Of a stretch of 64,000 nt of DNA, positions 1 to 64,000 are shown piece by piece. Position numbers and translations under genes: made by a program. The notes beneath the pieces are model-generated. The model worked only from the letters and a program-made list of their open reading frames with translations. It did not search any database and was not told the origin of the DNA. The DNA is from Arenicola marina. Lineage: Eukaryota; Annelida; Polychaeta; Arenicolidae. Position 1 is the first letter of the stretch. Each line of letters starts with the position of its first letter. The stretch lies in contig OZ025252.1 of assembly GCA_964019135.1 (NCBI GenBank), positions 43,588,156-43,652,155 on the forward strand, read 5' to 3'.

Positions 1-852
1 CGTGAGTACAGTGTCAGACATAGGGTAAACATAAACACCGACCCGTGAGTACAGTGTCGGACACACGGTAAACATAAACACCGCCCAGTGAGTACAGTGT
101 CAGACACACGGTAAACATAAACACCGACCCGTGACTACAATGTTTGACACACAGTGAACATAGACACCGACCTGTGAGTACAGTGTCAGACACACGGTAA
201 ACATAAACACCGACCCGTGAGTACAGTGTCAGACACACAGTAAACATAAACACCGACCCGTGAGTACAGTGTTTGACACACAGTAAACATAAACACCACC
301 CAGTGAGTACAGTGTCAGAAACACGGTAAACATGAACACCGACCCGTGAGTACAATGTCAGACACACGGTAAACATAAACACCGACCCGTGAGTACAGTG
401 TTTGACACACAGTAAACATAAACACCGACCCGTGAGTACAGTGTCAGACACACGGTAAACATAAACACCGACCCGTGAGTACAGTGTCAGACACACAGTG
501 AACATAAACACCGACCCGTGAGTACAGTGTCAGACACTCAGTAAACATAAACACCGACCCGTAAGTATAATGTTAGACGCACGGTAAACATAAACACCGA
601 CCCGTGAGTACAATGTTTGACACACAGTGAACATAGACACCGACCCGTGAGTACAATGTCAGACACTAAGTAAACATAAACACCGACCCGTGAGTGCAGT
701 ATGAGACACTCAGTAAACATAAACACCGACCCGTGAGTACAGTGTTTGACACACAGTAAACATAAACAGCGACCCGTGAGTACAGTGTTTGACACACAGT
801 AAACACAAACACCGCCCAGTGAGTACAGTGTCAGAAACACGGTAAACATGCA
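1..852. repeat. 43-bp minisatellite array
   Basis: About 20 tandem copies of a 43-bp unit containing GTGAGTACAGTGTCAGACAC. The unit length is not a multiple of three, so the long minus-strand reading frames over it repeat every 129 bp (43 residues) and are artefacts. Every unit carries a GTGAGT string, the canonical 5' splice-site core, on the + strand. The array starts outside the window. It lies upstream of the first visible exon of the AprA-like gene, so it is probably intronic. Confidence 0.95.
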
Positions 853-1079
853 GTAGTGATAACGTTTCTGATAACATTTAAATTACTGCAATAGCATATT
901 AATACACTGTGCATTAATACAGAGACATAGTTATGATACTACCACACTGAATGAATTAATCTATAATTATGTTGAGCACACACTACATGCGTACATATAT
1001 TGAATGTAGTAATACATGCATATGTTATCCGTATCATTACGCGAAGAGCGGTGTAATACCATATAATGCACACCAACAG
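853..1079. other. AT-rich spacer, no gene seen
   Basis: AT-rich unique sequence between the 43-bp array and the first candidate exon. It ends in ACCAACAG, the only plausible acceptor for that exon, with a poor pyrimidine tract. No other coding signal is seen. Confidence 0.6.
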
Positions 1080-1194
1080 GCCACCGACCCCGGACACGGA
1101 CTACTTTCTGCCGCTCATCATGCAGTTCAGCAACAGTTCCGGTGCGCCAGGAATTCTTCTGGATCAAATCCCCAATGGACCAATTTCATTCCCG
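1080..1194 (+). CDS. AprA-like exon 1 of the visible set
   Basis: The reading frame begins RPPTPDTDYFLPLIMQF and ends with LLDQIPNGPISFP, matching the family segment that ends in a Q-x-PNQPI-x-F motif. The acceptor AG is at 1078-1079 and would imply phase 2 entry. The 3' boundary is unclear: GT at 1195-1196 (GTCATC) is a weak donor, and the 9-bp array starts right there in the same open frame. Confidence 0.55.
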
Positions 1195-4100
1195 GTCATC
1201 CACGTCCTCTACGCCCTCTACACCCTCCACGCCCTCTACGCCCTCCACACCCTCCATGCCCTCTACGCCCTCTACGCCATCCACGCCCTCAACGCTATCC
1301 ACTTCCTCTACGCCCTCTACACCCTCCACACCCCCCCCGCCCTCCACGCCCTCCACGTCCTCCATGCCCTCCACGTCCTCCACGTCCTCTACGCCATCCA
1401 CGTCCTCCACACCCTCTACGCCCTCCATGTCCTCTACGCCCTCTACGTCCTCTACGCCCTTCACGCCCTCCATGTCCTCTACATCCTCCACGTCCTCTAC
1501 GCCATCCACGTCCTCTACACCCTCCATGTCCTCTACGCCCTCCACGTCCTTCACGCCCTCCATGTCCTCTACGCCATCCACACCCTCTACGCCATCCACG
1601 CCCTCAACGCTATCCACGTCCTCCACGTCCTCTACGCCATCCACGTCCTCCACACCCTCTACGCCCTCCATGTCCTCTACGCCCTCCACGTCCTCTACGC
1701 CCTTCACGCCCTCCATGTCCTCTACATCCTCCACGCTCTCCACGTCCTCTACGCCATCCACGTCCTCTACGTCCTCTACGCCCTCCACGTCCTTCACGCC
1801 CTCCATGTCCTCTACGCCATCCACACCCTCTACGCCCTCCACGTCCTCCACGTCCTCTACATCCTCCACGTCCTCTACGACATCCACGTCCTCCACGCCC
1901 TCTACGCCATCCACGTCCTCCACGCCCTCCACGCCATCCACGTCATCTACGCCCTCCACACCCTCCACGCCCACTACGCCATCCACGTCCTCTACGCCAT
2001 CCACGCCCTCAACGCCATCCACGTCCTCTACACCCTCCACGCCCTCCACACCCCCCACGCCCTCTACGCCATCCACGTCCTCCACGCCCTCTACGTCCTC
2101 CACGTCCTCTATACCCTCGACACCCTCTACGCCATCCACGCCCTCAACGCCATCCATGTCCTCTACGCCCTCTACACCCTCCACGTCCTCTACGCCCTCC
2201 ACGTCCTCTACGCCCTTCACGCCCTCCACGCTCTCTATGCCCTCCACGTCCTCCACGCCCTCTACGCTCTCTAGCTGGGTCTCAAAGTGGCCGGAACATA
2301 CTCTTGAATGTTTGGTGGGTTTAAAACTCACACGGGCAATCTTGCCGCAAAAGCTGCTGGCCGCCTAGTGGATAGCGCTAGAAAGATATCCTATGTTTGC
2401 TGTCCGTTTTTGCACTTGATTTATGACAGCCAACACATGAACAGTACATCATTTTGTTCTAAATGCATCGATGGTCAAATTTGCTTGTCATGATTCATGA
2501 GAGGTGTAGGTTAAGCTGACAGCTTGTTTCAAAGATTCTTGCATGTAAATACCATTTTGGTTCAGCGGATGGTCGTCGTCAACATCAACGCCTTGCGTGT
2601 GATTGGCTGACTCTGATCACGTGTTCAGAACATGTCGACACAGGCCTTATGGGCGAAAATCAGTGTTTTATACTGTTAATGGACGATTTCTCGGTGATGG
2701 TGTCTTTTTAAACAAAACGATTGGCGGCAAATATATTTTATGCCAACAGAGTTTAACTTTTATATCACATTGCAGCCGCCCGGTATTTTCTTTTAATGTA
2801 TGCAACTAGACTAGAAAAAAATCGTGAAAAAAACCCAGAGACACGTAGAAGTAATATTTACACTAAGAAAACCGGTTTCTCATGCTCAGCGTTGCACTTA
2901 AACTTCTAAACTTACCAGATTTGTTGAAACGACACACCCGGTATTACTGTATTGCTGTAACGACACCCGGTATTACTGTATTACTGTAACGACACCCGGT
3001 ATTACTGCGCTACTGTAACGACACCCGGTATTACTGTACTACTGTAACGACACCCGGTATTACTGTATTATTGTAACGACACCCGGTATTACTGTACTAC
3101 TGTAACGACACCCGGTATTACTGTACTACTGTAACGACACCCGGTATTACTGTACTACTGTAACGACACCCGGTATTACTGTGCTACTGTTACGACACCC
3201 GGTATTACTGTACTACTGTAACGACACCCGGTATTACTGTACTACTGTAAGGACACCCGGTATTACTGTACTACTGTAACGACACCCGGTATTACTGTAC
3301 TACTGTAACGACACCCGGTATTACTGTATTATTGTAACGACACCCGGTATTACTGTATTATTGTAACGACACCCGGTATTACTGTACTACTGTAACGACA
3401 CCCGGTATTACTGTATTATTGTAACGACACCCGGTATTACTGTACTACTGTAACGACACCCGGTATTACTGTACTACTGTAACGACACCCGGTATTACTG
3501 TACTACTGTAACGACACCCGGTATTACTGTGCTACTGTAACGACACCCGGTATTACTGTGCTACTGTAACGACACCCGGTATTACTGTACTACTGTAACG
3601 ACACCCGGTATTACTGTACTACTGTAACGACACCCGGTATTACTGTATTACTGTAACGGCACCCGGTATTACTGTATTATTGTAACGACACCCGGTATTA
3701 CTGTGCTACTGTAACGATACCCGGTATTACTGTATTACTGTAACGACACCCGGTATTACTGTACTACTGTAACGACACCCGGTATTACTGTATTGCTGTA
3801 ACGACACCCGGTATTACTGTATTACTGTAACGACACCCGGTATTACTGTACTACTGTAAGGACACCCGGTATTACTGTACTACTGTAAGGACACCCGGTA
3901 TTACTGTACTACTGTAACGACACCCGGTATTACTGTGCTACTGTAACGACACCCGGTATTACTGTACTACTTTAACGACACCCGGTATTACTGTACTACT
4001 GTAAGGACACCCGGTATTACTGTACTACTGTAACGACACCCGGTATTACTGTATTACTGTAACGACACCCGGTATTACTGTACTACTGTAACGACACCCG

Positions 4101-7100
4101 GTATTACTGTATTGCTGTAACGACACCCGGTATTACTGTACTACTGTAACGACACCCGGTATTACTGTACTACTGTAACGACACCCGGTATTACTGTACT
4201 ACTGTAAGGACACCCGGTATTACTGTGCTACTGTAACGACACCCGGTATTACTGTACTACTGTAACGACACCCGGTATTACTGTACTACTGTAACGACAC
4301 CCGGTATTACTGTACTACTGTAACGACACCCGGTATTACTGTACTACTGTAACGACACCCGGTATTACTGTATTGCTGTAACGACACCCGGTATTACTGT
4401 ACTACTGTAACGACACCCGGTATTACTGTACTACTGTAACGACACCCGGTATTACTGTACTACTGTAAGGACACCCGGTATTACTGTACTACTGTAACGA
4501 CACCCGGTATTACTGTACTACTGTAACGACACCCGGTATTACTGTACTACTGTAACGACACCCGGTATTACTGTACTACTGTAACGACACCCGGTATTAC
4601 TGTATTACTGTAACGACACCCGGTATTACTGTACTACTGTAACGACACCCGGTATTACTGTATTACTGTAACGACACACGGTATTACTGTACTACTGTAA
4701 CGACACCCGGTATTACTGTATTACTGTAACGACACCCGGTATTACTGTACTACTGTAACGACACCCGGTATTACTGTACTACTGTAACGACACCCGGTAT
4801 TACTGTACTACTGTAACGACACCCGGTATTACTGTATTACTGTAACGACACCCGGTATTACTGTATTGCTGTAACGACACCCGGTATTACTGTACTACTG
4901 TAACGACACCCGGTATTACTGTACTACTGTAACGACACCCGGTATTACTGTATTACTGTAACGACACCCGGTATTACTGTGCTACTGTAACGACACCCGG
5001 TATTACTGTGCTACTGTAACGACACCCGGTATTACTGTACTACTGTAACGACACCCGGTATTACTGTATTGCTGTAACGACACCCGGTATTACTGTATTA
5101 CTGTAACGACACCCGGTATTACTGTACTACTGTAACGACACCCGGTATTACTGTATTGCTGTAACGACACCCGGTATTACTGTACTACTGTAACGACACC
5201 CGGTATTACTGTACTACTGTAACGACACCCGGTATTACTGTATTACTGTAACGACACCCGGTATTACTGTACTACTGTAACGACACCCGGTATTACTGTA
5301 TTATTGTAACGACACCCGGTATTACTGTACTACTGTAACGACACCCGGTATTACTGTACTACTGTAACGACACCCGGTATTACTGTATTACTGTAACGAC
5401 ACCCGGTATTACTGTATTGCTGTAACGACACCCGGTATTACTGTACTACTGTAACGACACCCGGTATTACTGTACTACTGTAACGACACCCGGTATTACT
5501 GTATTACTGTAACGACACCCGGTATTACTGTACTACTGTAACGACACCCGGTATTACTGTACTACTGTAACGAACCCGGTATTACTGTACTACTGTAACG
5601 ACACCCGGTATTACTGTACTACTGTAACGACACCCGGTATTACTGTACTACTGTAACGACACCCGGTATTACTGTATTATTGTAACGACACCCGGTATTA
5701 CAGTATTATTGTAACGACACCCGGTATTACTGTACTACTGTAAGGACACCCGGTATTACTGTACTACTGTAACGACACCCGGTATTACTGTGCTACTGTA
5801 ACGACACCCGGTATTACTGTACTACTGTAACGACACCCGGTATTACTGTACTACTGTAAGGACACCCGGTATTACTGTACTACTGTAACGACACCCGGTA
5901 TTACTGTATTACTGTAACGACACCCGGTATTACTGTACTACTGTAACGACACCCGGTATTACTGTATTGCTGTAACGACACCCGGTATTACTGTACTACT
6001 GTAACGACACCCGGTATTACTGTACTACTGTAACGACACCCGGTATTACTGTACTACTGTAAGGACACCCGGTATTACTGTGCTACTGTAACGACACCCG
6101 GTATTACTGTACTACTGTAACGACACCCGGTATTACTGTACTACTGTAACGACACCCGGTATTACTGTACTACTGTAACGACACCCGGTATTACTGTACT
6201 ACTGTAACGACACCCGGTATTACTGTATTGCTGTAACGACACCCGGTATTACTGTACTACTGTAACGACACCCGGTATTACTGTATTACTGTAACGACAC
6301 CCGGTATTACTGTACTACTGTAAGGACACCCGGTATTACTGTACTACTGTAACGACACCCGGTATTACTGTACTACTGTAACGACACCCGGTATTACTGT
6401 ACTACTGTAAAGACACCCGGTATTACTGTACTACTGTAACGACACCCGGTATTACTGTATTACTGTAACGACACCCGGTATTACTGTACTACTGTAACGA
6501 CACCCGGTATTACTGTATTACTGTAACGACACCCGGTATTACTGTACTACTGTAACGACACCCGGTATTACTGTATTACTGTAACGACACCCGGTATTCC
6601 TGTACTACTGTAACGACACCCGGTATTACTGTACTACTGTAACGACACCCGGTATTACTGTACTACTGTAACGACACCCGGTATTACTGTATTACTGTAA
6701 CGACACCCGGTATTACTGTATTGCTGTAACGACACCCGGTATTACTGTACCACTGTAACGACACCCGGTATTACTGTACTACTGTAACGACACCCAGTAT
6801 TACTGTATTACTGTAACGACACCCGGTATTACTGTGCTACTGTAACGACACCCGGTATTACTGTGCTACTGTAACGACACCCGGTATTACTGTACTACTG
6901 TAACGACACCCGGTATTACTGTATTGCTGTAACGACACCCGGTATTACTGTATTACTGTAACGACACCCGGTATTACTGTACTACTGTAACGACACCCGG
7001 TATTACTGTATTGCTGTAACGACACCCGGTATTACTGTACTACTGTAACGACACCCGGTATTACTGTACTACTGTAACGACACCCGGTATTACTGTATTA

Positions 7101-10100
7101 CTGTAACGACACCCGGTATTACTGTACTACTGTAACGACACCCGGTATTACTGTATTATTGTAACGACACCCGGTATTACTGTACTACTGTAACGACACC
7201 CGGTATTACTGTACTACTGTAACGACACCCGGTATTACTGTATTACTGTAACGACACCCGGTATTACTGTATTGCTGTAACGACACCCGGTATTACTGTA
7301 CTACTGTAACGACACCCGGTATTACTGTACTACTGTAACGACACCCGGTATTACTGTATTACTGTAACGACACCCGGTATTACTGTACTACTGTAACGAC
7401 ACCCGGTATTACTGTACTACTGTAACGACACCCGGTATTACTGTACTACTGTAACGACACCCGGTATTACTGTACTACTGTAACGACACCCGGTATTACT
7501 GTATTATTGTAACGACACCCGGTATTACTGTATTATTGTAACGACACCCGGTATTACTGTACTACTGTAACGACACCCGGTATTACTGTATTATTGTAAC
7601 GACACCCGGTATTACTGTACTACTGTAACGACACCCGGTATTAATGTACTACTGTAACGACACCCGGTATTACTGTACTACTGTAACGACACCCGGTATT
7701 ACTGTGCTACTGTAACGACACCCGGTATTACTGTGCTACTGTAACGACACCCGGTATTACTGTACTACTGTAACGACACCCGGTATTACTGTATTACTGT
7801 AACGACACCCGGTATTACTGTACTACTGTAACGACACCCGGTATTACTGTATTACTGTAACGACACCCGGTATTACTGTACTACTGTAACGACACCCGGT
7901 ATTACTGTATTGCTGTAACGACACCCGGTATTACTGTACTACTGTAACGACACCCGGTATTACTGTACTACTGTAACGACACCCGTTATTACTGTACTAC
8001 TGTAACGACACCCGGTATTACTGTACTACTGTAACGACACCCGGTATTACTGTACTACTGTAACGACACCCGGTATTACTGTATTACTGTAACGACACCC
8101 GGTATTACTGTATTACTGTAACGACACCCGGTATTACTGTACTACTGTAACGACACCCGGTATTACTGTACTACTGTAACGACACCCGGTATTACTGTAC
8201 TACTGTAACGACACCCGGTATTACTGTACTACTGTAACGACACCCGGTATTACTGTACTACTGTAACGACACCCGGTATTACTGTACTACTGTAACGACA
8301 CCCGGTATTACTGTACTACTGTAACGACACCCGGTATTACTGTACTACTGTAACGACACCCGGTATTACTGTACTACTGTAACGACACCCGGTATTACTG
8401 TACTACTGTAACGACACCCGGTATTACTGTACTACTGTAACGACACCCGGTATTACTGTACTACTGTAACGACACCCGGTATTACTGTACTACTGTAACG
8501 ACACCCGGTATTACTGTACTACTGTAACGACACCCGGTATTACTGTACTACTGTAACGACACCCGGTATTACTGTATTACTGTAACGACACCCGGTATTA
8601 CTGTATTACTGTAACGACACCCGGTATTACTGTACTACTGTAACGACACCCGGTATTACTGTACTACTGTAACGACACCCGGTATTACTGTATTACTGTA
8701 ACGACACCCGGTATTACTGTATTACTGTAACGACACCCGGTATTACTGTACTACTGTAACGACACCCGGTATTACTGTACTACTGTAACGACACCCGGTA
8801 TTACTGTATTACTGTAACGACACCCGGTATTACTGTATTGCTGTAACGACACCCGGTATTACTGTACTACTGTAACGACACCCGGTATTACTGTACTACT
8901 GTAACGACACCCGGTATTACTGTATTGCTGTAACGACACCCGGTATTACTGTATTACTGTAACGACACCCGGTATTACTGTACTACTGTAACGACACCCG
9001 GTATTACTGTATTACTGTAACGACACCCGGTATTACTGTACTACTGTAACGACACCCGGTATTACTGTACTACTGTAACGACACCCGGTATTACTGTATT
9101 ACTGTAACGACACCCGGTATTACTGTATTGCTGTAACGACACCCGGTATTACTGTACTACTGTAACGACACCCGGTATTACTGTATTACTGTAACGACAC
9201 CCGGTATTACTGTACTACTGTAACGACACCCGGTATTACTGTATTACTGTAACGACACCCGGTATTACTGTATTGCTGTAACGACACCCGGTATTACTGT
9301 ATTACTGTAACGACACCCGGTATTACTGTATTACTGTAACGACACCCGGTATTACTGTACTACTGTAACGACACCCGGTATTACTGTATTACTGTAACGA
9401 CACCCGGTATTACTGTATTGCTGTAACGACACCCGGTATTACTGTATTACTGTAACGACACCCGGTATTACTGTATTACTGTAACGACACCCGGTATTAC
9501 TGTACTACTGTAACGACACCCGGTATTACTGTGCTACTGTAACGACACCCGGTATTACTGTACTACTGTAACGACACCCGGTATTACTGTACTACTGTAA
9601 CGACACCCGGTATTACTGTATTACTGTAACGACACCCGGTATTACTGTATTGCTGTAACGACACCCGGTATTACTGTATTACTGTAACGACACCCGGTAT
9701 TACTTTATTACTGTAACGACACCCGGTATTACTGTACTACTGTAACGACACCCGGTATTACTGTATTACTGTAACGACACCCGGTATTACTGTGCTACTG
9801 TAACGACACCCGGTATTACTGTATTACTGTAACGACACCCGGTATTACTGTATTACTGTATGACTGTCGTGGCCCCGCTTCCAGAGCGCCATCATCAGCA
9901 TGAACGTTGCGGAGGAGGTTCTGGCCAACCAGTTCGCCATGGACACCAGCCGCTGGCTCGTAGCAGGGGCTTCTAAGGTGAGGGATCACCGCCGTGTGAG
10001 GGGCAACTCCGTGGTCCGGTGGGTCACCCCGTGGTCTGGTGGGTCACCCCGTGGTCTGGTCTGGTAGGTCACCCCGTGGTCTGGTCTGGTAGGTCACCCC

Positions 10101-13100
10101 GTGGTCTGGTAGGTCACCCCGTGGTCTGGTCTGGTAGGTCACCCCGTGGTCTGGTCTGGTAGGTCACCCCGTGGTCTGGTAGGTAACCCCGTGGTCTGGT
10201 CTGGTAGGTCACCCCGTGGTCTGGTAGGTAACCCCGTGGTCTGGTCTGTTAGGTCACTCCGTGGTCTGGTGGGTCACTCCGTGGTCTGGTGTGTCACTCC
10301 GTGGTCTGGTGTGTCACTCCGTGGTCTGGTGGGTCACTCCGTGGTCTGGTGTGTCACTCCGTGGTCTGGTGTGTCACTCCGTGGTCTGGTGGGTCACTCC
10401 GTGGTCTGGTGGGTCACCCCGTGGTCTGGTGGGTCACCCCGTGGTCTGATGGGTCACTCCGTGGTTTGGTGGGTCACTCCGTGGTCTGGTGGGTCACCCC
10501 GTGGTCTGGTGGGTCACTCCGGGATCTGGTGTGTCACTCCGTGGTCTGGTAGGTCACTCCGTGGTTTGGTGGGTCACTCCGTGGTCTGGTGGGTCACCCC
10601 GTCGTTTGGTGGGTCACTCCGTCGTTTGGTGGGTCACTCCGTGGTCTGGTGAGCCACCCCGTGGTCTGGTGGGTCACCCCGTGGTCTGGTGGGTCACCCC
10701 GTGGTCTGGTAGGTCACCCCGTGGTCTGGTGGGTCACCCCGTGGTCTGGTGGGTCACCCCGTGGTTTGGTGGGTCACCCCGTGGTTGGGTGGGTCACCCC
10801 GTGGTCTGGTGGGTCACCCCGTGGTCTGGGGTGTCACCCCGTGGTCTGGTGGGCCACCCCATGGTCTGGTAAGTAGCGCGTTTGTTATCAAGTATCTTCT
10901 ATCATGCCAGCCCAAGCAGCAGGTGCGGGGTTCGAATCCCACATGTGCACATGCCTGTGTTGTGCAGGGTCACATCCCATGTGTTCTTCGCAAAGAGTAG
11001 CGGGTGACAACCGGAGATTTGGCTCCTCTCTTCCGTGATCCAGGTTAAAGCGCACCAGTCAAATGAAACGATCAACGGCGTCGTGCGGGGACATGTGGCG
11101 GCGTATCATAATGCCACCACTTGGCGGGCGATCCGAACTGTTCTCTTTCGGTGCCGTATGCCGTTGACATCACGTGGAACAGTGGTGCCCCATGGTGAAG
11201 AAATGATCAACCTTCGCTCTCCGGCAGAGGGCAGCATTTTACAATGTGCTACACGGAATACCGCCATGTGAAGCAAAGGGAGAAGACATCCCTCGTTCTG
11301 CGTACACTGTGGTGCTAGCGAACGGGTGGCTCTTACTAAAGCACGGATTGCAAGGAGTTAAAAATGCCTCTAATGTGTTCGTGTGTGTGTTTTGTTTGCA
11401 GCGTGGTTGGACAGCCTGGCTGGTCGCTTGCACTCAGCCGAGCAGGGTCATGGCGGTGGGGCCCATGGTGTACAGCCTCCTCAAACAGCAAGAAGTAAAG
11501 CAGGCATAGCTCATCATTAAATCTATCGTAGTGCATGCCCCATGCATGCACTCACCGCAGAGAGCGGGGAGGGGGTATCCACATGGTGCGTCGGCGGTAC
11601 GGCGGTTGGTCCTGGGCCTTCGAGCCTTATTGGAGGGAGAATATCACACAGTACCTGACGGATCCCAAGACACAGACAATGATGGCCTTCACAGATCCCT
11701 TCGGTGAGTATCAAGGGTACAGGATGCTCATTCAAATGCAGATTGTGTTGTGAGATAAACTTGCTGACATTATATTCTGCAACTGCATTTGGCTTTTTGA
11801 ACAGTAGGTAGCGCACTCCGGTATTGTGGAGTGTGCTCTGCTAGGCCAGTCCACGTGGCGCGCTCCGGTATTGTGGAGTGTGCTCTGCTGGGCCAGTCCA
11901 CGTGGCGCGCTCCGGTATTGTGGAGTACGCTCTGCTAGGCCAGACCACGTGGCGCGCTCCGGTATTGTGGAGTGTGCTCTGCTGGGCCAGTCCACGTGGC
12001 GCGCTCCGGTATTGTGGAGTGTGCTCTGCTAGGCCAGTCCACGTGGCGCGCTCCGGTATTGTGGAGTGTGCTCTGCTGGGCCAGTCCACGTGGCGCGCTC
12101 CGGTATTGTGGAGTACGCTCTGCTAGGCCAGACCACGTGGCGCGCTCCGGTATTGTGGAGTGTGCTCTGCTGGGCCAGTCCACGTGGCGCGCTCCGGTAT
12201 TGTGGAGTGTGCTCTGCTAGGCCAGTCCACGTGGCGCGCTCCGGTATTGTGGAGTGTGCTCTGCTAGACCAGTCCACGTGGCGCGCTCCGGTATTGTGGA
12301 GTGTGCTCTGCTGGGCCAGTCCACGTGGCGCGCTCCGGTATTGTGGAGTGTGCTCTGCTGGGCCAGTCCACGTGGCGCGCTCCGGTATTGTGGAGTGTGC
12401 TCTGCTGTGCCAGTCCACGTGGCGCGCTCAGGTATTGTGGGGTGTGTTCTGCTAGGCCAGACCACGTGGCGCGCTCCGGTATTGTGGAGTGTGCTCTGCT
12501 AGGCCAGTCCACGTGGCGCGCTCCGGTATTGTGGAGTGTGCTCTGCTAGGCCAGTCCACGTGGCGCGCTCCGGTATTGTGGAGTGTGCTCTGCTAGGCCA
12601 GTCCACGTGGCGCGCTCCGGTATTGTAGAGTGTGCTCTGCTAGGCCAGTCCACGTGGCGCGCTCCGGTATTGTGGAGTGTGCTCTGCTAGGCCAGTCCAC
12701 GTGGCGCGCTCAGGTATTGTGGAGTGTGCTCTGCTAGGCCAGTCCACGTGGCGCGCTCCGGTATTGTGGGGTGTGCTCTGCTGGGCAAGTTCACGTGGCG
12801 CGCTCCGGTATTGTGGAGTGTGCTCTGCTGGGCCAGTCCACGTGGCGCGCTCCGGTATTGTGGAGTGTGTTCTGCTAGGCCAGTCCACGTGACGCGCTCC
12901 GGTATTGTGGAGTGTGCTCTGCTGGGCCAGTCCACGTGGCGCGCTCAGGTATTGTGGAGTGTGCTCTGCTGGGCCAGTCCACGTGGCGCGCTCCGGTATT
13001 GTGGAGTGTGCTCTGCTAGGCCAGTCCACGTGGCGCGCTCCGGTATTGTAGAGTGTGCTCTGCTGGGCCAGTCCACGTGGCGCGCTCCGGTATTGTGGAG

Positions 13101-16100
13101 TGTGCTCTGCTAGGCCAGTCCACGTGACGCGCTCAGGTATTGTGGGGTGTGCTCTGCTGGGCCAGTCCACGTGGCGCGCTCCGGTATTGTAGAGTGGGCT
13201 CTGCTAGGCCAGTCCACGTGGCGCGCTCCGGTATTGTGGAGTGTGCTCTGCTAGGCCAGTCCACGTGACGCGCTCCGGTATTGTGGAGTGTGCTCTGCTA
13301 GGCCAGTCCACGTGACGCGCTCAGGTATTGTGGGGTGTGCTCTGCTGGGCCAGTCCACGTGACGCGCTCCGGTATTGTGGAGTGGGCTCTGCTAGGCCAG
13401 TCCACGTGACGCGCTCCGGTATTGTGGAGTGTGCTCTGCTATGCCAGTCCACGTGACGCGCTCAGGTATTGTGGGGTGTGCTCTGCTGGGCCAGTCCACG
13501 TGGCGCGCTCCGGTATTGTGGAGTGTGCTCTGCTGGGCCAGTCCACGTGGCGCGCTCCGGTATTGTGGAGTGTGTTCTGCTAGGCCAGTCCACGTGACGC
13601 GCTCCGGTATTGTGGAGTGTGCTCTGCTGGGCCAGTCCACGTGGCGCGCTCAGGTATTGTGGAGTGTGCTCTGCTGGGCCAGTCCACGTGGCGCGCTCCG
13701 GTATTGTGGAGTGTGCTCTGCTAGGCCAGTCCACGTGGCGCGCTCCGGTATTGTGAAGTGTGCTCTGCTGGGCCAGTCCACGTGGCGCGCTCCGGTATTG
13801 TGGAGTGTGCTCTGCTAGGCCAGTCCACGCGGCGCGCTCCGGTATTGTGGAGTGTGCTCTGCTGGGCCAGTCCACGTGGCGCGCTCCGGTATTGTGGAGT
13901 GTTTTCTGCTAGGCCAGTCCACGTGACGCGCTCCGGTATTGTGGAGTGTGCTCTGCTGGGCCAGTCCACGTGGCGCGCTCCGGTATTGTGGAGTGTGCTC
14001 TGCTAGGCCAGTCCACGTGACGCGCTCAGGTATTGTGGGGTGTGCTCTGCTGGGCCAGTCCACGTGACGCGCTCCGGTATTGTGGAGTGGGCTCTGCTAG
14101 GCCAGTCCACGTGACGCGCTCCGGTATTGTGGAGTGTGCTCTGCTATGCCAGTCCACGTGACGCGCTCAGGTATTGTGGGGTGTGCTCTGCTGGGCCAGT
14201 CCACGTGGCGCGCTCCGGTATTGTGGAGTGTGCTCTGCTGGGCCAGTCCACGTGGCGCGCTCCGGTATTGTGGAGTGTGCTCTGCTAGGCCAGTCCACGT
14301 GGCGCGCTCCGGTATTGTGGAGTGTGCTCTGCTAGGCCAGTCCACGTGGCGCGCTCCGGTATTGTGGAGTGTGCTCTGCTGGGCCAGTCCACGTGGCGCG
14401 CTCCGGTATTGTGGAGTGTGCTCTGCTAGGCCAGTCCCCGCGGCGCGCTCCGGTATTGTGGAGTGTGCTCTGCTGGGCCAGTCCACGTGGCGCGCTCCGG
14501 TATTGTGGAGTGTTTTCTGCTAGGCCAGTCCACGTGACGCGCTCCGGTATTGTGGAGTGTGCTCTGCTGGGCCAGTCCACGTGGCGCGCTCCGGTATTGT
14601 GGAGTGTGCTCTGCTAGGCCAGTCCAAGTGGCGCGCTCAGGTATTGTGGAGTGTGCTCTGCTGGGCCAGTCCACGTGGCGCGCTCCGGTATGGTGGATTG
14701 TGCTCTGCTAGGCCAGTCCACGTGGCGCGCTCCGGTATTGTGGAGTGTGCTCTGCTAGGCCAGTCCACGCGGCGCGCTCCGGTATTGTGGAGTGTGCTCT
14801 GCTGGGCCAGTCCACGTGGCGCGCTCCGGTATTGTGGAGTGTTTTCTGCTAGGCCAGTCCACGTGACGCGCTCCGGTATTGTGGAGTGTGCTCTGCTGGG
14901 CCAGTCCACGTGGCGCGCTCCGGTATTGTGGAGTGTGCTCTGCTAGGCCAGTCCACGTGGCGCGCTCCGGTATGGTGGATTGTGCTCTGCTAGGCCAGTC
15001 CACGTGGCGCGCTCCGGTATTGTGGAGTGCGCTCTGCTAGGCCAGTCCACGTGGCGCGCTCCGGTATTGTGGAGTGTGCTCTGCTAGGCCAGTCTACGTG
15101 GCGCGCTCCGGTATGGTGGATTGTGCTCTGCTAGGCCAGTCCACGTGGCGCGCTCCGGTATTGTGGAGTGTGCTCTGCTAGGCCAGTCCACGTGGCGCGC
15201 TCCGGTATTGTGGAGTGTGCTCTGCTAGGCCAGTCCACGTGGCGCGCTCCGGTATTGTGGAGTGTGCTCTGCTAGGCCAGTCCACGCGGCGCGCTCCGGT
15301 ATTGTGGAGTGTGCTCTGTTGGGCCAGTCCACGTGGCGCGCTCCGGTATTGTGGAGTGTTTTCTGCTAGGCCAGTCCACGTGACGCGCTCCGGTATTGTG
15401 GAGTGTGCTCTGCTGGGCCAGTCCACGTGGCGCGCTCCGGTATTGTGGAGTGTGCTCTGCTAGGCCAGTCCAAGTGGCGCGCTCAGGTATTGTGGAGTGT
15501 GCTCTGCTGGGCCAGTCCACGTGGCGCGCTCCGGTATGGTGGATTGTGCTCTGCTAGGCCAGTCCACGTGGCGCGCTCCGGTATTGTGGAGTGTGCTCTG
15601 CTAGGCCAGTCCACGCGGCGCGCTCCGGTATTGTGGAGTGTGCTCTGCTGGGCCAGTCCACGTGGCGCGCTCCGGTATTGTGGAGTGTTTTCTGCTAGGC
15701 CAGTCCACGTGACGCGCTCCGGTATTGTGGAGTGTGCTCTGCTGGGCCAGTCCACGTGGCGCGCTCCGGTATTGTGGAGTGTGCTCTGCTAGGCCAGTCC
15801 AAGTGGCGCGCTCAGGTATTGTGGAGTGTGCTCTGCTGGGCCAGTCCACGTGGCGCGCTCCGGTATGGTGGAGTGTGCTCTGCTAGGCTAGTCCACGTGG
15901 CGCGCTCCTTGTGGAGTGTGCTCTGCTAGGCCAGTCCACGTGGCGCGCTCCGGTATTGCGGAGTGTGCTCTGCTAGGCCAGTCCAAGTGGCGCACTCCGG
16001 TATTGTGGAGTGTGCTCTGCTAGGCCAGTCCACGTGGCGCGCTCCGGTATTGTGGAGTGTGCTCTGCTAGGCCAGTCCACGTGGTGCGCTCCGGTATTGT

Positions 16101-19100
16101 GGAGTGTGCTCTGCTAGGCCAGTCCACGTGGCGCGCTCCGGTATTGTGGAGTGTGCTCTGCTGGGCCAGTCCACGTGGCGCGCTCCGGTATTGTGGAGTG
16201 TGCTCTGCTAGACCAGTCCACGTGGCGCGCTCCGGTATTGTGGAGTGTGCTCTGCTGGGCCAGTCCACGTGGCGCGCACGAGGCTCGAAACCCTCCTGTG
16301 CAAACATATTCCATGCCTTTCTTCTCAAAGAGTAGTGGGACGTGGCTCCTCTCTGCCTTCTCAAAGAGTAGTGGGACATGGCTCCTCTCTGCCTTCTCAA
16401 AGAGTAGGGGGACATGGCTCCTCTCTGCCTTCTCAAAGAGTAGGGGGACATGGCTCCTCTCTGCTTTCTCAAAGAGTAGTGGGACTTGTCTCCTCTCTGT
16501 CTTCTCAAAGAATAGTGGGACATGGCTCCTCTCTGCCTTCTCAAAGAGTAGTGGGACATGGCTCCTCTCTGCCTTCTCAAAGAGTAGGGGGACATGGCTC
16601 CTCTCTGCCTTCTCAAAGAGTAGGGGGACATGGCTCCTCTCTGCCTTCTCAAAGAGTAGTGGGACTTGTCTCCTCTCTGTCTTCTCAAAGAATAGTGGGA
16701 CATGGCTCCTCTCTGCCTTCTCAAAGAGTAGGGGGACATGGCTCCTCTCTGCCTTCTCAAAGAGTAGTGGAACACCATCCTACCACCCCCGCGCTTTGTA
16801 CCATCTCGCCCGCGCTCATACCATCCTCTCGCCCCTGCGTTTTGCACCCTACCACCCGCGCACTTTGTACTCTCCCGCCCGCTCGCCTAGCACCCTCCCG
16901 CCCCGGCGTTTCGAACCCTCCGGCCCCCGGGCTTTGAGGCTTCCCTTCCTTTACTCCCCGTCGCCGACTCGCTTGCTGACCCCCACCCGCCACCACCAAT
17001 TATGCTTCTCTCGTTAAAGTATGATTCTACACAAAGTCCATTCAATAACTGATAAGTATCGTGTTGTAATTTGTATGATTGTTGAGACCGCACGATGCGA
17101 AACACTTCCGTAATTAAAATGCACCTTTAGTAAGTGTGCATAATTTGTAGCAAAGCGGCTAATGTAAGTTCTTCATTTATCATTTCAGTCTACCCCTCTA
17201 CTAACAATCAGTTGGGTCAGAGAAGTTGTGAGTACCCTGTTCCATGAAGCTCATTTTGTGTTCATTATTGTTGTTTGACTCCGTGAAACTAAAATATTGT
17301 TACAGTTGTTGGAGTATTATGACCCAGATATTAGATTGCCAGAATTGATTCAACGTCGAAGTCAAATAATTTATTCAGAACTGTTAAATTACCAGAGCTG
17401 TTAGATTAGAATGTCAGAGCTGTTATCGGAGCTGTTAAAAGTGTCAGAGCTGTTCGAATGTCAGAGCTGTTCGTATGTCAGAGCTGTCAGAAGGCCAGAG
17501 CTGTCAGAATGCCAGAGCTGTTCGAATGCCAGAGCTGTCAGAATGCCAGAGCTGTTCGAATGCCAGAGCTTTCAGAATGCCAGAGCTGTTAGATTACCAG
17601 CACTGTAATAACGTCAGTGGTTAGAACGCCAGAAAAGTTAGGTTGCCAGAGCTGTTGACTGGACGGTGGCCGTGTCCGTGTTGCCCTGTATGCAGAGTGA
17701 GGTTCACGGCACGATCGACCTGACAACCAACGTGGAGCCGTTGTTCATCACCGCCTACACGGCTGTCACCACAAACATGACTGGCCTCAGGTAAGTATGG
17801 CTCCATATGTCCCACCTACTATAGACCATATAGTCGACAAGTGAGGCGTTCATTAAGACGGAAATCTCGATTTTCGTCTTGTGTCGGTGTCTTCCGTTCT
17901 TCTGTGAGTCTGTCTGTTTGTCTGTCTGTCACGTTATCGACTTCCAAATTTACAAAAAGATGCGGAATGACCATCGTCAGGCTAAGTTCGTAGATGGACC
18001 ATGTAGGTCAAAGGTCAAGGTTACAGGAATTTTTCGAAATTTGCTTAACCATTGAAAGATAGGACTAAAAATTGGAAAAATCACTATAGCGTTCACATTT
18101 TTCACTTATTCACGCTCAAAATTATTTCACGTATTGGGCTTATAAGTACCTTGTATATAGTCTTGCAACTCGGTCAAATAGTTGTTCTGCAAAAAAATCC
18201 CAAACTTTAATTTTGGACCCTTTTGGCGGGAAATGGCATCCTCAATTTCTCCATGAGGGGGACACGTCAGACAAACGACACCTGGCGTCCAACATGCCAA
18301 CATGTTAGTATTTGGGCGCGAAGTATAATATTGATCAAGGTCACGCTTTCAAGGTCAAAGTCACGAAACATGTTTTCCAGCGTAAATATTTGATCTAGAG
18401 ATCCGCTGTATTTTTTTTAAGTATTCCTCAGAGAGAGGCGCAAACGCATTATTGACTTAGATTCTATCTCATACGAGTCATACATAGTTTTCGAGTTATT
18501 ATTAGATCAAATTTTTAATTTACGGAAAGTGCAAAAAATCGCGGTGACGATATGAATGCAGATAGATGACCCGTATGTGGTGGAATAGGTACCGATGTTA
18601 GTGACATCATGTGTGCCAAGTGGCATCGAAATCGAATCAGTAGTTTGGACGCTAGAAAATAATCACATTTTAACATGGCCAATCCCATCACAAAGCCTCG
18701 ACGTTTCGGCCTATAACCCGGTCAATATTGCATGTACATAGCCGCAGTCGGTACTAACATGTTCAATTTGCAACTATCACCCCGATTTTCGTCTTTCTTC
18801 TCAAGCTATGCTTGACAATGACTAATATATTCATCATTATTAGTATCCATCGTTATGAAACATCTTGGCTAGCTAAAGAGCTTGGGTTTAATTTGGTTTA
18901 TAAGGATTTGAGCAAGGCGGCGCGAATTGATGAACACAATGGGCGTGGTGAGAGCTGAAGATTCAAGTACTTCATGTTGGGTCATGCAAGGTCACGCATG
19001 TGGCACAGACATGGGGTAATCGTAATCAGTAATCGTAATCGATTGTAATCGATTACATGTTCCATGTAATCGTAATCGATTACATTGGTTTTAAAAGCAA

Positions 19101-22100
19101 TGTAATCGTAATCGATTACATTGCTAATGTAATCGTAATCAGGATTACTTTTGATGATTACTTCACAATGTTCACTCAGACTGTTTTAGTCTCCAAACTG
19201 AGCTTCACACTTTCTATCTCGTCAGTATCATAAGTGGAAACTGGCCACTGCAGTCCTACAGTAGAGACGCCCCCCCCCCCACCTCCCAACCACCCTTCGG
19301 CTCCTTCCTGCCCCATCCGAGACATAACCAGACATAATAATTAAGCCGGCTGGGTAAACGAAAGTAGACCCCTATTCTAATTCCATACTTATATTGTTTA
19401 CATTGGATAACTAGGGATGGTCCAGAGCCACCTGTGTTATTGGGAGTGGGTGGGTGGGGGCTTGATGGAATGGTATTAGATGCTTGTATTATTGTTCTCT
19501 GTATAGATGGATTAGAAGAGGTGTTGTTATAAAACGAACTTGACCGGGTTCAGTACTGGGGCGCGGCGACGTATGGTATAGATACCTCCCTCTATTACCT
19601 GCCATTTTACATAGAGACCATAAGTTGTGTTACGCAACATACCTCCTTCTAAGGAAGATAAGAATAAATCCAGTGGATCTGTATCAAAAATATATAATGT
19701 TAATAACCTTTATAGTTAGGATTTGATTCATTAAGATTATTTAAATAACTTATGATCGAGGGTTGTTCTTCACCAAGTGATTACCGTGGGTTGTAACCCT
19801 CATTAAATATGCTCAACAATTGCTCCCGTTGGAAATTAAATGCACAGCCCTATGATCAGAAATCTGCCGCTCTCGTGCAGGGATGTAGCCTCGCTATTCC
19901 AATGTTCGCTTTTTGTGGAAATATCTACTTAAAGGTCTAATTCAGAGCCCATATATGAAAACACATAGAAATTAATCATGATTATAATCATGATTACTTT
20001 CAATGTAATCGTAATCGATTACTTTCATATTTCCTGTAATCGTAATCGTAATCGATTACATTTACAATGTAATCACCCCATGCCTGATGTGGCATACTTG
20101 TATAGTAAAGGGAAACATTCCATGTTAGAGCCCACGCGAGAGTATTATTGTAGTAAATGGCATGCGTGAGTGAGGCGTGAGCTATGCTGAAACAATGGAT
20201 CGCACTCACATGGAAGAACAACCATATTAAACTTCGAAAACGGTTCCTTTACTTAGATCTCTGTGAGACTTACTGGGCTAAGTCTATAAGGGCAGTCGCG
20301 TAATACTGGGTGCATTTCTTTGGGCCAGGACCGATATCTAGTCCGGTACCTCCTATCACACGGATCGTATCGATAGCGATTCACCACTTTCGTTCACGTC
20401 CAGTGCACTGAAACCAACCTAGTCTTTTCAATCAGCCGCCTTCTTTTCCCGAATGCCCCATGTGGTTTGAGCGGTAAACAATCAGCATGCCTATTGAATG
20501 CGCGCGCATCCAACCCCTGCGAAACATGTGTCGGGGGTACACCGATGCACGTATTCGGGTTACCTGAGGGACATACCGGGCTACCAAAGAAATGGGCCCA
20601 TTGTGTCACAATTGCGTCCATCCCGGTATCTTTTATTCAGGAATGACTTTCGCCGACTGGTTGGAGCAGACCCGGAACCAAAGAAATGTTTCTGGTACCC
20701 TGACGCAGTACAAGACCTCGTAAGTGTCCTTCCTGTGTTAGACATTACCATGATAATCACAGGAGACTCAGTAAGTGCTTATATTTTCAAAGAACAATGT
20801 AACATACGTCCGAAAAGGATTAATTGAAAACTGTTTCTACGTACTTTTACAACCAATTTTAACACGAAATTGAAAGGGAGCATGGATTTCTCTCGAGAAG
20901 TTAAAGTTGGAACTGAAAAAAAATTCGAAGCAAAATGTTCACCTCTCGTTATTTATTCACGCGAGTAGAGAGGTAAGTGAACCTGAAGCGCTTCTACCGG
21001 TGAACAATATGTGAACAGTTTATGATTCATGACCACATTTTAAGGAGACTTATAAAGTTAGTAGACTGCCGAGAAGTAAAGTTTATAATGATATTATGTG
21101 ATATTAATCTCTGACAGATCGCGCTATGGAGACAATAATTCGTCTAGGGATCGACTTAGTTGCCAGTATTGTGTTGCACCCGATCTTTGCAGGGAGGACT
21201 TCGATACAGGGCCCAGTACACTATGCCCGAAGATGGCTGGTTTGGTTTCTTTATATCGGTAAGAAGGACCTTCTAAACAGTGTAATCCGGAACTCAGTAC
21301 TTTTTTGCCAAAAGATTTCGACCTATGTATACAGTGCATCTTCTCACAAGAGATCTCAAATTTAACAGTGCATCTTAGGTTTCAAATGGGGGGCTCCCGA
21401 TTAAGCCCCCTGGATGCCACTAGATGGCAGCACAACTCATCAGCTAACTACGAATAGGCTCACTAGATGGCGTTACTTTATGCATGTTGTGCGGGCGACA
21501 GCACCGACCATATCGTGGTAGCAAGCCCAGTGGCGGATCTAGGGGGGGGGGGGGTTAGGGGGGTTGCAACCCTCCCCCCCTTGGGAACCAGAACATACAA
21601 CATACATGTTAACATACATGTTAAAGTCCCAAGTCTTCAGAGAGCAGCCCCCCCCCCCTTGGAAAACTGAACATACACTGTTAAAGTCGGGTTCCCCCCC
21701 GGTCACAGGTCTTCAGAGCAAAATTGACTGTTAATGTCGGCTTCTCCGAGCACGCCCTCCCCACCCCCACCCCCGGTCGGAAGTTTTTCAGAGAGCACAC
21801 CCCTCGGTCGGAAGTTTTCAGAGAGCCCCCCCCCCCCCTTGGCAAATTCCTAGATCCACCCCTAAATTTAAGCGACCAGCTATGTTTAGAAAAAAATTCC
21901 ATCATAGCTGGTAGGTTAAGGTGAGAAGTACTCATCTCTGAAACTGACAAGAAAGTGACATTCTGCTTCAATTGTCGGACTTGTTACATACAGGTCGGAC
22001 ATGACGCACGTAAAAACTTTTTTCGCCACACGATTGGATGAAAGCAACAGTGACGTCAATGAATGATTGAGAGCCTAGAACGATCTAGTTGTCAACCAAT

Positions 22101-22547
22101 CAGCATCGAGTATTCAATCGGCATTGAGACGATCACGTGATATTATCTGCTAATCTAAAGTTAATGCTACATGCCTCACAAGGAGCAATTAATCGCGCTT
22201 ACCGGTATATTGGATTGGATTGGATTATTTATTTCCGTTTCCAAGGTTCAAAGACCAAAAGTACACAGTACAAATGAATCAACCATACGCAAATTACTTA
22301 CTCTTTGCTAGAAACCCGTTGCCAACAACATTCAGCTCCTCAAGGTTCAACATGCTCAAACAGCGAAACCAATCCCTCGGGTTCTGAAGCTTTCTTTTGT
22401 TGACGCCTTGTCACCATGTTTCAGGGCACCTGGCCGGGGCCGACAGAGGGTTCCACCATCGACTTCACTTCAGAGCTGCAGATCCTGCCGGCTGGCTTCC
22501 CATACCCTCCCTGTAATGGGTGGGACTGCTTCGGACACCTGCTCTAG
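1080..22547 (+). CDS. AprA-like / PhoPQ-activated pathogenicity-related family protein, multi-exon, probably incomplete
   Basis: Eight exons on + resemble, in order, the PhoPQ-activated pathogenicity-related family (Pfam PF10142; includes Dictyostelium autocrine proliferation repressor AprA), a secreted alpha/beta-hydrolase-like family. Exons: 1080-1194, 9885-9977, 11402-11494, about 11565-11749, 17650-17790, 20641-20719, 21193-21258, 22425-22547. Hallmarks: LDQIPNGPISF, AMDTSRWLVAGASK joined at phase 0 to RGWTAWL (the GASKRGW elbow), YGGWSWAFEPYW, a DP motif, LRNDFR, GWFGFFIS and a Cys-containing C-terminus. Phases agree at the 9977/11402, 11749/17650, 17790/20641, 20719/21193 and 21258/22425 junctions. 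The N-terminus lies outside the window or was not found. The segments expected between exons 1 and 2 and between exons 4 and 5 (the latter usually holds a GDEFF-like motif and an HS motif) are not visible. It may be a decaying gene, or the exons may be lost or misassembled around arrays. Confidence 0.8.
1198..2275. repeat. 9-bp array (CCTCYACGY type)
   Basis: About 120 copies of a 9-bp unit such as CCCTCTACG, TCCTCCACG or GCCATCCAC. Because 9 is divisible by three and the unit lacks stops, all three + frames (Ser-Thr-Pro, Pro-Arg-Pro-Leu and His-Val-Leu-Tyr repeats) and one - frame (Val-Glu-Gly/Asp) stay open for about 1.1 kb. This explains the long ORFs without requiring a gene. It abuts the preceding exon directly. 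Confidence 0.9.
2276..2930. other. unique spacer, no gene seen
   Basis: Unique sequence between two arrays. Short ORFs only, with no family motif. The conserved segment expected here (an R-x-ED motif followed by a W-x-x-x-x-PM motif) was looked for on + and not found. Confidence 0.5.
2932..9860. repeat. 29-bp minisatellite array, about 239 copies
   Basis: A 6.9-kb array of a 29-bp unit containing ATTACTGTACTACTGTAACG followed by ACACCCGGT. Variants differ mostly at the GTACTACTG / GTATTACTG / GTATTGCTG / GTGCTACTG positions and at GTAACG / GTAAGG. A 64-unit block (1,855 bp) is duplicated inside it. There are no ORFs because stops recur. The array ends about 25 bp before the acceptor of the exon at 9885. 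Its consensus has no AG dinucleotide on the + strand. Confidence 0.97.
9885..9977 (+). CDS. AprA-like exon 2 (AMDTSRW...GASK)
   Basis: 31 codons including NVAEEVLANQFAMDTSRW and ending LVAGASK. The acceptor is CTTCCAG ending at 9884, the only AG for a long way upstream. The donor is AAG|GTGAGG at 9978. The segment matches the family region before the GASKRGW nucleophile-elbow motif; phase 0 exit joins exactly to RGWTAWL at 11402. Confidence 0.85.
10005..10872. repeat. 20-bp array rich in donor-like motifs
   Basis: About 43 copies of GTGGTCTGGTGGGTCACCCC and close variants. It begins within about 30 bp of the exon 9885-9977 donor, whose flank (GTGAGGGATCACC, then GTGAGGGGCAACTCCGTGG) already resembles the unit. 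Each unit contains CTGGTGGGT or CTGGTAGGT, and the last reads CTG|GTAAGT at 10867-10872, a strong 5' splice-site match. Open + frames here are repeat artefacts. Confidence 0.95.
10905..11045 (+). mobile_element. tRNA-derived SINE-like fragment
   Basis: GGTTCGAATCCC at 10929-10940 is a perfect tRNA B-box (T-arm). It is followed by a tail with TTCTTCGCAAAGAGTAG and then GGCTCCTCTC. The same tail occurs at 16280-16345, where it seeds the 36-bp array. No clear A-box is preserved, so this looks like a truncated element. Confidence 0.5.
11046..11401. other. intron sequence, nothing recognised
   Basis: Unique intronic sequence ending in the pyrimidine-rich tract TGTGTGTGTTTTGTTTGCAG that serves the next exon. 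No other feature is seen. Confidence 0.5.
11402..11494 (+). CDS. AprA-like exon 3 (RGWTAWL)
   Basis: Starts CGT GGT TGG after a strong acceptor (AG at 11400-11401) and encodes RGWTAWLVACTQPSRVMAVG followed by PMVYSLLKQQE. This is the family's conserved block after GASK (RGWTTWL, then a P-M/I-V motif). The donor is GAA|GTAAAG at 11495; reading past it meets a stop at 11507-11509, supporting the splice. Phase 0 at both ends. Confidence 0.85.
11565..11749 (+). CDS. AprA-like exon 4 (YGGWSWAFEPYW)
   Basis: Encodes IHMVRRRYGGWSWAFEPYW and then ITQYLTDPKTQTMMAFTDPF. YGGWS-x-AF-x-x-Y and the DP motif are diagnostic for the family. The start is approximate: AGs lie at 11559-11564, and 11565 keeps phase 0 with exon 3. 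There are two possible ends: GGTGAGT (GT at 11704) or TT|GTGAGA (GT at 11750). The longer form adds EYQGYRMLIQMQIV, which resembles the family's DRLTMPK-like strand, and exits in phase 2, compatible with 17650. Confidence 0.8.
11812..16278. repeat. 47-bp minisatellite array, about 95 copies, E-box in nearly every unit
   Basis: A 4.5-kb array whose unit includes CCAGTCCACGTGGCGCGCTC followed by CGGTATTGTGGAGTG and TGCTCTGCTAGG. Most units carry CACGTG, the canonical E-box; a minority read CACGCG or CAAGTG. Higher-order blocks of 15 units (705 bp) and 18 units (846 bp) are repeated. The 82- and 129-residue ORFs on both strands are frame artefacts of the 47-bp period. Confidence 0.97.
16279..16317 (+). 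mobile_element. SINE tail fragment
   Basis: GAGGCTCGAAACCCTCCTGT and a following CATATTCCATGC stretch align with the SINE-like fragment at 10929-10985 (GGTTCGAATCCCAC, then TGTGCA and CATCCCATG). It runs straight into the 36-bp array. Confidence 0.45.
16318..16768. repeat. 36-bp array derived from a SINE tail
   Basis: About 12.5 copies of a 36-bp unit containing TTCTCAAAGAGTAGTGGGAC and then TGGCTCCTCTCTGCC. Period 36 gives open frames on both strands (SAFSKSSGTWLL on +, YSLRRQRGAMSP on -), neither with coding character. The unit matches the tail of the SINE-like fragment at 10979-11035. Confidence 0.9.
16769..16985. repeat. degenerate C-rich repeat
   Basis: Imperfect about 25-30 bp copies of a C-rich motif (CGCGCTTTGTACC, CGCGCTCATACC, CTGCGTTTTGCACC and so on). 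Strand-asymmetric and cytosine-rich, with no gene. Confidence 0.6.
16986..17389. other. intron sequence with one possible micro-exon
   Basis: A good acceptor (TTCATTTATCATTTCAG, ending 17189) is followed about 40 nt later by GTGAGT at 17229. The enclosed codons do not clearly match the family, so no exon is called. Otherwise no feature is seen. Confidence 0.35.
17390..17645 (+). repeat. about 17-bp array of acceptor-like units (GCCAGAGCTGTT)
   Basis: About 14 degenerate copies of AATGCCAGAGCTGTTC. The last copy reads TTGCCAGAGCTGTTGAC and contains the acceptor AG (17648-17649) used by the next exon, so the array is a tandem copy of that 3' splice-site region. Confidence 0.85.
17650..17790 (+). 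CDS. AprA-like exon 5
   Basis: Encodes AVDWTVAVSVLPC, then GTIDLTTNVEPLFITAYTAV and TNMTGLR; the donor is CTCAG|GTAAGT. The layout P/V-x-W, G-x-I, P, A-T, R matches the family segment before its RDFR motif. It enters with one base (phase 2 from exon 4) and exits in phase 2 so that AG+G makes Arg at the next junction. The acceptor sits inside the last unit of the upstream array. Confidence 0.75.
17791..18997. other. intron sequence, likely old dispersed repeat
   Basis: After the donor there is sequence with TCTGTCTGTTTGTCTGTCTG and CGATTTTCGTCTT-type motifs near 17870 and 18785, suggesting a decayed dispersed element about 0.95 kb long. No coding signal is seen. Confidence 0.35.
19006..20086. 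mobile_element. non-autonomous hAT-type DNA transposon with 8-bp target duplication
   Basis: Begins CAGACATGGGGTAATC at 19006 and ends GTAATCACCCCATGCCTG at 20086, so the ends are inverted copies (CAGRCATGGGGTRAT). It is flanked by the perfect 8-bp direct repeat ATGTGGCA (18998-19005 and 20087-20094), the target-site length typical of hAT. Subterminal regions at both ends carry many GTAATCGATTAC palindromes. It is 1,081 bp with no transposase ORF, inserted in the intron between AprA-like exons 5 and 6. Confidence 0.9.
20095..20640. other. intron sequence ending in an acceptor
   Basis: Unique intronic sequence. ATCTTTTATTCAG ending at 20640 is a strong acceptor. No other feature is seen. Confidence 0.5.
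20641..20719 (+). CDS. AprA-like exon 6 (NDFR motif)
   Basis: One base completes Arg from exon 5, then NDFRRLVGADPEPKKCFWY and PDAVQDL; the donor is CTC|GTAAGT at 20720. LRNDFR corresponds to the family RDFR motif. Phase 0 exit matches exon 7. Confidence 0.85.
20722..21192. other. intron, nothing recognised
   Basis: AT-rich intron ending at acceptor TTTGCAG (21192). No repeat array and no coding signal. Confidence 0.5.
21193..21258 (+). CDS. AprA-like exon 7 (GWFGFFIS)
   Basis: 22 codons, GGLRYRAQYTMPEDGW followed by FGFFIS, between CAG (21190-21192) and TCG|GTAAGA. It matches the family segment Y-x-A, P, GW-x-x-FF near the C-terminus. Phase 0 on both sides. Confidence 0.85.
21529..21868. 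mobile_element. MITE with CAGTGGCGGATCTAGG ends and poly-G/C tracts
   Basis: Starts CAGTGGCGGATCTAGGGG and ends with the inverted form CCTAGATCCACCCCT. Its inside is made of poly-C tracts, ACATACACTGTTAAAGTC segments and GGTCGGAAGTTTTCAGAGAG segments, the latter duplicated. A shorter relative lies at 53577-53748 in the opposite orientation, and partial copies at about 22905-23008, 54200-54290 and 55330-55405. The end sequence suggests a hAT-like MITE; no clear target duplication was found. Confidence 0.7.
21869..22424. other. intron sequence before the last AprA-like exon
   Basis: Unique sequence with GGATTGGATTGGATTATTT near 22210 and the acceptor CACCATGTTTCAG (22424). No other gene is seen. 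Confidence 0.45.
22425..22547 (+). CDS. AprA-like last exon with stop
   Basis: 40 codons then TAG at 22545-22547: GTWPGPTEGSTIDFTSELQI, LPAGFPYPPC, NGWDCFGHLL. The PGP, F-T/S-E and Cys-rich C-terminal layout are typical of animal AprA-like proteins. The two cysteines (PPC and WDC) could form a disulfide, consistent with a secreted protein (inference). Confidence 0.85.
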   Translation, partial: GTWPGPTEGSTIDFTSELQILPAGFPYPPCNGWDCFGHLL

Positions 22548-23168
22548 ATACTACCCTATTCTCTATACAGACAAGAATCCCATAAAATAATCCTTGCCTC
22601 TTTAATTGTTGCTGTTTGGCTTGCTGTGTAAAGTGCATTTAATTAATCGTATTTTCAATCACAGAACAAAGACACAAAATGTCTCTATAGGCTTTCCTTC
22701 AAGTAAGTTACAATGGAATCGCACCTTATATTCTTGAAAGGGTATCCTTTGATAGTTAAGATTCAGAAACCCCCTCCTCACCTTTTGCGTGCGCCGTGTG
22801 CGATTGCAGCGCAGAGTTATCCGAAACACATGCACACCAGAATTTTCTCTGGAATGGTATATTTATTGCCTGATATTCGAAAGTCACGGGAGCAAGAGAA
22901 CCCCCCAACTACACCCACGGGGCTGGGGGGGGGGGGTTACGCCCCCCCCCCTTGCAAACTTGATCATACACTGTAAAACTGAGCAAATTCCTAGATCCGC
23001 CCCTGACACCCCCCCCCCCGAAATTCCCCCCACCCCGACAAGGGAAGCTTACAACAAATTACCGCGTAAAAGAGAGTAGTTGGGGTAGCCCACATCGAAG
23101 GTGCATTAAAAACAGACCTCCACTTTAATAAAAAAAAAGTGGGGTTCCTGCCCCGTTACCATGTTTAA
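22548..23168. other. 3' flank of AprA-like gene plus MITE fragment
   Basis: CCATAAAATAATCC just after the stop (about 22579) may act as a variant poly(A) signal. Around 22905-23008 is a fragment of the poly-G/C MITE ending CCTAGATCCGCCCCTG. No gene is seen. Confidence 0.45.
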
Positions 23169-23169
23169 T

Positions 23170-26100
23170 ACATATATACCCGGGTGCTAGCTGGTGCATG
23201 TAGCCGGGTGCTAGCTGGTGCATATACCCGGGTGCTAGCTGGTGCACATACCCGGGTGCTAGCTGGTGCACGTACCCGGGTGCTAGCTGGTGCATATACC
23301 CGGGTGCTAGCTGGTGCATATACCCGGGTGCTAGCTGGTACATGTACCCGGGTGCTAGCTGGTGCATATACCCGAGTGCTAGCTGGTGCATATGCCCGGG
23401 TGCTAGCTGGTGCATATACCCGGGTGCTAGCTGGTGCATATACCCGGGTGCTAGCTGGTCCATGTACCCGGGTGCTAGCTGATCCATGTACCCGGGTGCT
23501 AGCTGGTCCATGTACCCGGGTGCTAGCTGGTGCATATACCTGGGTGCTAGCTGGTGCATATACCCGGGTGCTAGCTGGTGCATATACCCGGGTGTTAGCT
23601 GGTGCATGTAGCCGGGTGTTAGCTGGTGCATATACCCGGGTGCTAGCTGGTGCATATAACCGGGTGCTAGCTGGTGCATATACCCGGGTGCTAGCTGGTG
23701 CATATACCCGGGTGCTAGCTGGTGCATATACCCGGGTGTTAGCTGGTGCATGTAGCCGGGTGCTAGCTGGTGCATATACCCGGGTGCTAGCTGGTGCATA
23801 TACCCGGGTGTTAGCTGGTGCATGTAGCCGGGTGCTAGCTGGTGCATATACCCGGGTGCTAGCTGGTGCATATACCCGGGTGTTAGCTGGTGCATGTAGC
23901 CGGGTGCTAGCTGGTGCATATACCCGGGTGTTAGCTGGTGCATATACCCGGGTGCTAGCTGGTGCATATACCCGGGTGCTAGCTGGTGCATATACCCGGG
24001 TGCTAGCTGGTGCATATACCCGGGTGCTAGCTGGTACATGTACCCGGGTGCTAGCTGGTGCATATACCCGGGTGCTAGCTGGTGCATATACCCGGGTGTT
24101 AGCTGGTGCATATACCCGGGTGCTAGCTGGTGCATATACCCGGGTGCTAGCTGGTACATATACCCGGGTGCTAGCTGGTACATGTACCCGGGTGCTAGCT
24201 GGTGCACATACCCGGGTGCTAGCTGGTGCATATACCCGGGTGCTAGCTGGTCCATGTACCCGGGTGCTAGCTGGTGCATATACCCGGGTGCTAGCTGGTG
24301 CATATACCCGGGTGCTAGCTGGTTTATGTCCCCGGGTGCTAGCTGGTGCATATACCCGGGTGCTAGCTGGTGGATATACCCGGGTGCTAACTGGTGCATA
24401 TACCCGGGTGCTAGCTGGTTTATGTCCCCGGGTGCTAGCTGGTGCAAAAACCCGGGTGCTAGCTGGTTTATGTCCCCGGGTGCTAGCTGGTGCATATACC
24501 CGGGTGCTAGCTGGTGCATATACCCGGGTGCTAGCTGGTACATGTACCCGGGTGTTAGCTGGTGCATATACCCGGGTGCTAGCTGGTGCATATACCCGGG
24601 TGCTAACTGGTGCACATACCCGGGTGCTAGCTGGTGCACATACCCGGGTGCTAACTGGTGCACATACCCGGGTGCTAACTGGTGCATATACCCGGGTGCT
24701 AGCTGGTGCATATACCCGGGTGCTAGCTGGTGCATATACCCGGGTGCCAGCTGGTGCATATACCCGGGTGCTAGCTGGTGCATATAGCCGGGTGCTAGTT
24801 GGTGCATATAGCCGGGTGCTAGCTGGTTTATGTCCCCGGGTGCCAGCTGGTGCATATACCCGGGTGCTAGCTGGTGCATATAGCCGGGTGCTAGCTGGTT
24901 TATGTCCCCGGGTGCTAGCTGGTGCACATACCCGGGTGCTAGCTGGTGCATATACCCGGGTGCTAGCTGGTGCATATACCCGGGTGCTAGCTGGTGCATA
25001 TACCCGGGTGCTAGCTGGTACATGTACCCGGGTGCTAGCTGGTCCATGTACCCGGGTGCTAGCTGGTGCATATGCCTGGGTGCTAGCTGGTGCATATACC
25101 CGGGTGCTAGCTGGTTTATGTCCCCGGGTGCTAGCTGGTCCATGTACCCGGGTGCTAGCTGGTTTATGTCCCCGGGTGCTCGCTGGTCCATGTACCCGGG
25201 TGCTAGCTGGTGCATATACCCGGGTGCTAGCTGGTTTATGTCCCCGGGTGCTAGCTGGTGCATATACCCGGGTGCTAGCTGGTGGATATACCCGGGTGCT
25301 AGCTGGTGCATATACCCGGGTGCTAGCTGGTGCATATACCAGGGTGCTAACTGGTGCATATACCCGGGTGCTAGCTGGTTTATGTCCCCGGGTGCTAGCT
25401 GGTGCATATACCCGGGTGCTAGCTGGTTTATGTCCCCGGGTGCTAGCTGGTGCATATACCCGGGTGCTAGCTGGTGGATATACCCGGGTGCTAACTGGTG
25501 CATATACCCGGGTGCTAGCTGGTTTATGTCCCCGGGTGCTAGCTGGTGCATATACCCATGTGCTAGCTGGTTTATGTCCCCGGGTGCTAGCTGGTGCATA
25601 TACCCGGGTGCTAGCTGGTGGACATACCCGGGTGCTAGCTGGTGGACATACCCGGGTGCTAGCTGGTGGACATACCCGGGTGCTAGCTGGTGCATATACC
25701 CGGGTGCTAGCTGGTGGACATACCCGGGTGCTAGCTGGTGCATATACCCGGGTGCTAGCTGGTGCATATACCCGGGTGCTAGCTGGTGGACATACCCGGG
25801 TGCTAGCTGGTGCATATACCCGGGTGCTAGCTGGTACATGTACCCGGGTGCTAGCTGGTACATGTACCCGGGTGCTAGCTGGTACATGTACCCGGGTGCT
25901 AGCTGGTACATGTACCCGGGTGTTAGCTGGTACATGTACCCGGGTGTTAGCTGGTACATGTACCCGGGTGTTAGCTGGTACATGTACCCGGGTGTTAGCT
26001 GGTACATATACCCGGGTGCTAGCTGGTGCATATACCCGGGTGCTAGCTGGTGCATATACCCGGGTGCTAGCTGGTACATATACCCGGGTGCTAGCTGGTG

Positions 26101-26308
26101 CACATACCCGGGTGCTAGCTGGTGCATATACCCGGGTGCTAGCTGGTGCACATACCCGGGTGCTAGCTGGTGCATATACCCGGGTGCTAGCTGGTGCATA
26201 TAGCCGGGTGCTAGCTCGTTTATGTCCTCGGGTGCTAGCTGGTGCATATACCCGGGTACTAGCTGGTGCATATACCCGGGTGTTAGCAGGTGCATATACC
26301 CGGGTGCA
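23170..26308. repeat. 24-bp minisatellite array, about 131 copies, open on both strands
   Basis: 3.1 kb of a 24-bp unit containing GTGCTAGCTGGTGCATATAC followed by CCGG. Since 24 is divisible by three, one + frame (VLAGAYTR repeats), a second + frame (ASWCIYPG) and a - frame (APGYMHQL) remain open, giving ORFs over 1,050 residues on each strand. These have no non-repeat domain, signal peptide or splice evidence and are most likely artefacts. Each unit carries the palindromes ACCCGGGT and GCTAGC. Confidence 0.93.
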
Positions 26309-26395
26309 TCAGTTTGTGGCCGTGGCTATCCGCCCGGGTCCGTATAAATAAGCTGGTTTGCTATTCGCATGGCACCGGTCACGTGACCGCTAATC

Positions 26396-26527
26396 TTCGG
26401 ACCCGTACGATTAGTCACATGGCTTATTCATACGGACCCGTACGAATAGTCACATGGCTTATTCATACGGACCCGTACGATTAGTCACATGGCTTATTAA
26501 TACTGACCCGTACGAATAGTCACTACG
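26396..26527. repeat. 35-bp tandem repeat, about 3.7 copies
   Basis: Copies of GGACCCGTACGATTAGTCAC followed by ATGGCTTATTCATAC. No coding potential. Confidence 0.85.
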
Positions 26528-26720
26528 TAAGTTTATTGCACTCTTAAGGATACCGAGCAGCTCCAAAAATGATTTTTTTATATACATTTCTGTGTTTCAC
26601 TATATATTTTTTATTGTGTCACATCGATCTCATATAGATGAATGTACAGTGTGAACTACAAACGCAATCCATTAACGAAGGAAGTCCATCAATTGATTAT
26701 TTCTTGTGGCAATACCCAAC

Positions 26721-27572
26721 AAACATGACGGTAACGGGCCAGTACTGGCAGCGGTCCGGCTTATTACGGAGATGCTGGTATCATCGCCGGCCAGTAACGG
26801 CCCATTGCGGGGCCAGTTCAGGCTAATTTAATACCGCTTTGCCGCTGTACCACCGTTATACGCCGGTATCGGCAAGCTGCTATTGGCCCGATTGGCAATT
26901 GCCGGTGCAGGCCCGATATCAGCGGAGTAGCGGCAGAAAAAACAAACCAGAGGGCAAGACTTTCACTTAGATTGAGAGTGTATCTCTCAGCGCCAGCTAG
27001 CGAATAAGACTTGTTTATGCACAACTGTTTGAACGGCGGCGGTTTTTCCCTGACTTTAGCTTCTTGAGTTTATGTGGAAAGTATAGGTAAACACTCGGTG
27101 ATCCTGCAGTTGCTGGTGTTATGCCTATTATCGTTGAAGGTTTTCGTGATATGGATATAACCAAAGAATATCTTTGATATAATCCTGCGTGAGCGATAAT
27201 TAGGGATGCGGTGATTGCCATGCTGAGACGTCTTTGTCGTGAATCTCTGTGGGCTGCTGCTTATGGTTGAAATAAAGAATGAAATGTTTCTTTTGGGCAG
27301 TTATGTTACCGCAATAAGACGATGTAAAATAGCCCTAAACCGAGCTACGTGCATATACTGCTGGCGAGCCGCAATCGGGCCAGCGTTGGTCGGCTCAGTA
27401 CCGGGCCGTTATCGGCCCTTTATCGACCGATACCGGCGTGCCACCATCGGCCCATTACTGCGCCGCTGTGCACGGTGTTACTGGCCCGATACCGGGTGCC
27501 AGCATCGGGCCGGCACCAGCAGTATCGGACAGCCTGCATCGGGTCAGTACTGGTCCGATTCCGTCATGTTTC
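26721..27572. mobile_element. foldback-like inverted-repeat element
   Basis: The left end AACATGACGGTAACGGGCCA and the inverted right end (AACATGACGGAATCGGACCA) pair over about 35 bp. Both arms (about 26730-26940 and 27340-27565) are filled with degenerate GGCCGATACCGG / GGCCAGTACTGGC palindromic motifs around an AT-richer middle. It is 852 bp with no transposase. Target duplication not resolved. Confidence 0.6.
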
Positions 27573-28350
27573 CGTCATGGGTAATTTCCTCATCGCGAAA
27601 TAGGCCTACACTCCACGTTAACATGAAAACAATGCGAGGACCTTTGAGTTTTACTTCCCGGCTTACCGGTATGGTTGCGATCGAGCGGGCTGGCCGGCCA
27701 CCCATGGCTGCACACAAACCCAGAGCTGATGTCAGACACGTGTTCCCATGGTCATATATAACTCCGCACCTACAGGGTGAATAACGGGGAGAGGCGGTCG
27801 GGGGTGCGTTGCAGGGGCACGCGCTGGGGCGACGGGCGGCACGCGCCGGGGCGACCCCTGGTGACCCCGAGCCGCTGGCAGTGCGCGGGAAGTACTGCTT
27901 TTTTTTTGCTTTATTTTGTATCCCTCCTCGCCACGCCTGACAAAGCAGGACCGCAGGACAGTTATGTAAAATAGGGGCCTTTTTTCACGAATGGCTCTTT
28001 GTCGCTCGCTTGGATAGCGAAACCCAAGATATAGCATACCATGTGAATACCGAGGGGATTGAGTGTGGTACTTTGGTGGCATCAGTCGCCACGTGGTCAC
28101 CATGTTGCAGTCATTTGGTGGGATTGGGAAAGTCAGTGACGTGCGACCGAATGAGGGAGTGGTGGGGGGGGGGGGCGGAGGCCTGACGTAAGCTTAACAA
28201 GCAGGGCGGATAAAGTTTTTATCATGGGGGGTGCGGGGTGGGGGGTGGTAGGGGTGGCATCTACAAAATGAGACGACATGTTCGCTTTCGGATTTGTCAG
28301 CCTATCGGATCACCTATGCTTGTGAAGAGCGGATACACGATGTTGGTGCT
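27573..28350. other. GC-rich spacer, no gene seen
   Basis: Includes a GC-rich block (27785-27895), a G-rich tract (28155-28255) and short ORFs on both strands with no recognisable domain. Confidence 0.4.
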
Positions 28351-28517
28351 CAGCTGGGCCCGTATTCATAATCCTTACTTAGGGCGCTACGTACGCTCTT
28401 CACGTTACGTACACTCGTAGACGAAAAGTTGGTATTCATAAACTCTTCTTAGCGCTACGTGACTCGTAACTTCATGCGTAAGTCTAAGTATGCCATAGAC
28501 TAGTACTAACGGGGTAC

Positions 28518-29156
28518 GTAGGCTGTGGCCGCCAATGGATGTGGCCGCCATAGGCTGTGGCCGCCAATGGATGTGGCCGCCATAGGCTGTGGCCGCCAAT
28601 GGATGTGGCCGCCATAGGCTGTGGCCGCCATAGGCTGTGGCCGCCATAGGCTGTGGCCGCCATAGGCTGTGGCCGCCATAGGCTGTGGCCGCCATAGGCT
28701 GTGGCCGCCATAGGCTGTGGCCGCCATAGGCTGTGGCCGCCAATGGATGTGGCCGCCATAGGCTGTGGCCGCCATAGGCTGTGGCCGCCATAGGCTGTGG
28801 CCGCCATAGGCTGTGGCCGCCAATGGCTGTGGCCGCCATAGGCTGTGGCCGCCAATGGCTGTGGCCGCCATAGGCTGTGGCCGCCAATGGCTGTGGCCGC
28901 CATAGGCTGTGGCCGCCAATGGCTGTGGCCGCCATAGGCTGTGGCCGCCATAGGCTGTGGCCGCCATAGGCTGTGGCCGCCAATGGCTGTGGCCGCCATA
29001 GGCTGTGGCCGCCAATGGATGTGGCCGCCAATAGGCTGTGGCCGCCAATGGCTGTGGCCGCCATAGGCTGTGGCCGCCATAGGCTGTGGCCGCCAATGGC
29101 TGTGGCCGCCATAGGCTGTGGCCGCCAATGGATGTGGCCGCCAATAGGCTGTGGCC
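28518..29156. repeat. 16-bp array of GGCCGCCATAGGCTGT
   Basis: About 40 copies with two main variants, GCCGCCATAGGCTGTG and GCCGCCAATGGATGTG. It lies inside the Harbinger-like element. The period 16 produces long shifting ORFs on - (AATAYGGHSLW type) that are artefacts. Many units contain GCCGCCAT, the reverse complement of a YY1-type core; others contain CCAAT. Confidence 0.95.
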
Positions 29157-29789
29157 GCCGGTGGCAGCTCGTGAGGGACGGGGTGGGTGGCGGGGGCGGC
29201 GGGTGGGGGTGTTTTCTGTGGGGGCTTGGTTTGTCAGTTCGTTGAGGAGTGGAGTGGCAAACTTGAAAGGAGGCATTAACTGAGGGATTGCCATTAAGTT
29301 ACGGTCGAGATCGAGACATGCCCGCCGGCCCCCACGAGGTGTTAATTAACACTGATTAATTATTGAACATTTTGCTACAACACAATATGATAACAGATTA
29401 GTAAGGGACAATTTTTTTGTTTAACAAGCTTTATCAATGCCCGATACACATTGACATCGGTGAAGAAACCATGCGAGGCACAGCTGGATCAGTGTTACTT
29501 ATTCTACTGCTGTAACTCCCCCTGCAACACGTGTACTACAAGTTGGCCGATACAAGTACTTGGGGCGGGAGTGTGATAATTGGAACAGCCTGCAATGTAA
29601 TTTGCCTGCAATGTAATTTGCATACACTCACATGAAATACACAAACTGACATGAAATTGTACCTCGGTTAACAACCTCCCACCGTTACGCAGTTAGAGGT
29701 AAAGATAACATCGTCACGCGACACTATTTATGTCAAAAACACTATCGTCCATCAAAATGCTTGGATTTCTAGAGTTGACATAATCATCA

Positions 29790-30040
29790 GGTATCGATTA
29801 CGGCCGATTTCTGCACGAGTTCACAACAACGCGCAAAAATTCATCCCTGCATTCGGACAGAAATTACGGGATAGAGCCAACCCTCTAGACTCCCTCGATG
29901 ATGTGGACCTCTATTCAAAGTACCGGTTTGAACGACGACACATCTTGGCTTTGGTCGACGAAGTGAGTGAGTGGATAGGACCGGTAGATGGACGTGGTGG
30001 CGCCGTGCCTGCTGCCTTGCAAGTGTGCACACAGATAAAT
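29790..30040 (+). pseudogene. Harbinger transposase-derived (HARBI1-like) N-terminal fragment
   Basis: An open frame reads QKLRDRANPLDSLDDVDLYS, then KYRFERRHILALVDEVSEWI and AVPAALQVC. NPLD-x-LDD-x-x-LY-x-x-YRF and the A-x-P-x-x-LQVC motif match the start of HARBI1-like nucleases. The expected continuation (LRF-A-x-GSF and the DDE catalytic triad) is absent; the frame continues into an unrelated tail and stops at 30121. GT at about 30024 could be a donor, but no next exon is seen. Confidence 0.65.
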
Positions 30041-30121
30041 TCAATTCAAGGACAAATGAGTTTACATGTGTTTTCACAAAGAAAACACATAATTGAGTCC
30101 CTCATGAGATTTTTTCAATAA

Positions 30122-31420
30122 TTTATTACTAACAGCAAGACTTTAACAACAACTCTCTTTAGTATGTGCATGAATAAAAATCTGAATACATTTTGTGCAG
30201 TATAAGATCTTAGACATATTATTTTTCTGCTAACATGTCAACCTCAAAGTGAAATGTAATGTGTTTAAGCAAAGTGTTAAAGTATTCATGTACCACTAGT
30301 GAAAAGTGCACATTACATTTTAAAGATTCCCACACCCCAACCCTCTCGGATTCTAAGTAGTGCAGCAGTCTGGTTCTAATTTTAGATATTGATGCTTAAT
30401 AGCTCAAAAGAATTAATAGATTAACATGTGTTTTTAATATGTCAAGTTCTTACAAAATGATATCAATTTTTTACTTAAAGTTTTTCTTCGTTCACAGTTT
30501 TTATTTAGCAAAATGTAATTTTTCTCCGATTATGAAAATCCTGGTTCATTTAAATATAACAAATTACATGATTATACTAGCTTTTTCTTAAGAACTGTGT
30601 AAATTATATTTTTAACTATTACGTTTAAATTAATATTGGCATATGAAAGTGGTGCAAGATCATTTGGCTGATATGGACTTCTCACAGCGGTACAATAAAA
30701 ATCAAAAGGGAACATTTAAAAAAATCAAAATGAACTTTTTAATAGACTCCAATGTCAAGACTTGTGCAAATGTTATTTACCGATCCCATCGAAAGGGGAC
30801 GCCCTAGCCCTAAATTTTTCGCAGACTACAGAAGCGTCACTTATCCTTATTAGAAAGGGGGGGGCGGGTCATCATGAAGAACAGGTTTTTTTATTCCCAG
30901 ATCACAATGAATCAAAAGGAAGATCTACCTACAAGAATGGTTGGATACATAAAATAAATTGGCGATTTTCCAATTTATTTTAATCTTAAATAAGCTTGAA
31001 TTGGGAAATCACCAATTTATATCATGTATCCGCCCTTCTTTATGCGCATGAGCTCTCATATCAATTCATCTGGAATAGAGAAATGTATTCTTTGCGAAAT
31101 GGGAAACAGACCCCCCTTGTCCAGGTCTTGCCCCCGAATAATTTTAAATTTTGTACCCCATTCCCAGTTCACAAAAACTGCTTCCACTCCCTAAATTTAT
31201 TCGCTTTCGCTGTCACCGACGATGACAACTTTGTCCGCAAGTCTTTCGAGCAAAAGAGAAATCTCCCGCTCGGTGAAGTTAGACTTCCTCTCCTGTTTTA
31301 TTTCTTCCACTAGGCCTGTTTGTTTATCCATTTTTTTCCGCGCTCAGAATGAACCGGACATGCGCAAGGCGCATGCTCAGAAGGAATACCCCGAGGGTAT
31401 TTCCCGGTCTATTTTTACCT
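30122..31420. other. interior of Harbinger-like element, no gene seen
   Basis: AT-rich (30122-30760), then mixed sequence with ORFs of about 105 residues at most and no recognisable domain. Confidence 0.45.
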
Positions 31421-31559
31421 TTGCGCTTGCGTACGTCGTAGCTAAGTGGAGCACTACGCAGGTTTATGAATACCACCTCTACGTATTTACTTAGCTCCGA
31501 CGTACGTAAGCCTCCGCACTACGTAATTTACGCACGGATTATGAATACGGCCCCAGGTG

Positions 31560-31990
31560 ACTCGCTATAAGATAGAACTTCGTCAACTATATATACTCCA
31601 TAGCCTCGAAAGACCCATTCTTCTGTTGCGGTTAGGTACGGGACTTCATATCTGCCTTGGCGTAACCAGGGGTGGGGGTGCATCCATTTAAACTGCATCA
31701 GACTAGGTTGCGCACCCCCCCCCCCTATCAACGAAACAGCGCCCATTTGATGATATCACCATAATGATTAAAAAATATTTTCCAATATCTCTATCTGGAT
31801 ATTAACTTTTGTGTTCTTCTGCCAAAGTCAGCTTTTGTTTCTCTTTCGGTTTTAGGATCCAGGTAACTTCTGTTGCCACCTGCGCTAACTGTCCAATCAG
31901 ATTCGTGCATATGCAAACGACGTGCGTCGGTCGCGTGGCTCAACTGGTGAACACGTCCATCTCTAAACCACCCTTAGTTTGCCGCCAAAC
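31560..31990. other. spacer upstream of a TATA promoter
   Basis: Contains a G/C tract near 31717 and otherwise unremarkable sequence. An E-box-like ACGTGGG lies at 31991. Confidence 0.35.
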
Positions 31991-32001
31991 ACGTGGGTAG
32001 C

Positions 32002-32009
32002 TATAAAAG
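32002..32009 (+). promoter_or_regulatory. TATA box
   Basis: TATAAAAG preceded by CACGTGGG about 12 bp upstream. A short ATG exon follows at 32134. The spacing suits a start near 32035. Confidence 0.5.
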
Positions 32010-32133
32010 CGGCAGCCTTGGGAAAAGGCCCACAGACACAATAGCAAGGCTGGAGAAACTTTCCCCAAGGCGCTAATACCGCGGACACACCAAGGCACGG
32101 AGCAAGCAGCAAGGGACTGGAGTTATTGAAAGG

Positions 32134-32153
32134 ATGGATCACGGCACTCACAG
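32134..32153 (+). CDS. possible short first coding exon (MDHGTHR), unassigned gene
   Basis: AAAGGATGG start context, then GAT CAC GGC ACT CAC AG and a donor GTAGGT at 32154. It lies about 125 bp downstream of TATAAAAG. No further exon could be joined, so the gene is unidentified. Confidence 0.3.
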
Positions 32154-32212
32154 GTAGGTTAATGTGAGTGTAGTCGCTGAACACCACCGGGTTTGTATTT
32201 ATGGCTTTATTG

Positions 32213-32275
32213 CTGTAAAATACAGATAATAACAGCTCCGGTCTGGAGGCTGGCTGTGAAGGGTATATCTATTGA
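32213..32275. repeat. direct repeat copy 1 (see 32772-32838)
   Basis: CTGTAAAATACAGAT and CTCCGGTCTGGAGGCTGGCT are shared with 32772-32838 in the same orientation at about 85 percent identity by eye. Confidence 0.75.
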
Positions 32276-32493
32276 CGTCCGCTTCATCACATCGTCACAA
32301 TAACGGCTGTATGACAATATTGGAATGTTATTCACAATTCATATACACAAGGACGATGTCAATGACCCCACATAAATATATTAGTGGGAGTAGAGAATTC
32401 CTAAACTATATTCAGACATTAGACGCTAAATCTATCATATAAATGATGTCAGTAAATTAAACACATCAATCTAGCACTGATATCAATCCATCA

Positions 32494-32645
32494 TATCAAT
32501 CAAACACATCAATCAAACACATCAATCAAACACATCAATCAAACACATCAATCAAACACATCAATCAAACACATCAATCAAACACATCAATCAAACACAT
32601 CAATCAAACACATCAATCAAACACATCAATCAAACACATCAATCA
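32494..32645. repeat. 13-bp array (ACATCAATCAAAC)
   Basis: About 11.6 near-perfect copies. No coding potential. Confidence 0.97.
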
Positions 32646-32771
32646 TATTACTTCAGTACAAGTATCGTGAAATGTTATTCATTCATACACATTATCTGAC
32701 CGAGCGATAAAATACTGACGAGATCCATCAAGTTAAATTCTCCCTAAATCCCACTTCCTACTTCCACTTAC

Positions 32772-32858
32772 CTGTAAAATACAGATGACAATAACATCTC
32801 CGGTCTGGAGGCTGGCTGGGAAGGGTATGTCTTGACCACCCAAGAGCAGCGCTTTATA
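32772..32858 (-). CDS. possible short first exon with TATA box, unassigned gene on -
   Basis: On - , AATATAAAGC (TATA at 32852-32858) is followed by an ATG at 32797 reading MLLSSVFY and ending TTTTACAG|GTAAGT (exon end 32772), a near-perfect donor. It faces the + module at 32002-32153. No second exon was recognised toward lower coordinates. Confidence 0.3.
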
Positions 32859-34530
32859 TTACCCATGAAGAAATGGGATGGACATACTCGGCACAGAAGT
32901 GGCACAGGAGTGGAACATTGGACCAATGAGAAATAAGTACAGCGGAATAAAGGGGGGTGGGGATAGAAAGAGATATCGACGACAGATACGAGAATGATCA
33001 AGAAAGGGATGGGGTCCGCTATAGTGAAATCGATCACCACGTGTCGGAACTGACCGCAGCAAGCAATATACACGAAACTCACAAAATCTGGACCGGCGAA
33101 CAGCGGCCCGCAAAGAACTCGACCATAAAGCTCACCCATCACTCACACAGGCATTTTCACGCCTTCTACATGAGCTACGACAATAGAATACAAGCTTTTT
33201 GTGTTATCAAGGCTTCCAAAATTCGCTGTGACTACTTGAATAAAGATAGATAGATGACTCAAACTTGGTGGAGTACGCACCATTGTAACCGATATCAAGT
33301 ATGCCAATATCATGGAAATGGATTATGTTGTTGGATGTCTTTTTTTTAAGACAAATTCATTTCATAGTCGAAAAATGAAATAATACGCTCAGAGATAACG
33401 AGCCGTGAGGAACCAATATTCCATTGTTCTCACGATTGTAATATTTATAAATCACATTTTATAAATATTTAAAAATATATAAATATATCACAGGCAAAAT
33501 ACGGCAGCAATGCTTGAATTTTGATGACATAGTACACAAGAAAGCCATACGTTTGCACACGACTACACCAGTTTGTCAAACAAAAGTGGCTGAACATATT
33601 AACCAGCGCCATTCAAAACGTTGAAAAACAGTCTCGGCCAAAATATCGCTGAATGAGTAACTTCCACTTCGCAAGCATCAAACTGAATCAAGGCTGGCTC
33701 GAAATAGCAGGCCGTTCCGTATAGTAATACAACCCAGTCCCTATCCTATCACCCATCTATAACAACCCATCTGCTGCTGCCCCTTACCCCGCACCACCAG
33801 CAATATTTCGCAATACCCCAGCCCCCCTACACTTGTCTTCCCCGAAGTAAAAAAACAAGTCCCGTTACGACAGGTGTTATACAGCCGAAATACCACGCAG
33901 ACGACAAGCGAGACGACATTCGTCTGCTGAGATCAGCTTCAGGGTTGCTGCGCCCACTTGAATGGCGCGAAAATGTCCTGACGGTTAGACGCGTCGCGTC
34001 GAAGTTGGAACGCCGCCAGAGAGGTTATTCTTTAGCAGTTCATTGCAAAAATATCGTCCCTCTCAAGTCATTGCTACTAACATCTACTTACATCTTGTAC
34101 AAAGCCAACATTTCAGTGTCATTTCCCGCTTAAAAAGGGACGCTACCAGACTAGTGCTACCACTATACACGTATAAGCTTTCGTCACCCCCTTCCTTCAC
34201 TCCTCTAACCCCCACCCCCCACCCTTCCCACACACACTCTCCATCGTACCCACCCAATCATCCACCCACATCACCTTTCACGCGCGCTTGTCTTGGCTTT
34301 GTATGCTTGGTCTCAGGCGAAACGCTTTCAGTAAGGGACAAGCGCATGTATTAAATGACTTCATAATATAGCTATGGATGCTGCGACATAGGAAACAATG
34401 CTGTGCTTGTCATATTATTATACATGGCACATGGTGAGGATAATGAGGATAACGGTTGAAGATGGTGTGTGTTACAGAAAGCTGAGCCCCGTGGGAGAGA
34501 GAAGAGCAGTTGACAAGACAAACACAGCTC
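32859..34530. other. no gene recognised
   Basis: Mixed unique sequence, AT-rich around 33420-33490 and C-rich around 34190-34260. Only short ORFs without recognisable domains. Confidence 0.4.
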
Positions 34531-34539
34531 AAACCCACT

Positions 34540-35268
34540 CCATCAAAGAGGGAGCTGAAACCCACTCTGGCCTAGAAAGAGATGAAATCCACTCCGGCCT
34601 GGAGGGTGCTGAAACCAAATCCGGCCTAGAGGGAGCCGAAACCCACTCCGGCCTAGAGGAATTTGAAACCCACCCCGGCCTAGAGGGAGCTGAAACCAAA
34701 TCCGGCCTAGAGGGAGGTGAAACCCACTCCGGCTTAGAGGGAGCTGAAACCCACTCCGGCCTGGAGGGAGCTGAACCCTATTCCGGTCTAGAGGGAGCTG
34801 AAACCCACTCCGGCCTGGAGGGAGCTGAAACCCACTCCGGCATAGAGAGAGCCGAAACCCACTTCGGCCTGGAGGGAACTGAAACCCACTCCGGCCTGGA
34901 GGGAACTGAAACCCACTCCGGCCTGGAGGGAGCTGAAACCCACTCCGGCATAGAGAGAGCCGAAACCCACTCCGGCCTGGAGGGAACTGAAACCCACTCC
35001 GGCCTGGAGGGAGCTGAAACCCACTCCGGCATAGAGAGAGCCGAAACCCACTCCGGCCTAGAGGGAACTGAAACCCACTCCGGCCTAGAGGGAGCCGAAA
35101 CCCACTCCGGCCTGGAGGGAGCTGAAACCCACTCCGGCATAGAGAGAGCCGTAACCCACTCCGGCCTGGAGGGAACTGAAACCCACTCCGGCCTGGAGGG
35201 AACTGAAACCCACTCCGGCCTGGAGGGAACTGAAACCCACTCCGGCCTAGAGGGAGCTGAAACTGGCC
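34540..35268. repeat. 27-bp array, copy A, about 27 units
   Basis: Unit contains GAGCTGAAACCCACTCCGGC followed by CTGGAGG. It gives a + ORF (34398-35306) of GAETHSGLE repeats ending PSYVLYCCY, and open - frames. The same unit and about 105 bp of 3' flank recur at 38885-39720. No evidence of a real gene beyond frame openness. Confidence 0.92.
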
Positions 35269-37483
35269 CTGAAACACCATCCTACGTGCTGTACTGTTGT
35301 TATTGATATCTGGAGTCCTCTAAATGGCGACTACTATTAGAACCATAGCGACATGTATGCGTATATTTACATATATTGTAAAAATGTATCGATTGTCAGG
35401 ACTGTCTTCGCCTTGGTAATTGCCCATCTTCTTGATATTTTCCCCTCGATATATGCTATATGGTGTCCCCATTCTAACCCACTGTCTATATAGGCGCCTA
35501 ATAACTTAATAGATGGCATGTAAGCTGATCGATTGTATGTCCTGGCGACTTAAATACCATGCATTTATTTTAGCTAAGATTAATATTCAACATATGTAGC
35601 TGTAACCACTGTTGTATCTTATCTAATTCTAGGTTTAATGTTTTAATCATATCATCGATATCTCTCCCTGTTAGAAAACAATTGAGGCATCAGCAAATAT
35701 AATTCCGAACAATTTAGTACTGACGGTTTCCCACACGAGATGTCGCAATTATGATTTCGGCAAGACAAGCGCCTTACCCACATGTCCTGTTATTAATTGC
35801 ATACCGTATACGTGAACTAATACACTAAGAATCTACTTACATCACTTCTGAGATTCTGAAAGAGATTGTTGCATGAGTTGCTTTAATTTAAGGTCTTAAC
35901 TTATTTGTGATCCTCTATATATGCCCGACGTACTCCAGGAACCAGTGCCAAAAGTATCCGGATAATTATTTGTGACCCTGTTATAAGCTAGACGTACTCC
36001 AGAAACCACTGTCAAGAGCGTCCGATTAATTAGGCCCAAATTATTTGCCAGTTGCCAACAAGTAACAGTGAATGTCGAAGGAAATAAACTGCTTCGGCCA
36101 GAAAACTGTCTATGCGATTATGTTACCTGATGATACAAAAGCGAAAGTTGGGGGCCAACGAGCCCACACAACCAAAGTGACAACAGCGGAGGAGGAGAGA
36201 GGAGGCCGATATTCAAAAATAGGGCTCCAGGCGTGGAAGAGGACAACGGCCGCCGGCGCAGCCCTTATATAGGCGAAAGGCAAACAAATTAATACGCGGA
36301 TTGCATCGCGTGCGAACAAAACTGTAGTAAAAAAAACATCGGCTCTAATAGAATAAATTATACCAGCGCAATACATTTCAAAGCAGTATAGTTTTTGTCA
36401 ATCAATATCAGTAGATAACGTATATATTTACCATATAGACATGATACACGAAACGGCACAATTCGTCGGCACCAACGTAAGTATTACCAGGAATATCGCG
36501 CCTTAAACAAATCTATAGTCGAATGATTGCGCGTAGACACAAAATGTATTGTAAATGCTAACCAACGACAGAACAAGCCATCAAAGTTACAGACCAATTC
36601 TATACGGCAAACCCTTTTACCTTTATTACTACTTATTTGCACTTATCTCTAAATATTGCACATCTCTAAATATTTGTACATATCGAATTTTAATTATTAA
36701 TGCATTTCAACATATGTTTAGATAATTGAACCTATGTCCAAATGTTCCACATATCACTATTTTAAATTGACTTATATCTTAATAATTGCACATATGTCCA
36801 AACATTTGCAGATATGTCCAATTATCTAATGATATGTGGAAATTAGTTGAACATGATATTAAATCATTGATACACCTATTTTGTATTGCGACGCACCTGA
36901 AATTGAAGTCACACTTCCCGACTTCTGGGGAACCAAATGTAACCCCCGTTATTCCGTCAATGAAACAAATTTGGGGGGAGACAAAGTGTCATTCTATCGA
37001 CAGTTCATTTTGTTGACACAATTTAGTTTGCATGTAAACCAGAGTTAAATTATCCGAATGGGCAGGCTGTTCTTGTCACTGTTTCAATTAATTACCTTCC
37101 TGGTGTAGTTTAGCCCTCGGGTGTACACACGCGGCCTTACACACCTCCTTACACTACCTTCCTGGTGTAGTTTAGCCCTCGGGTGTACACACGCGGCCTT
37201 GCACACCTCCTTACACTACTTAGCATCACAAAGTCATTGCCAGTTGTTTTTTCCGAATGAAGATTTCAACACATAGTCTTGTTCTTTAGACAGAATGTCG
37301 TTTTGTAGACAGATACATACATTTTGCAGTGAGGCTCGGACGCCCAGGATCCCCCTATAACGCCCCCCCCCCTCCCTTCCCCCCTTCCCCCTCTCCACTT
37401 TCTAGGTCCACTAGTTGACTTGAGTTGTAATTCGCGATGTCGATATATGAAGTCCTCGCTCACGTCAGCAGGGAGCTTAGGGT
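35269..37483. other. no gene recognised; small duplications
   Basis: Contains an imperfect about 68-bp direct duplication at 35905-36040 (GACGTACTCCAG motif) and a 62-bp direct duplication at 37093-37217 (TACCTTCCTGGTGTAG start). Otherwise AT-rich unique sequence. Confidence 0.5.
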
Positions 37484-37760
37484 TTCCGTGCATGGTGCGG
37501 TGGTTAGCGCACTATACCGCAGATCAATAGGTTCGACTCCCGGGGCACGGCCACCTTCATCATTCCGGGAGGCTCCTTGGACCAGAGGCCGCCACGTGGT
37601 GTAACGCGCTGGTTCCCTGCCCCACCATATGGGTTCCCGGAAGCCACAGACCGCTGGGGTAGCAGGTGGGCCGGCAAGCCGACCCCTGACAACAAAGGCC
37701 GCCACCACCAGGTGACCACCGCTGCTTATGTCAGACGATGTAGCTCCGCCCTGACATTAT
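37484..37760 (+). mobile_element. tRNA-derived SINE
   Basis: GTGCGGTGGTTAGCGCAC (A-box region, about 37494) and GGTTCGACTCCC (perfect B-box, 37530-37541) are spaced as in tRNA. A GC-rich non-tRNA body follows, ending near GATGTAGCTCCGCCCTGAC. The tRNA part cannot form a full cloverleaf, so this is a SINE rather than a tRNA gene. Confidence 0.65.
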
Positions 37761-37805
37761 GTATGACAGCGAGAGGCGCGCGGCGGCGTTCGTCACTGTG
37801 TGGAA

Positions 37806-37913
37806 TGGGTGAGGGGTGAGAGAGTGGGATGTCTGAGGGGTGAGAGAGTGGGATGTCTGAGGGGTGAGAGAGTGGGATGTCTGAGGGGTGAGAGAGTGGG
37901 ATGTCTGCGGGGT
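37806..37913. repeat. 24-bp tandem repeat, about 4 copies
   Basis: Perfect or near-perfect copies of GAGGGGTGAGAGAGTGGGAT followed by GTCT. Confidence 0.95.
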
Positions 37914-38884
37914 GTGTCGCTGGAAGGGCGAGGGGGCCTGAGCGCCTGAGGGTAATCTATGATGGGCCATGAATGGATGGCGCGCTGGAATCGCCGGGCA
38001 CGTTTTTGGCAAATAGGGGCTCCTTTCCGTAACCAACATCACCCACCGTTCTCGCCTCCCCTCTTTTCAAAAGCCGGGAGTTTTCGGCTTCAGTTTTGGC
38101 CATAGAAGGTACATGTAATAGTTTGTTATATACAAAAGTATTCATTTGATGATCAGGTGACATGTAATAGTTTGTTATATACAAAAAAATATACATTTGA
38201 TGATCAGGTGGTGGCGGTGACGAGTCAATTAAGGTAATAAGGAAATATCACTGTCGCAGATACCGCTTTGTTCCTCCACCGCCCCCGCCCCCTCCCCTTC
38301 CCCGTCCCTTTTTCCGTTTGAGCATACCAGTATACCATTTAGCGCTGTTGCCCAGAAACAAAGATGACCCCGTTTTGGTATGTTGAGCTTCTGATTTCGA
38401 AGCGCAATGTTAATATTTATTGCCTGCGAAGTTTAACAAAACGCGTGCCACTTGAGCAAACTCCCATAAGTAGCACTTTCTGGTCTATACCGACACATGT
38501 AATTGCGACACTCCGCCCCTAATACGCCCTCTCCCTTCGCCGTCCCATATAGCTAGGCGTTCCTATGAGCCTACATATGGCCCGAGCATGATGCGTATTT
38601 CATCAACGCGGTCGACAGATGTCGTCTGCTACTTCACGAGCGATGTATTAAAGGGCGGGGAAAAGGCCGGGTGTCGGGGTCCCCTTTGAATGCCCGCCTT
38701 TTATTTACGGATGCTGTTACCAGGGTCTGGGTAAGGGACTGGCGGTGGGGGAGATCGGGGTAGGTGTCAGCAGTGAGAGAGACGCTCGCATTCATTGTGT
38801 ATTGTTAAGTTTATACGTCATGTAGCCTGCATAATAACAACACACCCACCCCACCACACAAAGGCTGCCCCCGTCCTGTAGCCT
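37914..38884. other. no gene recognised; one small duplication
   Basis: A roughly 50-bp direct duplication at 38110-38210 (ACATGTAATAGTTTGTTATA start). The rest is mixed unique sequence. Confidence 0.45.
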
Positions 38885-39626
38885 ACACTCCGGACTGGAG
38901 GGAGCTGAAATCCACTCCGGCCTAGACCGGCCTAGAGGGAGCTGAAATCCACTCCGGCCTAGAGCGGCCTAGAAACCCACTCCGGCCTGGAGGGAGCTGA
39001 AACCCACTCCGGGCTAGAGGGAGGTGAAACCCACTCCGGCTTAGAGGGAGCTGAAACCCACTCCGGCCTAGAGGGAGGTGAAACCCACTCCGGCTTAGAC
39101 GGAGCTGAAACCCACTCCGGCCTAGAGGGAGGTGAAATCCACTCCGGCCTAGACCGGCCTAGAGGGAGCTGAAATCCACTCCGGCCTAGAGCGGCCTAGA
39201 AACCCACTCCGGCCTGGAGGGAGCTGAAACCCACTCCGGCCTAGAGGGAGGTGAAACCCACTCCGGCTTAGAGGGAGCTGAAACCCACTTCGGCCTGGAG
39301 GGAGCTGAACCCCATTCCGGTCTAGAGGGAGCTGAAACCCACTCCGGCCTGGAGGGAGGTGAAACCCACTCCGGCCTAGAGGGAGGTGAAACCCACTCCG
39401 GCTTAGAGGGAGCTGAAACCCATTCCGGTCTAGAGGGAGCTGAAACCCACTCCGGCCTAGAGGGAGCTGAAACCCACTCCGGCCTGGAGGGTGCTGAAAC
39501 CCATTCCGGCCTGGAGGGTGCTGAAACCCCCTCCGGCCTAGAGGGAGCTGAAACCGGCCCTGAAACCCCCTCCGGCCTAGAGAGAGCTGAAACCCACTCC
39601 GGCCTGGAAGGAGCTGAAACCGAGCC
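38885..39626. repeat. 27-bp array, copy B
   Basis: Same unit family as 34540-35268 but more rearranged, with inserted CCGGCCTAGACCGGCCTAG pieces. Its 3' flank (39607-39720) matches the flank of copy A (35258-35370), showing a segmental duplication. Confidence 0.9.
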
Positions 39627-39720
39627 TGAAACCCCATCCTACGCGCTGTACTGTTGTTATAGATATCTGGAGTCTGGATGGCGACTACTATTAGAACCGT
39701 AAATACTTGTATGCGTATTC

Positions 39721-40384
39721 AGACCCTACGCTATATATGTGCCCCCCTTTTCCAATTCTGTGCCACCTGGCCAGGGGTGGGGGGAGGGCACAGGGGGCAC
39801 GTGCCCCCTTCCCTTTCAGACCCTAAGGTATACCTTACCTCTTCCCTCCCCCTTTCAAATTATGTGCACCACGGTCACCTTCCTTCTTGCTTTTACACGC
39901 ATTTTTTAAATATTTTTTTGGAACAATTCATCGCCCCCCCCCCCCTCCCTTTTCCTGCACACGCCCCTCATGAGGGCTCAAATACGGTGATTTACCCAAA
40001 AGCAGACTATGACCGAACGAAAATGGTTCGACATCGTACGTATTGATTCTGCCCCCCCCACCCCCAAATCGCAACAATCTTCCTACGCCTGTGTGTATCA
40101 CAATGCATATATAACCCCCATTCTTGTTCAAGAAACCGGCTTTCGTGCCCTCAAATCCCACTTTCTCGTCAAGAAACCAAAATTCCATGTTTAGACCGCA
40201 GTTTTTAGTTCCATAACCTCAGTTCAACGAGAAACCTAGTTTTCTTTGTTGCTAAGATCCATATCTAGAATTTCACATGTTTCACCATAGTAAGTCGCCA
40301 ATCATGGCCGCCATACAGTCGTTCCTCCAGCATGTCTGGTCTTTGCAAACAATTACTAAGGCGATAGCATTCACCGTGGCGCCC
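39721..40384. other. spacer with GGGGCACGTGCCCCC-type repeat
   Basis: 39766-39870 carries GGGGGCACGTGCCCCCTTCC and TTTCAAATTATGTGCACC. Relatives lie at 43650-43770 and 44360-44465. A CGAGAAACCTAGTTTTC motif near 40230 recurs just past the next array (43455, 43617). Confidence 0.5.
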
Positions 40385-43243
40385 GTCGATAACATTCACC
40401 GTGGCACCCGTCAATAACATTCACCGTGGCGCCCGTCGGTAACATTCACCGTAGCGCCCGTCGATAACATTCACCGTGGCGCCCGTCGATAACATTCACC
40501 GTGGCGCCCGTCGATAACATTCACCGTGGCGCCCGTCGATAACATTCACCGTGGCGCCCGTCGATAACATTCACCGTGGCGCCCGTCGAAAACATTCACC
40601 GTGGCGCCCGTCGGTAACATTCACCGTGGCGCCCGTCGATAACATTCACCGTGGCGCCCGTCGATAACATTCACCGTGGCGCCTGTCGATAACATTCACC
40701 GTGGCGCCCGTCGATAACATTCACCGTAGCGCCTGTCGATAACATTCACCGTGGCGCCCGTCGATAACATTCACCGTGGCGCCCGTCGATAACATTCACC
40801 GTGGTGCCCGTCGATAACATTCACCGTGGCGCCCGTCGATAACATTCACCGTGGCGCCCGTCGATAACATTCACCGTGGCGCCCGTCGATAACATCCACG
40901 TGGCGCCCGTCGATAACATTCACCGTGGCGCCCGTCGATAACATTCACCGTGGCGCCCGTCGATAACATTCACCGTAGCGCCCGTCGATAACATTCCCCG
41001 TGGCGCCCGTCAATAACATTCACCGTAGCGCCCGTCGATAACATTCACCGTGGCGCCCGTCGATAACATTCACCGTGGCGCCCGTCGATAACATTTACCG
41101 TGGCGCCCGTCGATAACATTCACCGTGGCGCCCGTCGAAAACATTCACCGTGGCGCCCGTCGGTAACATTCACCGTGGCGCCCGTCGATAACATTCACCG
41201 TGGCGCCCGTCGATAACATTCACCGTGGCGCCTGTCGATAACATTCACCGTGGCGCCCGTCGATAACATTCACCGTAGCGCCTGTCGATAACATTCACCG
41301 TGGCGCCCGTCGATAACATTCACCGTGGCGCCCGTCGATAACATTCACCGTGGTGCCCGTCGATAACATTCACCGTGGCGCCCGTCGATAACATTCACCG
41401 TGGCGCCCGTCGATAACATTCACCGTGGCGCCCGTCGATAACATCCACGTGGCGCCCGTCGATAACATTCACCGTGGCGCCCGTCGATAACATTCACCGT
41501 GGCGCCCGTCGATAACATTCACCGTAGCGCCCGTCGATAACATTCCCCGTGGCGCCCGTCAATAACATTCACCGTAGCGCCCGTCGATAACATTCACCGT
41601 GGCGCCCGTCGATAACATTCACCGTGGCGCCCGTCGATAACATTCACCATGGCGCCCGTCGATAACATTCACCGTGGCACCCGTTAATAACATTCACCGT
41701 GGCACCCGTCAATAACATTCACCGGTGCGCCCGTCGATAACATTCACCGTAGCGCCCGTCGATAACATTCACCGTGGCGCCCGTCGATAACATTCACCGT
41801 GGCGCCCGTCGATAACATCCACCGTGGCGCCCGTCGATAACATTCACCGTGGCGCCCGTCGATAACATTCACCGTAGCGCCCGTCGATAACATTCACCGT
41901 GGCGCCCGTCGATAACATTCACCGTGGCGCCCGTCGATAACATTCACCGTAGCGCCCGTCGATAACATTCACCGTGGCGCCCGTCGATAACATTCACCGT
42001 AGCGCCCGTCGATAACATTCACCGTGGCGCCCGTCGATAACATTCACCGTGGCGCCCGTCGATAACATTCACCGTAGCGCCCGTCGATAACATTCACCGT
42101 GGCGCCTGTCGATAACATTCACCGTGGCGCCCGTCAATAACATTCACCGTAGCGCCCGTCGATAACATTCACCATGGCGCCCGTCGATAACATTCACCGT
42201 GGCGCCCGTCGATAACATTCACCGTGGCGCCCGTCGATAACATTCACCGTAGCGCCCGTCGATAACATTCACCGTGGCGCCCGTCGATAACATTCACCGT
42301 GGCGCCCGTCGATAACATTCACCGTGGCGCCCGTCGATAACATTCACCGTGGCGCCCGTCGATAACATTCACCGTGGCGCCCGTCGATAACATTCACCGT
42401 GGCGCCCGTCGATAACATTCACCGTAGCGCCCGTCGATAACATTCACCGTGGCGCCTGTCGATAACATTCACCGTGGCGCCCGTCGATAACATTCACCGT
42501 GGCGCCCGTCGATAACATTCACCGTGGCGCCCGTCGATAACATTCACCGTGGCGCCCGTCGATAACATTCACCGTGGCGCCCATCAATAACATTCACCGT
42601 AGCGCCCGTCGATAACATTCACCGTGGCGCCCGTCGATAACATTCACCGTGGCGCCCGTCGATAACATTCACCGTGGCGCCCGTCGATAACATTCACCGT
42701 GGCGCCCGTCGATAACATTCACCGTGGCGCCCGTCGATAACATTCACCGTGGCGCCCGTCGATAACATTCACCGTGGCGCCCGTCGATAACATTCACCGT
42801 GGCGCCCGTCGATAACATTCACCGTGGCGCCCGTCGATAACATTCACCGTGGCGCCCGTCGATAACATTCACCGTGGCGCCCGTCGATAACATTCACCGT
42901 GGCGCCCGTCGATAACATTCACCGTGGCGCCCGTCGATAACATTCACCGTGGCGCCCGTCGATAACATTCACCGTGGTGCCCGTCGATAACATTCACCGT
43001 GGCGCCCGTCGATAACATTCACCGTGGCGCCCGTCGATAACATTCACCGTGGCGCCCGTCGATAACATTCACCGTAGCGCCCGTCGATAACATTCACCGT
43101 GGCGCCCGTCAATAACATTCACCGTGGCGCCCGTCGATAACATTCACCGTAGCGCCCGTCGATAACATTCACCGTGGCGCCCGTCGATAACATTCACCGT
43201 GGCGCCCGTCGATAACATTCACCGTGGCGCCCGTCGATAACAT
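40385..43243. repeat. 25-bp minisatellite array, about 114 copies
   Basis: Unit GATAACATTCACCGTGGCGC followed by CCGTC. A 22-unit block (549 bp) is duplicated in tandem, marked by shared rare variants at 40587/41136, 40891/41440 and 40990/41539. Stops in all frames prevent long ORFs. Confidence 0.97.
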
Positions 43244-43312
43244 TCACGCCCACTGATAATAGCACTTGCTGCGGTGGCTGCCCACTACCCTCCCCTTCCA
43301 CTCGTCAGGCCG

Positions 43313-43457
43313 CCGACGTCTATGGCAAGCCCTTTGTATCGTAATGCGGCATACGTCTATGGCAAGCCCTTTGTATCGTAATGCGGCATACGTCTATGGC
43401 AAGCCCTTTATATCGTAATGCGGCATACGTCTATGGCAAGCCCTTTGTATCGTAATT
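43313..43457. repeat. 37-bp tandem repeat, about 4 copies
   Basis: Unit contains TACGTCTATGGCAAGCCCTT and then TGTATCGTAATGCGGCA. Confidence 0.95.
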
Positions 43458-44785
43458 CGAGAAACCTAGTTTCTTGCTCCTCAAACCCGGTTATTGTTCA
43501 CCGAAAATCCCGTTTTCTCGACAGGAAACTGGGATTTTGGGCAGGAAAGTAGTTTTAGCGCAAAAACTGGAGTTTTAGCCAGAAACCCTATTTTCAGAGC
43601 TATAACTTGAGTTTTAGCGAGAAACCTAGTTTTTACAGCGCGAATGTATCATAGGCAGAGGAACCGGGGGGGTGGGGCATCCGGGGCACGTGCGCCCCCC
43701 TATCAAAATATTGGGGGGTGGGGGCTCGGGTATCTCTGTGCCCCCCCCCCCCCCCCCCCAATAATTCACACTCACGATAAAGTTCCGGCATCTTTGTATG
43801 AGCGCGTCATATCAGGTAATATATTTAGAATCCGCTGATCAATGCAGTATTGCTCTTGCTGAGAAACTCACGTACAACATGGTGTTTTGTGCGAAAAACA
43901 TACAACATGAAGCCAAAAGAGAAGCGTTACATCCCACGCTGCTCAATTTTGGGATTGTGCAACAGCTATGAAAAATAGCAGATGAAGCCAGTAACCGCTA
44001 ATCTCGACTCGGCAATTTGAATTTGGACTTATTGTTCCATCTCCACTAATTTATTCTAGCTTGGCATCAAATAGTGTATATTTGCTGAAGTGGGAGGGAC
44101 TACCTTACTCTACTATAGATCTGGCGAGGGTGGGCCAAATGCTATGGAGAGTGAGAATCTGAATCTGATAATCATCGATACACATGCGCGGATGACTACC
44201 TTTCTCACCAATACTTCGAACTGGCGTGTCCATTTGAGCAACGGGATTTGACTATAGTATAGTGATTGACGGCGTTTTTGATTCCATTATCGTTAATTTA
44301 AAGTTTATTGCGATGACATGGACGTATTGCCATGGTCTTTATGAGCGTGTCCAAGCGGGGTAGAAGGGGGGGGGGGAGCAAAGTGGGCACGTGCCCTCCC
44401 TTTCAGATCCTAATTAAGATACAAGGTATGCCCCCCCCCCCCATTTTCAAATTATGTGCCCCCTAGCCTCTCCTTATATATTACAATGCATCAAGCTTCG
44501 TAGTTTATGTGTTTTCGAAGTGTGCTTTCGTTTTCTTGCCAACGAGTTCAAATACATTTTTGTTTGAATTATGCGTAAAATATATGTGTAACGTCTGCGT
44601 AATAGACAAGTTTAAACGCACTGAATATGACACTTTTATCCGTGCAGTTTGTTCTCAATTGGGTATTCTTTTAAGCACAATGAGTATAACAAGATTTGAT
44701 CACAGACATTTGCAGCGTATGATTCTCTATTTATCGTCCTAATACTAATATGCATACAACTTGTCTTGCCTGGTTGTTATTTCAG
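43458..44785. other. poly-G/C repeats and unique spacer, no gene seen
   Basis: 43650-43770 and 44360-44465 are copies of a GGGCACGTGCCC element with long C tracts. The remainder is AT-rich with no recognisable domain. Confidence 0.45.
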
Positions 44786-44995
44786 ATTACCAAGGTGGAA
44801 ACTCTGTGTTCCATATTGAACAAGAATCCCGTTTGCAAAGTACTTACCCGAAGAAAGTAGATAAACTCCTGCGCATTTATCGGACAGTCCCCATCCCCAC
44901 TGTCAGAAGTCTTCTCCAAAGAGAAAAGTATCTTCCTTTGTGGCTTCCAATGAGAGGCGACTACATGTGTTGGGGTCATTTGATAACGAATCAGC
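44786..44995 (+). CDS. exon-like open frame, unidentified
   Basis: Bounded by a strong acceptor (GGTTGTTATTTCAG, AG at 44784-44785) and GTAAGC at 44996. One frame is open throughout, with the reading YQGGNSVFHIEQESRLQS, then VDKLLRIYRTVPIPTVRSLL and LPLWLPMRGDYMCWGHL. The composition is protein-like, but no family is recognised and no neighbouring exon is seen. It could be an exon of an unidentified gene or chance. Confidence 0.25.
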
Positions 44996-44999
44996 GTAA

Positions 45000-45910
45000 G
45001 CATTTTGGATGAATAGGTTGTTGCAAACTGATCATAAATGACAGTTGCAGGAATGTACAGTACTGTTAAATATGATATTACAGTAATATGAATGCCATGA
45101 CCTGTCAACCGGGTTCCTTATAATTTTACGTCAGAATAAAAAGCGAAAAAAACATTTAATTAACCTGGCGTGATAATTGACAGCCAGGCTATCCTTTTAG
45201 CAATGCTTTAAAAGCCGACGTATGATACTCTCGTTCAAATCCACCTGTTCTTAATTGTCACTAAAATTAGGCATAATTGCATGGAATCTGCAGAACATTC
45301 CTAAAACTGCAATAAAGCAGTAGACTATACACAAACCAGTGTTATTTTGGCGGAGTATATCTTTATAAATAGCGATTGAGAGTTGACCGACTCTTCCCTA
45401 CCCCTCCTAGCCGGTTTTAAAAATCCTGTATTCGCCCCCATGACAATAATTTGATTTTATTTGGTTTTACGAGGATTAGACAGAATCAAGCGTTAGCAAA
45501 ACACCCTCTGCTGTGAGATTACTGGGCCTGTTACAAAATGTTAAAGGAAATAAAAATATTAGCCCTTGTAGCTGATCCAAGCGTTTATTTGCTATCCATG
45601 CGTCAACCCTCCAAAGGGCAGATTTTTGTGACGCCCCAGTTGGTCGCAATAAATTTTTGAAGTGACCGCCTGTCGAGAAAGGGCAGCTTTCCCGGGCCCA
45701 GCCCTTTTGGTGGGTGTGGCTGGCGCTAGACAATCAGAGGGCGAGACCCAAACCGGAAATAGCGAAACGGGAGATGATTACCTCGCTCATATTCAACACA
45801 CTGTAAACAACCGCAGTTTATAGTCTAAGCACTCATATTAGACGGATACAATCTGTCGAATTTTTAGTTGCTAAATCGAAAGTGGTTCTCGAGCCTAATT
45901 TCCAGAAGAG
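45000..45910. other. no gene recognised; possible promoter region
   Basis: Mixed sequence upstream of the THAP-type exon, moderately GC-rich at 45600-45760. No TATA box near the start codon. Confidence 0.35.
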
Positions 45911-45965
45911 ATGGTGTACTGTGCGGCTTGGAATTGTAACGATTTCAGCGCGAAGCGAGGCCACG
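45911..45965 (+). CDS. THAP-type zinc finger first exon (partial gene)
   Basis: ATG at 45911 reads MVYCAAWNCNDFSAKRGH and exits at CAC G|GTATGT (GT at 45966). THAP domains start with M-x-x-C-x(2-4)-C at the protein N-terminus and have a first exon of about this length, followed by a G-x-S-F-x-x-FP motif. Here C4 and C9 fit the first half of the C2CH site. The second exon was not found downstream, so this is a first exon of an undefined gene, a remnant, or a transposase-derived THAP. Confidence 0.45.
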
Positions 45966-46942
45966 GTATGTCTTCGCGTCTCCGCTCGCCCCTGGACAAG
46001 TGAGATAAACCCAAATTGAACCGCATGTAGGCGCCACATGTATGATCATCCATGACGTCACGCTCTGTGGCAAAATGGCGCGGCGCTTGAATTTACTGTG
46101 GACAGGATTGCAAATTTATTTCTTTGAACTGGTTGTTCTCTAAGACGAGTCGTGTTTTGCAAAGTTGCTTTCAGGACCAAAACATTACTAAGGCCTAATG
46201 ATTATATTAACGTTTTTACACGTTTTAAAGGAACTCGACAACGGACTGTGTGGGTGGTGACATGGGTATCACTTTCGTCCCACATCAATTTCAGTAATAA
46301 AATGACCGATTTCAGGCCGATCAAAAGGGTGTGTGTGTTCTGGAGCAAGTTCATGTGAAAAAGTAGGGTCTTTTGGGGCGAGTATATTTGAAAAAAGTGG
46401 GGTATTTCCCGCGGCATGCAACAAGGGTCAATTGACATGGAAGCCCCCCCTATATTTTTTAACTCGCTTTCCACGTTACCTAGGATCTTTGTGCTGTAAC
46501 ATATCAGTCTATGGACCTACTATCATTTTTGTTTTTATTATAAGTATTTTTATTGAGTATTGATTGAATCCTATGACCCGGACATTCTTTGCCATACACC
46601 CATGCATATGATAGACCCACGTGAGAACTCATGCACACCAGCATTGTTGAACCCCGTGTTTTACCCGGTATTGTATGATCGGAGCATGGGGAGATATTTG
46701 GCTGTGTATATGCAATTATGCTGACATATTTTATCTCATGAAGGGACCAATGGGGCAATAATTCTACCCCCCCTCCCAGGCCCCCCACCCGGCCCCCTGC
46801 ATGCACGTAGGCCCTATTGATTGACTGTGCCTGTGCCGTTGCATGAACTAATCGGTCGCTTACGCCTAGATGCACAAAACTAATATTAAAACAGTGATGA
46901 CCACTTTCATGGGAGAGTGTGGTTGTTGCACGAAATACAGGG
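45966..46942. other. no gene recognised
   Basis: Open minus-strand stretch at 46504-46992 has no domain and overlaps the tRNA-like element. Nothing else is seen. Confidence 0.4.
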
Positions 46943-46954
46943 AAAAAAATAATT

Positions 46955-47027
46955 GCACCCCTCGGGAATTGAACCCCCGACCCCAGTATCAAAAGGGAAA
47001 CGCTCTACCGACTGAGTTAGGCGGTCT
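46955..47027 (-). pseudogene. tRNA-like sequence (Lys-UUU-like), probably pseudogene or SINE head
   Basis: 73 nt on - with TAACTCAGTCGGTAGAGCG (D-arm/A-box) and GGTTCAATTCC (B-box), CTTTTGA at the anticodon-loop position, and a T7 run just downstream (46943-46949) that could end Pol III transcription. The acceptor and anticodon stems pair poorly and the T-arm has an extra G, so a functional tRNA is unlikely. Confidence 0.6.
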
Positions 47028-47039
47028 TCAATGTTACAC

Positions 47040-48242
47040 AATGCGTTTGTGTGCGTCTTATTGTACCTCGAGCAACCATTCTCTGCAAAGTTTGTAATAA
47101 AAACACCATTAACGTTTGATTTAATTTGCCGCTAACTTTCTAATGGAAAAATCAACATATGGATCTTAGCTATCTTCCACTAAGCAGATAAGCTCTGTTG
47201 AACTGATAGCATCCCACTGCTGGTCGGGGATACCTCTCAGCTGGAGGGGGTCACCCGTTCCGTGTGGCTTCGTCTTACACGTTCGGCTATTGTCAAATGT
47301 GCAGAAATCGTTATTATTTGTTAACTAGTTTGAACAATAATGACCTGACAGACTTAATAGTGACCATTGACGGCAGGAGAGAAAGGCCCTTGTGCCACAC
47401 GCCAGGGCCACACATCATATGCGCTGGCCGTTCGCGGGCAAACTTGCAGGTATAGCCTCGTCCTCGCGTGGGAATTCCCAACATGTGAATAAGGCGAATG
47501 GCAAATGAAATCTGTGGCTTTGAGCCCGTCCACTGGCTCCACCCAGCGATCACCACGACGGTTTCTGGAGCACGGGCGCATTGTGATGTCTAAGTTTGGG
47601 TTCACCTCACCCTACCAAGCAGAGTATCACCTGATACGGCTGATGATAAATATGTAAAAGCATGGCATAGGCCACCAACGGCTTAACAGTCGGTCTAAAT
47701 AGTAAGTATTTGTACCAAGCCGGTCTAAACCAATCACCGCCGGTTACGGAAGTCCATATTTGCGATTTTTTTACAGGTGTTTAAGAGACGTCGCCAACTT
47801 CTATCAGAAGCTTTGAATACGGTCGTCTCATTTAGTATACTAGTAGTATACGGGCTCTGGTTTGAGAAACTGGACTTGATACGCCAATCTAGGCGCCCAC
47901 CAGCGAGCACAAACCAAGCTGCAAGACCTATCGACAGGTCACCGATGCGATGACTGTGGTAAGCTCTGTCGGTCACAGATAGGCTTATTCAGTCATAAGC
48001 GTAAATGCCGCGTTACAAATCGTATAACTTAAACCAAAACAAAGCTGCAAATCCATGGTCTTTCGCAGACGAACGGATGCCAACCAACGGCCGCCCCGCT
48101 CGCTCCGCTCCGCCGCGGCCCACCGCAGACACGGTGGGCGATAAGCACCAAGCGACCTTGTGAACCTATCCTAGGCGGCTGCACAGATAGGACATACAGA
48201 CAGACAGCTTTTAGTATAGAAAGTAATTTTAAGCCAAGGCAT
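47040..48242. other. no gene recognised
   Basis: Unique sequence 3' of the sulfotransferase. Short ORFs on both strands, no domains. Confidence 0.45.
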
Positions 48243-48248
48243 TTTATT
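48243..48248 (-). terminator. poly(A) signal AATAAA of the sulfotransferase
   Basis: AATAAA on - about 38 nt after the stop codon at 48286-48288. Confidence 0.8.
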
Positions 48249-48285
48249 GCCAGGGTACAGGCATCTGAGGTTGAACACTTTTACC

Positions 48286-49184
48286 TCAACAGCAGTTGTT
48301 CACCGGATCAATGCAACGACTATGTTTTTCACTCCATGAATATCCGTACTTCAGAAAGTCCATTTTATATTTATCTAAAGACTCCTGAAAGAGGTCTGGA
48401 GCATCTTCCTGCAGGTCGGCCAACAGTTCGTCATACTTAAAGGCGGGACTGAGGTGGTCACTGGCGATGGCACTGGCATTGAAGTTGTGGTTAGGATGGT
48501 GCTGCCGTAACCTGTGATTACGCGTCCAATCGAGTTCCTCCTTCAGTTGTGCAAAGTCCACATCAATCGTCTCCGCCTTCAGAATATAGTCGTATTTAAC
48601 TTGACAAGCGTAGCACGAGTCTTCGTAGTCCATCCAGTGATAATTCGACATACTGGCATGTTGGACACGGCGTTCTAGAAAGTCCCGGATGTCGGTAATT
48701 CCCCTGCCGATGACGTGTCTTCCGGTGACCACCAGCTCGTAGTAGGCGGACACCAGACGTTGTAATGGATGGCGCACGATGACCATTTTCCGGTAGTCGG
48801 CGTAGCGTGACAGCACTTCCTGGAGAGGGATTCGCGTGATCATGTGATAACCGGAAGCAGTGTCTGGATACGGCATCCTGGTGGAGTTGTAGCTCCAGAC
48901 GTCCATCTTACCGGCCGTCTCATTATTCATGCCAGAAAACAGGCGGATAGCGGATTTACTGCCGACTTTGTTGATCCTGCAGTAGAGAACGCGCTCCTCG
49001 TCGTTAACTATGACGGCGCCGAGGGTCGGTAGTGCGTCATATCCGGTGAGGTTTCCCATTGGTCGACCGCCCTGACATGCCTGGGCAAGCACGCGCCTCC
49101 TCGCCGCGAACGAACAGACGTCGAGTTCCCGGTTCCTTTCTGCCGATGTGTTACCCACACACACCGTCATATGGCGGGACTGCA
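48286..49184 (-). CDS. sulfotransferase exon 2 with catalytic domain
   Basis: Contains the whole lumenal domain and both PAPS-binding motifs. The acceptor is ATTTCATTTCAG (AG at 49186-49185). The open frame upstream of 49184 is intron. The terminal residues SRCIDPVNNCC are cysteine-rich. Confidence 0.9.
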
Positions 49185-49568
49185 CTGAAATGAAATATAA
49201 CATAACTACCTTGTAACATACTTGTGTCACTATCTTTATGGAGTATTGGGCATGCTTTCCAAGAATATTTCTTGGAATAATACTCTTGGGAGCGATTAAA
49301 CACGAATCCATTGGTCCCATCGAGACCTTCGCTGTGTTGCCATGGTCATTTGGTCAACCGGAGCAGACTGTTAATTAGTTCTCAGATGTTCTACACAAGA
49401 CTAGTTCCTTTCTTGGCGAGCAATGCGCGTAGACGGAAGGACGTACTTACCCTGTTGGAGGCTGTCTGGCTGGCTGTAAGGATTCAGACTCCAGCTGACG
49501 AGTAAAGTGCCGACGATGGTGAGCGCCAGGCAGACCAGAAGTACCGAGGAGCTACTCACCTTCACCAT
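48286..49568 (-). CDS. carbohydrate sulfotransferase (CHST8-14-like, Sulfotransfer_2), two exons
   Basis: Exon 1 is 49568-49451 and exon 2 is 49184-48286, joined in phase 1 (CAACAGG|GTAAGT to TTTCAG|TGCAG); total 338 residues. It is predicted to transfer sulfate from PAPS to sugar hydroxyls of glycoproteins or glycosaminoglycans in the Golgi. Residues about 7-29 form a type II signal anchor (LLVCLALTIVGTLLV). The 5'-phosphosulfate-binding loop is at about 108-121 (CRINKVGSKSAIRL) and the 3'-phosphate-binding motif at 173-187 (MVIVRHPLQRLVSAY). Later come YHWMDY, C-x-x-C and YDYILKAET. Five N-glycosylation sequons. The length is typical for the CHST8-14 group. The start uses ACCATGG, a strong context. 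Acceptor sugar specificity cannot be told. Confidence 0.93.
49451..49568 (-). CDS. sulfotransferase exon 1
   Basis: Encodes the cytosolic tip and membrane anchor, MVKVSSSSVLLVCLALTIVG onward to SLQQ. Donor GTAAGT at 49450-49445. Confidence 0.88.
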
Positions 49569-49623
49569 GGTAACGCTTGGGCTTTTGCCGCGGGGTGGGT
49601 GTGGCTCAGCGTACGAAGCGCTT

Positions 49624-49632
49624 CCTTTTAAA
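49624..49632 (-). promoter_or_regulatory. TATA-like box of the sulfotransferase
   Basis: TTTAAAAGG on - lies 56 bp upstream of the start codon, with a CCACACCCACCCC (KLF/Sp-like) stretch between. It is suggestive rather than proven. Confidence 0.4.
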
Positions 49633-49639
49633 CTCACTC

Positions 49640-50771
49640 CATAGATCGAATTCTCAATTAGTCCGGGTCGGCGTCAATATTGTTTCTGGTGGTATGAGTT
49701 TGATATTTTGATCGTTATAACTTAGCGAAGGCGCTGATGATCAATGCTCATCATTAACACGAAGGGTAGGGCGAGGGGGAGGGGTGGATTCGTTTATTCA
49801 AGTAATGCATAAAGCAACCAACTAAATAATCAATGTTTGTCAAAGGTCGGACGTGGCGGCTGGCACTAGCGCCACACAGGCGGGGAGGCGGGTTGGTGGT
49901 GGTGGGAGGGGGGGGGGGGTGAGGTGGTGGGGGGGGGGTGAGGTGGTTGAGGGGAGGGGGGGGGGAGATCAATGATAGAACGCCCACCCGTTAGAACGTT
50001 CGTCTCAAGGCCAATTTACAGTATACCCGGCTATACTGTAGATGTGTTATACCGCTGAGTTTGTATATTAGTAGTGACGTTAGTAGTAGTAAGCTAGTGG
50101 TCTGTATTGTACTATATGGGCCATAGTATCACTGGGGTAAATGTAACCATGCCTCCCCCACCCATCATCGTCCTATGGTATAATACCGCCCAACCCCCAT
50201 GTATGGACTGTGATTGTGGCATTTCGCGTTTAAGCACTTTGTTAATATGCTTCGTGGTTGTGCGGTGTGATATTCTTTCTGTGTGTGACGCACCCAGGTC
50301 CGGCGTATGGACCACTGTACGGAAGCGGATTACTGTCCCGGGAGTACTGTATTATGGTACATTTGGTTATTTGTGCATGATGGTTGGGCTGTTGTATTGT
50401 GTGCTCTATGACTGTTGTGTTTCGGGTTGCGCACGGCATGCTTACAGGTTGACCATATGTGATTTAAACTCAATTATATTCATCTTCACGGTATGAAATG
50501 CATTTTTCAAATGGCATATCGGAGTCAATGTTATATATGCCCGGTAGTTGAGAGTATATTTGGGCATAATATATTTAAATCTATTAAAGGGATGAACAAA
50601 GGCTGAGAGGAGATTCCAAGTATATTAAAGATAATATCATTAGCAATTATTCTGAACATTGTAATGCTTTAACCTGTAGTGTATGTCAAAGCTAAAGTAG
50701 CCCCTGAATCTTGAATCGTCTGATATGGGATGGGGAGGGGGAGGGGGAGGGGACGTATACATTCTCAGGTG
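49640..50771. other. no gene recognised; G-rich tracts
   Basis: 49895-49972 and 50727-50753 are runs of G on + with quadruplex potential. The open + frame 50107-50496 lacks any domain. Confidence 0.45.
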
Positions 50772-52384
50772 AATCGCTAGCATCGGAGCGGTGCCACTAA
50801 CATCGGAGCGGCACCACTAGCATCGGAGCGGCGCCACTAGCATCGAGGCGGCAACACTAGCATCGGAGCGGCACTAGCATCGGAGCGGCACTAGCATCGG
50901 AGCGGCACTAGCATCGAGGCGGCAACACTAGCATCGGAGCGGCACTAGCATCGGAGCGGCACTAGCATCGGAGCGGCACTAGCATCGGAGCGGCACCACT
51001 AGCATCGGAGCGGTGCCACTAGCATCGGAGCGGCACTAGCATCGGAGCGGCACCGCTAGCATCGGAGCGGCACCACTAGCATAGGAGCGGCGCCACTAGC
51101 ATCGGAGCGGCATTAGCATCAGAGCGGCGCCACTAGCATCGGAGCGGCGCCACTAGCATCGGAGCGGCACTAGCATCGGAGCGGCACTAGCATCGGAGCG
51201 GCACTAGCATCGGAGCGGTACCACTAGGATCGGAGCGGTACCACTAGCATCGGAGCGGCACCCTTAGCATCGGAGCAGCGCCACTAGCATCGGAACGGCA
51301 CCACTAGCATCGGAGCGGCGCCACTAGCATCGGAACGGCACCACTAGCATCGGAGCGGCGCCACTAGCATCGGAGCGGCGCCAATAGCATCGGAGTGGCA
51401 CCCCTAGCATCGGAGCGGCACCACTAGCATCGGAGCGGCGCCACTAGCATGGGGGCGGCACCACTAGCATCGGAGCGGCGCCACTAGCATCGGAGCGGCG
51501 CCACTAGCATCGTAGCAGCGCCACTAGCATCGGAACGGCACCACTAGCATCGGAGCGGCGCCACTAGCATCGGAACGGCACCACTAGCATCGGAGCGGCG
51601 CCACTAGCATCGGAGCGGCGCCAATAGCATCGGAGTGGCACCCCTAGCATCGGAGCGGCACCACTAGCATCGGAGCGGCGCCACTAGCATGGGGGCGGCA
51701 CCACTAGCATCGCAGCGGCGCCACTAGCATCGGAGCGGCGCCACTAGCATCGGAGCGGCGCCACTAGCATCGGAGCGGCACCACTAGCATCAGAGCGGCG
51801 CCACTAGCATCGAAGCGGCACTAGCATCGGAGCGGCACTAGCATCGGAGCGGTACCACTAGCATCGGGGCGGCGTCGCTAGCATCGGAGCGGCGCCACTA
51901 GCATCGGAGCGGCGCCACTAGCATCGGAGCGGCACCACTAGCATCGGAGCGGCGCCACTAGCATCGGAGCAGCACCACTAGCATCAGAGCGGCACTAACA
52001 TCGGAGCGGCACCACTAGCATCGGAGCAGCGCCACTAGCATCGGGGCGGCACCACTGACATCGGAGCGGCGCCACTAGCATCGGAGCGGCACCGCTAGCA
52101 TCGGAGCGGCGCCACTAGCATCGGAGCGGCACCACTAGCATCGGAGCGGCACTAGCATCGGAGCGGCACTAGCGTCGGAGCGGCACCACTAGCATCGGAG
52201 CAGCGCCACTAGCATCGGAGCGGCACTAACATCGGAGCGGCACCACTAGCATCGGAGCAGCGCCACTGGCATCGGCCGGCACCACTAGCATCGGAGCGGC
52301 ACCACTAGCATCGGAGCGGCATCACTAGCATCGGAGCGGCACCACTAGCATCGGAGCGGCACCGCTAGCATCGGAGCGGCATCG
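50772..52384. repeat. 20-bp (and 17-bp) minisatellite array, about 85 copies
   Basis: Unit CATCGGAGCGGCGCCACTAG, with a frequent 17-bp form lacking GCC. A 12-unit block (240 bp) is duplicated (rare variants at 51291/51531 and 51451/51691). The sequence resumes for about two units after the SINE (52637-52670). Confidence 0.96.
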
Positions 52385-52636
52385 GTTGGTTGTAAGTTCA
52401 GGACGCTTTAAGCACTTTTTGTCATATCCCGTCAATGGGAGAAGGAAGGGAACGTGGAGCCATGTCCCCGGGGGTAACCCCTACTCCCCGAAGAAGGACA
52501 TGGGATCTTTAGCCTGCGGCCACACAGACATAGCCATAGCGGGGCTCCAACCACCGATCTACGTGCCGTTAGGCTCTCAGGTGACCAAATCACTCAATGC
52601 GAGTGCTCTAACCCACTGAGCTACCGGGCCGGCCCC
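52385..52636 (-). mobile_element. tRNA-derived SINE inserted in the 20-bp array
   Basis: On - it begins GGGCCGGCCCGGTAGCTCAG followed by TGGGTTAGAGC (A-box) near 52635, with GGTTGGAGCCCC (degenerate B-box) about 85 nt on. The body ends in CTTACAACC. Array units lie on both sides (to 52384 and from 52637), so it landed in the array. About 252 bp, no tail repeat seen. Confidence 0.75.
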
Positions 52637-52670
52637 CACTAGCATCGGAGCGGCACAACTAGCATCATGT

Positions 52671-53576
52671 CACGTCATATCGGCCAAAAGTAACGCCGGT
52701 CTGCCATAGTAACGCGCGAAAAATATCCAGTGTGGCTTAGTCGGCAAGAGTTACCATGTAAATTATGGGCTATCTTAGCCGACTAATCATAAATAATGTA
52801 CATGAAACATGCCACAGGAGCGGCACATTGTCATATGTGCGAGAGCCATTGCCATTTAATCTACTGTCGTGCATGTTTAATGTTCAAAAGTCATTTCGAT
52901 ACACAACAATATTAGTTCTATTTTCAATGGTGTAACGCAATCAGCACTTTACGTCATACATTTGGTCCAGGATTCCCTACAGTGGCTTCTTCTGGAGCTC
53001 TCGCGCCCTCCCGACACCCTGAGCCGTTATTCCTTCTCCGGTTCTCTGGTGTTATGGCTCATTTATCTTCTGGCACTCCCAATTCTCTCTTCCCCTCCTC
53101 TTTTGGGATTCTCAATTTACCGATCATTCTCTTCTAAAATCCTGTTCCTTACCCTCTCCGCATGAATCCCATTTACTGCTGAGCATCTAGCCCGCTCGTC
53201 CCCGCTGTGTCCTCTCTTAGAGCATGCTCTACTACGCTCAATATTAACCTCGATGACATTGTATACTTGCCTCGAGAGCTCGATTGAAATACACTCTTAG
53301 AATAGTCAGCTCTTCCGGTTTCCTACTTGTTAAACCAGGAATGCACGCCTATTTTTAATTTTACACTTGATGGCCTGACTAGTGCCGGTAGGCCTATCTA
53401 CAGTCTTCTCACTAACATTCTTTGCCTGGTGCCTGTTCAATGTCCCTAAAATGGCGCAATAAACCGTAACAGATAAATATGTGACGCGATGCACAAGCTT
53501 CCAACTACGGGCAGGTGCCAAAAGCACTGTTTTCTGTTAGAGTTACCATTTTGAATCAATTGTTACAGAAAACTCA
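52671..53576. other. no gene recognised
   Basis: Mixed unique sequence with short ORFs only. Confidence 0.45.
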
Positions 53577-53748
53577 GGGCCGGAACTAGGAATTTGCCAA
53601 GGGGGGGGGAGGTGCTCTCTGAAAACTTGCGACCGGGGGGGTGGCGGCGGCTGCTCGGAGAAGCCAACTTTACCAGTGTATGTTCAGGTTCCCAAGGGGG
53701 GGGGGGGGGCTGCAACCCCCTTACCCCCCCCCCCTAGATCCGCCCCTT
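53577..53748. mobile_element. poly-G/C MITE, opposite orientation to 21529-21868
   Basis: Starts CAGGGCCGGAACTAGGAATT and ends CCCCTAGATCCGCCCC. Internal segments (GAAAACTTGCGACC, AAGCCAACTTTACCAGTGTA) match the reverse complement of the longer copy. Confidence 0.7.
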
Positions 53749-54425
53749 TAAAACGGATATTTTTGGGTAACAGAAGTACACTCTATACATTCTAGAAAAC
53801 GGAAAAAGCACGGCTTTGATTATATCTACACTTGTAACACAGGAAATAAAACTCTACAAACGGCATACTAAGGACAATAAAGGGTCGGGGGGGGGGGGTA
53901 TGGTGACGGGGTCGGAGGGAGGGTCACCCTTTACATCTATGTGCTAGGTGCCTCAGTGGCACCCCCTCCCCCCTTGCCAATCATTTTGTTCCGTTTATAT
54001 TGTTTCTCAGTTCAAGCCGCCTTCCCCTCGGATTATTGTAGAAAAAATACTGACGCCGCTACTGACATACTTCCCCCTCTTTCCCTTACATGATATTCTT
54101 CCTACGCTTCTCCATTGACGGGTCCAGGGGATCCGGGCCGCCTCCCTCGTCCCTCGCCCGTTGGGGCGTGGAGGCCAGCTTTTAGCGGTGGTAAGTATAA
54201 GTATTCCGGCCCACGCCCCCCCCCCCCCCTCTCCCCCCCCCCCACCTCTTTCCTATCCTTTGCAAAATCCTAGATCCTCCCTTACATGTATTGCAGGTTT
54301 AAATTATCCGAATGGGCGGGCGGCTATTGTTTTCACTGTTTAGACTATTATTATTAAGATCTGCCTGGTGTAGGGGTCTGACCCAATAGATTAAAATGTT
54401 CGTGCCACGATTTTGTCTTGCTCAG

Positions 54426-54460
<35 letters not shown>

Positions 54461-55020
54461 CTTGCTTAGTTTAGGGAAGATAAACAAATAACAATTTGTT
54501 TTAATGGGAGTTTACACTTTTTATTCCACGATATCAGTATGAACGCGTTCGCGTTCAAAGTAGCAAAAGTGAGATCCGGCGGGTTTATTTCTGGGAGCAT
54601 TGCATCTGTTATTTGAAAATTCCCCAATGATGTCACAAGATGGACATGTGAGCTTTGATGCAGTGCATAGACATCTGTGGTCGAGGGCGTGTATTGTGTT
54701 ATGGTTGAGTGCGTTTCGTTGAGTTCAAGCCAATGAGCAGAGACCATCTGAGTCTCAATATAGAAGCACATGCGTTTGTATTCCCCTTTTTGGTGCGAAA
54801 ACAAGTGGAAAAAGTATGCCCTTCTACTATTTGGGGCGTTACAGCTCGATAATATGAGCGTGTAAACACAGAAGATTATTATGAGCGTGTAAACACAGAA
54901 GATTAATATGAGACAAAGTTGTTTTGGCGTGGCACGAACGCTTTAATTTCCGTAGGGAGCTTCGCATAAAAAGCGTGTCACCATGATCTATCTGGCGTGC
55001 CATAGGCGGCCCTTGACTCG
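53749..55020. other. no gene recognised; low-complexity tracts
   Basis: Holds a C-rich MITE fragment (about 54200-54290), an (AAT)n microsatellite (54424-54460) and a roughly 33-bp direct duplication (54855-54910). The minus open frame 54466-54804 has no recognisable domain. Confidence 0.45.
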
Positions 55021-55025
55021 GCGAC

Positions 55026-55119
55026 ACCCGGCCGGTGCGCCTTAAATTCGCCAGAAAACCTCGACATGAATATTCATGCTTGTTACGTCACCAGCATCCC
55101 GCCTCATCAATATTCATTG
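55026..55119. repeat. left arm of a 95-bp inverted repeat pair
   Basis: TGCGCCTTAAATTCGCCAGA and GTTACGTCACCAG, then CATCAATATTCATTG. The reverse complement lies at 58135-58230, just upstream of the dehydrogenase gene. Confidence 0.85.
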
Positions 55120-55569
55120 TGACCCTTAAATCGGCGTGCCCAGCAGCGCTATTAAAAGCACAACAAGGTGTTTCCCCGAACCTGACAAGCGGAAATCGGT
55201 TTCAGATCATACGCAATCGCAACATCTGCTACAAACTTGATATTTATACTGAAAAAGACAACATTCTCTCCACCACAGATTCTGACTGTACTATAATATA
55301 GGGCTAGTACTGACAAGACAGAGTGGCAAGGACTCGGAAAACCCGACTTTTACAGTGTATGTTCAAGTTCCTAAGGGGGGAGGGTGCAACCCCCCTAACC
55401 TGACCCTCGTGGTGGTGGAAGAGGTTTATCAGGTATCTATCTGGTCTGGTTTGGTGTGTTAATTATTTACCATAGTTCCAAACCTCTGGGGTTTTAGAAG
55501 ATAGAGGGTGGAAAGGGGGGGGGGCAGACCCAGATCTAAGGGGAACATGGGGTTGCAACCCTCCTTTTA

Positions 55570-56329
55570 GGGCATACATGAAAATAAAATTCATTTTTGT
55601 TCACACGTTTTTTTATTGCAGCATGGTTAATAACGAATGGCAATCAATTTTGAGATATTATATGTTTATTTTAGAAAACAATAGGCCCGAGGCCCTCGTG
55701 TTGACAACAAATACAAATAGAAATAAATTAGTGAGTCGACATATGGTCTACAGTGCACTGATGGTTTGCCGCTCACGAAAGGCTCCTCGTACATACGCTG
55801 CTAGGCGGGTCAAAACAACTGGACTATTATTGGTCAATAGTGCATAAAACTTCTGTATATTTGGACGTTGTGTGTAAAATCTCGAAATAAAGCGATCTCT
55901 TAGTGCAACATGCTGCCTACATACAAGAACAAAGTGATACTCGTCGTCTACTAAATTACAAGTTATGCATAATATTTGCTCATGAGGGAGCGGTTTGGGC
56001 TTGTGCCATCTTCCAGTCTCCGAACGCAAGCGATGACTGAAGAGCCGCAACTTCGTTAACGCATACATATTGTTCGCGGTTTCAACAGCAGAAAGATAGA
56101 AAGCTGGTGAGGAAATGCTACCATACTTAATATATTGCTTACCTCTAGTTAATTCACTTAAAGTCGAGTAAGTTGACTGATAATAACAATCGTAAATACG
56201 TTGTTTAAACAATGATTTGAACCTACGCGTGTCTCCGACGCTTTGCAAGTACCAAACTTCACCAAACCCCGTAGACATAAGCATATCTCGCATTATACGT
56301 AATAAGAGTGTGCGTGTGTTAGGGCCCAA
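55570..56329 (-). mobile_element. LINE 3' remnant (C-terminal ORF2 region)
   Basis: Minus frame 56329-55748 reads ALTKLRLFSHRLRSETGRW, then LCITCNLVDDEYHFVLVC, the C-x2-C ... H-x4-C knuckle found at the C-terminus of many LINE reverse-transcriptase proteins. The catalytic domain is missing, so it is a 5'-truncated copy. The 3' part has a palindromic GGGCCTCGGGCC followed by AAAATAAAC. A related tail is at 63712-63830. Confidence 0.65.
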
Positions 56330-56820
56330 AACGTCATAGTGACGAAAACGTCAGACCACACGGTCTGAGCCGTCTAGGAGCAAATGTACAGTTTCACATT
56401 GTGCCTCGATCGCAGTGTCTGTTGATGGGGGCTATGAATATATGAGGCAGTAACTCTTCAGTTTCAGATATATTTAAGTGCTTTCATAAACGATGGAATA
56501 TGGGTATCGCCACCCCCCCCCCCCCCCCCTCCGGGTCTACCCCTTGGAACCTTCTATTCCAAGAAACCTTAGATTTCCTTATTTTCCTGCGCCTTAATAC
56601 GCAAATTTCGGCCTGCAAGAGGTCTCTAATTGTCAATCAATGAATCCTTTAGCCCCGAGTGGCCCCGCCCTGTCTCCTTCAGAAACGCCACGCAGGGTTG
56701 TGTGAGCGATAACCGGGATGGTTGAAATTAAAGTTTAAACTGTATATTTCATTCTACCAAGGTATGACGTTTTGGTCACTATGACGTTTTGGGTTCTAAC
56801 ATGCGTGCATGGTAAAGATT
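56300..56820. mobile_element. small inverted-repeat (MITE-like) element
   Basis: CCCAAAACGTCATAGTGAC at 56327 and its inverse at about 56775-56793, with weaker similarity continuing outward (GTGTGTTAGGG versus ATGCATGTTAGAA type). Each arm has two AAAACGTCA copies. The centre (56360-56760) has no ORF. Confidence 0.5.
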
Positions 56821-56821
56821 G

Positions 56822-57406
56822 CTGTTATATACTGTAGGGGAACCGTAGTGGGGCGTTAGCGTGTCTGGTAATCTTGGTAAGGCACCCGTGGGGATAGAAG
56901 TCCAGCGAGGCAGGTCGCCCAGTGCGCGGATCGGAAGTGACCACTGGATGGGGCTAGGGTGGTCCCCCGGGCGCAGGAAGCAGGTGGAGCGAGCCCCAAC
57001 CACTTGAGAGGGAGATCCGCCACAACATCTGCGGGGTGGGGGCCGCATATCTATAGCGGGAACACACACCGAGCATGACACCAGGCCAGGGGAGAGGCCA
57101 TGACGTCCCAGGGGGTGGGGCGGACCCTGTATAGGTTAAATGTAGCGGGATGTGACCAGGGTACTCCCGAGGGACGGCGAGGAATTCTGATGGTGACGGG
57201 GTGTAGGGGGGACCTATAAAAGAAGCGGGGCAAGAGGAGCGGAGGAGGAACTAGTGAGATTCACGACGAAGAGTAGGCAGATAGGGAATATCAGAGACAA
57301 AGAGTTGTAAAAAGAAAATAAACTCATAAAATGTAATACGTTGCTACATCTCTTTGCTAAAGTGGTGTCGTGAGCGAAAAGTGGCCGACGTCGGAACCTC
57401 ACAACA
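56822..57406 (+). mobile_element. possible solo LTR (fossil)
   Basis: About 585 bp starting TGTTATATACTGTAGGGG and ending near CCTCACAACA, with TATAAAAG at 57215-57222 and AATAAA at 57317-57322 in LTR-like order. No internal region, primer site or clear target duplication is seen, so the family (Gypsy-like) is a guess; old. A host promoter is an alternative. Confidence 0.3.
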
Positions 57407-57423
57407 CATTCTCAGCATACATG

Positions 57424-57665
57424 ACCGGTGTAGCATGATAACCTGTCCGCCGTGATAAAGTGTCCGGCTGACGTGCGCGCATGCGCAACGAATGGATTTG
57501 CTATGTAAATAGCACATTTTTGTTAGGTTTAGGGTTAGGTTATGGTTAGGTTAGGGTCAGGGTTAGGGTTAAGGTTAGGATTAGTGTTCTGGTTAGGGTT
57601 AGTGACATGAAAGAAGCCTGGCCGGACAGGTTATCACGGCCGGACAGGTTATTATGTTACACCGG
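57424..57665. mobile_element. MITE-like element with telomere-like core
   Basis: Arms CCGGTGTAGCATGATAACCT (left) and the inverse of AGGTTATTATGTTACACCGG (right). The motif CCGGACAGGTTATCACGG appears in both arms. The centre (57527-57603) is a run of TTAGGG/TTAGGTT-type repeats in the + orientation. About 242 bp. Confidence 0.65.
57527..57603 (+). repeat. interstitial degenerate telomere-like repeat
   Basis: GTTAGGTTTAGGGTTAGGTT and further TTAGGG variants over about 77 bp. It is centred inside an inverted-repeat element. Confidence 0.85.
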
Positions 57666-58134
57666 GTTGGACTCGAAATTGTCAGTATACATCAACACGG
57701 TTCATCGCCGAGTGCAGACACGCCGCCAGCTAGAGGTGCATGGAGGAAGCAGCGATAGAGGGCGGTCCTATCGGGCGACACCTCCGACAGCGGAACTTGG
57801 CAGACGAGGGCTTCGGCATTCTAAAATAAGATGGTTTTATTTTGTCGTGTCCTTGCTTAAGAGTGCCATGTGATAGACGAATGGACCAGGCCGTATTAAC
57901 AGCGTAATTGACAAGGCGGGCATTAACCACAATATGTGTACACTAAGACACATATTTACTGGGTACTTGTTACTATTGCATGCCGCATAACAGTAATCTG
58001 CAACATAGTGAAACCCTGTTGTTCCTTCGTGGGAGCGAATTTCCTCAGCAGCAGCAGCAGCAGCAGCAGATGTCAAGATCAGGCCCCACGCGGGCACAAC
58101 TCCTACGCCGGCCGCCATTTGTGCTGCCCGGCAG

Positions 58135-58230
58135 CAATGAATATTGATGAAGCGTGACGCGCTGGTGACGTAACATTTATGAATATTAATGTCGAGATTT
58201 TCTGGCGAATTTAAGGCGCACCCACCCGGC
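58135..58230. repeat. right arm of the 95-bp inverted repeat pair
   Basis: ATGAATATTGATGAAGC and CTGGTGACGTAAC, then TCTGGCGAATTTAAGGCGCA; reverse complement of 55026-55119. It ends 5 bp before a DR1 motif of the dehydrogenase promoter. Confidence 0.85.
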
Positions 58231-58234
58231 CCGG

Positions 58235-58247
58235 AGGTGAGGGGTCA
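58235..58247 (+). promoter_or_regulatory. DR1 nuclear-receptor site upstream of the dehydrogenase
   Basis: AGGTGA-G-GGGTCA: two direct half-sites fitting RGKTSA with a 1-bp spacer, 91 bp upstream of the start codon. DR1 sites bind RXR heterodimers, RAR, PPAR or HNF4-type receptors. Occupancy is not shown. Confidence 0.5.
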
Positions 58248-58337
58248 AATGTCAGTCCTCAGATAACAACACTGTGCAGGACCAGCGTGCTGACTCACTC
58301 ACAGCGAGCAGCGGGACTGTTAAACTTGGATTTCGCC

Positions 58338-58393
58338 ATGCTGAAGACATCGTTTGTTGTCTTGGTGTTGGGGCTAGGTCTCTACTTCCTGAG
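58338..58393 (+). CDS. dehydrogenase exon 1 (membrane anchor)
   Basis: TTTCGCCATGC start, 18 codons plus two bases; donor AG|GTAGGC at 58394. The string GATTTCGCCATGCTGA at the start codon recurs in the intron 5 array. Confidence 0.85.
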
Positions 58394-61300
58394 GTAGGCC
58401 TACGTTTAGTTTGGCACTGGGCCTGGCAGAAAGCAAGTCGCACTCAATGTTACTATTTCTTCGCACCATTATGGTTTAACGTTTATTGTTTGTGGTAATG
58501 AGTGTGTGCGTGTGTTGCACGGGGGTGTAAGAGGGGTGGGGGGGGGGGTGAACGATTTCTCACGAATGAAAACCTTTCACCCTGTGAATAGGATTGGGTT
58601 CCGATGACATTTGTGCAACAGCTTGGTTTCGGAATAGGGGTGCATAATGCGACCAGGTTAGCCCCGTAACATGGCCCACCGGCTGCAGTGTCCCGTGGTT
58701 ACAGAGCCTCGATCGTAGATAGGTTATATATACAATACATAACTGTGGTATACATGCATGAGTGGACCTGGGCCGTGCCACTGTCGTTGTGCGTCTATGA
58801 CACACCGTTATAGATCGTTATATTTATGTATATCCGCAGATATATATATATATCAATGTATCTGTCTGTGTGTGTGTAAAGGTTACACACACACGTTGAT
58901 GTCAGGTTGATGAAAAAAACGGGACCCGGCCCGGGGCCCGACTCTGTGAGACGCGAGCTCTTGTTGACATTGTAGCTGGCTCACGTGGGGGCTAAATAAA
59001 GACTCGACTAAAGCCCAAATAGTAAAGCGGGGCGGAGGGGTTGGGAGGGCGGCAAATGGGCTTGAGTCTGGATGTATAATATCTCGAGGTCAGAGGTTAG
59101 ATATGTTATCCCAAGCCATGCCAATTAAGTTTAGAGCATGTCGGTCCGGACATCAGCTGATAGTCCCTTGAACTGTGGCCAACTTACTGATGGCGACTTG
59201 CCGAAGGTTCGGGCGACACAATTAGTGTATGGAAAGCCGTTTGTCATGCTAGTTGTTGCAGTGTCAAGCGTAGCTCTCAATACGCAAAAACGCAAAAGGT
59301 AATCGGCGTCGACAACCAAAAAAAAAAGCGATAAAAAACGTTATTGTCTGTAAATAGTGTCACAAATAGTGGCTTTCCGATACACGGCGCAGTATATTAC
59401 TCAATGACTTAATACTTATTGTAAAAAAAGACACATATAAAGTCAATATCCACCCAAAATTGGCCAAAATGTACTCTATTAGGTCATAAATAATTAAATT
59501 ATCTACTCTACAAAACTTACGGATGTATTACTCAAACGTTAGCACTAGATTTACACTTCGCATTATACTTTAAATTTATGAGTTTATCGGCGCCGCGACT
59601 GTTTCCGTTCTCCCTGACATACTCGCGTCCAAAGTCGCTCCCCATAAACGGACGGCCACCCATCGGCGTCACATAAACTCTTGAAACCAAAGTTTCATAA
59701 AGAAAATTATGGATTAGAAACTGATTTCAAGCAGTTGTGTGACCTGGATGACCACAATATTTCATTAGGCAAACCCTCTCGGCGATTAAACCGTAAGAAG
59801 GAGGTGGTGTACACATAAATTGGTGGGTTGATACCTAATCCAAATTGCATTGAAGAGGGCATCCTCTTTTGTACATGCATATGTATATACCATTGCTATA
59901 CTATAGCTATTCCATGTCGTCTATCCACTACATTTGTTAAAAAAATAAGCACAACACATCCATGTGTCCTTCCATTAGATACTGTTTTAGTTGCAATAGG
60001 TAGCAAAAAGGGATCAAAATTAAAATTTTAGCCAGCGCAATTTTGAATGTATCAGGATCACTCTGCTCTTTAGAACTGCGAAATGACTTTGAAATTATCA
60101 TTGCAGGAGACACCAAAATGGCTGCGAATACACGAAAGACACCAGGATCGATGGGAAAGTTGTCATAGTAACGGGTGCTAATACGGGAATCGGCAAAGAG
60201 ACGGCCAAGGATTTGGCTCTCAGAGGTAGGTGACTTCTGGTAGGGAGGCAGGGTAAGTGATGAGCAACGGAGGTGTTTCGGATTGTATCACCTACCAAGT
60301 TGTGGTGTCTTGACTGTCATTGACGTCATATGACTGTCATTGACGTCATGTGACTGTCATTGACGTCATGTGACTGTCATTGACGTCATGTGATTGTCAT
60401 TGACTTCCTATGATTGTCATTGACGTCATGTGATTGTCATTGACGTCATGTGATTGTCATTGACGTCATATGATTGACATTAATGCCATGTGATTGTCAT
60501 TGACGTCATATGACTGTCAGTGACGTCATGACTGTCAGTGACGTCATATGACTTTCATTGACGTCATATGACTGTCATTGACGTCATGTGATTGCCATTG
60601 ACGTCATATTATTGACATTATTGTCATATTATTCACATTAATGTCATATGACTGTCATTGACGTCATGTGATTGTCATTGACGTCATATGATTGTCATTG
60701 ATATCATGTGATTGTCATTGACGTCATATGACTGTCAGTGACGTCATATGGTTGTCAGTAACGTCATACGACTGTCAGTAAGGTCATATGATTGTCATTG
60801 ACCTAAACCTGACGTTACTTTCTTTTAGTGTTGCATTTATGTCATCTACTTCATTGATGTTATATACATTGATAGTTAATTTATAGCTTCAGGGGCCAGG
60901 GCCACTAAAATAAAAATGTTCTCCATATAAGTAAAAAGTTATACTGACGTTATGCTTTTTCATTAATATGTTTATTTAAGCTATGTTGTCATTACAAAAT
61001 GTTTGATCGCTATATCAAGACTCATGCCTCAATTACTAAATGCAGTCAATTGACCCTTTTGTGTGTTGACGCCTACTAACTGCAGGGCGTTTACCCTTTA
61101 TGGGCATTGATACCCCTACTAACTGCAGTGGTTAAATCCTTTCCCTCTCTTGAAACCCTTACTTATTGCAGGGCGTTTACCCTTTATGGGCATTGATACC
61201 CCTACTAACTGCCCGGGGTTATTCTGTTATTCTGTAGTCTGTCTGATGTCACAACTTGCTGTACGATTATGGAAATTAACCCTTTACATGTGTTGATATA

Positions 61301-64000
61301 CCTACTATGTGCATGGCATTAACCCTTTGTATGTCTTGATACCCCTACTAACTGCAGGGAGGTGACCCTTTCTGTTTGTTGACACCCCAAAGTACAGGGA
61401 GTTAAACCTTTACGTGTGTTGATATACCTACTCTGTGCATGGCGTTAACACTTTTTGTGTGTTGACACCTCAGGTGGCAAGGTATACATGGCATGTCGTT
61501 CCATCGAGAGAGGCCAGGGGGCGCTGAATGACATCCTGACGGAGACTGGCATCGCCAAGGACAAGCTAGTGGTCTTACAACTGGACCTCAGCTCGTTTGA
61601 CTCCGTCAGAAAGTTTGCCCAAGAGTTTAATGAAAGTACGATCAATTGTGAATTTATAACATATATAGCATGCATTATGGAATCACCCAATTTATTTAAT
61701 ATATAGCTTTACATTATAGTGATCACTGATATTCTTGCCGATATAAATGCCGACAGGCATCAAGCATTTGCAATATATCTACAGACATAATATCTACATT
61801 GATTTCTTATTATTATCACATTATATATTAATGCAGCGTGAAGTATCGAAGACGCCTCGAGCGCTATCTGCCGTAGGTTCACATAGTTCGGCTGAAGAGT
61901 CACAGATCTTGTGTATAGTTTATGCTCGGTTTCTGAGTTGTTTTTCATAGGGATCCTTAAAGACTTCACATAACAGCACCAGTCGATATCTTTAACAGGC
62001 GATCCACTGGATATTCTATCCAGAAAGTCTTGTAACAAAGACAACTTGTATTTGTTCTACACGCAGGAGAGAAGAAGCTGGACCTCCTTGTCAACAACGC
62101 GGCGGTGTGGCCCCCTGAAAAAAGAACTGTCACCAATGACGGCTTGGAGATTGCCTTCGCTACAAACCACCTCGGTGAGTGGATGGGAAGGGGGGGGGGG
62201 GTCTACTCTATTGTAACATACGTCTTGGAGAAAGGAACAGTTTGTAGTTTACAAACACACATCTTCGAACAGATGGAGTTTTTCTCAAGAGAAATACTAA
62301 AGATAGTTTGTTAAAGATAATCGATACGCATGATATGATTAATGTTAATGTTAAGTAGATGTGTATGAAGCCAATCTCAATATCATCGTATTTGCTAATA
62401 GAAAGAAAAAAAGATTAATAGCGCAACGATTGGGCCAAATTGATATATTATATAGATTGTTGTATTGCTGTTCCTGTTTGCATTTGTCCTAGGGTTTTTT
62501 CGTAATTTGTTTCTTCTTATTTTGAGTGCTTAAGACTTGGCCTCTGCTCATTGCCAACCGGTTTTTGTATTATTGCCTGATTTGTGTTTTACGGCACTAA
62601 AGCTTATTAGTAGTAAAAGGACAAGATTCGATCGAATTGTAGACCATGAAGGTGAGGTCAACGATTCTATCGTTATGAAATCCTTTCTCTCGCTTAACAT
62701 GCAGCGTCCACAACAACGGCATTTCCTGGCACGAGCAGCAGAGAGCGCTCATGGCTGCTGATTACTTGCAGGTCACTTCCTGTTGACCCATCTCCTGGCG
62801 GAGCGCCTCCTAGCGGCGTCCCCGAGCCGGGTCATCAACGTTTCGGGTAAGCTGTACCAGTACGCTCCGCTCAAGTTTGACGATCTGATGGGGGAGAAGG
62901 AGTACTCACCCATGTACGCCTACAGCCAGAGTAAGACAGCCAACAACCTCTTCACAGGGGAGCTTGCGAGACGGATCCAAGGTGAGACTTCCCGCCCCTA
63001 GCGGCGTATCCAGGGTGAGACTTCCCGCCCCTAGTGGCGTATCCAGGCGTAAGCGCTACATTAAGGAACGTCATTACACATTAGTGTAGGGGGGGGGGGG
63101 GCGGCGGGGGGGGGAACCCCCTCTGAATGGCGAATCCCCACGAATTAGGACATTTTAAAGCTGGGCGCGAATAAAAAAAAAGCCTTAGTGGTGATATCGC
63201 GTATATCGACGAATTCGCGGCTATTATAACGGACCGCCGTAACTAGGGAAAGAGTCTTCGCGTTGTACCAGGAATTATACGGATAGCGATCGCCAAAAGA
63301 TGCCAACAGCTGATCGCGAATCTCCAAGAATTCCTGGATGCCAATCGCGGATATCGGGGTATCCCCCCGCATGATTCTGGAGGGAAGCTTCGGTGATAAT
63401 AAAGTACTCGATATTTAGCAACACTGCTTATTATTTCGGCTTGATGGAAGGCACTGGGGTGGTTTAATACGTGATTTCGCCATGCTGACAGGCACTGGAG
63501 TGGCCTGGTACGTTATTTCGCCTTGATAAAAAACTTTAGAGTGTTTGAATAGGTGATTTCGCCATGCTGACAGGCACTGGAGTGGCCTGGTACGTTATTT
63601 CGCCTTGATAAAAAACTTTAGAGTGTTTGAATAGGAGATTTCGCCATGATGCTAGGCACTGGTTTGGTTTCATACGTGATTTCGCCATGATGATAGACAC
63701 TGAATTGGTTTAGTAATGCATTTATTTCCATTGTACTACAGGGGCCTCGGGCCCATTGTACAAAGCAAGCAACAGAGTAAGCATACATCACATTATTATA
63801 AATTATATTAACCCAAATTCTGAACATGAACCTGGTAAGTAACGTCTGCGTAAGACACAAAACAAAACAAAAATAATGGTTTACTAAGTGATTTCGCCAT
63901 GGTGACAGGTTCTGGAGTGACCAGCTACAGCTTGCACCCTGGGGTGATAAACACAGAGCTTCTGCGTCACATCGTCAACCACCCGCTGATTGCTTCTATC
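58338..64000 (+). CDS. retinol dehydrogenase-like SDR (RDH11-14 group), six exons, 3' end outside
   Basis: Exons 58338-58393, 60107-60225, 61474-61635, 62067-62174, 62772-62981 and 63909-64000 (edge). All junctions are GT-AG with matching phases (2, then 1 throughout). The product is an NADP(H)-type classical short-chain dehydrogenase, likely retinol/retinal or related oxidoreductase at the ER membrane. Residues 1-18 are a hydrophobic anchor ([18 protein letters not shown]). Then come [12 protein letters not shown] (cofactor loop), MACRS (Arg favouring NADP), [21 protein letters not shown] (NNAA instead of the usual NNAG), INVSG (catalytic Ser), YSQSK (catalytic Tyr and Lys) and [12 protein letters not shown]. 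About 249 residues are visible; the family usually has 300-340. Substrate is inferred. Confidence 0.93.
58396..60106. other. dehydrogenase intron 1, nothing else recognised
   Basis: AT-rich towards the 3' half, with TATATATATATATATC near 58840 and a TGTGTGTG/ACACACAC pair near 58870-58900 that could form a hairpin. No array or gene is seen. Confidence 0.5.
60107..60225 (+). CDS. dehydrogenase exon 2 (cofactor loop)
   Basis: Arg codon completed across the junction, then [20 protein letters not shown] and [19 protein letters not shown]. Acceptor TTGCAG (60106), donor GAG|GTAGGT. Confidence 0.92.
60305..60805. repeat. 20-bp intronic array with about 17 perfect CRE sites
   Basis: About 24 copies of TGACGTCATATGACTGTCAT and variants in intron 2, starting about 80 bp after exon 2. 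By eye 17 units keep the full palindrome TGACGTCA (CREB/ATF site). The spacing is almost exactly 20 bp, near two helical turns. Confidence 0.95.
61030..61473 (+). repeat. degenerate 42-50 bp array of 3' splice-site-like units
   Basis: About nine copies of a unit like GGCGTTAACCCTTT, TGTGTTGATACCCC, TACTAACTGCAG. Four copies have TACTAAC (perfect branch-point consensus) immediately before TGCAG or TGCCC. The last unit, GGCGTTAACACTTTTTGTGT then GTTGACACCTCAG, is the authentic acceptor of exon 3. Confidence 0.85.
61474..61635 (+). CDS. dehydrogenase exon 3
   Basis: Encodes [19 protein letters not shown], then [19 protein letters not shown] and QEFNE. Acceptor CTCAG (61473), donor A|GTACGA. Phase 1 on both sides. 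Confidence 0.92.
61636..62066. other. dehydrogenase intron 3, nothing recognised
   Basis: AT-rich intron ending in CTACACGCAG. No repeat array. Confidence 0.5.
62067..62174 (+). CDS. dehydrogenase exon 4
   Basis: Encodes [17 protein letters not shown], then [15 protein letters not shown]; donor CTCG|GTGAGT. NNAA replaces the common NNAG; N-H-L-G is conserved. Confidence 0.92.
62175..62771. other. dehydrogenase intron 4, nothing recognised
   Basis: Contains a poly-G tract just after the donor (62190-62200) and AT-rich unique sequence. Confidence 0.5.
62772..62981 (+). CDS. dehydrogenase exon 5 (catalytic Ser and Tyr-x3-Lys)
   Basis: Encodes [40 protein letters not shown] and [20 protein letters not shown]. 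Acceptor CTTGCAG, donor CCAAG|GTGAGA. The donor region is tandemly duplicated (33 bp) downstream. Confidence 0.93.
62974..63045 (+). repeat. 33-bp tandem duplication of the exon 5 donor
   Basis: ATCCAAGGTGAGACTTCCCG and ATCCAGGGTGAGACTTCCCG, each followed by CCCCTAG(C/T)GGCGT, then a third partial ATCCAGGCGTAAG. Use of the second donor would keep an in-frame TAG. Confidence 0.9.
63425..63716 (+). repeat. 41-bp intronic array resembling the exon 6 acceptor
   Basis: Seven copies of about 41 bp, e.g. GTGATTTCGCCATGCTGACA then GGCACTGGAGTGGCC. The authentic exon 6 boundary reads GTGATTTCGCCATGGTGACA|G followed by GTTCTGGAGTGACC, so each unit copies the exon 6 3' splice site. Confidence 0.9.
63717..63865 (-). 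mobile_element. LINE 3'-end fragment
   Basis: On - , TGTACAATGGGCCCGAGGCC then CCTGTAGTACAATGGAAATAAATGC-like sequence. It shares the palindromic GGGCCTCGGGCC core with the LINE tail at 55570-55750. It separates the array from the exon 6 acceptor. Confidence 0.45.
63909..64000 (+). CDS. dehydrogenase exon 6 (runs off the window)
   Basis: Encodes [20 protein letters not shown] and [10 protein letters not shown] up to the edge. The acceptor is GTGACAG (63908). PGVI-x-TEL matches the loop after the catalytic helix in RDH11-14. Confidence 0.92.

Follow-up and report, generated by a model that had tools for sequence, protein, structure and literature searches.

The window, a 64,000-nucleotide stretch of Arenicola marina DNA on contig C5 of an 867-Mb assembly, carries on its forward strand a gene matching PF10142, which we take to be PqaA-like, and a short-chain dehydrogenase gene (Table 1). 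The initial annotation had called exons in these two genes, and we found those exons to be genuine, with continuous frames after splicing. Exons X2, X3 and X4 of the PF10142 gene (at 9885, 11402 and about 11565) join in frame and match PF10142 at E 3.1e-24, and the six dehydrogenase exons form a 303-aa open frame that matches PF00106 at E 9.6e-31. Exon X5 was not recognisable within 11707-17650 of the PF10142 copy and its flanking exons are open; because of this missing exon, the copy may be a decaying or diverged gene. A sulfotransferase gene (PF03567, E 2.6e-24) lies on the minus strand at 48300-49569, with arrays at neither of its two tested junctions.

Two minor features accompany the dehydrogenase. 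Interstitial telomere-like GTTAGG repeats lie at 57522-57602, and a 16-mer, GATTTCGCCATGNTGA, is found at the start codon (58329-58344). It is found again within the array at the exon 6 acceptor and at that acceptor itself (63473-63905), with 6 matches at up to two mismatches against a mean of 0.07 in shuffles.

Table 1. Exons and arrays of the window, followed by junction-crossing arrays outside it (positions are those of the window)
Feature	Position	Strand	Unit	Copies	Remark
Exon X2, PF10142 (PhoPQ-related/PqaA-like) gene	9885-9977	+			X2+X3+X4 splice in frame; PF10142 match
Minisatellite	10009-10870	+	20 bp	42	31 bp past donor 9977; no junction copy
Minisatellite	17376-17656 (TRF rows 17376-17408, 17429-17656)	+	17 bp		crosses acceptor, 7 nt into exon X7
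Exon X7, PF10142 gene	17650-17790	+			by reading the sequence
Exons X8, X9, PF10142 gene	20641-20719, 21193-21258	+			assigned by order and reading
Exon X10, PF10142 gene	22425-22547	+			peptide matches homologous exons of paralogues
Short-chain dehydrogenase exon 1	58338-58393	+			splices into open frame; PF00106 match
Short-chain dehydrogenase exon 2	60107-60225	+			splices into open frame; PF00106 match
Minisatellite	61072-61465 (TRF rows 61072-61212, 61276-61465)	+	43 bp		ends 8 bp short of acceptor 61474
Short-chain dehydrogenase exon 3	61474-61635	+			splices into open frame; PF00106 match
Short-chain dehydrogenase exon 4	62067-62174	+			splices into open frame; PF00106 match
Short-chain dehydrogenase exon 5	62772-62981	+			splices into open frame; PF00106 match
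Duplication	62975-63047	+	33 bp	2.2	spans exon 5 donor (62981)
Minisatellite	63433-63712	+	41/82 bp		units copy exon 6 acceptor
Short-chain dehydrogenase exon 6	63909-64000	+			runs past window end; splices into open frame; PF00106 match
C7 gene (B), X4 donor			40 bp	251 units over 10.2 kb	unit is exon tail plus donor
C7 gene (B), X0 donor			38 bp	15
L045, X1 donor			52 bp	at least 136 units	array reaches end of stretch examined
A1, X8 donor			73 bp	16	about 51 nt of exon included
A1, X0 donor			lag 52	1
L051, X1 donor			86 bp	3
L007, X3 acceptor			64 bp	13
L025, X4 acceptor			79 bp	4
L025, X3 acceptor			46 bp	6
L046, X3 acceptor			42 bp	6

Arrays of the window and the junctions beside them

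Tandem Repeats Finder (TRF) recovered all five minisatellites of the initial annotation at about the coordinates first given. Junction copies were sought with an 80-mer centred on each junction (40 bases each side), compared ungapped with the adjoining intron at lags of 10-1500; the null was the score that each query reached in other loci. A score of 15 was never reached by chance (0/400 random points compared with other contigs), and some per-junction nulls exceed 15 because of paralogous sequence in the other loci. Three of the 27 catalogued window junctions have true junction copies, scoring 17.0, 35.5 and 32.0 against own nulls of 10.0, 10.0 and 7.5. The proposal that the repeat units include the adjacent splice site thus holds for the acceptor at 17650, the donor at 62981 and the acceptor at 63909, and fails this test for the arrays beginning at 10005 and 61030.

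The units at acceptor 17650 include CCAG/AGCTGTT, with 7 exon bases; CAGAGCT occurs 12 times, the authentic copy counted, and AG is intact in 14 of the 15 units. Donor 62981 has a copy at a 33-bp lag, with 10 exon bases within an imperfect match, while copies of acceptor 63909 lie 335 and 417 bp upstream and take in up to 20 nt of exon 6. At donor 9977 the junction-copy test failed: the array at 10005-10872, described as donor-like and starting at this donor, has a 20-bp unit that resembles a donor (P = 0.11 against dinucleotide shuffles) and holds no junction copy. Motif counts in 10009-10870 are 21 for GTGGGT, 10 for GTAGGT, 0 for GTGAGT and 1 for GTAAGT. The array at 61030-61473, read as a branch point plus acceptor that ends in the acceptor of exon 61474, adjoins that acceptor with 43-bp units that carry no exon bases, and the test failed here as well. 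AG is present in these units and TGCAG and CTAAC motifs in some, and acceptor-likeness against shuffles gives P = 0.09 for 61072-61212 and 0.36 for 61276-61465. A 9-bp-based array (TCCACGCCC) at 1199-2271 starts about 5 bases past the X0 donor (1194/1195), also without a junction copy.

Junction copies across the PF10142 family

The PF10142 genes are expanded in this genome and mainly clustered on C5; 33 exon matches with E no higher than 0.001, 30 of them with loci, lie on contigs C3, C5 and C7. Further stretches were taken around many of these loci, where junctions could be fixed because exon positions are conserved among the paralogues. The resulting catalogue holds 138 junctions (70 donors and 68 acceptors); the PF10142 genes contribute 126 of them, the dehydrogenase 10 and the sulfotransferase 2. 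At a score of at least 15, junction-crossing copies were detected at 13/138 junctions, seven donors and six acceptors. Outside the window, 10/98 non-redundant junctions have them, two near-duplicate loci being left out. The own-query null flagged 12 of the first 100 junctions, including two marginal donors, L010 X5 (11.5 against a null of 10.5) and L025 X3 (6.5), both of which we left out of the strong set. For the 38 later junctions the score threshold decided, and the three that passed also beat a null of the own-query type.

Both donors and acceptors are amplified, and the splice dinucleotides are intact in nearly all copies. The most extreme array, at the X4 donor of the C7 gene (B), keeps GT in 248/251 units and the whole nine-base donor window in 207/251; the X4-X5 intron that holds it measures 10,690 bp, against 364-1,766 bp in seven other measured paralogue introns. 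At the L045 X1 donor, GT is intact in 134/136 units and the nine-base donor in 120/136. Extra copies per junction array number mostly from 1 to 16, with hundreds in two.

One gene on C3, L025 (C3:46485078-46488170), has arrays at three of its six visible junctions plus an array that copies the end of the preceding exon, and one of its units, AAGGTCAGTCCGAGTC, is barely more than a donor site. Two L025 arrays are real on reading and stand outside the 13: a 16-bp repeat with only 3 exon bases at the X2 donor, and an X1 donor array with 16 matches to GGCYAAGGTAG whose authentic exon lies beyond the stretch examined.

Artefactual arrays created by the assembly, or unreal exons, are in our view extremely improbable. 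Assembly of long arrays is difficult, and the window copy without a recognisable X5 would fit such a reading, but the spliced frames are continuous, the Pfam matches are strong, unit variants differ along the arrays, and the pattern recurs on C3, C5 and C7.

Origin, turnover and placement of the arrays

The units of the junction arrays are local tandem duplications of a segment straddling an exon-intron boundary. The exon is the source of the copies, since the conserved peptide is encoded at the equivalent position in paralogues that lack the arrays. A genome-wide search with two unit-holding stretches, representing 2/13 arrays, found matches only at their own locus or, for the dehydrogenase, its tandem paralogue among the best candidates scored, with very common words skipped; these matches speak against a dispersed introner-like element carrying splice sites. 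Births of junction arrays are recurrent, and at one homologous acceptor, X3, they are independent. The arrays there have units of 64, 46 and 42 bp in L007, L025 and L046, matching about 23, 17 and 11 exon bases, and their independence follows from these differences in unit length and exon extent and from the differing intron sequence.

Arrays also turn over between paralogues. A tandem paralogue of the dehydrogenase lies 17 kb downstream of the window copy, and its exon 6 array has 44-bp units with 97% matches, as against the imperfect 41/82-bp units of the window. The 33-bp duplication of the exon 5 donor is present in the window copy and absent from the paralogue, and a 20-bp intronic array of the pair has 24.7 copies in the window and 2.7 in the paralogue. 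Turnover is fast, as these differences in period, copy number and donor duplication reveal.

Contact between arrays and junctions must often arise by chance, because TRF arrays cover so much of the sequence: 35% of a 104-kb region around the window, and 4-84% in 15 other stretches. Coverage profiles over the first 100 junctions revealed no peak at the junction and a steady fall toward it, from 33/88 at 1.49 kb through about 25% at 100-300 bases to 10/100 at the junction and 0/100 at 45-90 bases inside the exon. On 125 non-redundant junctions, coverage was 13/125, about four-fold lower than at background points (384/883). Array edges behave differently, in that they fell within -45 to +60 of 27/124 junctions, against 62/500 random points (odds ratio 2.0, P = 0.01). 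Positions already inside arrays were excluded from this comparison. Its background points keep a distance of 200 bp or more from any catalogued junction and may include uncatalogued exons. The excess persists outside the window (20/97, P = 0.04), and bootstrapping by gene gives an edge rate of 12.7-32.2% against the background of 12.4%. A cruder estimate of the excess, 27 entries in 10.5 kb versus a rate of 0.73 per kb, exceeded three-fold and fell to two-fold on a like-for-like background.

Purely uniform placement is not a perfect fit, since edges are about two-fold enriched near junctions. The initial annotation had proposed that amplification is seeded or retained at splice sites; the edges lend this weak support, and the coverage, about four-fold below background, speaks against it. 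The edge excess is modest, in a sample drawn mostly from the single family PF10142, and could reflect arrays spreading until an exon halts them, or mild seeding. That minisatellites arise preferentially at splice sites, for example through duplication coupled to transcription or the spliceosome, is in our judgement rather unlikely. Such a preference would fit the edge excess, the three independent births at X3, the different unit lengths at the X0 donor in two paralogues and at the X1 donor in three, and the concentration of arrays in L025, which has four, three of them at its six visible junctions. Against it stand the low coverage and missing peak, an edge excess that stems largely from a single gene family and could represent arrays stopped by exons, and the ability of slippage or unequal exchange to account for the units without any special process.

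Decoy sites and comparison with known systems

The copies form rows of decoy splice sites, and the suggestion that these buffer or modulate splicing is unsupported by their predicted consequences. In 12/13 arrays, every counted decoy would shift the frame or add a stop; the sole exception is the L046 X3 acceptor array, where 6/6 decoys would give in-frame, open insertions. Nearest-decoy insert lengths are divisible by three in 2/13 arrays, which is no excess, and the spliced frames stay open when the authentic sites are used.

Comparison of splice-like units on the sense and antisense strands gave a split result. An excess on the sense strand appeared in the 14 gene-body arrays that touch junctions (donor-like 5 versus 2, acceptor-like 4 versus 0), as expected if those units copy the junction. 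The 32 non-redundant gene-body arrays off junctions had no such excess at a stricter threshold (donor 3 versus 2, acceptor 1 versus 1). A looser shuffle test of 104 arrays more than 60 bp from catalogued junctions had returned 17 versus 3 for donors and 11 versus 5 for acceptors, and a second run 18 versus 1 for donors. This off-junction excess was rejected, as it vanished at the stricter threshold with non-redundant arrays and donor scores compared in pairs did not differ significantly (P = 0.14). Several of the off-junction hits proved to be junction arrays of uncatalogued exons (the L025 X1 and X2 donors and the A1 X8 donor).

Preferential conservation of the splice signals had no consistent sign in the 8 of 13 arrays ranked: donor windows rank 7 of 40, 2 of 52 and 32 of 86 within their units, and acceptor windows 36 of 64, 79 of 79, 12 of 46, 16 of 42 and 10 of 17. 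The ranks of 7 of 40 and 2 of 52, from the two largest arrays, give a weak hint of constraint.

We regard it as very unlikely that the copies act, whether by buffering the authentic site against mutation, tuning alternative splicing or binding U1 snRNP along the intron. The nearly complete retention of decoy dinucleotides in the two largest arrays and the in-frame decoys of L046 would suit such a role, as would the human gene ABCA7, where the length of an intronic VNTR is described as correlating with exon 19 skipping (PMC5954066). Intact dinucleotides equally fit young, homogenised arrays, however, and close paralogues differ freely in their arrays; the frame-breaking decoys, the missing sense-strand excess off junctions and the inconsistent conservation of splice signals also argue against a role. 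The broader proposition, that junctions are preferred for minisatellite birth in this lineage, perhaps coupled to transcription or splicing, and that rows of seemingly functional decoys in a sizeable share of introns set the rate of splicing or buffer the junction, appears quite unlikely.

The splice-junction arrays probably arose by ordinary tandem duplication, in sequence rich in minisatellites and under exon constraint. Minisatellite birth, by replication slippage or unequal exchange, would act nearly everywhere in sequence of which arrays already make up about a third or more, and selection would remove duplications within exon bodies. Duplications straddling a junction may survive because the intact exon end stays put and exon definition would favour the exon-proximal site. 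A decoy, if used, would in most cases lead to a frame shift or stop and then to transcript decay, and the extra sites would need no function. We infer that exon definition makes the arrays tolerable. Exon constraint is not absolute, since the A1 X8 donor array repeats about 51 exon bases, and the arrays of L025 look clustered, which counts against this explanation. The sequence data call for no function of the arrays, which look like a by-product that a repeat-rich genome tolerates.

The initial annotation knew of no named system of this kind, but precedents exist in the "mirages" of amphioxus and in the ABCA7 VNTR. Mirages are described in the amphioxus Adh3 and globin genes (BflGb6 and BflGb9), where splicing is seemingly normal (PMC3087553), and in PGBD5 and troponin C (PMC3902484); the Adh3 case is known to us as cited in these two papers. 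As described there, they are minisatellite-like tandem duplications across an exon-intron boundary, at a donor or an acceptor, often with AG or GT kept, as in Arenicola. By structure, the splice-junction minisatellites reported here are likewise mirages: the unit spans the exon-intron boundary, either end is amplified, and AG or GT is kept. The amphioxus units are given as 10-72 bp in Adh3 to 150-160 bp in the globins (PMC3087553, PMC3902484), and the globin haplotypes as having 6 and 3 units, whereas arrays here reach 251. Splicing is reported as checked by RT-PCR in amphioxus; the present arrays were read from genomic sequence. Further differences are the annelid host, the occurrence of several arrays in one gene and the measured frequency (13/138 junctions).

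The ABCA7 VNTR, in intron 18, is described as having a 25-bp unit whose first two bases are the donor GT of exon 18, with 23.7 units in the reference, and a decoy donor one unit along yields an out-of-frame transcript at about 2% (PMC5954066). It thus forms a row of decoy donors, as here; unlike here, its unit opens at GT, with no exon sequence in the published description, and it is a single case from a disease-association study. Among annelids, earthworm metallothionein intron 1 likewise has large minisatellites, though the unit is not described as holding a splice junction in that account (PMC12783039), and an abalone intron minisatellite is not described as spanning one in its source (PMC6905558). 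No splice-junction minisatellite of an annelid or other protostome appeared among the matches listed from the open-access literature. The arrays are a known type of structure in a new group and suggest that mirages occur outside the chordates too.

Tandem repeats at exon-intron boundaries are also described in human segmental duplications, and intron gain by tandem duplication in Drosophila (PMC2812944, PMC2891723). Like the arrays here, these cases involve minisatellite expansion or tandem duplication of a splice motif; as described, they result in an intron or exon that is new or altered, whereas here the checked intron positions are old and the copies intronic. It is highly improbable that the Arenicola arrays are intermediates of intron gain or sliding by tandem duplication (the Rogers model) that make new exons or introns, even with the same model proposed for the amphioxus globin mirages (PMC3087553) and for some Drosophila introns (PMC2891723). 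The PF10142 introns with arrays at X0, X1, X3, X4 and X8 are older than the arrays, because their positions are shared with array-free paralogues, and no new intron was identified among the positions checked.

The C7 intron, where the donor region has been copied about 250 times and the nine-base donor is complete in 207 of the copies, amounts to a natural experiment on splice-site choice by the spliceosome. The findings suggest that mirages may be a general consequence of minisatellite-rich genomes, and they serve as a warning for gene predictors, which may meet an exon end in many copies within an intron.

By its mitochondrial code and gene order the source is very probably an annelid, and an amphioxus origin was rejected on this evidence. 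The mitochondrion of the assembly is contig C762 (15,942 bp); table 5, with AAA as K and AGA as S, gives a good reading of its COX1. Its genes lie on one strand in the order cox1-cox2-cox3-nad6-cob-atp6-nad5-nad4L-nad4-rRNAs-nad1-nad3-nad2, with those besides cox1 named by eye and the rRNAs placed from a gap containing tRNA-Val, and this order matches the annelid ground pattern.
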